A stretch of DNA of 33,388 nucleotides. Source: an uncultured Lachnospiraceae bacterium (lineage in GTDB: Bacteria > Bacillota > Clostridia > Lachnospirales > Lachnospiraceae). The DNA lies in contig CANQVH010000040.1 of assembly GCA_947627245.1 (NCBI GenBank), positions 1-33,388 on the forward strand, in the 5' to 3' direction. The notes beneath the pieces are model-generated. The model had not been told where the DNA came from. It searched no databases and saw only the letters and a list, made by a program, of their open reading frames with translations. A program made the position numbers and the translations under genes. This document shows positions 1 to 33,388 of the stretch, one piece after another. How positions within the stretch are numbered: position 1 is the stretch's first letter; each line of letters opens with the position of its first letter.

Positions 1-183
1 AAGACCGGGATGGACAGCGAGGCATTTGCCTACGCACTTTTGAAAGCCGTTCAGGTAGCGGTGGTACCGGGAATTACCTATGGAGAAGCATGCGAGGGCT
101 ATGTGCGCATAGCCTACACTGTCACGGAGGAAAAGCTTCGCGAGGGTCTGAAACGAATAAGAGAGTTTGTTGATTCTTTATGA
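1..183 (+). CDS. Aminotransferase class I/II, C-terminal end (5' truncated by window)
   Basis: The open frame runs from the window edge to TGA at 181-183 and gives 60 residues. The segment VVPGITYGEACEGYVRIAY followed by a TEEKLREGL helix is the typical C-terminal small domain of PLP-dependent fold-type I aminotransferases, where the Arg of the VRIAY strand binds the substrate carboxylate. The N-terminal half with the PLP lysine lies outside the window, so the substrate cannot be inferred. It is followed 30 bp later by a truncated ATP-grasp start. The pair resembles aminotransferase/ATP-grasp neighbours seen at polysaccharide loci, but whether it belongs to the glycan pathway is unclear. Confidence 0.75.
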   Translation, partial: KTGMDSEAFAYALLKAVQVAVVPGITYGEACEGYVRIAYTVTEEKLREGLKRIREFVDSL

Positions 184-213
184 TAAATACCGCTGAAAGA
201 GGAGATGCATGAT

Positions 214-342
214 ATGAAAAGGCTTTTGATGCTCGGCGGTTCCATGCAGCAGATATTAGCGATAAAGAGAGCCCGTGAGTTGGGAAATTATGTAATAAGG
301 GTTGATGAAGTATGGTTGGGAAATGTGACAGAAAAGACCTAA
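214..342 (+). pseudogene. Truncated ATP-grasp protein, N-terminal remnant
   Basis: A good ribosome site (AAAGAGGAG, about 195-204) precedes ATG 214. The 42-residue product begins MKRLLMLGGSMQQILAIKRA, the dinucleotide-like first beta-alpha unit of carbamoyl-phosphate-synthase-type ATP-grasp ligases, which are normally about 400 residues. After roughly residue 26 the sequence no longer looks like the family and it stops at 340-342. The next gene starts inside it at 312. I infer a deletion or recombination scar near 285-310 that removed almost the whole ligase. It could conceivably be translated as a leader peptide, but nothing supports a function. Confidence 0.6.
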
Positions 343-974
343 TATATGTTCGGTACATAAAACGGGTATTAGATATTGTAATTGCTTTGGTGGTTCTTGT
401 GATTATGTCTCCGGTTAATTTGGTTTTGGCAGTATGTACATATTTTGACGTCGGTTGGCCAATTCTTTTTCATCAAGAGCGTACTGGAAAGGATGGCATG
501 GTGTTTCAGATTATAAAATTTCGAAACATGACGAATGAAACGGATGAAAAAGGTAATTTGCTGCCTCCTGAGCAACGAGTGACAAAGTTTGGCCGGTTTG
601 TTCGGAGCACATCATTGGATGAACTGTTGAACTTTTGGTGTATTTTGAAAGGCGACATGTCTCTTATTGGACCAAGACCTTTGCTTACGATATATTTGCC
701 GCGCTATACGGAAAGACAGAGATTGCGGTTAAAAGTAAAACCGGGATTAGAATGTCCGTCAATAAAAGATAGAGGGCATTTACGTAGTTGGGAAGAACAG
801 TTTGAGGATGATGTATGGTATGTGGAGCATATTTCTTTTCTGACGGACTGCAGAATGTTTCTCCGGTTAATCCAAATGGTATTTAACAAGAATGATGCTG
901 AAAGACGCGGAAAAGCGGAAAGATCAGAATTTTTGGGGACAAAAGACAGTGATAAAGGCGCAGGGATGGGATGA
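312..974 (+). CDS. Phosphoglycosyl transferase (PglC/EpsL-like sugar transferase)
   Basis: This 220-residue monotopic phosphoglycosyl transferase would load the first sugar-1-phosphate from a UDP-sugar onto undecaprenyl phosphate and so start the repeat unit. One hydrophobic re-entrant segment lies at residues 18-40. The catalytic Asp-Glu pair sits in TSLDELLNFW, followed by LKGDMSLIGPRPLL. The C-terminal WEEQFEDDVWYVEHISF block is PglC-like. The usual PGITG.AQVNGR motif is replaced by PGLECPSIKDR, which is unusual. The start overlaps the truncated ATP-grasp frame by 31 bp and its ribosome site is weak, so the N-terminus may be shifted. Its position at the head of the cluster fits the initiating enzyme. 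Confidence 0.85.
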   Translation: MVGKCDRKDLIYVRYIKRVLDIVIALVVLVIMSPVNLVLAVCTYFDVGWPILFHQERTGKDGMVFQIIKFRNMTNETDEKGNLLPPEQRVTKFGRFVRSTSLDELLNFWCILKGDMSLIGPRPLLTIYLPRYTERQRLRLKVKPGLECPSIKDRGHLRSWEEQFEDDVWYVEHISFLTDCRMFLRLIQMVFNKNDAERRGKAERSEFLGTKDSDKGAGMG

Positions 975-2508
975 TAAGTATTTTGACATATTAAAGGCAA
1001 AACGGGAATGTGCCAAAAGTGGCGGGGGAGAAAAACGAATTCTTCGACAGCATGAAGCTGGTAAACTGACGGCACGGGAACGGATTGAGCAATTGATGGA
1101 CGAGGACTCCTTTGCAGAAATTGATATTTTTTTGGAGTCACAGTCACACTTCTTAGGAATGGATAAGAAGAAACAGGTTGGGGATGGTGTCATAACCGGA
1201 TATGGTAGGATTAACGGTCGTCCAGTCTGTGTTGCGGCGCAGGATTTCACGGTTATGGGAGGTACGTTGGGAAAATGCCATGCTAAAAAAATCTGCAATA
1301 TAATGGATATGGCCTATCGGATGCGTGTGCCGATTATTTTTCTTAATGATAGCGGAGGAGCCAGGATAGAAGAGGGAATTGATTCTTTGGCTGGATACAG
1401 CGGAATATTTTACCGTAACACTTTGTATTCTGGAGTAATTCCACAAATTGCGGTTATTTTAGGTCCATGTGCGGGCGGCGCTTGCTATTCCCCTGCTATT
1501 TGTGACTATGTAATTATGTCGCGCAACACGAGTAAAATGTTTATTACGGGACCTGCAGTCGTAAAGGCAGTAATTGGAGAAAATATTACTCCAGAGGGAC
1601 TTGGTGGAGCGGATTTACATATGGAAAGGAGTGGAGTAGCACATTTTGTTTATGAGGATGATACAATTGCGCTTGAAGGTGTAAAAAAGTTGCTGAGTTA
1701 TCTGCCTCAAAATAACGGTGAAAAGCCGGAATGGAGAGAAACTGTAGCGGTAGATAAAAGCGAGGAGTTAGAGTATTTAGTTCCAGACAATGGACGCAAG
1801 GTATATGATGTACGAAATGTTTTGATGACGTTTGTAGATAAAGGAACGTTTATGGAAGTACAAAACGGTTATGCTTTGAATATTGTGGTTGGGTTTGCTC
1901 GTCTAGATGGAGAAGTGATTGGTGTTGTGGCAAATCAGCCAATGCATATGGCAGGGTCTTTAGATAGCAATTCATCAGAAAAAGCGGCTAGGTTCATACG
2001 AACCTGTGACTGTTACAATATTCCAATTATAACGCTGGTAGATGTGCCGGGATTTTTACCAGGAAGAGAGCAGGAACACGGAGGAATTATACGAAGAGGT
2101 GCAAAATTGCTATATGCATTTTCAGAGGCATCAGTTCCAAAGATTACTTTGATTCTTAGAAAAGCATATGGAGGTGCGTATATTGCAATGAATAGTAAAG
2201 GAATAGGAGCAGATCGTGTATTTGCTTGGCCTATTGCGCAGTTAGCGGTTATGGGAGCGGAAGGAGCTGTAGATATTGTTTTTAAAAAAGAAATAGAAGC
2301 TTCGGATACGCCGGAAAAATTTCGTAAAGAAAAAATTAAGGAATATGAAGATAAATTTATGAACCCATATTTGGCTGCAGAAAAAGGTTATGTGGATGAA
2401 GTGATTTTGCCGGGAGAGACTAGACAACGCTTGAGTCAGACATTGAAAATGTTCCGTACAAAAAAGAAAGTTCAGCAAGAAAAAGCACATGGAAATATTC
2501 CGCTTTAA
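949..2508 (+). CDS. Acyl-CoA carboxylase carboxyltransferase subunit (PccB/MmdA family)
   Basis: The protein has both crotonase-type halves of a biotin-dependent carboxyltransferase. Seen here (GTG start numbering) are SGGARIEEG near 135, the oxyanion-type GPCAGGACYSPA near 172, FITGP near 198, GLGGADLH near 217, DVPGFLPG near 365 and RKAYGGAY near 404. Starting at GTG 949 gives 519 residues, the usual family length. The frame is open back to ATG 892 but that would overlap the upstream gene by 83 bp. The family makes malonyl- or methylmalonyl-CoA or works in sodium-pump decarboxylases. No biotin carboxylase, biotin carrier or membrane subunit lies in the window, so partners must be elsewhere. 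In context it probably supplies the carboxylated extender for the FabD that follows. Confidence 0.85.
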   Translation: MIKAQGWDDKYFDILKAKRECAKSGGGEKRILRQHEAGKLTARERIEQLMDEDSFAEIDIFLESQSHFLGMDKKKQVGDGVITGYGRINGRPVCVAAQDFTVMGGTLGKCHAKKICNIMDMAYRMRVPIIFLNDSGGARIEEGIDSLAGYSGIFYRNTLYSGVIPQIAVILGPCAGGACYSPAICDYVIMSRNTSKMFITGPAVVKAVIGENITPEGLGGADLHMERSGVAHFVYEDDTIALEGVKKLLSYLPQNNGEKPEWRETVAVDKSEELEYLVPDNGRKVYDVRNVLMTFVDKGTFMEVQNGYALNIVVGFARLDGEVIGVVANQPMHMAGSLDSNSSEKAARFIRTCDCYNIPIITLVDVPGFLPGREQEHGGIIRRGAKLLYAFSEASVPKITLILRKAYGGAYIAMNSKGIGADRVFAWPIAQLAVMGAEGAVDIVFKKEIEASDTPEKFRKEKIKEYEDKFMNPYLAAEKGYVDEVILPGETRQRLSQTLKMFRTKKKVQQEKAHGNIPL

Positions 2509-2519
2509 AGGGGGATGAA

Positions 2520-3173
2520 ATGAAAAAGATTGTTCTATTCGGTGCGGGTGGGTTTGGACGAGAAGTGGCATATTTAATTGAAAGAATTAATATGTTTCAA
2601 AAACCGACTTATGAATTATTGGGATTTCTGGTAGAAAAAAAGTTTTTAAAATCTGGGATGAAGGTAAATGGATATCCTGTATTGGGAGATGAGCAGTGGT
2701 TGTATGAACATCCAGATGTTGTTTGCACTTGTACAATAGCAGATGTAGATGCGAAAGCGAGAATTCAAACTACTCTGATGGAAAAAGGAGTAATTTTTGA
2801 GACAATTATTGCGCCTGGAGTGAGAATTGCTCCTAAATATACGACAATAGGTGTTGGATGCGTAATTTATTCAGATGTGGGAATATCTGTGAATGTAAAT
2901 ATTGGGGATGGTGTTTTGCTTAATGCAGGAGTGGCAATAGGACATGAAACTAACATAGGAAAATATACAAGTATTATGCCGGGTACGCGAATCAGCGGAC
3001 GTTGTCAAATAGGAGAACAAGTATCCATAGGGGGACATTCGTTCATTGTACCAAGAAAAAAGATTGGAGATCATGCAGTAGTTGCGGCGGGAAGCGTAGT
3101 GTTTTCTAATGTAAAGTCCCGAACAACTGTACTTGGAAATCCGGCAAAAAGGATGCGTATGCTGGAGGAATGA
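2520..3173 (+). CDS. NeuD/PglD-family sugar O/N-acyltransferase (left-handed beta-helix)
   Basis: AAAGGGGGATG just upstream provides the ribosome site for ATG 2520. The 217-residue product has an N-terminal Rossmann-like half starting KKIVLFGAGGFGREVAYLI, then a hexapeptide-repeat half (from about residue 95: IAPKYTTIG, NIGDGVLLN, NIGKYTSIMPG, QIGEQVSIGG, KIGDHAVVAAGSVV) and the family ending LGNPAKRM. These are the marks of NeuD/PglD acetyltransferases that use acetyl-CoA to acetylate sialic-acid-like or bacillosamine-type sugars in the cytosol. Here, inside an ACP/ketosynthase cassette, it may instead transfer a non-acetyl acyl group. That is inference. The catalytic His would be in GVAIGHETNIG (residues near 136-146). 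Confidence 0.85.
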   Translation: MKKIVLFGAGGFGREVAYLIERINMFQKPTYELLGFLVEKKFLKSGMKVNGYPVLGDEQWLYEHPDVVCTCTIADVDAKARIQTTLMEKGVIFETIIAPGVRIAPKYTTIGVGCVIYSDVGISVNVNIGDGVLLNAGVAIGHETNIGKYTSIMPGTRISGRCQIGEQVSIGGHSFIVPRKKIGDHAVVAAGSVVFSNVKSRTTVLGNPAKRMRMLEE

Positions 3174-3177
3174 TAGT

Positions 3178-4119
3178 ATGAAAACAGCGTTTTTGTTTTC
3201 GGGGCAGGGAGCGCAATATCCAGGAATGTTTCAGGATTTGTATGATAGTGATCCGGAAGTGAAGCGCATTATGGAGTTTGCTGATAGAGTATTGGGACGG
3301 GATATTTCAAAATTATGTTTTGAAGGGTCTCAACATGATTTAAATCTTACACATAATACTCAGCCATGTGTTCTGGCGACTGATTTGGCGGCGGGCATGG
3401 CGTTGATCGAAAAAGGAATCAGGCCGGATGCAGTAGCTGGTTTTTCTTTAGGTGAATATGCTGCTCTTACTGTAGCAGGAGTAATATCGGCCCAGGATGT
3501 TTTTCCGCTTATACAAATGCGGGCTGACGCAATGCAGGAAGCCGTTTCTGTAGAAAAGGGAGCGATGGCGGCAGTTATAGGATGTACGGGAGAACAGGTA
3601 GAAGCTCTCTGTTCGCAGATTACAAATGATTATGTTATCGCTGCCAATTATAACAGTCCTATACAGACAGTAGTATCTGGAACTACATCTGGAGTGGATC
3701 GCTTGCTGGCTTTAGCTCAAGAAAAAGGAGTGCATTTTGTACGGCTGGCAGTTAGTGCTCCGTTTCATTGTAAATTGATGGAGCCAGCAGCGGACAAGCT
3801 GAGAAAAGACCTGGAGAAAATTACGTTTGTAGAATCCAAATTACCTGTCTATATGAATTATACCTCACATCCTCTTGAAAAAGCGATGGATGTACCGGAA
3901 TTATTGTATAAACAGGCATTTAGTCCGGTTTTATGGCGGCAGACGATAGAAAATATGTATAAGGATGGCATTGATACGTTTATTGAATGTGGACCAGGAA
4001 AGACCTTGTACGGTTTAGTTCGGAAAACATTGAAAATGGCAATGGTTTGTCATGTGGAGGACGTAAAGACGTTAAATGATACGTTGGAAAAGTTACAGGT
4101 GAGAAAAGAGAAGGAATAG
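3178..4119 (+). CDS. fabD: Malonyl-CoA-ACP transacylase (FabD family)
   Basis: ATG 3178 has a GGAGG site in the end of the preceding gene, and gives 313 residues, the normal FabD length. It moves malonyl (or a related carboxylated acyl) from CoA to an ACP Ser. Visible are GQGAQ at 9-13, the nucleophile motif GFSLGEY (Ser90, with Phe instead of the common His before it), IQMRADAM whose Arg115 normally binds the malonyl carboxylate, and APFHCKLM with catalytic His197. The retained Arg argues for a dicarboxylic acyl substrate. Being one gene after the carboxyltransferase-acyltransferase pair and near two ACPs, it looks like a dedicated copy rather than the housekeeping one. Confidence 0.9.
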   Translation: MKTAFLFSGQGAQYPGMFQDLYDSDPEVKRIMEFADRVLGRDISKLCFEGSQHDLNLTHNTQPCVLATDLAAGMALIEKGIRPDAVAGFSLGEYAALTVAGVISAQDVFPLIQMRADAMQEAVSVEKGAMAAVIGCTGEQVEALCSQITNDYVIAANYNSPIQTVVSGTTSGVDRLLALAQEKGVHFVRLAVSAPFHCKLMEPAADKLRKDLEKITFVESKLPVYMNYTSHPLEKAMDVPELLYKQAFSPVLWRQTIENMYKDGIDTFIECGPGKTLYGLVRKTLKMAMVCHVEDVKTLNDTLEKLQVRKEKE

Positions 4120-4121
4120 AC

Positions 4122-4886
4122 ATGCGAAATTTAATTGATTTGTCAGAAAAGAAAATTTTAGTAGTGGGTGCTTCTTCAGGTATTGGAAAACAGACTGCAA
4201 TCTTGTTAAGCCAAGTAGGAGCTCAGTTGATTCTGGTGGCTCGACGGGAGGAAAAATTGAAGGAGACTTATCAGACTTTGGAAGGCAAGGGACATAGCTT
4301 TTATAGTGCAGATATAAATGAGATAGATCGAATAGAATCTTTGATAAAAAAAATAGTAGAGGAACAGGGAAAGCTGGATGGAATGGTGTATGCTGCAGGA
4401 ATTGGTACGAGTGTACCATTAATACAGTTTAGTCCGGATAAAGTTCAAAAAATATTTGATACTAATTTTTTTGGTTTTATGGAAACTGTACGGCAAGTGA
4501 GCAGAAGAGGAAGATTTAACGAGAAAATGCGTATTGTCGGGATTTCTTCAATTGCATCTTTGGTAGGAGATAAGGCACATACGGTTTATTCGGCATCTAA
4601 AGCAGCGATGGATGGAGCGGTTCGTTGTATGGCAAAAGAGTTAGCAGATAAGGGTATTTGTATTAATACAGTAGCACCGGCAATGACTGAAACGGAAATG
4701 TATTTCCGGTATTTGGGTAAATACGGGACTGACAGTGAAAGCAATATGGATCTGTTGAAACGGCAATACCTGGGAATAGCAAAAACGGAAGATATTGCGA
4801 ATGCCATCGTGTTTTTACTAAGCCCGGCAGCCAGATTTATTACAGGCGTTACTTTGCCGGTAGATGGCGGTACTACCAGTAGCTAA
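4122..4886 (+). CDS. SDR-family ketoreductase, FabG-like (SDR 1)
   Basis: This classical short-chain dehydrogenase/reductase has 254 residues and starts 2 bp after fabD. Seen: the cofactor motif VVGASSGIG (14-22), with VARRE at the end of beta-2 suggesting NADPH; YAAGIG (90-95) in place of NNAG; catalytic Ser143 (GISSIAS), Tyr156 and Lys160 (YSASK); and the C-terminal FITGVTLPVDGG typical of FabG. Likely role: reduction of a beta-ketoacyl-ACP made by the FabH-like enzyme downstream, at the cytosolic face. It is more distant from SDR 2 and SDR 3 than those two are from each other. Confidence 0.85.
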   Translation: MRNLIDLSEKKILVVGASSGIGKQTAILLSQVGAQLILVARREEKLKETYQTLEGKGHSFYSADINEIDRIESLIKKIVEEQGKLDGMVYAAGIGTSVPLIQFSPDKVQKIFDTNFFGFMETVRQVSRRGRFNEKMRIVGISSIASLVGDKAHTVYSASKAAMDGAVRCMAKELADKGICINTVAPAMTETEMYFRYLGKYGTDSESNMDLLKRQYLGIAKTEDIANAIVFLLSPAARFITGVTLPVDGGTTSS

Positions 4887-5008
4887 TAAGTACAAGGGAA
4901 ATGAAAAACTTGATATTACCGGAATAGCTCTAGTCACTTCAAAGATGACAGGTATAAAAGGAAGATAAGAGTACTGATTTTTAATAGGTATCATTCCTAA
5001 ATAATATC

Positions 5009-5038
5009 TTGCAGTTGATAATTTCGGACGAGTATTTT
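5009..5038 (+). promoter_or_regulatory. Weak candidate sigma-A promoter upstream of first ACP gene
   Basis: TTGCAG (5009-5014) and TATTTT (5033-5038) are 18 bp apart within the 216-bp gap 4887-5102, the largest gap inside the biosynthetic cassette. The match is poor at the -10, so this is only a possibility. Nothing else recognisable is in the gap. Confidence 0.2.
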
Positions 5039-5102
5039 GAAAATGGCTATCTGGATGAAAAATAAAATCCATAAGCATATAAAAATTAAGGAGGGCAGTG
5101 AA

Positions 5103-5324
5103 ATGACAGAAAATGAAAAGCTGGCATTGCTGGAAGAAACAATGGAATTAGATGAAGGTACATTAACTGAGAAAATGCTCTTGGAAGATATAGAAGAATA
5201 TGATTCCATGGCAAAATTGTCTCTGATTGTAATGATGGAGGATGAGTTTGGAGTAAAACTTGATAGTGATACTGTGAGAGGTTTTAAAACGGTAGAGGAC
5301 ATTTTGAAGAAAATGGAGGACTGA
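5103..5324 (+). CDS. Acyl carrier protein (ACP 1)
   Basis: The 73-residue acidic helical protein has the phosphopantetheine attachment motif EYDSMAKLS with Ser35, followed by an acidic helix II/III region (MMEDEFGVKLD). An excellent ribosome site AAGGAGGG (about 5089-5096) sets ATG 5103; the frame is open further upstream but that part has no family resemblance. The N-terminal half has a long acidic helix typical of stand-alone ACPs. A 4'-phosphopantetheinyl transferase must act in trans. It would carry the intermediates of FabD, the FabH-like ketosynthase and SDR 1. Confidence 0.88.
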   Translation: MTENEKLALLEETMELDEGTLTEKMLLEDIEEYDSMAKLSLIVMMEDEFGVKLDSDTVRGFKTVEDILKKMED

Positions 5325-5325
5325 A

Positions 5326-5562
5326 ATGACAAATCGAGATAAGTATATAAATGCGTTTATAAATTCTTTTGGAGTGGCAGCAGATGTGGTTCCTAACTTG
5401 AAATATCAAGGAATACCGGATTGGGACAGCGTGGGACATATGAATCTAATCGCGGAGATAGAGGATGCTTTTGATATTATGATTGAGACAGATGATATTA
5501 TCGATTGGAACTCATTTGAGAAAGGCATTGAATTGTTAAAGAAATATGATATTGAAGTTTAA
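5326..5562 (+). CDS. Acyl carrier protein (ACP 2)
   Basis: This 78-residue protein begins 1 bp after the stop of ACP 1, so the two are translationally coupled. Its attachment motif is DWDSVGHMNL with Ser35. The surroundings differ strongly from ACP 1 (Trp-Asp-Ser-Val-Gly-His against Tyr-Asp-Ser-Met-Ala-Lys), which resembles carrier proteins that pair with AMP-forming ligases or with acyltransferases. The tandem of dissimilar carriers suggests two separately loaded acyl pools, for example extender and starter. That division of labour is inferred. Confidence 0.85.
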   Translation: MTNRDKYINAFINSFGVAADVVPNLKYQGIPDWDSVGHMNLIAEIEDAFDIMIETDDIIDWNSFEKGIELLKKYDIEV

Positions 5563-5579
5563 AAAGAGCGGAGTAATAT

Positions 5580-6677
5580 ATGCCAAATTATATGTTTCGT
5601 AATATGCGGATTGCCGGCGTAGCGGCAGCGGCCCCATCCGCGATTGTTGTAAATCGAGATTATGAGCCGCTTCTGGGGAAAAGCCTGGTTGACCGGGTCA
5701 TAAGTGTTACCGGAATTGAACAGTATCACAAGTCAGCTCGCTGTCAGACTGCTAGCGATCTGGCTTATGTAGCTGCAGAAAAATTGCTGAGTGAAAAAAA
5801 TGTCGACCGGTCGGAAATCGGAGCCATCATTGATGTGACAGAATCGCCGGATTATATCGCGCCTTCGACAGCTTTTGTATTGCATAAACGTTTAAAGCTG
5901 CCTCAGACCTGTATGGCGTTTGATGTAAATTTGGGATGCACAGGTTATGTGTATGGTATCCATATTGCATGTTCTCTTTTACAGGCCATGACGCAGAAAT
6001 ATGTGCTTTTGGTTGTGGGAGATGTGATGAAAAGACCGGAAATGGCGAATCGCAGGAATCCGGATCACTCTTATTTAATGATGTTTGGAGATGCATCTAC
6101 GGTAACTTTGATTGAAAAAACAGAGACATCAGAAACAATTGAAACAGATCTCTATGCGGATGGTACAGATTTTAAAATGCTGTATACAATGGGACGGTGC
6201 CGATGCCCGGATGCGCCCCATGATGTTACGGTCTGGAGCGATGGATTAGAGCGATCGTTGTATGATCCTTATATGGACGGGATGGGTGTGTTTGTTTTTT
6301 CCACCACGTATGCGCCGAAGACAGTCAAAGATTTTCTGAAAAAACGTGGAGAAAGTCTGGAACAATATGATGGTTTTTATTTCCATCAGGCAAATAAAAT
6401 GATTGTGGATAGGATTGCAAGATGCCTTAAAATTGATATGGAAAAAGTTCCTCTTTCTCTTCCAAGGTATGGAAATACCAATTGTGGTTCTATACCGGTG
6501 ACGATAGTGGATCATTTGGGAGATATGCATTCAAACATTCCTCAGAAGCTGTTGCTTTGCGGATATGGAATAGGCCTTTCGTGGGGTTGTGTTTCTTTGT
6601 CGCTTTGTCCGGATGCGGTACTGCCGATGGAATTTAGTGATGAATATTATGCGGAGGGAGAAATTCATCCATTATAG
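5580..6677 (+). CDS. Beta-ketoacyl-ACP synthase III family protein (FabH-like)
   Basis: At 365 residues it is a little longer than FabH (about 320). The full catalytic triad is present: Cys120 in NLGCTGYVYG, His269 in FHQANKMI and Asn299 in YGNTNCGSIP. KAS III enzymes condense an acyl-CoA starter with malonyl-ACP, so one round would give a beta-ketoacyl-ACP. No FabF-type elongating synthase, dehydratase or enoyl reductase follows, so a single condensation is likely. The ribosome site AGCGGAG is about 9 bp before ATG 5580. FabH-like genes with ACPs are known from glycan loci such as flagellin glycosylation islands, where they make 3-hydroxyacyl substituents. Confidence 0.87.
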   Translation: MPNYMFRNMRIAGVAAAAPSAIVVNRDYEPLLGKSLVDRVISVTGIEQYHKSARCQTASDLAYVAAEKLLSEKNVDRSEIGAIIDVTESPDYIAPSTAFVLHKRLKLPQTCMAFDVNLGCTGYVYGIHIACSLLQAMTQKYVLLVVGDVMKRPEMANRRNPDHSYLMMFGDASTVTLIEKTETSETIETDLYADGTDFKMLYTMGRCRCPDAPHDVTVWSDGLERSLYDPYMDGMGVFVFSTTYAPKTVKDFLKKRGESLEQYDGFYFHQANKMIVDRIARCLKIDMEKVPLSLPRYGNTNCGSIPVTIVDHLGDMHSNIPQKLLLCGYGIGLSWGCVSLSLCPDAVLPMEFSDEYYAEGEIHPL

Positions 6678-6703
6678 ACTAAAGAATCGGAGATGGAGGA
6701 AGT

Positions 6704-7360
6704 ATGTATTCAATAACCGCTGTACATAATCCGCCAATAGATGAAGTGACGTATATTCTGTCAGAGGAAGGAAAAAGAGGCTGTTTGCTGATTGATCCAT
6801 ATGATATAAGCAGAATCGAAGTTAAAATTGGCGAGTTTGGGCGGCCTGAATGGCTTCTGCTTACTCATGAGCATTATGATCATATTGCCGCAGTAAATCA
6901 GTTGGTGGAAAAATATCATTGTAAAGTAGCGGCATCAAAGGTATGTGCTGAACAAATACAAGACCCCAGAAAAAATATGTCTGCATATTATGATGCGCTG
7001 ATGGAGTTGCACGACACAGCTTTGGAGAAACGGACACAGCTTTATTCGATAGATACTGTGAATTTTATGTTTGAGGGAAGTGCAGTTTTCCAATGGAAAG
7101 ATTTGACATTTGAATTGGTGGAAGTGAGAGGTCATTCCCCGGGCAGTATCTGTATACGATTTGAAAACAATGTTTTTACTGGGGATGTATTGCTGCGGGA
7201 TACCGAAGTTATTACCAGATTTCCCGGAGGAAGTAAAAAAGAATATTTAAAAATAACCAAGCCGTATCTTTTCAGCCTCCCACCGGATCTGCAGGTATAT
7301 CCGGGACATGGAGATCCGTTTGTCTTAGGTGAGAGCATATATTTGTATCCTAAGGAGTGA
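6704..7360 (+). CDS. Metallo-beta-lactamase-fold hydrolase (glyoxalase II-like), possible thioesterase
   Basis: The 218-residue protein carries a complete dimetal site: THEHYDH (His55, His57, Asp59, His60), GHSPGS (His144), FTGDVLL (Asp161) and YPGHGDP (His202). The GHSPGS and PGHGD motifs are those of glyoxalase II-like thioester hydrolases rather than beta-lactamases. In this setting it may release an acyl acid from ACP or CoA, giving a substrate for the LuxE-like or AMP-ligase proteins, or it may edit misloaded ACP. The substrate is not visible from sequence. The gene sits 26 bp after the ketosynthase with a GGAGG site. Confidence 0.82.
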   Translation: MYSITAVHNPPIDEVTYILSEEGKRGCLLIDPYDISRIEVKIGEFGRPEWLLLTHEHYDHIAAVNQLVEKYHCKVAASKVCAEQIQDPRKNMSAYYDALMELHDTALEKRTQLYSIDTVNFMFEGSAVFQWKDLTFELVEVRGHSPGSICIRFENNVFTGDVLLRDTEVITRFPGGSKKEYLKITKPYLFSLPPDLQVYPGHGDPFVLGESIYLYPKE

Positions 7361-7368
7361 GTGAAGTA

Positions 7369-8112
7369 ATGCATTTAAGAGAGAAAAATGCAGTTATAAC
7401 AGGCGCTAACAGGGGAATTGGACGCGCGATTGTGGAGAAATTCGCAAAGGAAGGGGCTTGTATCTGGGCATGTGCGCGCAAATATTCAGAACCTTTTGAA
7501 AAGGATATGAGCAAGCTCTCAGAACAGTATGGTGTTTGGATCCGTCCTGTATACTTTGATTTGAGAATTGAAAAAGAAATAAATGACGGCTGGAAACAGA
7601 TCATAAGTGAAAAGAAAACAATAGATATCTTGGTAAATAATGCGGGAATTGCGTCGGGGAGCTTGCTGACAATGACATCAATGGATACATTGAAGGAAGT
7701 TTTTGAGGTGAATTTTTTCTCACAAGTTCGGATGATACAAGTTGCAGCGAGAAAAATGATGCGACAAAAGAGCGGCTGCATTATCAATATGACTTCTGTG
7801 GGGGGAATGGAACACCGTCCGGGGTATCTGGCATATGGTTCCAGTAAGGCTGCCTTGATATGGGTTACGCGCATGGCGGCTAAGGAGTTAGGTTGTTATG
7901 GGATAAGGGTCAATGGAATTGCTCCGGCAATGGTGGATACAGATATGGGTCATTTTCGAAAAGAAACAGAAATGCAGAAAATAATAGCGGACACACCGCT
8001 GAGACGGCTGATTAGACCGTCAGAAGTGGCCGATGCAGCGGTGTTTCTTGCATCGGAAAATGCTTCTTTTATTACAGGAGAAATTCTTAGAGTGGATGGA
8101 GGAAGAGTGTGA
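7369..8112 (+). CDS. SDR-family oxidoreductase (SDR 2)
   Basis: AAGGAG (7352-7357) inside the end of the preceding gene serves ATG 7369 (GTG 7357 is an alternative). The product has 247 residues with TGANRGIG (11-18), WACAR after beta-2, NNAGIA (90-95), Ser143, Tyr156 and Lys160 (YGSSK), and ITGEILRVDGG near the end. It therefore has all catalytic residues of a classical NAD(P)H reductase. It lies immediately before the transketolase pair, overlapping it by 4 bp. Shared unusual segments (IWACxR, then G-Ile/Val-W-I-R-P-V before a DL) show close kinship with SDR 3 on the other side of the transketolase genes. Likely substrate: the ketol product or a sugar ketone. Confidence 0.86.
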   Translation: MHLREKNAVITGANRGIGRAIVEKFAKEGACIWACARKYSEPFEKDMSKLSEQYGVWIRPVYFDLRIEKEINDGWKQIISEKKTIDILVNNAGIASGSLLTMTSMDTLKEVFEVNFFSQVRMIQVAARKMMRQKSGCIINMTSVGGMEHRPGYLAYGSSKAALIWVTRMAAKELGCYGIRVNGIAPAMVDTDMGHFRKETEMQKIIADTPLRRLIRPSEVADAAVFLASENASFITGEILRVDGGRV

Positions 8113-8942
8113 TCAGTCAGGAGGATATTAATAAGTTAGTTGAGATTGCAAAAAAGATACGTCTGGAGGGGCTAGAAATGGCTCGCCATGCAGGAAAAGG
8201 TGGGGCACATTTTGGAGGAAGCTATTCTGCTGTTGAGATACTGGTAGCTCTTTATGGACATTCAGCCAGGTATAAAGCATCAGATCCGCTTTGGGAAGAT
8301 CGGGATCGGATTTTAATCAGTAAACGTCACTGTGTGCTCGCTTTGTATCCCGTTCTGTCTGAATTTGGTTTTTTTGAAAAGGACAAGTTGAATTCGTTTG
8401 TAGACGATGATGGGCTTCTTGCCTCTTATCCGGTAAATCCTTCTATTGGATTAGAGTATTCAGCAGGAACACTGGGAATGGCTCCGGCAGTTGCTATAGG
8501 CAGGGCGCTGGCAGCAAAAAGGGATGGAAGGGACTTTCGCGTATTTGTATTAGTTGGAGATGGAGAATGTAATGAGGGATCTATTTGGGAAGCATTTATG
8601 AGCGCTGCCCAGTTTAAATTGAATAACCTAACGTTGATATTGGATAATAACCGCCTTTGTTATGATGGATTGACTGCGGATGTAATGGGCTTAGGTGATT
8701 TGCCCCATATTATGGAAGGGTTTGGCTGGCAGGTGGATCATGTGAATGGACATGATATTGGTGCACTGTGTGGAGCGTTAGATTCTCCTGCATTGGATCG
8801 TCCACAGATTGTGATTGCAGATACGTTGAAAGGAAAGGGTATTTCATTTATGGAGCAGCAGTGTCAGTGGCATCACGGAGTTATTACGGATGAGCAGTAT
8901 GAATTGGCTAGGGAAGAAATTATGGAAGGATTAAAAATATGA
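8109..8942 (+). CDS. Transketolase, N-terminal (ThDP pyrophosphate-binding) subunit
   Basis: GTG 8109 overlaps the previous stop (GTGA) and follows GGAGGAAGAG. The 277-residue protein is the first half of a split transketolase. Visible are the active-site His34 in GGAHFGGSYSAVEI, the ThDP/Mg motif GDGECNEG (150-157) ending in LDNN (178-181), and DRDRILISKRH. Transketolase moves a two-carbon ketol from a ketose phosphate to an aldehyde, and the diphosphate end of ThDP binds here. Split transketolases occur in many bacteria. One placed between two SDR genes in a glycan cluster is more likely dedicated to an unusual sugar than to the pentose phosphate pathway, which is inference. Confidence 0.9.
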   Translation: MISQEDINKLVEIAKKIRLEGLEMARHAGKGGAHFGGSYSAVEILVALYGHSARYKASDPLWEDRDRILISKRHCVLALYPVLSEFGFFEKDKLNSFVDDDGLLASYPVNPSIGLEYSAGTLGMAPAVAIGRALAAKRDGRDFRVFVLVGDGECNEGSIWEAFMSAAQFKLNNLTLILDNNRLCYDGLTADVMGLGDLPHIMEGFGWQVDHVNGHDIGALCGALDSPALDRPQIVIADTLKGKGISFMEQQCQWHHGVITDEQYELAREEIMEGLKI

Positions 8943-9916
8943 AAAAAACGATAACTCCTGTTATGATACGAACTTTTGCCCACTTAGGGCAAAGAGGTAC
9001 ATTTTTTGGCGTTGCACTGATGGATATTGCCCGGGAGAGAAAAGATGTGACTGTCCTTACCGCAGATGTCCAGCAGTTATCGGCATTAAATAATTTTGCG
9101 GAAACATATAAAGAGCAGTTTTTAAATGTGGGTATTGCTGAGCAGAATATGATAGGAGTAGCGGCAGGACTCGCGGCAGAGGGAAAATGTGTTTTTGCTA
9201 CGACTTATGCGGAATTTATTGCTCTTAGGAGCGCAGAACAGGTTCGGCATAACCTGGCTTATCATCAGTATAATGTGAAAGTGGTAGGAGGAGCAGCAGG
9301 AGTGTTTTCTGCAAAATCAGGAGTTTCTCACTGGGCCTCAGAAGACATTGCGCTGATGAGATCTTTTCCGGGAATGATTGTTCTTTCTCCCGCAGATGCT
9401 TTTGAGGCAGCGAAGATGGCCTATGCTGCAGCAGAGAACCCATTGCCCATGTATATTCGGTTAAGCGGCGGTCCCTCCTGCCCTATGGTTTATAAGTCGG
9501 ATTATGACTTTGAAATTGGAAAGGCAGTGCTATTGAAAAAAGGATCGGATGTTGCGCTTGTTGCAACTGGGCTGATGGTACAGGAATGTATAAAAGCGGA
9601 AAAATTTTTATCAGAAGTGGGACTTTCCTGTTCCGTGATCAATATGCATACAATAAAACCGCTGGATACAAAGATGCTAGATGAGATATTTGAAAAGCAT
9701 AAATTGCTTGTAACTGTGGAAGAACATAATGTCGTCGGAGGTCTGGGAGGTGCGGTGGCAGAGTATAAAGCCGGGCTTTCTCATACACCGCCGCAGTTGT
9801 TCCTGGGAATCCATAGCTTTGACGGGGTCGGTTCACAGAGAAATGTGTGGAAAGCACAGGGAATTACGGCAGAGCAGATTGCAAAAACTGTAAAAGTATG
9901 GTGGGATAGGCTGTAG
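8939..9916 (+). CDS. Transketolase, C-terminal (pyrimidine-binding plus C-terminal domain) subunit
   Basis: ATG 8939 overlaps the N-terminal subunit stop (ATGA), so the halves are co-translated. It has 325 residues. The conserved glutamate that activates ThDP is Glu68 in FLNVGIAEQNM, preceded by TADVQQ and followed by FATTYAEFIALRSAEQVR. The C-terminal domain begins near 190 (GKAVLLKKGSDVALVATG) and ends VGSQRNVWKAQGITAEQI. It forms the active site at the interface with the N-terminal subunit. Acceptor specificity cannot be read; the LuxC-derived aldehyde encoded 4 kb downstream is an attractive candidate. Confidence 0.9.
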   Translation: MKKTITPVMIRTFAHLGQRGTFFGVALMDIARERKDVTVLTADVQQLSALNNFAETYKEQFLNVGIAEQNMIGVAAGLAAEGKCVFATTYAEFIALRSAEQVRHNLAYHQYNVKVVGGAAGVFSAKSGVSHWASEDIALMRSFPGMIVLSPADAFEAAKMAYAAAENPLPMYIRLSGGPSCPMVYKSDYDFEIGKAVLLKKGSDVALVATGLMVQECIKAEKFLSEVGLSCSVINMHTIKPLDTKMLDEIFEKHKLLVTVEEHNVVGGLGGAVAEYKAGLSHTPPQLFLGIHSFDGVGSQRNVWKAQGITAEQIAKTVKVWWDRL

Positions 9917-9943
9917 AATTTTGGTAAGTAGGAGGCAAAAATT

Positions 9944-10677
9944 GTGGGCAATATCGTACTGACAGGGGCGAGCCGGGGAATTGGCTTTGAAGCGCTACGA
10001 GAATTGGCTGGACAGGGGCATAATATCTGGGCCTGTGTTCGGACGATCAAGGAAGATTGGAGACAGCTTGTTAAACAGTGGGAAGATCAAAATGGAATCT
10101 GGATCAGACCAGTACTGTTGGACTTAGAAGATATGGAAAGCATAAAAAATGCAGCGCTCCAAATAATGCGGGGGGGGATTGCATAGATATTCTGATTAAT
10201 AACGCAGGAATATCAGATACAAAAACATTTATGATGACATCGCCGGATATGATGTCCAGGATATTTCAAGTGGATTTTTTTGCGGTGATTTTCTTTTCAC
10301 AGATGATTGCAAAAAAGATGATTCGCCAGAAAAAAGGAAATATTATTAATATTGCTTCTGTGCGTGGGTTAAAGCCAGAACCGGGTAATCTGGCATACGG
10401 AACCGCAAAATGTGCTCTTATATATGCTACAAAAGTTCTGGCGGAAGAATTAAAACCGTATGGTATCCGGGTAAACGCGATTGCACCGGGAGCGATTCAG
10501 ACGGAGATGATTTCTTATAAAAGCAGCGCAACAATTGATATGATTAAAGAAAAGAGCGCATTGGGAAGACTAGGGACAAAACAGGAAGTTGTAAAAGCGG
10601 TCAGATATCTGTGTGACGAGAATTCATCTGGAACTACAGGAGAGATACTGACGGTCAGTGGGGGATATTTTGACTGA
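9944..10677 (+). pseudogene. SDR-family oxidoreductase (SDR 3), frameshifted at a G8 tract
   Basis: A GTG start at 9944 follows TAGGAGGC. The first frame (9944-10186) gives TGASRGIG and WACVR, then ends just after eight consecutive G at 10170-10177. The second frame resumes exactly there with IDILINNAGIS and carries catalytic SVRG and YGTAK motifs to TGEILTVSGGYF and the stop at 10675-10677. Nine (or six) G would restore one SDR of about 245 residues. It is a close relative of SDR 2 and completes an SDR-transketolase-transketolase-SDR block. Both frames are otherwise undamaged, which favours a very recent slip, phase variation or a read error over a decayed gene. Confidence 0.85.
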
Positions 10678-10704
10678 CGAATAACGGCTAAAGAGGATTG
10701 GATA

Positions 10705-12123
10705 ATGTTGTGGGATTTTGATAAATATGCGGATAATATGGCGGTAATTGATGATCGGGGAAATGTCTTGACTTACAGACAGTTAAATGAGGCAGGAAAA
10801 AGGCTTTGTAAAAGGGTGAAACAAAGGTCGCTTGTTTTTATTATGAGTGATAATGTGATGGGAAGTTTGGTTGGATATACAGGCTTTTTGAATGGAAACA
10901 TCGTTCCGGTTATGCTAAAGCATGATCTGGATAAAGAATTATTGATGAGCCTGTATGCGCAATACCGGCCCGCGTATTTATGGATACCAAAGGAGCAAGA
11001 GGTGATTGGTGCGATTCCGGGGTGTAAAAATATCTATTCTGATTATGAATATGTTTTATTAAGAACCCCATTTCCGGAGGAAAAGGAAATGCATCCACAG
11101 CTTGCCCTGCTTTTGACTACCAGCGGTTCTACCGGAAGCCCTAAATTTGTTCGTCAGAATTATGACAATATACGTGCAAATACAGACAGCATCGTAGAGT
11201 ATCTGCATTTGAATGAGTCGGAGCGCGCAATAACGACGCTGCCCATGAATTATACCTATGGGATCAGTATTATAAATACACATTTGGATGTCGGAGCAGC
11301 AATATTACTGACGAACCGTTCGTTAATGGAGAAAGTATTTTGGACATTTTTTAAGGAAAATAAAGCTACAAGCTTTGGAGGTGTACCGTATACTTATGAA
11401 ATTTTGAAGAAACTGAATTTGTTTAAAATGGATTTGCCGTCTTTACGCACAATGACGCAGGCAGGAGGGAAACTTTTGCCTGAGCTACATAAAAAATTTG
11501 CAGAATATGCCAGAGAAACAGGACGGAAATTTGTAGTTATGTATGGTCAATGTGAGGCAACAGCACGAATGGGATATTTGCCGCCGACTAAAGCAATTGA
11601 AAAGTGCGGCAGTATGGGAATTGCAATTCCCGGAGGGCGTTTTGAGTTAATTGATACTGAAGGACAGGTGATAAATGAGGCGGGTCGAACCGGTGAACTG
11701 GTCTATTATGGAAAAAATGTAACGCCAGGCTATGCACAGTGTGAGGAAGATCTGAAAAAAGGCGATGAAAGACAAGGGAGACTGCAGACTGGTGACATGG
11801 CGCAGCGCGACGCAGACGGTTTTTATTATATTGTAGGCAGAAAAAAACGCTTTTTGAAATTATATGGAAATCGTGTAAATTTGGATGAAGTTGAGAGAAT
11901 ACTGAAGAAGGCATTTCCTGGCGACGAAATAGCATGTTCAGGGATTGATGATAAATTGTATATTTTCTCAACAAATAGCAGAAATTTTTCTGAAATGAAA
12001 CAATATGTAAGTGGGAAAATCGGATTAAATGCGGCTGCATTTTATACAGTAAAAGTAGATGCAATTCCATACAACGAGTCGGGGAAAATATTGTACAAAG
12101 ATTTCGAGAAATATTATAGTTGA
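10705..12123 (+). CDS. AMP-forming acyl ligase (ANL superfamily)
   Basis: This 472-residue adenylate-forming enzyme has the A3 motif LLTTSGSTGSPKF near 132-144, the A5 block MYGQCEATARM, the A7 block LQTGDMAQRDADGFYYIVGR, and the A10 lysine in NESGKILYKDF near the C-terminus. Such enzymes activate a carboxylic acid with ATP and pass it to CoA or a carrier protein. The protein is short for an acyl-CoA synthetase (usually 500-550) and closer to ligases that load ACPs. It probably charges ACP 2 or makes an acyl-CoA starter for the ketosynthase. Substrate is unknown. AAGAGGATT lies about 9 bp before ATG 10705. Confidence 0.85.
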   Translation: MLWDFDKYADNMAVIDDRGNVLTYRQLNEAGKRLCKRVKQRSLVFIMSDNVMGSLVGYTGFLNGNIVPVMLKHDLDKELLMSLYAQYRPAYLWIPKEQEVIGAIPGCKNIYSDYEYVLLRTPFPEEKEMHPQLALLLTTSGSTGSPKFVRQNYDNIRANTDSIVEYLHLNESERAITTLPMNYTYGISIINTHLDVGAAILLTNRSLMEKVFWTFFKENKATSFGGVPYTYEILKKLNLFKMDLPSLRTMTQAGGKLLPELHKKFAEYARETGRKFVVMYGQCEATARMGYLPPTKAIEKCGSMGIAIPGGRFELIDTEGQVINEAGRTGELVYYGKNVTPGYAQCEEDLKKGDERQGRLQTGDMAQRDADGFYYIVGRKKRFLKLYGNRVNLDEVERILKKAFPGDEIACSGIDDKLYIFSTNSRNFSEMKQYVSGKIGLNAAAFYTVKVDAIPYNESGKILYKDFEKYYS

Positions 12124-12150
12124 TATTTTGACGGATGGAGTTTGAACTTT

Positions 12151-12828
12151 ATGCCCATTGTAAATCGAAATAATATTATTTGTTATGTCCAGAATGGATT
12201 TATAGAAGAACCTGAAAAGCTACTGCAGATTGACTGCCGATTTGTGCAGTGTGAAGTGGCGGCAAATGAGATCCATGCTAAAAAGTGGCTGACAGAAAAT
12301 GGATTTTATTTTGTGGAGCGTTGGCTGGATGTATCCGTACCCATGCGAACATTGCCGGTGAGAGCCTTTAGAAAGCGATATGAAACAGAACTAGGACACG
12401 AGAATTTCTCTGTTTTGAAACGGATATATGAAGAGGCATTTACGGAAGACCGGCGGTTTCATTTGAGAATGGAATATGATCAGTCGCTGGCCAATCAGAT
12501 ATTGAAACAGTATATAAGTGATGCCATAGAACAGGATATGCCTCTTATTATTTGTAAATACAAAGGTGAAAGCATTGGATGTGCTTTTTTGCAAAAGACA
12601 GAAAAAGGTTATTTTGTTTTTCTGGCAGGTGTCAGGTCGGCTTATCAGGGAACAGGGGCAGCGGTTGAACTGTATCGGGCGGTGGCTGATTTTTGCAAGG
12701 AAGAGGGAGGTTCGATGCTGACTGGGAGGATAGCTGCATCTAATACGGGAGTAATGAATTTGTATGGAATGCTGAATGCATCTTATTATAATCCAAGGGA
12801 TCTTTATATACTTGACAGAGGGGAATGA
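12151..12828 (+). CDS. GNAT-family N-acyltransferase (WecD/FdtC-like)
   Basis: ATG 12151 is spaced correctly after GGATGGAG; an in-frame TTG at 12142 is too close. The 225-residue protein has a divergent N-terminal half and a C-terminal GNAT domain: GESIGCAFLQK (beta-4), then VRSAYQGTGAAVELY, which is the pyrophosphate-binding loop (Q-x-x-G-x-G/A), and GRIAASNTGVMNLY. The layout resembles WecD-type acetyltransferases that N-acetylate 4-amino-4,6-dideoxy sugars. It ends overlapping the LuxE-like start by 4 bp. Possible donors are acetyl-CoA or the cassette-made acyl group. No sugar aminotransferase of the DegT type is present in the window. Confidence 0.75.
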   Translation: MPIVNRNNIICYVQNGFIEEPEKLLQIDCRFVQCEVAANEIHAKKWLTENGFYFVERWLDVSVPMRTLPVRAFRKRYETELGHENFSVLKRIYEEAFTEDRRFHLRMEYDQSLANQILKQYISDAIEQDMPLIICKYKGESIGCAFLQKTEKGYFVFLAGVRSAYQGTGAAVELYRAVADFCKEEGGSMLTGRIAASNTGVMNLYGMLNASYYNPRDLYILDRGE

Positions 12829-13925
12829 AAATGATGGAGTTGGAAGATTTGTTAGCGATCCCTCCCTATTCACTGGAGAAGAAAGAAAAGGCGGAATGTC
12901 TGACCTGCCTGCTCAAACGGCTGACAGAGGGACACAGGGAGCGTTGTCCGGAATACAGGAAAATAACAGAAGCTCTGGGATATAACGAGAATGAAGTAAA
13001 AACCTTGGAGGATATTCCTTTTATTCCGGTCAGGCTGTTTAAAGAATATGATCTATACAGCTTGCCGAAAGAGCAGATATCTTTGACTATGACCAGCAGC
13101 GGTACAACAGGGCAGCAGGTAAGCCGGATTGCGCTGGATGCAGAAACATCCAGAAATCAAAAAAAGGTATTATCGCATATTATTACATCTTATATTGGAA
13201 AACATCGGTTGCCATTGCTGATATTAGATTCAAAAAAGACTTTGCGAGATCGCAGACTTTTCGGGGCTCGCGGTGCAGGTATTCTGGGATTCAGTATTTT
13301 GGGGCGAAATGTAGAATATGCGCTGGATGAGAATATGAATCTGGATTTTGATGCTGTGAATATGTTTCTGGAAAAGCATGAAGGGGAACAGAAGCTGTTA
13401 TTTGGCTATACATTTATGATATGGCAGCATGTGTACCTGCCTTTAAAGGAAAAGGGACAGAAGCTGGATTTTGGAGCAGAATCAACACTTTTTCATATTG
13501 GCGGCTGGAAAAAACTTAGGGATATTGCGGTGACAGATGCGGTGTATAAAGATGCGCTGCGGGAATCCTGCAATATCCATCGGATATATAATTATTATGG
13601 CATGGCAGAGCAGTTGGGATCCGTTTATGTGGAGTGTGAATACGGGCATATGCATGCAAGTGACTTTTCAGATATTATTATCCGGAATCCGTTGGATTTC
13701 TCCGCACAGCCTATCGGGAAGAAAGGGTTGATTGAGCTGGTTTCTACGATTCCCCGCTCTTATCCGGGACATGCTATCTTGACGGAAGACGAAGGGATCA
13801 TTCTTGGGGAGGATGATTGTCCGTGCGGAAGAAAGGGAAAATATTTTAAGATTCTGGGGCGTGTGAAAAATGCCGAGATCAGGGGGTGTAGTGATACTTA
13901 TGCAGATAGACTTTCAAAAAATTAA
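12825..13925 (+). CDS. LuxE-like acyl-protein synthetase
   Basis: The 366-residue product belongs to the LuxE/PaaK-like acyl-protein synthetase family, which activates a free acid with ATP and holds it on a C-terminal Cys before delivery to the LuxC reductase. Visible are SSGTTGQQ (91-98), YYGMAEQLGSVYVECEYG, DDCPCGRKGKYFKILGR and, 12 residues from the end, a Cys (355) in EIRGCSDTY that matches the position of the LuxE acyl-Cys. ATG 12825 overlaps the GNAT stop by 4 bp. The immediate downstream neighbour is the LuxC-like reductase, the same pairing as in lux operons, but no luxAB or luxD is present. Confidence 0.85.
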   Translation: MKMMELEDLLAIPPYSLEKKEKAECLTCLLKRLTEGHRERCPEYRKITEALGYNENEVKTLEDIPFIPVRLFKEYDLYSLPKEQISLTMTSSGTTGQQVSRIALDAETSRNQKKVLSHIITSYIGKHRLPLLILDSKKTLRDRRLFGARGAGILGFSILGRNVEYALDENMNLDFDAVNMFLEKHEGEQKLLFGYTFMIWQHVYLPLKEKGQKLDFGAESTLFHIGGWKKLRDIAVTDAVYKDALRESCNIHRIYNYYGMAEQLGSVYVECEYGHMHASDFSDIIIRNPLDFSAQPIGKKGLIELVSTIPRSYPGHAILTEDEGIILGEDDCPCGRKGKYFKILGRVKNAEIRGCSDTYADRLSKN

Positions 13926-15102
13926 AGTTATAAGCGGGGATCTGTGTGATTTTGACGCAATTCCATTGCCCCCTTTTGACGACCGGATATGCGCTTTTTT
14001 AAATAAACTGTCCGGAAAGTTGTTAAAATCACAGGAAGCGAAGCGATATCCAGATGTTGTTACATATGCCTTTTTCTGCCGAAAATCGAATCTGGTAAAA
14101 TTAAAAAATGCTTATAGAGAGCAGATTAGGTATCGGCTTGGACGTGGAATAACTTTCCATATAGCTCCAGGCAATGTGCCGATTAATTTTGCTTATACTT
14201 TGACGGTGGCGCTATTGGCAGGAAATGCCTGTGTTGTAAAGGCGAGCAGTAAAGAATTTCCCCAGACCAGGATTATTTCAGATGCTTTAAATGATCTGCT
14301 GGCTGGAAAAGAATTTGAAATATTAAGATCGTATATAAAGATTGTCGTTTACCCACGTGAAAATCAAGAAATAACAGATTTTTTCTCCTCAAAATGTAAT
14401 ATTCGCATTATCTGGGGAGGTGATCGGACGATTGATAACGTTCGCACAGGGAAAATCCCTCCCCGGTCATATGATATAACTTTTGCAGACCGGTATTCTC
14501 TTTGCGTGATGGATGCGCAGAGGATAAATGCGGAGCAGGATCTGTCTGGATTGGCTCATGATTTTTATAATGATACATATTTGTATGATCAAAATGCCTG
14601 TTCCTCTCCACGGATGATTTACTGGATTGGAAACCGGGAAAGTGGAAAAAGAGCACAGGCGAGATTCTGGGCTGCTGTGTATGAAGAAATTAAAAATCGC
14701 TATGACACGGATGCAGTAATAGCAGTAGATAAATATATGGCATTTTGCCGGGCGGCGATTGATTTAGGCTGCGTACACCTGGAAAAATCACCGGATAACC
14801 GTATTTTTCGAATTTCCTTAGATAATTTGACGGACACAATTCCTTATTATCGCTGTGCAGGAGGCAGTTATCTGGAATATATTTCAGAGGATTTGGAAGA
14901 TTTAAAGAAAATAGTGAATGAAAAGTATCAGACAGTAAGTTATTTTGGACTGAATCCGGAAGAGCTTAGAAATAGGGTTATAGAATATAATCTCCGGGGG
15001 ATTGACCGTATTGTGCCAGTTGGAAAGGCAGCGGATTTTAATCTGGTCTGGGATGGGTATGATCTGATTTTAATGATGTCCAGAGTTGTATCATTGGTAT
15101 GA
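13900..15102 (+). CDS. LuxC-like acyl-CoA/acyl-protein reductase
   Basis: ATG 13900, preceded by AGGGGG (13882-13887), gives 400 residues; the frame is open back to 13870. The family (aldehyde-dehydrogenase fold) uses NADPH to reduce a Cys-bound acyl group to a free aldehyde. Seen: ITFHIAPGNVPINF (84-97), VKASSKEFP, IRIIWGGDRTI, and the catalytic Cys234 in DQNACSSPRM, a motif that matches LuxC well. It overlaps the LuxE-like gene by 26 bp and closes the cassette. It would turn the acid held by the LuxE-like partner into an aldehyde, a suitable ketol acceptor for the transketolase. Confidence 0.87.
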   Translation: MQIDFQKIKVISGDLCDFDAIPLPPFDDRICAFLNKLSGKLLKSQEAKRYPDVVTYAFFCRKSNLVKLKNAYREQIRYRLGRGITFHIAPGNVPINFAYTLTVALLAGNACVVKASSKEFPQTRIISDALNDLLAGKEFEILRSYIKIVVYPRENQEITDFFSSKCNIRIIWGGDRTIDNVRTGKIPPRSYDITFADRYSLCVMDAQRINAEQDLSGLAHDFYNDTYLYDQNACSSPRMIYWIGNRESGKRAQARFWAAVYEEIKNRYDTDAVIAVDKYMAFCRAAIDLGCVHLEKSPDNRIFRISLDNLTDTIPYYRCAGGSYLEYISEDLEDLKKIVNEKYQTVSYFGLNPEELRNRVIEYNLRGIDRIVPVGKAADFNLVWDGYDLILMMSRVVSLV

Positions 15103-15171
15103 GGGTATATAATTGGGAAATATTTCAAGTAAATGTGCAAAGAGGGTTTTGTTATTTGTTTTTGGTGCCTC

Positions 15172-15200
15172 TTGGTTCAAGTATTATGTATTTTCATAAT
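15172..15200 (+). promoter_or_regulatory. Candidate sigma-A promoter upstream of galE
   Basis: TTGGTT (15172-15177) and CATAAT (15195-15200) are 17 bp apart in the 213-bp gap 15103-15315, between the biosynthetic cassette and galE. The -10 matches 5 of 6 and the -35 only 3 of 6. No terminator hairpin with a T run is visible in the gap, so galE may also be read from upstream. Confidence 0.35.
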
Positions 15201-15315
15201 GTAGTGCATAGAAGGATTACATATATGAAGAGGGGCAGCATCCATTAGGGGCTGACATGGTTCTTTATGGTCACAGGAAAAACAGAGTATTATGGATTGT
15301 AAGGAGTCTAAGGGC

Positions 15316-16341
15316 ATGACAGTTTTGGTATGTGGCGGAGCTGGGTATATCGGATCCCATGTGAATAAGCAGTTACATAAGGAAGGATATGAAACAGTTG
15401 TCTTTGACAACTTGGTTTATGGACATAGGGAAGCAGTCAAATGGGGAACCTTTGTGAAAGGGGATCTGCGAAATACAGAGGAGATCGAAGCAGTGTTTGA
15501 ACGGTATTCCATTGATGCCGTGTTCCATTTCGCCGCATATGCCTATGTGGGTGAAAGCGTGCAGGAACCGGAAAAATACTACTATAACAATGTTGTCAAT
15601 ACACTGAATCTTTTACGTGTGATGAAACGGCATGGCTGTAATAGGATCATATTTTCCTCTACCTGTGCGACATATGGAGAATCGGAAAGAATACCAATCA
15701 CGGAAGATATGCCGCAGAACCCGATTAATCCCTATGGCTTTACCAAGTTGGCGGTTGAACATATCCTGGAGGATTATCGCAAGGCCTATGGTCTGGAGTA
15801 TGTCGTACTGCGGTATTTTAACGCAGCAGGGGCGGATCCAGAGGGGGAGATTGGGGAAGATCATGATCCTGAGACACACCTGATTCCGCTGGTGTTGGAT
15901 GCGGCAGCCGGAAACCGGCCGGATATCAAGGTGTTTGGCACGGACTATGACACGCCGGATGGAAGCTGTGTTCGGGATTACATTCATGTGGCAGATCTGG
16001 CGCAGGCGCATCTGCTGGCTTTACAGTACCTACAAAACGAAGGTAAAAGTAGCTGCTTTAATTTGGGAAATGAAGAAGGAACCTCTGTTTTGGAGGTTAT
16101 AGATGCGGTCAAGCGTGTGACGAGAAAGGATTTCAAAGTGACTTGCGTTTCTAGGCGTTCGGGAGACCCGGCAGTACTTGTGGGGAGCAGTGAAAAAGCT
16201 AGAAAAGTGTTGGGATGGAGCCCGAAGTATGTGGATATTGATATGATTGTAAAGGATGCGTGGGAATGGCATCAAAAACGAGGAAAGCTACATGAGTCTA
16301 GGATAATAGCGAGTGATAATATAGATTATATAGGAGAATGA
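15316..16341 (+). CDS. galE: UDP-glucose 4-epimerase
   Basis: AAGGAG (15301-15306) sits 9 bp before ATG 15316, giving 341 residues, the usual GalE length; the open frame extends to 15292 without family support. The protein shows GGAGYIGSH (7-15), FDNL at the end of beta-2, the active-site SSTCATYG and NPYGFTKLAVE (Tyr and Lys of YxxxK), and RYFNAAGADPEGEIGEDHDPETHLIP, which is diagnostic of GalE. It interconverts UDP-glucose and UDP-galactose in the cytosol and feeds glf, 4 bp downstream. Confidence 0.93.
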   Translation: MTVLVCGGAGYIGSHVNKQLHKEGYETVVFDNLVYGHREAVKWGTFVKGDLRNTEEIEAVFERYSIDAVFHFAAYAYVGESVQEPEKYYYNNVVNTLNLLRVMKRHGCNRIIFSSTCATYGESERIPITEDMPQNPINPYGFTKLAVEHILEDYRKAYGLEYVVLRYFNAAGADPEGEIGEDHDPETHLIPLVLDAAAGNRPDIKVFGTDYDTPDGSCVRDYIHVADLAQAHLLALQYLQNEGKSSCFNLGNEEGTSVLEVIDAVKRVTRKDFKVTCVSRRSGDPAVLVGSSEKARKVLGWSPKYVDIDMIVKDAWEWHQKRGKLHESRIIASDNIDYIGE

Positions 16342-16345
16342 GCAT

Positions 16346-17482
16346 ATGAAAAAATATGATTATTTGATTGTTGGTGCAGGCTTATTTGGTTCCGTAATTG
16401 CAGAACGTCTGACAAGTGCTGGAAAGAGATGCCTTGTTATTGACCGGCGTCATCAGATTGCTGGAAATACTTATACAGAAAAGATGAGCGGTATTCATGT
16501 ACATAAATATGGACCCCATATCTTCCATACAAATGACCGTGAGGTATGGGAATATGTAAACCGTTTTGCCGATTTTAATCGTTTTACATTGGGAACGGTT
16601 GCCAATTATCGTGGTAAGTTGTATTCGCTTCCGTTTAATATGTATACTTTCCATCAAATGTGGGGAGTAATCTGGCCAGATGATGCTAAGGAGATTATTG
16701 ATCGACAGAGAAAGGATGCGAATATCTCAAATCCGAAAAATTTGGAAGAGACAGCAATTTCGTTGGTGGGAACTGATATCTATGAAAAGTTAGTTAAAGG
16801 CTACACTGAAAAGCAATGGGGCCGTTCTTGTTGTGAACTCCCATCCGCTATTATTCAGCGCCTTCCGGTACGATTTACATATGACAATAATTATTTTAAT
16901 GCCCTTTACCAGGGTATCCCTGTCGGAGGGTATACGCAAATGATTGCCAAAATGCTGAAAGGCATCGAAGTGAGACTGGGGATAGATTATTTGGAACATA
17001 AGGGGGAATTAGATGCTTTGGCAGAAAAAGTGGTTTATACCGGAGCCATAGATGCTTATTTTGATTACAGACTGGGACATTTAGAATATCGTTCTGTTCG
17101 ATTTGAGACGGAAATCCTGGATAAACCCAATTATCAAGGGAATGCGGTGGTAAATTATACGGACAGAGAAATCCCATGGACTAGAATTATTGAACATAAG
17201 TGGTTTGAATTTGGAAGGGATGAGAATGGAGTTGAATTGCCTGATACGGTTATCAGTCGGGAATATAGTACAGAATGGAGGCCAGATGATGAACCGTATT
17301 ATCCGGTAAACGATGAGAAGAACCAAAGACGTTATGAACAGTATCGGATGCTGGCGGATAAGGAACGGGATGTAATTTTCGGCGGAAGGCTGGGAGAATA
17401 TCAATATTATGATATGGATCAGGTGATTCGGCAGGTATTTAATGTGGTTCAGAAGATTAAAGCTAATGAAAGGACGGAATAG
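16346..17482 (+). CDS. glf: UDP-galactopyranose mutase
   Basis: This 378-residue flavoenzyme converts UDP-galactopyranose to UDP-galactofuranose. Seen: the FAD-binding YLIVGAGLFGSV (5-16), RHQIAGNTYT, the characteristic HKYGPHIFHTND (53-64), EKQWGR, and the C-terminal FGGRLGEYQYYDMDQVI. The length is typical. It lies 4 bp downstream of galE with its own TAGGAG site, so the two form a UDP-galactofuranose supply unit. Galactofuranose in the polysaccharide is therefore predicted with good confidence. Confidence 0.95.
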   Translation: MKKYDYLIVGAGLFGSVIAERLTSAGKRCLVIDRRHQIAGNTYTEKMSGIHVHKYGPHIFHTNDREVWEYVNRFADFNRFTLGTVANYRGKLYSLPFNMYTFHQMWGVIWPDDAKEIIDRQRKDANISNPKNLEETAISLVGTDIYEKLVKGYTEKQWGRSCCELPSAIIQRLPVRFTYDNNYFNALYQGIPVGGYTQMIAKMLKGIEVRLGIDYLEHKGELDALAEKVVYTGAIDAYFDYRLGHLEYRSVRFETEILDKPNYQGNAVVNYTDREIPWTRIIEHKWFEFGRDENGVELPDTVISREYSTEWRPDDEPYYPVNDEKNQRRYEQYRMLADKERDVIFGGRLGEYQYYDMDQVIRQVFNVVQKIKANERTE

Positions 17483-17486
17483 GTAT

Positions 17487-18509
17487 ATGCCCCCCAAAAT
17501 ATCAGTTATTATTCCAGTATATAAAGTAGAGCCGTATATTCGGCAATGCCTGGATAGCATAGTTAATCAAACGTATCAAAATCTGGAAATAATTATAATT
17601 GATGATGGTTCTCCGGATAATTGCGGAGCGATTTGTGATGACTATGCCGTGCAAGATGCGAGAATTATTGTAATTCACAAGGAAAATGGAGGGCTGTCTT
17701 CAGCGCGTAACGAAGGGATTAAACGCGCAACAGGCAAATGGATTGCTTTTGTAGATTCCGATGATTGGTGTGAATTGGATTATTTTGAGCGATTAATAGA
17801 CTCTCTTAGTACGATTGATTGTGAATTGGATGTTTTTTGGGCAGGCGGTTGTTATAGGGAATTTCCCCAAAAGACAGAGGTGAATCGAACAACGCATTTC
17901 GATTTTGTATATGATGTGGAAACATATCGTGGATTTCTTATTGATAGGGTTCTTTATTTTGGTCCTCCGTGGGATAAACTTTTCCGGAAGGATTTTCTTC
18001 GAGAGAGTGGAATACGTTTTGATCCTTTGGATAAGGCAAATGAGGATGTATGGTTTAATTTTTTGGTTCATAATGAAGCAAAAATGGTGGCAGGGTGTCA
18101 ACTGATCGGCTATCATTGGAGAGTTAATCCGGTCTCTATTACGCATGGATATAACCCGCAAAAAGCGAAGTATTGTTATCAACTGATCGAAAAAATGAAT
18201 GAAGCTATGAGAAAATATCCATATGATCCTCAAATTAAAATGGCAATCAATAAGCGTGCTATCCCACAGATTCTTACATCTGCTCGTTGCTATTTTTTTC
18301 ATCCGCTCAATAAGAAACCTTATAGAACGGTGGCAAAAGAATGGAAGACTATGAAGACATGGACATATTATCATGAGGCGATTTGGTGTAAGAGAAGTCG
18401 GTGCTTTACAATAAAGCAGACTGTCGCTAAATATGTACTCCGTCTCCCTTGGTTTTGGCCATTTAAAGTGCTATATGTTTTAAATCAGAGAATAAAAGGC
18501 GAATCTTGA
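17487..18509 (+). CDS. Glycosyltransferase family 2
   Basis: The start chosen is ATG 17487, 4 bp after the glf stop, because the family N-terminus PPKISVIIPVYKVEPYI follows directly; an upstream in-frame ATG (17442) lies inside glf. The 340-residue GT-A protein has IDDGSPDNCG (nucleotide binding), GGLSSARNEGI, and FVDSDDW (the DxD-type metal site), then WDKLFRKDFL and ANEDVWFNFLV (acceptor/catalytic Glu-Asp region). There are no obvious membrane helices. It adds a sugar to the lipid-linked repeat. Galactofuranose is a reasonable guess from position, but donor specificity cannot be read. It is the only clear GT in the window besides the initiating transferase. Confidence 0.88.
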   Translation: MPPKISVIIPVYKVEPYIRQCLDSIVNQTYQNLEIIIIDDGSPDNCGAICDDYAVQDARIIVIHKENGGLSSARNEGIKRATGKWIAFVDSDDWCELDYFERLIDSLSTIDCELDVFWAGGCYREFPQKTEVNRTTHFDFVYDVETYRGFLIDRVLYFGPPWDKLFRKDFLRESGIRFDPLDKANEDVWFNFLVHNEAKMVAGCQLIGYHWRVNPVSITHGYNPQKAKYCYQLIEKMNEAMRKYPYDPQIKMAINKRAIPQILTSARCYFFHPLNKKPYRTVAKEWKTMKTWTYYHEAIWCKRSRCFTIKQTVAKYVLRLPWFWPFKVLYVLNQRIKGES

Positions 18510-18653
18510 GGGGACGCAGAGAAATAACCGGTAAATAGAACTAATGCTGCATTACATTAAAATATTGTATTTCGGTTGTTATTTCAGCATTCTTTCCAGT
18601 GAACGGTGAAAGAATTAAGTATGTGCAACCTAATAGTATGAGGGAAATAACCA
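18510..18653. other. Intergenic gap before wzx with a weak inverted repeat
   Basis: The 144-bp AT-rich gap holds a 7-bp inverted repeat AATGCTG (18543-18549) and CAGCATT (18585-18591) with a 35-nt loop. There is no T run after it. AGGGA (18641-18645) is the ribosome site for the TTG start at 18654. I see no convincing promoter. Confidence 0.3.
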
Positions 18654-20099
18654 TTGAATCAAAAATCAATATTGAAAAATGGGATATTTAATGTAATTAA
18701 AACACTTTCCAGTATAATCTTTCCAGTTGTAACTTTTTCTTATGCGTCCCGAATACTTGGAGATATTGGCATCGGACGGGTAAATTTCACGAAGTCAATC
18801 ATTTCCTATTTCACGATGATCGCAATGCTGGGGATGAAATACTATGGAACTCGTGAGGCGGCTAAGCTGCGAGATGATAGAGAGAAATTTTCTTGTTTTG
18901 CGCAGGAAATGCTTATTATTAATGGATGTGCGACAGTTTTTGCGTATGTTTTGTTATTTACAGCAATAACTGTAATCCCGAAATTGCATGGATACAGGTT
19001 GCTTCTATTGATAAACAGTGTGGCAATTATTTTGGAGAGTATGGGAATGGAGTGGCTGTATCAAGCTATAGAAGAGTATAGATACATTGCCATTCGCTCT
19101 GTGCTTTTTCAGATTCTGTCTTTTGGAGGGCTCTTTCTGTTTGTGCGAAGGGCCAGCGATGTAGTTGCTTATGCAATTATCCAGTTAATAGCCACATCTG
19201 GGTCGTATGTTCTTAATTTCGTGAATGCAGGAAAATATGTGCGATTTCAATGTTTTAATCATTATGAGATCAGAAAGCATCTCAAGCCGCTGCTCTGGCT
19301 GTTTGCTATGACAATATCCATTGAACTGTACACGGTACTGGACAGTACAATGCTTGGTTTTTTGAAGGGGGATGGGGCAGTCGGGAGATATACGGCAGCG
19401 GTGAAGGTCAATAAAATGATGAATACGCTCATCACTGCGGTAGGAGCTGTGATGATTCCCCGGTTTTCTTACTATATCCATAGCGGAGAGCATGAAAAGA
19501 TAGAATTTCTGGTTAAACATTTATACAACTTTGTGTTTATGCTGTCCGTTCCCACTGCTGTGGGGCTGTTTATGCTGAGCGATGAGATCATACTTTTGTT
19601 CAGCGGGGATGGTTTTGCTGCTGCGGGATTAACTGCACGTATCCTAACTCCTATTGTAGTAATCATTCCTTTCAGTATTGTGGCGAACCAGCAAATTTTT
19701 GTACCTATGGAAAAGGAAAAGCTGATCCTGCAGTCTACATTGACAGGAGCTGTAACTAATTTTGCGCTCAATATGTTGCTGATTCCACGATTTGCTGAGA
19801 ATGGTGCGGCAATGGCTACAGTGCTTGCGGAAACGGCCGTGATGGCAGTATGCTTCCACAACATAGGGAAATATTATGACAGGAAAAAAATTTTCTCAAA
19901 GTATGCCCAGTACTGGATTGCGGCAGTACCGATACCGGTTGTTGTATTACTGGTAAATAAGGTGCAGGCTCATGGCGTTTTGCGGCTGTGTGTTTCAATC
20001 CCGATTGCAGCCGTATGTTATTTTGCGGTATTGGGAATTTTTAGAAATCCATATTTTACAGAAGGTGTTAGAAAAATAAAAAACTGGATGAAAGATTGA
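18654..20099 (+). CDS. wzx: Wzx-type polysaccharide flippase (MOP superfamily)
   Basis: A TTG start at 18654 lies 8 bp after AGGGA. The 481-residue product is hydrophobic throughout with about 12-14 predicted transmembrane segments. Its N-terminus (KNGIFNVIKTLSSIIFPVVTFSYASRILG) is typical of the polysaccharide_synt family, as is the later FSYYIHSGEHEKIE region. It would flip the undecaprenyl-linked repeat unit across the membrane. Its presence, together with polymerase-like proteins downstream, assigns the locus to the Wzx/Wzy pathway rather than the ABC-transporter pathway. Confidence 0.9.
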   Translation: MNQKSILKNGIFNVIKTLSSIIFPVVTFSYASRILGDIGIGRVNFTKSIISYFTMIAMLGMKYYGTREAAKLRDDREKFSCFAQEMLIINGCATVFAYVLLFTAITVIPKLHGYRLLLLINSVAIILESMGMEWLYQAIEEYRYIAIRSVLFQILSFGGLFLFVRRASDVVAYAIIQLIATSGSYVLNFVNAGKYVRFQCFNHYEIRKHLKPLLWLFAMTISIELYTVLDSTMLGFLKGDGAVGRYTAAVKVNKMMNTLITAVGAVMIPRFSYYIHSGEHEKIEFLVKHLYNFVFMLSVPTAVGLFMLSDEIILLFSGDGFAAAGLTARILTPIVVIIPFSIVANQQIFVPMEKEKLILQSTLTGAVTNFALNMLLIPRFAENGAAMATVLAETAVMAVCFHNIGKYYDRKKIFSKYAQYWIAAVPIPVVVLLVNKVQAHGVLRLCVSIPIAAVCYFAVLGIFRNPYFTEGVRKIKNWMKD

Positions 20100-20127
20100 A
20101 TATATTCATGCAGAAGGAGAATGGAAT

Positions 20128-21411
20128 GTGATGCAGACAGCAGTTTGTCAGATCAGAAAGAAAACAGAGGAAAGACAGCAGAAATCTCTTTTTATTGCTC
20201 AGAGATGGGGATTAATGTTGTTTGCGGTGTTTGTAGTTGCGGTGCTTATAGAGCCGGGCTATATTGCTAATAATCCTGGTTTGGCCCATCAGATCTTCCG
20301 TGTGTTCAAGGTTGTTGCATCTGGGATGGCCGTTTTATTGTTTGTTATGAGACGAACGAAATTGAATGGTCTGCTGACCGGATGTCTGATTTTTGAAGGA
20401 ATGCTTTTGATTTCTACGGTTCTGAATTTTTCAAATCTGGCAGAATGGTTAAAGAATAATGCCTATGCAGTGGCTTTTTTAGTATTCCTTCAAACAGTGA
20501 TGGAAATGGATGCGAACATTCTTTTGCGGGCTCTTTCGGTGGTTTTGGGAGCCTATGTACATATAAATTCATTGTGCAGAATTTTATTTCCTAATGGGAT
20601 GTATATAGATGGAGTGGGTAATAAAAGCTGTTGGTTTCTGGGCTATGACAATGTGGCTTGTATCATTATTATAGTAGCTATGACAGTTTCGGTATTTCGT
20701 ATTCTTTCTAGCTCAAGGAAGCTGTTGCTTTGGGACTGGAGTGTAATTATCAGCGGAGTCTGGTTTACGTTTGTTGGGGGTATTGCGACCTCGATTATAG
20801 CAGAAACTGCTTTCTTATTCATTGTGGTTTTAGCAAGTAATCCGCGGATAAGGAGGTGGAGGGGAAATGCCCGCTTGCTTACGATCAGTATGATAGGTTT
20901 GTTTCTGTTGATCCATCTGTTCAGTATTCAGCAAGGCGATTTTTTTTCCCTTGTTCTGCGTTTATTAAATAAGGATATAACCTTTAGCGGCAGGATCGAA
21001 ATATGGCAGCAAGCCTGGGCCGATTTGATAGGCAAAAAACTGCTGCTGGGTTTTGGCGTTCATACTCAATCCGAATATAGTCAATATTTTGGAAGACGTT
21101 GGGCAGCACATTTGCATTGCTTTTATTTGCAGGTGTTATATGAAGGAGGATTGGCGGCTTTTGGTGTTCTGCTTGGATGGATATTTTATGTTGGGAGACG
21201 GTTTGATAAAGCTGCGCACGGACATTGCGCCATGACTATTTTGGCGGGTTTTTTTTCTATGCTGATCATGTGGCAGGTAGAGGCTTACGCTAATTTAGTG
21301 CGCTGCTTTGTTATTATGCTGTTCCTGCTCTATAACGCTCAGCAATTAGAAATACAAAGTAAAGATATGTCATGCCCTAAACGCCGCATAGTGTTTCGGT
21401 TGCATAGATAG
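20128..21411 (+). CDS. O-antigen polymerase/ligase-like membrane protein (Wzy-like 1)
   Basis: The start is GTG 20128 or ATG 20131, after AAGGAGA (20114-20120). The 427-residue protein has around ten hydrophobic segments and the O-antigen ligase/polymerase fold pattern. The sequence WAAHLHCFYLQVLYEGGLAAFGVLLGW (about 326-352) corresponds to the conserved periplasmic loop (H-N/C-x-Y/F-L-x-x-L-x-x-G-G) of Wzy/WaaL proteins. It either polymerises repeat units or ligates the finished chain to a carrier on the outer face of the membrane. Two such proteins in one locus make the division unclear. Confidence 0.75.
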   Translation: MMQTAVCQIRKKTEERQQKSLFIAQRWGLMLFAVFVVAVLIEPGYIANNPGLAHQIFRVFKVVASGMAVLLFVMRRTKLNGLLTGCLIFEGMLLISTVLNFSNLAEWLKNNAYAVAFLVFLQTVMEMDANILLRALSVVLGAYVHINSLCRILFPNGMYIDGVGNKSCWFLGYDNVACIIIIVAMTVSVFRILSSSRKLLLWDWSVIISGVWFTFVGGIATSIIAETAFLFIVVLASNPRIRRWRGNARLLTISMIGLFLLIHLFSIQQGDFFSLVLRLLNKDITFSGRIEIWQQAWADLIGKKLLLGFGVHTQSEYSQYFGRRWAAHLHCFYLQVLYEGGLAAFGVLLGWIFYVGRRFDKAAHGHCAMTILAGFFSMLIMWQVEAYANLVRCFVIMLFLLYNAQQLEIQSKDMSCPKRRIVFRLHR

Positions 21412-21447
21412 TTTACAGACAGAATGAAATCGGAGCTTTGTCGATTC

Positions 21448-21516
21448 CTACGGTATAAGATCCTGATATGATGAGGAAAAGTGGGTAGAGTAGACATTGC
21501 TTTTGGCTTACCGTAG
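21448..21516. repeat. 8-bp inverted repeat in gap between the two polymerase-like genes
   Basis: CTACGGTA (21448-21455) and TACCGTAG (21509-21516) are perfect inverted copies 53 nt apart, inside the 149-bp gap 21412-21560. No function is evident. It may be a long-loop RNA element or chance. Confidence 0.3.
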
Positions 21517-21560
21517 AGAGCACAGTGAGGTCATTACGTTTTATGAGGGGAAGAAAATCA

Positions 21561-22727
21561 GTGAAACAAATAAGAAGCAGTTATAAAATGCAAATTAATA
21601 AGAGTGCTATGTCACATTGGATATTATTCGTTTTTTTGACAATGCCGCATATAAATCCGGCTTATTTGAATCAGATCCCTTTTGTAGAAGCGCTGATAGA
21701 TGGATGCAGAATAGCGTCTTTTGTGGTGATTTCTTTATGGGTTTTGTTTGTTAGAAGACGTTTGTCGTTTGTGGCAATATTAATCATTGTACAACAATTA
21801 TATATTTTATTGGTTACAGTGATCTATAGCGGTGATATATATCAATGTATAGTAAATATATTTTCTATATTTAGCGTGGTCATGTTATATACCATAGGAT
21901 TAAATGGTGCGGATCGAAAGGTGTTCATTTCTGCTCAGTTGTTTTGTTTTGAATGTGCCATTTATATCAATTTGATCACTGTACTTTTGTATCCGGATAC
22001 TATGTATGTATCATATGATTCTTTATTCGTAGCTACAAAAAATTGGTTTTTGGGATATTATAACAACCAAACCAAATATTTTATTCCTGCGTTGATGTTT
22101 GCATGGCAATATAAAGCTATTTCTGGGAAGAGATTCAGGACTTATCTGCTGACAGCGGCAATTTTTTTGACAGCCGTTTTAATGTGGTCTGGGGGAATTC
22201 TTGTTTCATTATTTAGCATGGCTTTTATATATATTTTTTTAAAGGATTGGACAGGAGTATTTAATGGATATAGCTGTTGGGGCATTCATATTTTGTTTTG
22301 GGTATTTGTTTACATAGCGCAGACACAGAGATGGATTCAATGGCTGGTAGGAGATGTGTTGGGCAAATGGAATAGTTTCCTTTTGCGGGCTTATCTCTGG
22401 AAACGGATGGTGAAATTGATTTGTGAAGCGCCGATCCTAGGCCATGGAATAAAGGATAGTGTAAGCAGGGAGATAGAGGCGGGCTTTAATTGGGCGATGC
22501 ATGCCCATAACATGGTTCTTGAAATCCTCTATCAAGGCGGATTAATAAATTTATTCTTTTGGATTGTTATTATTGCTGTGGCGGGGAAGGTCATATGGCG
22601 GAAAAGGGATTCCATAGAAAGCAAGATCATTGCCATAGCATGGGGGGGGGTGGTGTATAGCTACATTGGTGGAACCTTTTACATCACCGTTTTTAATGGG
22701 AATGTTTATCGTTGCATACTACAGTAA
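21561..22727 (+). CDS. O-antigen polymerase/ligase-like membrane protein (Wzy-like 2), C-terminus altered by a G9 tract
   Basis: GTG 21561 has AGGGGAAG 8 bp upstream; the frame is open back to 21525. The protein has about ten hydrophobic segments and the Wzy/WaaL loop WAMHAHNMVLEILYQGGLINLFFW near its C-terminal third. After nine G at 22642-22650 the annotated frame ends quickly with a non-membrane tail (stop 22725-22727). One G fewer would continue as WCIATLVEPFTSPFLMGMF, a convincing final membrane helix with the family's E-x-F/P signature, running to a stop at 22870-22872. The gene is therefore probably frameshifted in this copy. Product of the slipped form would lack the last helix. Confidence 0.75.
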   Translation: MKQIRSSYKMQINKSAMSHWILFVFLTMPHINPAYLNQIPFVEALIDGCRIASFVVISLWVLFVRRRLSFVAILIIVQQLYILLVTVIYSGDIYQCIVNIFSIFSVVMLYTIGLNGADRKVFISAQLFCFECAIYINLITVLLYPDTMYVSYDSLFVATKNWFLGYYNNQTKYFIPALMFAWQYKAISGKRFRTYLLTAAIFLTAVLMWSGGILVSLFSMAFIYIFLKDWTGVFNGYSCWGIHILFWVFVYIAQTQRWIQWLVGDVLGKWNSFLLRAYLWKRMVKLICEAPILGHGIKDSVSREIEAGFNWAMHAHNMVLEILYQGGLINLFFWIVIIAVAGKVIWRKRDSIESKIIAIAWGGVVYSYIGGTFYITVFNGNVYRCILQ

Positions 22728-22847
22728 TCCGAGTGAGGAATATGCACAGGCATTAAGATATCAGAAGCGTCATATCAGATTGACTTGTCGAAAGAGCAGA
22801 TTTGGAAGAGTGAGAAACTATAAATTACAAGTAGGGAAGGATGAAAA

Positions 22848-23786
22848 ATGGGCAAAAGAAAAAGAATTCTAATCACCGGCGGGGCCGGCTTCATCGGCTC
22901 CCATCTGTGCGAAAAATTATTAGAACAAGGAAATGAGGTCATCTGTCTGGACAACCTTTTTACCGGACAGAAGGAAAATATTCGCCCTCTGATGAACAAT
23001 CCAGATTTTGAATTTGTCCGTCATGATGTGCTGGAGCCCATCTATGTGGAATGCGACCAGGTTTACAACCTGGCCTGTCCCGCCAGCCCACCGCATTATC
23101 AGTTTGATCCAGTCAAGACGGCTAAGACCAGCTTCCTTGGTGCAGTACACACGCTGGAAACGGCCAAAAGCTGCCATGCCCGTATCCTCCAGGCCAGTAC
23201 CAGCGAGGTCTACGGCGATCCGGAGGTGCATCCGCAACCTGAGAGCTACTGGGGCTGCGTCAATCCTCACGGCATCCGCTCCTGCTACGACGAGGGCAAG
23301 CGCGTGGCGGAGACGCTGTTCTTTGACTACCATCGGCAGTACGGGGTGGATATCAAGGTAGTGCGGATCTTTAATACATACGGGCCGAACATGAGCCCGG
23401 ATGATGGCCGAGTTGTATCCAACTTCATTATGCAGGCGCTGAAAAACGAGGATATCACGATCTATGGAGACGGAAATCAGACCCGCAGCTTCTGTTATGT
23501 GGACGATCTGGTGGAAGGGCTGATCCGCATGATGAACAGCAGGGAGGATTTCACGGGACCGGTCAACTTGGGCAACCCGGGCGAGTTTACGATGCTGGAG
23601 CTGGCAGAGTTGGTGCTGAAGCTGACGGGCTCAAAGTCGAAGCTGATCCATAAGCCTCTGCCGGAGGATGATCCCACACAGCGCAGGCCGGTGATCGACC
23701 TGGCAAAGCGGGAGCTGAGCTGGGAGCCGAAGATACCTCTGGAGGAAGGGTTAAAGAGGACGATTGCGTATTTCGAACGGCTGTAA
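22848..23786 (+). CDS. uxs: UDP-glucuronate decarboxylase (UDP-xylose synthase)
   Basis: This 312-residue extended SDR starts at ATG 22848 after a GGAAGGA site. Seen: [12 protein letters not shown] (9-20), [24 protein letters not shown] (the UXS-specific active-site block), [21 protein letters not shown] (Tyr-Lys of YxxxK), [10 protein letters not shown] and [12 protein letters not shown]. It converts UDP-glucuronate to UDP-xylose. Its substrate is made by the dehydrogenase encoded next. Codon use is visibly more GC-rich than that of the preceding genes. Confidence 0.93.
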
Positions 23787-23850
23787 AGAAAGCCGTTCCA
23801 GACTAAATGAGGAGAAAGCATACAGCAGATGTATGCAGCAGAACGGACAT

Positions 23851-25065
23851 ATGAAGATTGCAGTTGCAGGTACAGGATATGTAGGATTATCAGTCGCCGT
23901 GTTATTGGCGCAGCACAATACGGTGTACGCCGTGGATATCGTACAGGAGAAGGTGGAGCTGCTGAACCGGAGGCAGTCCCCGATCCATGACAAAGGGTTG
24001 GAGGAATATCTGGCGGAAAAGGAGCTGGATCTGACGGCCACCACGGATGGCAGGGCGATTTATGGGGACGTGGATTTTGTAGTCGTATCCACGCCGACGG
24101 ATTACGATCCGGAGAGGAATTATTTTAATACATCTTCTGTGGAGTCTGTGATCGCCGATGTGCGGGAAGTAAACCCGAAGGCGTGTATTGTGGTGAAGTC
24201 CACGGTTCCGATTGGCTTTACCAGAAAGATGCGGGAGCGGTTTGGTACGGATCAAATTTTGTTTTCGCCGGAATTTCTGCGGGAGGGGAATGCGCTGAAT
24301 GACAACCTGTATCCCTCGCGGATCATTGTGGGTGCAGATAAGGGGAATGAGGAAGCGCAAAAGAACGCGGAGGTTTTTGTGGGTCTTTTGCGACAGGGGG
24401 CGTTAAAGAAGGAGGTCGAGACGATCATCATGAACCCCACCGAAGCGGAGGCAGTGAAGCTCTTTGCCAATACCTATCTGGCGATGCGGGTTTCCTATTT
24501 TAACGAGCTGGATACCTATGCGGAGAGCTGCGGGCTGGAGTCGCGGGACATCATCAGGGGAGTCTGCCTCGATCCGCGGATCGGAGGGCGGTACAACAAT
24601 CCCTCCTTTGGCTACGGCGGTTATTGTCTGCCAAAGGATACGAAGCAGCTATTAGCAGACTATGACGGGATCCCCAACGACCTCATCCGGGCGATTGTAG
24701 CGGCGAACAACACACGGAAGCAGTTTATTGCACAAACGGCGGTGCGTAAAGCGGCGGAAAAAGCAAGGAAAACGGGCAGGTTCGGCTGCACGGTGGGCGT
24801 GTACCGTCTGATCATGAAAACGGGGTCAGACAATTTCCGCCAGTCGGCGATCCAGGATATTATTGGAATGCTGAAGAAGGAAGAGGTAAATGTGGTAATC
24901 TATGAGCCGACGCTTGACGCGGACAGCTTTATGGACTGCCCGGTCGTAAAGGAATTTCCGATTTTTAAGGAGCGGTGCAGTCTGATTCTGGCGAACCGTA
25001 TGATGCCGGAACTGGATGAAGTCAGAGATCGGGTGTATACGAGGGATCTGTTCTTTGAGAATTAG
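23851..25065 (+). CDS. ugd: UDP-glucose 6-dehydrogenase
   Basis: The start ATG 23851 gives the canonical beginning MKIAVAGTGYVGLSVAVLLA; the frame is open to 23764 and ATG 23833 is possible. The 404-residue protein oxidises UDP-glucose twice to UDP-glucuronate. Seen: VVSTPTDYD, VVKSTVPIGFT, FLREGNALND, NPTEAEAVKLFANTYLAMRV with the catalytic Lys, and the nucleophile Cys in FGYGGYCLPKDTKQL. It pairs with the decarboxylase upstream to give UDP-xylose, while UDP-glucuronate may also be used directly. Confidence 0.94.
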   Translation: MKIAVAGTGYVGLSVAVLLAQHNTVYAVDIVQEKVELLNRRQSPIHDKGLEEYLAEKELDLTATTDGRAIYGDVDFVVVSTPTDYDPERNYFNTSSVESVIADVREVNPKACIVVKSTVPIGFTRKMRERFGTDQILFSPEFLREGNALNDNLYPSRIIVGADKGNEEAQKNAEVFVGLLRQGALKKEVETIIMNPTEAEAVKLFANTYLAMRVSYFNELDTYAESCGLESRDIIRGVCLDPRIGGRYNNPSFGYGGYCLPKDTKQLLADYDGIPNDLIRAIVAANNTRKQFIAQTAVRKAAEKARKTGRFGCTVGVYRLIMKTGSDNFRQSAIQDIIGMLKKEEVNVVIYEPTLDADSFMDCPVVKEFPIFKERCSLILANRMMPELDEVRDRVYTRDLFFEN

Positions 25066-25325
25066 AATGCTCCAATAGATGCAAGAAAATGTTGGTGTCG
25101 GCATGGGGAGTGCAGGAAGCACCCTTCTGGTGCCATGGAAGTGTTGGTGGTAGTGGGGGGGATGGAAGAATCTTTTAAAGATATACAAGAAAAAAGTGTC
25201 GTGGCCTGAGACACTCTGTATAAGATGTGTGGTGATGATAGATGTAATTAGACATGTCGTTGATCCGCCGTCTGAAGTGAAATGGGTTCAGCGCTTAACA
25301 CTTAATAAAAAGGACGGTGTTATAT

Positions 25326-26324
25326 ATGAAGCATAAGCAAATAACAAGCTATAATGCGTGGCGCGGAATATGTGCGATAGGTATTTTATTCTCACATATG
25401 TATTATGTTGCGGATTCAACAAATCCATTGTGGAATGGATTTTATCGAATTATCATGCGGAATGGTTCAATTTGCTCTACATACTTTTTCCTATGTTCTG
25501 GATTCTTCCTGAATTATACATGGAAATCCGATGTTTCGTTCGGAAAGTATATTAAGGGAAAGCTAAAGCGAATTTATCCGATTACGCTTATTGTATTTCT
25601 GGGAGCACTGTTCGTAAATCTGGTATTTTCGGGACAAACGAATGAAATAAACGATTATTCTGTCGGTAGTGGTGCCTGGATTTTTTCCGTAGTGGCGAAT
25701 CTGCTGCTTTTCAAAGCGTTTGTACCTATAGAAGCAGTCTTTTATTCATTCCATGGCCCTTCATGGTATATTTCTGCTCTGTTTGGTTTTTATCTGACAG
25801 CATATCTCTTTGTTCGTGGTTTACACAGTGAAAACAAGGTATACTGGAGTAAAATCATTACTGGTTGCTGTATTAGTGCATATATTCTGGAGTTGATAGT
25901 CTGCATTTATGTTCAGATATCGGGTTGCGAATCTCTGTGGCTCTGTTATGTAAATCCTTGGTTCAGAATTTTCGGAGAAGGATTTGTAGGAATACTGATA
26001 TGTGAAAAAATCTCATATTCAAGAAAAGGCAAATTTTTGGATACAGTATTAGAGGTATGCAGCGTTGCTTTATTTATTCTTGCGTTTCTCCTATGTAATG
26101 TAATTCATCTGAAAATATACTCTGCTTGGCTTCAGGTAGTATTTATGGGTAGTATATTACTTGCTTTCCGGAATGACAGCGGTGCAGTCTCAAAAATCCT
26201 GAATAAGAAACCGTTTCAGTTTTTGGGAGATATCAGCTTCGAACTGTACATGACGCATGCATTTATATATGAGGGACTCCCTGTTATTGCGGGCGTTGTA
26301 GGGGGGCAACAATATACTATATAG
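25326..26324 (+). CDS. Acyltransferase-3 family membrane protein, frameshifted near the 3' end at a G6 tract
   Basis: AAAAAGGA precedes ATG 25326 (GTG 25317 also possible). The protein begins KQITSYNAWRGICAIGILFSH, the family's R-G-x-A-x-x-x-V-x-x-x-H segment, with His at residue 21, and has about ten membrane segments. It would O-acylate sugars at the membrane. After ELYMTHAFIYEGLP the annotated frame stops at 26322-26324, just past six G at 26301-26306. One G fewer would read on as NNILYRWLIA and RFVITFVLCIVFAWIV, a final membrane helix, to a stop at 26443-26445. The intact gene is thus 25326-26445. Base composition is AT-rich, unlike ugd before it. Confidence 0.78.
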   Translation: MKHKQITSYNAWRGICAIGILFSHMYYVADSTNPLWNGFYRIIMRNGSICSTYFFLCSGFFLNYTWKSDVSFGKYIKGKLKRIYPITLIVFLGALFVNLVFSGQTNEINDYSVGSGAWIFSVVANLLLFKAFVPIEAVFYSFHGPSWYISALFGFYLTAYLFVRGLHSENKVYWSKIITGCCISAYILELIVCIYVQISGCESLWLCYVNPWFRIFGEGFVGILICEKISYSRKGKFLDTVLEVCSVALFILAFLLCNVIHLKIYSAWLQVVFMGSILLAFRNDSGAVSKILNKKPFQFLGDISFELYMTHAFIYEGLPVIAGVVGGQQYTI

Positions 26325-26446
26325 ATGGCTCATAGCGCATGCAGGAACGAGATTTGTCATTACGTTTGTGTTATGTATTGTCTTTGCGTGGATCGTAAAC
26401 CAATGTATGAAACTATTGAACAAGAAATTGATAGCGCGGTTATGAG

Positions 26447-26700
26447 TATGGTGAAGGATAAGCTCCTGCGCATGGATGGCTTTCAGCATCATGGCAACAG
26501 ATTTCATCTTGTTACGTGGTGTAACAGAGAAGATATTTCGGTAAAAATGGACTGTGCATCGCTGATAGCGGACATCCGGGAACACTTCCGGTATAGTCTC
26601 CAGCATACCGAGATTCTTGTCCCCTATAATCAGGCGAACACCGGATAGTTCACGCTCCTTGAGTCATACAAAGAAGGAACGCCAGCTTTCCTTATCTGAG
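26447..26700 (-). pseudogene. IS256-family transposase fragment
   Basis: Read on the minus strand the segment gives SDKESWRSFFV, a TGA stop where Trp is expected, then LKERELSGVRLIIGDKNLGM, followed by ETIPEVFPDVRYQRCTVHFY and RNIFSVTPRNKMKSVAMMLK. This is the central catalytic region of IS256 (Mutator-like) transposases, with the DDE-motif Asp in IIGDK. Both ends are missing and the fragment abuts the acyltransferase stop at 26445, so it is a decayed remnant and not an active element. No terminal inverted repeats are visible. Confidence 0.8.
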
Positions 26701-26740
26701 TGTGTGAAAGAAAGGCATATGTGCTGGTTTTATACTTTCC

Positions 26741-26769
26741 TTGCATTTTACGATTATCTGTTCTATAAT
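26741..26769 (+). promoter_or_regulatory. Sigma-A promoter upstream of the Rpn-like remnant
   Basis: TTGCAT (26741-26746) and a perfect TATAAT (26764-26769) are separated by 17 bp, about 40 bp before ATG 26810, which has a GGAGGAAAG site. The gene it drives is broken. Confidence 0.6.
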
Positions 26770-26809
26770 GAACGCATAGAATTCCTCTGCTAAAAGTGGA
26801 GGAAAGTGA

Positions 26810-27171
26810 ATGGAAACAATCAAAAGAAGCAAGTTAGAAACGCTGACAATGAAGGATAATTTCATGTTCGGAGCCGTGATGTGCGAGCCCGAGAACTGCA
26901 GGCTGCGGTGCGCAGGGTGAAGGCAAGCCGGGAGATGGAGGCGAAATATATGCTGTTGGAGGAGATGTTGCAGGACGAGCGAGAAGCCGGTCGCGTGGAA
27001 GGCCGGGCAGGGATTGTTCTGGAACTGCTGGAGGATTCTCTGGGCAATCTTCCGGAGGATTTGAGGAGCAGGATCCTTTCTGAGAAAGACGGCGATGTCC
27101 TGAAACGGTATTTGAAGCTGGCGAAGACGGCCGCTTCTCTGGATGAGTTTATGCAAAAGATTTCTGAATAA
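26810..27171 (+). pseudogene. Rpn/PD-(D/E)XK-family transposase-like nuclease, internally deleted
   Basis: The first frame from ATG 26810 gives METIKRSKLETLTMKDNFMF and then GAVMCEPENC, the start of Rpn-type (PD-(D/E)XK) proteins, and stops at 26918-26920. A second frame, to the stop at 27169-27171, gives ASREMEAKYMLLEEMLQDER, EAGRVEGRAGIVLELLEDSL and a C-terminal helix, which is the end of the same family. The nuclease core, normally around 200 residues in between, is missing. The remains are therefore two ends joined by a deletion around 26900. Many copies of this family occur in clostridial genomes, so it is a plausible recombination site. Confidence 0.72.
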
Positions 27172-27405
27172 AATATAGATATACGAATGAGACAAGTCTG
27201 AAAATCGATAACCGGACATAGATCCGGTTCTGAAAGGAATTCTATAAACAAATAATTTTACGAGCCATTTCCTCAGCGGAAATGCGGAGGAGCCTGATTT
27301 TGGGCGAATGAGAAGCCAAGGCGGCGGACTTAAAGAAAATCCGGTTGCCTTGGCTCTTCAGGTTGCCGTATATCTTGTTATGGTTGTCTGTAGGGCATTC
27401 TGATC
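27172..27405. other. Intergenic region between convergent units, with two hairpins
   Basis: The 234-bp gap separates the plus-strand debris from the minus-strand TRAP operon. It contains CATTTCC/GGAAATG (27266-27272 and 27278-27284, 5-nt loop) and AGCCAAGGC/GCCTTGGCT (27314-27322 and 27347-27355, 24-nt loop that can pair further inside through CGGA/TCCG). Neither is followed by a clean T run on either strand, so they are only candidate terminators for the dctP end. Confidence 0.4.
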
Positions 27406-28485
27406 TTACGACTTATTTCCTCCCACATACATTTCATACAGCTCGTCGTCTCCGACTGCCTGCCGAATCTGCTCGTACAGGTCGGCGGAGGCTTCGCGCA
27501 TCTGATCGCGCAGCTCATCAGAGAGCTCTACAATCTCGGCGCCGCCTTCTTCGCAGATCGCGATACGGTCATTGGCGCGTTCGAGCGCCTGCTCGCGGGA
27601 GTAATCCCCGGCGGTTGCGGCAGCCTCGCGGATGATGGCCTGTTGGTCTTCGGAAAGGTCCGCCATGAAATTCTGATTTGTAATCAGCGTCAGCAGGTGG
27701 GGCAGATGGTTCGTCTGCACGACGTAATCCTGCTGCTCGTAGAATTTGTTTGAAACGACGACCTCATAGGGGTTCTCCTGCGCGTCGATCGTGTTCTGCT
27801 GGAGGCCGATGTAGACCTCGGAGAAAGCCATCGGAGTCGGGTTCGCGCCGATCGCGTTCCAGAATGCCATATGGTAGGAGTTTTCCATCGTGCGAATCTT
27901 GACGCCGGAAAAATCCACGAGTTCTTTGATATTGACGTTTGAGGTCATGACGCGGAAGTTCTGGTCGCTCATGCCAAGCAGGTCGATTCCTTTTTCTGCA
28001 TAGATCGCGCGAACCTTTTCCATGAATGATTCGTTGTCGAGCACCTCATGCAGCTCGGTGATATCGCTGAAAACGCAGGGCAGGTCGAAGAGGCACAGCC
28101 GGGGCAGGTAGCTGACCTGCGGAGCGGTGTTCTGAACGACGAACGGGATGTCGCCGCACATGACGCTCTCCAGCAGCTCCGTATCGCCGCCGAGGGAGCT
28201 GTTCGCATAGACTTCTATGTTCATCTCACCGTCCGAGAGGCGGTTCACTTCCTCCGCAAATTTCTCCGCGTAAAGCTGCGTCACGGTGTCCTCCGGACTG
28301 GCGGTTGCAAGCACCCACGCGTAGGTCTGGCCTTTCTCCTGACAGCCGGAGAGTAGTGTCATACTGGCAGCGAGTACGGCGAGCAGGAGAACTTTATGGG
28401 TAACATGGAAGAGCCTGCGTATCTTTGGCTCCGCGCATTTGGCCGGAGTATGGATTTCACGTTCGTATCTTCTTGTCCATTTCAT
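27406..28485 (-). CDS. dctP: TRAP transporter solute-binding lipoprotein (DctP family)
   Basis: On the minus strand, GGGGGTGGAGAT precedes ATG at 28485. The 359-residue protein has a hydrophobic signal ending in the lipobox LLSGC (Cys near residue 48), so it is a membrane-anchored lipoprotein, as expected in a Gram-positive. The binding fold shows LPCVF, NFRVMTSN with the Arg that usually binds the ligand carboxylate, VKIRTMEN, and GLQQNTIDAQENP, all typical of DctP. It captures an organic acid and passes it to DctQM. It is the last gene of the operon. The adjacent shikimate/quinate-type dehydrogenase suggests such a ligand, by inference. Confidence 0.9.
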   Translation of the reverse strand: MKWTRRYEREIHTPAKCAEPKIRRLFHVTHKVLLLAVLAASMTLLSGCQEKGQTYAWVLATASPEDTVTQLYAEKFAEEVNRLSDGEMNIEVYANSSLGGDTELLESVMCGDIPFVVQNTAPQVSYLPRLCLFDLPCVFSDITELHEVLDNESFMEKVRAIYAEKGIDLLGMSDQNFRVMTSNVNIKELVDFSGVKIRTMENSYHMAFWNAIGANPTPMAFSEVYIGLQQNTIDAQENPYEVVVSNKFYEQQDYVVQTNHLPHLLTLITNQNFMADLSEDQQAIIREAAATAGDYSREQALERANDRIAICEEGGAEIVELSDELRDQMREASADLYEQIRQAVGDDELYEMYVGGNKS

Positions 28486-28497
28486 ATCTCCACCCCC

Positions 28498-29784
28498 TTA
28501 TATCAGCGCAAGGCTGATCTGAGGAATGTAAGTGATCAGCAGTTGGGCGACCAGAAACAGAAGGATCATCGGGAGCGCTTTTTTTGCGATTTCCATGACC
28601 GGCACCTGCGACATCGAGCTCGCTACGAAAAGATTGACGCCGATCGGCGGCGTGACGAAGCCGATCGCGAGATTGACGACCATGAGGATGCCGAAATGCA
28701 CTGCGTCCACGCCGTAGGAGGCGACGATCGGCATCAGGATCGGCGCGAGGATCAGGATGGCCGGACTGGTGTCCATAACCATGCCGACGATCAGCAGAAG
28801 CAGGTTGATGACGAGCAGGATCGCAAAACGTGTCGTGAACGCGCCGGTCATCCATGCGGAGACGGTCTGAGGCACATGCATCAGCGTCAGGATGCGCGAA
28901 AACGCAACGGATGCCGCGAGGATGAACAGGATCGGGCAGAAGGTCCGCACCGCCTCTCGCAGCACATCCCAGAGGTCGCGGAGCTTCAGCGTCCGGTAAA
29001 CAAATATGCTGATGATCAGCGAGTAGAAGACCGCGATCACGGCGGCCTCGGTCGGGGAGGTCACGCCGGAGTAAATGCATCCGAGGATGATAACCGGGGT
29101 CAAAAGAGCGAAGAAGCTTGAGAAGAAGACTTTGCGGAAGCCGCGGCTGTGCAGTTCTCCGACGATCGCCTCAATCTTTTCCCTGTCCTCGCCGTATTTT
29201 TTGCAGTGATAAAAGGCGTAGCCCATCAGGATGACAGCGATCAGAATGCCCGGAATGATGCCGGCGATGAACATGTCGCTGACCGACGCTCCGGTCGCCT
29301 GCGCGTACAGGATGAACGGAATGCTCGGCGGGATGATGACTCCCAAGCCGCCCGCTACCGCGACGAGCGCCACGCTGAATTTTTTGTCGTAGCCCATCTC
29401 GAGCATCAGCGGGACCGTCATGCTGCCGACCGCCGCGACGGTTGCCGGGGCCGAGCCGGAGATCGCTCCGAAGAACAGGCAGGTGATGACGACGGCGCAG
29501 GGGATGCCCGCAGTGCGTCTGCCGACAAAATAGCTGAATACCTCAAATAATTTTTTTGATACGCCGCCCTTCGACATGATGATACCGGAGAGGACGAACA
29601 TTGGGATCGCGAGCAGCGGGTAGGAGTTCACGCCTCCGAGCGCCGAGCGGAGGATGTATACGCCGCTGACGGTGAAGGAATCCGAAAGGAGGCTGGGCAT
29701 CATGCTGGCGATGCCGACTGACAGTCCGACCGGGACGGCCAGAAGCAGCAGGACCACGAATACGATCATAATAAACAATGTCAT
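28498..29784 (-). CDS. dctM: TRAP transporter large permease (DctM family)
   Basis: At 428 residues with about 12 hydrophobic segments it has the usual DctM size. Seen: YPLLAIPMFVLSGIIMSKGG, AISGSAPATVAAVGSM (the substrate/sodium-site loop), GVIIPPSIPFILYAQATG and, near the end, GFVTPPIGVNLFVASS. It is the transport subunit of a sodium-driven importer in the cytoplasmic membrane. It overlaps dctQ by 4 bp and lies 12 bp before dctP, indicating one transcript. Confidence 0.93.
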   Translation of the reverse strand: MTLFIMIVFVVLLLLAVPVGLSVGIASMMPSLLSDSFTVSGVYILRSALGGVNSYPLLAIPMFVLSGIIMSKGGVSKKLFEVFSYFVGRRTAGIPCAVVITCLFFGAISGSAPATVAAVGSMTVPLMLEMGYDKKFSVALVAVAGGLGVIIPPSIPFILYAQATGASVSDMFIAGIIPGILIAVILMGYAFYHCKKYGEDREKIEAIVGELHSRGFRKVFFSSFFALLTPVIILGCIYSGVTSPTEAAVIAVFYSLIISIFVYRTLKLRDLWDVLREAVRTFCPILFILAASVAFSRILTLMHVPQTVSAWMTGAFTTRFAILLVINLLLLIVGMVMDTSPAILILAPILMPIVASYGVDAVHFGILMVVNLAIGFVTPPIGVNLFVASSMSQVPVMEIAKKALPMILLFLVAQLLITYIPQISLALI

Positions 29785-30269
29785 GATTTTTTACCTCCGA
29801 ACAGATTTTTCGCCTCACGTAGCCATGCCTGAAAAACGCGCACGGTCAGCAGCAGAAAGCCCACAAGCGGGGCGGACTGGATGAAATACATTGGGATGTG
29901 CAAGGCGGCGCTGGTCGCGTGAAGGTCGATCGACTGGCGCACATAGGTCACGCAGTACGGGAGCATGATCAGACAGAAGAGAAACACTAGCGTGTGCCGC
30001 AGCAAACGCAGGCCGGTCTGGCCCTTGGCAGGCAGGATGTTCAGAAACTGTTCGATCTTGATCGATATGCGCTTTTTCACGCAATAGCTGATGCTCAGGA
30101 ACACCGACCAGACGAACAGGTACTGGGTCAGTTCCTCCGACCAGCTCAGCGAGGTGTTGAGCGCGTAACGCGCAAGGATCTGCATTCCCATGATGACGAC
30201 CATGCAGATCAGTAGGAGGATCAGGATCGTTTCTTCCAGATTGTCGTCGAGCCACTTCAAAAATTTCAT
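29781..30269 (-). CDS. dctQ: TRAP transporter small permease (DctQ family)
   Basis: The frame is open to 30305, but AAAGGAG lies about 9 nt before ATG at 30269, giving 162 residues and the family start MKFLKWLDDNLEETILILLL. Four hydrophobic segments are seen, with MGMQILARYALNTSLSWSEELTQYLFVWSVFL, the conserved R-Y-x-x-x-x-x-x-x-W-x-E-E region of DctQ, in the middle. It partners DctM. Starting 25 bp after the ydiB-like stop and overlapping dctM, it is clearly in the same operon. Confidence 0.9.
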   Translation of the reverse strand: MKFLKWLDDNLEETILILLLICMVVIMGMQILARYALNTSLSWSEELTQYLFVWSVFLSISYCVKKRISIKIEQFLNILPAKGQTGLRLLRHTLVFLFCLIMLPYCVTYVRQSIDLHATSAALHIPMYFIQSAPLVGFLLLTVRVFQAWLREAKNLFGGKKS

Positions 30270-30294
30270 AAATGTATTCTCCTTTTTCTTTTCA

Positions 30295-31173
30295 TCAAAC
30301 GTCATAATGGATCCCGAGCACTTCCTTCATATGCTCGATCGGCATGTCCTGTCCGGTCCAGAGCTTAAAGGAAGCCGCGCCCTGAAAGAGCATCATGCCC
30401 CTGCCGTTCATCGTGCGGCAGCCCGCCTCGCGCGCCATGCGCAAAAGCTCGGTCTCTTCCGGCGCGTAGATCGCATCGGTCACGATCAGGTCCGGACGGA
30501 AGAAGCTCGCGTCCGGTATGTAGGTCAGGCCCTCCTGCGGCTTCATGCCGAGGCTCGTCGCGTTGGCGAGCAGGACGCTGTCGGCGATCTCCGCTTTCAG
30601 CCGATCCAGATCCTCGAGGTCGTAGAAGGCGGCTTTGCAATCGGTCTTTTCGTTCAGCATTTCCACGGTATCGATGCCGCGCTGATGGAATTCGTCGCGG
30701 CGATTGAAGACGGACAGCTCTGCGACCCCGTCAAGCGCGGCCTGTACCATCATCGCCTTTCCTGCGCCGCCGCAGCCGACGATCGTGACTTTCTTTCCGG
30801 TCACATCGATACCGTTGTCCCGCAGAGAGCTCATATAGCCGATGCCGTCCGTGATATGGCCGGTCAGAACGCCGTCGTCATTGACGATCGTGTTGACGGC
30901 TCCGCACATCTGCGCCTGCTTGGAAAGCCGGTCCAGATACGGAATCACTGCGATCTTGTTCGGCATCGAGAGATTGCCGCCGCGCACCTTCAGGGCCCGC
31001 ATGGCCGCGATCGCTTCCTTCAGATTGCTCTGGTCGACGTCGAAGCAGAGATAAGCGTAGTCAAGCCCCAGATATGCGGCTGCTTCGTTGTGCATGGCCG
31101 GCGACTGGGAATGTCGGATCGGGTATGCCATCAGGGTCAGAAGTTCTGTGTGTCCTGTAATTCGTTCGCTCAT
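30295..31173 (-). CDS. aroE: Shikimate/quinate dehydrogenase (YdiB-like member of AroE family)
   Basis: The start at 31173 follows GGAAGGAAGAG and gives 292 residues; the open frame extends to 31323 without homology. Seen: YPIRHSQSPAMHNEAA (substrate loop), GGNLSMPNK with catalytic Lys, GAVNTIVNDDGVLTG, ITDGIGY with the second catalytic Asp, VGCGGAGKAM for NAD(P), FNRRDEF, LANATSLGMKP, and the ending WTGQDMPIEHMKEVLG. SMPNK, FNRRDEF and the C-terminus match YdiB more than the classic AroE (GANVTxPxK, NRT). YdiB uses quinate as well as shikimate. It heads an operon with a TRAP importer, which hints at uptake and oxidation of quinate- or shikimate-like acids. Confidence 0.88.
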   Translation of the reverse strand: MSERITGHTELLTLMAYPIRHSQSPAMHNEAAAYLGLDYAYLCFDVDQSNLKEAIAAMRALKVRGGNLSMPNKIAVIPYLDRLSKQAQMCGAVNTIVNDDGVLTGHITDGIGYMSSLRDNGIDVTGKKVTIVGCGGAGKAMMVQAALDGVAELSVFNRRDEFHQRGIDTVEMLNEKTDCKAAFYDLEDLDRLKAEIADSVLLANATSLGMKPQEGLTYIPDASFFRPDLIVTDAIYAPEETELLRMAREAGCRTMNGRGMMLFQGAASFKLWTGQDMPIEHMKEVLGIHYDV

Positions 31174-31290
31174 GTTTTCTCTTCCTTCCGAGTATGTACT
31201 TGCGTCAGCGCGCCCCGTAAATGCAAAGCAGAAAGTGCATCGCGGGGAACGGATGTTTCGAAAAATCTGCGCCCGATTCTTTTCCACACA

Positions 31291-31306
31291 AACGCGTTGA
31301 CGCGTT
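31291..31306. promoter_or_regulatory. Perfect inverted-repeat operator upstream of the ydiB-dctQMP operon
   Basis: AACGCGT (31291-31297) and ACGCGTT (31300-31306) form a perfect 7-bp inverted repeat with a 2-bp spacer, which also reads as a tandem repeat of ACGCGTTG. On the minus strand it directly follows -10-like sequences (TATGAT at 31324-31319, TAGAAT at 31319-31314), so a bound repressor would block transcription. No regulator gene lies nearby in the window. Confidence 0.55.
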
Positions 31307-31343
31307 GAAGCACATTCTATCATATTTCTTCTTTTTGCGCTAC

Positions 31344-31362
31344 CCCCAAATCACTTTTGGGG
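31344..31362. promoter_or_regulatory. CCCCAAA/TTTGGGG hairpin between ydiB-like operon and pckA terminator
   Basis: A perfect 7-bp stem (31344-31350 with 31356-31362) has a 5-nt loop TCACT. It lies about 20 bp upstream of the -10-like sequences of the minus-strand operon, with no T run on either side. It may be an activator or repressor site rather than a terminator. Confidence 0.35.
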
Positions 31363-31399
31363 CACATACCGCGGAATCTTCGTAAAAAGCTTTTCCTGA

Positions 31400-31462
31400 A
31401 CCATTGATAAAAAGCATATATTCCTGCCTGAAAAAACTTACCCCAAACCATTGATAAAAAGC
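31400..31462. repeat. Two direct copies of a 16-bp repeat
   Basis: ACCATTGATAAAAAGC occurs at 31400-31415 and again at 31447-31462. The start points are 47 bp apart, and the second copy abuts the pckA terminator hairpin. This looks like a local duplication. Confidence 0.7.
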
Positions 31463-31501
31463 CAAAAAATTACCCGGCCGCCTGAAAAGGGACCGGGTAA
31501 T
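31463..31501 (-). terminator. Rho-independent terminator of pckA
   Basis: On the minus strand ATTACCCGG (31501-31493) pairs with CCGGGTAAT (31477-31469), a perfect 9-bp stem, and is followed by a run of six T (31470 side, plus-strand AAAAAA at 31464-31469). It lies 35 bp after the pckA stop. Confidence 0.85.
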
Positions 31502-31535
31502 GAAATACTGCCTTTAAATTGTGAAACGCTTTTTC

Positions 31536-33143
31536 TTAAAGCTGCGGGCCGGCGGCTACCAGAGCCTTGCCGTGCTCGTTGCTCTCGTACTTCGCAAAGT
31601 TCTTGATGAAGCGCTGCGCCAGATCCTTTGCCTTCGTCTCCCACTCGGAAGCGTCAGCGTAGGTGTTGCGCGGATCAAGGATGTTCGTGTCAACGCCCGG
31701 AAGAGCGGTCGGTACCTCGAAGTTGAAGTACGGGATCTTCTTCGTCTCAGCGTTCAGGATGTCGCCGTTGAGGATCGCGTCGATGATGCCGCGGGTATCC
31801 TTGATGGAGATACGCTTGCCTGTGCCGTTCCAGCCGGTGTTCACGAGGTAAGCCTTTGCGCCGCTTGCCTGCATTCTCTTGACAAGCTCCTCAGCGTACT
31901 TCGTCGGATGCAGCTCGAGGAACGCCTGACCAAAGCATGCGGAGAAGGTCGGAGTCGGCTCGGTGATGCCGCGCTCGGTACCTGCGAGCTTCGCTGTGAA
32001 GCCGGACAGGAAGTAGTACTGCGTCTGCTCCGGAGTCAGAACGGATACCGGCGGAAGTACGCCGAACGCGTCTGCGGACAGGAAGATGACATTCTTCGCT
32101 GCCGGAGCTGCGGATACCGGACGAACGATCTTCTCAATGTGGTTGATCGGGTAGGAGACACGGGTGTTCTCGGTCACGCTCTTGTCGGCGAAATCGATCT
32201 TGCCGTTCTCGTCCAGGGTAACATTCTCAAGAAGCGCGTTGCGCTTGATCGCGTTGTAGATGTCCGGCTCGGACTCTTTGTCGAGATTGATGACCTTCGC
32301 GTAGCAGCCGCCCTCGAAGTTGAACACGCCGTTGTCGTCCCAGCCGTGCTCGTCGTCGCCGATCAGCAGACGCTTCGGATCTGTGGAAAGCGTGGTCTTG
32401 CCGGTGCCGGACAGACCGAAGAAGATCGCGGTGTTCTTGCCGTCCATATCGGTGTTTGCGGAGCAGTGCATGGAAGCGATGCCCTTCAGCGGCAGGTAGT
32501 AGTTCATCATGGAGAACATACCCTTCTTCATCTCGCCGCCGTACCATGTATTCAGGATGACCTGCTCGCGGCTCGTGATGTTGAACACGACCGCCGTCTC
32601 AGAGTTCAGGCCCAGCTCCTTGTAGTTCTCAACCTTTGCCTTGGAAGCGTTGTATACAACGAAATCCGGCTCAAAGTTCGCCAGCTCCTCCTCGGACGGC
32701 TGGATGAACATGTTTTTGATGAAATGCGCCTGCCATGCCACCTCAACGATGAAGCGGATCGCCATGCGGGTGTCCTTGTTCGTGCCGCAGAACGTATCCA
32801 TCACAAAAAGTCTCTTGTTGGAGAGCTCTTTGAGCGCAAGCTCCTTGACTGCCGCCCAAGTCTCCTTGGATGCCGGATGGTTGTCGTTCGGATACTCGGG
32901 AGTCGTCCACCATACGGTGTCCTTGGAATTCTCATCCATCACGATGAATTTGTCTTTCGGGGAACGTCCGGTGTAGATACCCGTCATAACATTCACAGCG
33001 CCAAGCTCGCTCACCTGACCCTTCTCATAGCCCTCAAGACCCGGTTTCATTTCTTCCTCGAAGAGTGTCTCAAAGGAAGGATTACGCACGATCTCAGTAG
33101 TTCCGGAAATGCCGTACTTGCTTAAATTGATCTCTGCCATCAT
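31536..33143 (-). CDS. pckA: Phosphoenolpyruvate carboxykinase (ATP)
   Basis: The 535-residue enzyme has the normal length for ATP-type PEPCK. It interconverts oxaloacetate plus ATP with PEP, CO2 and ADP; in fermentative anaerobes it often runs towards oxaloacetate. Seen: [10 protein letters not shown] near 55, the kinase-1a loop [11 protein letters not shown] near 240, kinase-2 [11 protein letters not shown], the metal/substrate region [11 protein letters not shown], and [21 protein letters not shown] substrate residues as [18 protein letters not shown]. An AGAGG site precedes ATGATG at 33143. It has its own promoter and terminator, so it is monocistronic. Its codon use is markedly GC-rich compared with the glycan locus. 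Confidence 0.96.
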
Positions 33144-33187
33144 GTAACCTCTTTTCTTTTCATAGTATTTTGTTGTTCCAATACGGT

Positions 33188-33216
33188 ATTATACATAGGG
33201 AAGCAAATAAAATCAA
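33188..33216 (-). promoter_or_regulatory. Sigma-A promoter of pckA
   Basis: On the minus strand TTGATT (33216-33211) and a perfect TATAAT (33193-33188) are 17 bp apart, 45 bp before the pckA start. The remaining 172 bp to the window end (33217-33388) contain no gene that I can support. Confidence 0.75.
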
Positions 33217-33388
33217 CCAGATTCTTTTAAAATTGTGAAAAGTATGATAAAATAGCAGCTAACGAAACGGAAGGTTCGTCGTATTAAAAGATAAAATAAT
33301 AAGAAAACGCAGGTAGTGTCAAGCAATCTATGAAAATCTGGAGTCAGAAAAAGGGCTCCGCAGAACCTTGAAAATTGCAGATATAATT

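Follow-up and report, generated by a model that had tools for sequence, protein, structure and literature searches.

In Vibrio cholerae O1, the genes VC0248-VC0252, including that of a LuxE-domain protein (RfbN), are described as being used for 3-deoxy-L-glycero-tetronate, the acyl group on the 4-amino sugar perosamine, and the 471-aa protein WbeL as being required for this tetronate (PMC3441752, PMC4772473). The islands of Aeromonas group II flagellin and of Enterobacteriaceae are reported to carry genes for an ACP, a 3-oxoacyl-ACP reductase and an AMP-dependent synthetase together with luxE and luxC (PMC7874193), a similar gene set is given in PMC4875605, and the flagellin-island genes are interpreted by the authors as fatty-acid synthesis (PMC7874193). 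The split transketolase (TK) of Carboxydothermus hydrogenoformans is described as using hydroxypyruvate together with glycolaldehyde or with bulky aldehydes that are not sugars (PMC7661550).

The window analysed here, a stretch of 33,388 nucleotides from an uncultured Lachnospiraceae bacterium, holds a cassette in which LuxE- and LuxC-like genes stand together with a split TK. With a probability of roughly 0.57, judged from gene content and residues, this cassette would produce a polyhydroxy acyl group of an unusual kind and hand it to an amino sugar of a surface glycan.

Organization of the locus

Positions 892-15102 of the window form a dense operon, in which all named genes are collinear on the + strand, flanked by the sugar transferase (312-974) on the left and by galE, glf, a GT2 gene and wzx on the right (Table 1). 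Four gene pairs (MBL/SDR2, SDR2/TktN, TktN/TktC and GNAT/LuxE) overlap by 4 bases, and LuxE and LuxC overlap by 56 bases. The sequence-only reading had placed its acyl and TK genes between the initiating sugar transferase and galE/glf/wzx, and every gene that it named is present, collinear and on the + strand; its inventory, however, missed the PglD/NeuD-like acyltransferase, the AMP-ligase and the GNAT, and one of its SDRs (SDR3) is frameshifted. Specifically, the N- and C-terminal parts of SDR3 lie in two frames that separate near a G8 run (10170-10177), and SDR3 was not seen in the sister-species locus; because the gene is broken and unseen there, it was rejected as a needed step.

The carboxyltransferase (892-2508) likely supplies malonyl- or methylmalonyl-CoA, the MBL hydrolase is a probable thioesterase, and the AMP-ligase (472 aa) probably loads an acid onto ACP2; its Lys461 is retained in 33/34 clade matches, and the remaining match does not cover the position. 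Pfam reveals no kinase or nucleotidyltransferase among the cassette genes, and the window, which on its left reaches a contig end, holds no sugar aminotransferase. Neither tRNAs nor Rfam families were matched in the window, and no 25-mers are shared between the window ends and other loci of the module.

Table 1. Features of the window, with coordinates, strand and supporting evidence.
Feature	Coordinates	Strand	Evidence
Bac_transf, initiating sugar-phosphate transferase	312..974	+	PF02397 E 1e-48
Carboxyltransferase, PccB/MmdA-like	892..2508	+	PF01039 E 5e-186; TIGR01117 742 bits, below cut-off 999
PglD/NeuD-like sugar acyltransferase	2520..3173	+	TIGR03570 162.6 bits, above cut-off 160.8
FabD malonyl transferase	3178..4119	+	TIGR00128 278.8 bits, above cut-off; start 3178 picked from translation
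SDR1, FabG-like	4122..4886	+	PF13561
ACP1	5103..5324	+	PF00550; DS motif; motif and start picked from translation
ACP2, core-module carrier	5326..5562	+	NCBIfam ACP 24 bits, below cut-off; Pfam scan without match; homologues in 33/39 LuxE-clade loci
FabH-like ketosynthase III	5580..6677	+	PF08541/PF08545; Cys120/His269/Asn301 within the usual ketosynthase motifs
MBL hydrolase	6704..7360	+	PF00753
SDR2, in TK-associated reductase clade	7357..8112	+	tree
TktN, ThDP-binding half of split TK	8109..8942	+	PF00456
TktC, pyrimidine/C-terminal half of split TK	8939..9916	+	PF02779/PF02780
SDR3, broken near G8 run	9944..10677	+	reading frames
AMP-ligase	10705..12123	+	PF00501 E 9e-39
GNAT, WecD-like N-acyltransferase	12142..12828	+	PF00583; PRK10975 E 1.5e-8, below cut-off
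LuxE-like acyl-protein synthetase, acyl-acceptor Cys355	12825..13925	+	PF04443 E 3e-49
LuxC-like acyl reductase, catalytic Cys244	13870..15102	+	PF05893 E 3e-31
Glycan assembly: galE, glf, GT2, wzx, two Wzy-like, SDR epimerase/decarboxylase-like	15292..23786	+	

Conservation of the LuxE/LuxC module

In alignments with the solved structure of a LuxC-LuxE complex (7xc6_E and 7xc6_A), the cysteines of the window LuxE and LuxC match those of the complex, which we take to be the acyl-bearing ones, and are kept in 42/42 and 41/41 clade matches, respectively; this conservation in both families supports the earlier proposal that the two proteins turn an acid into an aldehyde. The matches to the long-chain LuxE and LuxC equivalogs are far under cut-off (66 of 550 and 68 of 750 bits), and a search for LuxC in phages gave no match. 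Since no luciferase (luxAB) match is present among the 30 window proteins scanned (Pfam, up to position 29784), a bioluminescence operon was rejected.

A recurrent set of ACP, AMP-ligase, LuxE and LuxC, in many cases accompanied by an SDR, spans five phyla, ACP-SDR-AMP-LuxE-LuxC being found also in Deinococcus, Nonomuraea and three Bacteroidota genomes, and the split TK joins these four genes in Clostridia and Rhizobium. Among the 39 LuxE-clade loci besides the window, the AMP-ligase is present in 35, ACP2 in 33, all four core genes in 32, an SDR in 25 and both TK halves in 16, as against 0/19 loci of other LuxE families for the TK halves (Fisher 5e-4, in a test that ignores the relatedness of genomes). 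The same genes thus recur together in many loci elsewhere, which argues that the gene set of the window is not accidental. The sequence-only reading expected its genes to travel together and would have been undermined had they never been conserved as a group: LuxE, LuxC and the split TK are indeed kept together, whereas FabH is found in 2/39 and FabD in 1/39 LuxE-clade stretches, the window aside, with the FabD and carboxyltransferase genes of the sister species lying just beyond its counted stretch (L157). FabH and FabD are outside the wide core of the module, and FabH is absent in 14 of the 16 loci with both TK halves.

The fatty-acid-synthesis (FAS) part and the TK module occur together in three genomes of one genus (the window; L004/L157; L039/L159) and are interleaved each time, with FabD standing between LuxE and LuxC in L039; in the sister species the cassette, FAS genes included, is syntenic with the window. 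Two other gene sets would count toward an acyl use of the product, namely a TK locus without Lux genes (L194: SDR-TktN-TktC-ACP, a DltB-like MBOAT below cut-off and an AMP-ligase) and L007 (WecE, a GNAT-like protein, AMP-ligase, LuxE, LuxC, SDR and ACP).

The split transketolase and its associated reductases

The window TK keeps the ThDP/Mg and catalytic residues (E. coli H26, H66, D155, N185, H261, E411 and H473), and its TktC has Ala at E. coli His461, a sugar-phosphate contact, and Ser at Asp469, an alpha-hydroxyaldehyde contact. Neither His461 nor Asp469 is retained in any of 23 module TKs, whereas 11/13 comparison TKs retain both; the catalytic Glu411 and His473 are retained in 23/23 module TKs. 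A single clade holds 20/21 module TktC (tree, 96/94), and the L042 TK lies outside the TK clade, yet is counted among the 16 loci with both halves. The TK subfamily occurs in 10/19 LuxE-clade genomes versus 2/374 others, no TK passing the threshold used in the other nine of the 19, five of which belong to one genus; in an order sample, LuxE/LuxC are absent from the examined stretches around 2/13 subfamily TKs. A housekeeping role of the window TK was rejected because its own genome carries a second split TK, at C4.

At the donor position, E. coli His100, the window TktN has Tyr, as do 4 others of the 19 module TktN, and DXS is described as having Phe in place of TK His100 (PMC7661550). On account of this Tyr, the C2 donor of the window TK may be pyruvate, which would give a methyl ketone instead of a ketol; the DXS scores are below cut-off (TktC 167 of 466 bits; TktN 43 bits). 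As for the acceptor side, the E. coli TK variant D469T is described as accepting propanal (PMC10787763).

An SDR accompanies the TK in 13 of the 16 loci with both halves, the loci without an SDR match being L039, L042 and L076. In the SDR tree, all 21 rows of one clade derive from TK-gene loci, and TK genes are absent from the loci of the remaining 13 rows, with labels by locus assigned after the tree was seen; under a preset label (TK <=2.5 kb), the tree takes 5 changes, not 1, and the shuffled mean is about 12. The single TK clade, the lost substrate contacts and the clustering of the associated SDRs make a sequence of acid to aldehyde, C2 extension and reduction well supported at the level of genes and residues, in agreement with the two-carbon extension proposed earlier.

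Proposed pathway and rival readings

The route builds on the observed gene set, catalytic residues, TK and SDR clades and their conservation, and from there we infer its substrates, step order and acceptor. LuxE would turn one carboxyl of a small acid into an acyl-AMP and pass it via the cysteines to LuxC, which would reduce the acyl group to the aldehyde; this aldehyde, which carries no phosphate, would then gain a C2 unit through the dedicated split TK, as a ketol or, in the window locus, possibly as an acetyl from pyruvate, and SDR2 would reduce the newly made ketone. The second carboxyl, spared by LuxE, would be activated by the AMP-ligase and loaded onto ACP2, and the GNAT (WecD-like) or the PglD-like acyltransferase would transfer the chain to a 4-amino sugar ahead of Wzx/Wzy export. 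As a counterpoint, one and the same acid could be the substrate of both LuxE and the AMP-ligase. The starting acid is likely a C4 dicarboxylate such as malate; a lactate/malate-type dehydrogenase lies within two TK modules (L034, L039), scoring above the NCBIfam L-lactate dehydrogenase cut-off, with only the Arg at its specificity position pointing to malate. In the window locus, FabD, ACP1, FabH and SDR1, supplied by the carboxyltransferase, would probably extend the chain with one unit from malonate.

The product most likely retains a carboxyl group and serves as an acyl substituent, given that AMP-ligase (35/39) and ACP2 (33/39) accompany LuxE/LuxC and that the cassette lacks a kinase or nucleotidyltransferase. 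The same observations weigh against the six-carbon dideoxy-ketosugar that the sequence-only reading had favoured as endpoint, in which FabH and an SDR give a 3-hydroxybutyryl unit, the MBL hydrolase frees it, LuxE/LuxC convert it to 3-hydroxybutanal and a ketol added by TK yields a 4,6-dideoxy-ketohexose-like sugar, incorporated as such. The locus does encode enzymes for the steps as far as the ketose, a TK without sugar-phosphate contacts fits a plain aldehyde acceptor and the sister species keeps the cassette, FAS genes included, in synteny. Still, sugar activation is missing from the cassette (a nucleotidyltransferase does lie immediately 3' of TktC in L077, so that such a sugar may be made in other loci), FabH is a much rarer partner of LuxE/LuxC than AMP-ligase or ACP, and the His100 donor contact is Tyr in the window TK, so that this endpoint appears improbable. 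Slightly less credence goes to a branched sugar, formed when a C2 unit is passed to a keto-sugar nucleotide, with separate acyl genes serving a substituent only: TK loci are often placed among sugar genes and ThDP enzymes such as YerE branch sugars, but the TK accompanies LuxE/LuxC/ACP/AMP-ligase, one TK locus carries the DltB-like acylation set, and LuxE and LuxC are left without explanation.

The presence of two ACPs and two acyltransferases would also suit two independent acyl systems whose chains are never joined, i.e., a FAS-type hydroxyacyl (carboxyltransferase, FabD, FabH, SDR1, ACP1) and a polyhydroxy acyl from LuxE/LuxC/TK (ACP2, AMP-ligase, SDR2), the two being served by separate acyltransferases (PglD-like and GNAT). 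The lack of FabH in 14/16 loci with both TK halves agrees with such a division, which the interleaving of both parts in all three genomes (one genus) and the FabD between LuxE and LuxC in L039 make unlikely. Finally, homology to LuxE/LuxC of luminous bacteria could point to long-chain fatty aldehydes or to a lipid part of the glycan, a 'liposugar' having been proposed for flagellin islands (PMC4875605, PMC7874193); with long-chain equivalog scores at 66/550 and 68/750 bits, FabH in just 2/39 loci and a TK partner hard to reconcile with fatty aldehydes, this is the least probable of the readings considered.

Beyond the preferred polyhydroxy acyl route, a more specific idea is put forward tentatively, as doubtful but worth stating: acid-ended 'half-sugars' (3-deoxyaldonate-like acyls) might be built by reduction of one dicarboxylate end, a TK freed from sugar-phosphate recognition and ACP loading via the other end, with the window TK using pyruvate and its product lengthened with malonate by FabH into a sugar-polyketide hybrid acyl; the same logic might explain the trihydroxyhexanoyl of Treponema denticola flagellin. 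In the open-access literature, no description of such a half-sugar building route was found, nor any relevant one of the combination LuxE, LuxC, transketolase, ACP and polysaccharide, and none of the matches listed there treats acyl-protein synthetase, acyl-CoA reductase and transketolase jointly.

Significance and comparison with known systems

If the proposed pathway is true, a TK subfamily of Clostridia and Rhizobium has a role apart from central metabolism, its acceptors being the aldehydes that LuxE/LuxC produce, and offers natural counterparts to laboratory-evolved TK variants (positions 100, 469 and 520). Moreover, surface glycans would bear acyl groups beyond prediction from sugar nucleotide genes, the unexplained acyl masses of flagellin and O-antigens would gain a gene-level route, and a testable pathway would replace the 'fatty acid synthesis' reading of the flagellin-island genes.

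Gene content suggests that the window module is an elaboration of the LuxE-LuxC type of V. cholerae O1 tetronate and Aeromonas flagellin. Like the tetronate type, the window has a LuxE with an acyl-acceptor Cys, a LuxC with a catalytic Cys, and a dedicated ACP with an AMP-ligase of ~471 aa. The window and the V. cholerae gene set both hold a LuxE-domain protein, and WbeL, which we take to be an AMP-ligase, has 471 aa and the window AMP-ligase 472 aa. The final reduction in V. cholerae is reportedly performed by an iron alcohol dehydrogenase, for which the window cassette genes give no Pfam match, with SDRs in its place. Transketolase goes unmentioned in the available parts of the tetronate descriptions (PMC3441752, PMC4772473), whereas the window has a split TK. 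Similarly, the gene list of the Aeromonas/Enterobacteriaceae islands, as given in PMC7874193, follows the same order as the window core, but 'transketolase' has 0 occurrences in that paper. The LuxC-LuxE fatty acid reductase 7xc6 shares sequence families and both cysteines with the window, in which the partners are instead ACP, AMP-ligase, SDR and TK and no luciferase is found among the scanned genes. The C. hydrogenoformans split transketolase 6yak is the best solved match of both window TK halves, yet its residues aligned with positions 461 and 469 are His and Asp, neither of which is present in the window TK. Lastly, the flagellin glycan of T. denticola reportedly carries a 2-methoxy-4,5,6-trihydroxyhexanoyl group and has a mass of 450.2, in accord with the 450.18 computed for it; this acyl group is the one expected from malate semialdehyde by addition of a C2 ketol, reduction and O-methylation.

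The Cassette and Its Transketolase

The sequences make a strong case that the LuxE/LuxC acyl cassette of the window includes a non-canonical transketolase step, the product of which is predicted. The window spans contig C40 from end to end, in an assembly of 3.84 Mb and 151 contigs; Pfam and NCBIfam bear out the gene families named by the sequence-only reading and add three that it had not listed, namely a PglD/NeuD-like acyltransferase, an AMP-ligase, and a WecD-related GNAT, in a cassette with operon-like gene spacing. A sister species (L004/L157) carries the whole cassette in the same order, SDR3 not being seen there, and its two transketolase halves, TktN and TktC, diverge from those of the window more than most neighbouring genes do, as if they had been swapped.

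Features of the window and identity of cassette genes to those of the sister species
Feature	Position	Identity (%)	Remark
Class I aminotransferase tail, short ATP-grasp-like start	1-311		apparent; names read from translation
Carboxyltransferase		63	
PglD/NeuD-like acyltransferase	2520-3173	63	Pfam/NCBIfam
Second PglD-like gene (sister species, before PglD)		34	
FabD		65	
SDR1	4122-4886	48-51	
Extra FabH (sister species)		36	
ACP1	5103-5324	69	
ACP2	5326-5562	85	
FabH		83	
MBL hydrolase	6704-7360	64	
SDR2	7357-8112	72	
TktN	8109-8942	42	
TktC	8939-9916	49	
SDR3	9944-10677		
G8 run	10170-10177		
AMP-ligase	10705-12123	72	Pfam/NCBIfam
GNAT, WecD-related	12142-12828	68	Pfam/NCBIfam
LuxE		77	
LuxC		64	
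G9 run	22642-22650		
Epimerase/decarboxylase-like SDR, UDP-glucose dehydrogenase	22848-25065		GC 0.53-0.55
G7 run	25155-25161		
Membrane acyltransferase	25317-26324		
G6 run	26301-26306		
DctP and DctM TRAP transporter genes	27406-29784		minus strand; beyond glycan locus

Aligned to E. coli TktA, the window transketolase retains all the catalytic and cofactor residues checked, and Glu411 and His473 are kept in all 23 module TktC proteins, while one TktN (L039) has Asn in place of Asp155. The substrate contacts His461 and Asp469 are kept in none of the 23 (Ala and Ser, respectively, in the window), as against 11 of 13 split transketolases fetched as housekeeping comparisons, the other two (L145, L150) having neither; the stretch around Arg520 also differs by eye. 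At position His100, 13 of 19 module TktN proteins have His, 5 have Tyr, the window's among them, and 1 has Glu, while 12 of 13 others have His and 1 has Glu; one locus with two TktN copies (L005) has Tyr in one and His in the other. In engineered E. coli transketolase, passages of PMC10787763 describe D469T as propanal-accepting, D469T with R520Q and S385Y as accepting formylbenzoic acid, and H100L with D469T as permitting pyruvate as donor, and part of PMC7661550 places Phe in DXS where transketolase has His100. Because of the lost contacts, the Tyr at position 100, and these precedents, the module enzymes probably accept a plain aldehyde, and the C2 donor in the window's subgroup may be pyruvate.

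In a TktC tree built without L193 and L194, 20 of 21 module proteins, Rhizobium included, form one clade (96/94) with L145/L150 as sister group; the one outside (L042) belongs to a transketolase about 9 kb from LuxE. The converse search of the 393 genomes also searched for LuxE, judged by score and a match start within query residues 1-11 at E up to 1e-60, yields at least 13 TktC proteins of the subfamily, and 11 of the 13 listed adjoin LuxE/LuxC, a second copy in G172 falling just beyond these 13. One exception (L194) encodes SDR2-TktN-TktC-ACP2 together with an AMP-ligase and a DltB-like MBOAT that scores 118 bits, short of the cut-off, a gene set that by analogy would follow D-alanylation logic with an exotic acyl; in the other (L193), an AMP-ligase fused to a carrier occurs with a penicillin acyltransferase-like protein. 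By genome, among the matches listed, the transketolase occurs in 10 of 19 LuxE-clade genomes (counted by hand) versus 2 of 374 others (Fisher 3e-13, relatedness not controlled).

Conservation and Breadth of the Core

A LuxC scan of genome contigs gave 5 loci, a search among relatives matched 25 of 194 genomes, several weakly, and a LuxE family search across the order matched 141 of 393, mostly with short and weak hits. Neighbourhoods around full-length matches were fetched, together with four named plasmid loci, and 58 loci were tabulated: 39 share the LuxE clade of the window, defined by 41% identity or more across no fewer than 120 residues, and 19 fall outside it. The window is uncounted, L029 is omitted because it duplicates L004, certain genomes contribute two loci, and L084-L088 come from one genus. 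Within the clade, LuxC is present in 39/39 loci, AMP-ligase in 35, ACP2 in 33, and these three jointly with LuxE in 32, followed by SDR (25), both transketolase halves (16), sugar aminotransferase (11), MBL (4), FabH (2), and FabD (1), absences being soft because the stretches span 10 to 25 kb and many stop at contig ends. Two further loci hold partial transketolases, TktC only (L081) and a 45-residue TktN piece only (L080). Transketolase halves occur in none of the 19 loci of other LuxE families, one of which (L100, LuxE 28%) still has ACP2, SDR, and AMP-ligase.

The ACP2-SDR-AMP-LuxE-LuxC set reaches Nonomuraea gerenzanensis, Ponticoccus, where LuxC lies on the opposite strand, and Deinococcus sp. 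NW-56, where the set has a sugar transferase on one side and a PglD-like acetyltransferase on the other. Window-clade LuxE is rare in Bacteroidota (4/345 genomes at E 1e-60, including the centre genome G503, picked for having LuxE); all four loci, L006 included, have the five genes, none has a transketolase match, and no module-type transketolase was found genome-wide in G503. Rhizobium anhuiense T24 combines TktN, TktC, a PglD-like acyltransferase, ACP, AMP-ligase, GT, DegT, LuxE, LuxC, and SDR; its plasmid locus (L155), close to a siderophore receptor, holds the transketolase module with DegT, FabZ, a methyltransferase, and a GMC oxidoreductase. Among plasmid records, TktC (E 1e-55) matches nine Rhizobium and one Fusobacterium; LuxE is present in 10 Rhizobium records, these nine included.

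Locus architecture varies. Five loci (L005, L032, L033, L076, L079) have two LuxE-LuxC pairs and/or two transketolase pairs. In four others (L040, L041, L043, L084) ACP/AMP/LuxE/LuxC adjoin HpaB-superfamily proteins (assignment checked in two); L084 further encodes thiolase, 3-hydroxyacyl-CoA dehydrogenase, MaoC, CoA-transferase, and LarA, a context suggesting a fermentation-like role for the reductase, perhaps on succinate. Fatty-acid genes are mixed with Lux and transketolase genes a third time in G008, where FabD sits between LuxE and LuxC, and L074 offers another combination: its LuxE is more distant (36%) and is accompanied by two ACPs, FabH, FabD, SDR, AMP-ligase, and carboxyltransferase. 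The only FabH found in the window's own assembly at E 1e-10 is that of the locus, which may either lengthen the transketolase product or build a different acyl chain.

The same genome holds a second ACP2-AMP-LuxE-LuxC set (L003 85-4078, on contig C2), adjoining MptE-like and Wzy-like proteins, with no transketolase match within the 20 kb read. At the ends of contigs C56 and C98 lie a DegT gene and a class I aminotransferase start (the latter named from translation), and the glycan locus may continue there since the window begins with the apparent tail of such a gene. The SDR3 coding sequence is divided over two frames close to the G8 run, and the membrane acyltransferase stops near the G6 run, where a hydrophobic stretch lies in a different frame; the poly-G runs may reflect phase variation or sequencing error, and part of PMC3441752 reports phase variation via poly-A in V. 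cholerae wbeL. The epimerase/UDP-glucose dehydrogenase stretch is of mosaic origin, judged from its GC contrast with the locus (about 0.40).

Reductases Partnered with the Transketolase

A tree of 34 SDR2-like proteins and SDR1, labelled beforehand by transketolase within 2.5 kb, requires 5 label changes versus a shuffled mean of about 12 (0/500 shuffles as low). Grouped by locus after viewing, a 21-row clade (96/92) derives entirely from transketolase-bearing loci, L080 and L081 with one half each included, and the remaining 13 rows all come from loci without it. Since reductases of two transketolase-less loci of the window's own genus (L035, L038) group with Bacteroidota L006, apart from the window, SDR type seems to follow chemistry rather than taxonomy, the predicted substrate being the aldehyde itself for one kind and the transketolase product for the other. 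Against this link, 3 of the 16 loci with both halves have no SDR match in the stretch.

The Predicted Acyl Group and Known Systems

The sequence-only reading had proposed a free dideoxyketohexose-like sugar as end product; the constancy of AMP-ligase and ACP, close to that of LuxE and LuxC, points instead, with moderate confidence, to an acyl group, and a "liposugar" reading of the Lux genes is highly improbable. For an acyl group, the simplest reading of the starting acid is a dicarboxylate, because the carboxyl loaded on ACP cannot be the one turned into the aldehyde. A lactate/malate-type dehydrogenase lies inside two transketolase modules (L034, L039) and another near L086; the former two score as L-lactate dehydrogenase over cut-off in NCBIfam, with Arg, as in malate dehydrogenases, at the classical specificity position, and either type indicates a 2-hydroxy acid. 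As for the acceptor, L007 encodes WecE over cut-off and a protein that shares 25% identity with the GNAT of the window, beside LuxE, LuxC, SDR, ACP, and an AMP-ligase spread over two frames.

A dihydroxybutyryl residue is computed at 102.03 and, swapped for one acetyl of Pse5Ac7Ac, gives 376.15; adding C2H4O2 (the transketolase ketol) and a methyl leads to 2-methoxy-4,5,6-trihydroxyhexanoyl, the group reportedly found in the T. denticola flagellin glycan, and to a computed glycan mass of 450.18. In A. piscicola AH-3, passages of PMC7874193 describe a pseudaminic derivative of 376.14 Da, a moiety of 102 Da left unexplained, and an island group of ACP, reductase, AMP synthetase, luxE, and luxC. 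The agreements with AH-3 and T. denticola are coincidences worth testing and no proof.

According to parts of PMC4772473 and PMC3441752, the tetronate that acylates perosamine in V. cholerae O1 is made with the help of a protein bearing a LuxE domain. The five-gene core (ACP, SDR, AMP, LuxE, LuxC) is a gene set already known from flagellin islands, with a chemistry already proposed for that tetronate; no description of LuxE/LuxC joined with a transketolase was found in the open-access papers searched, and what the sequences would add to the known core is the transketolase step.
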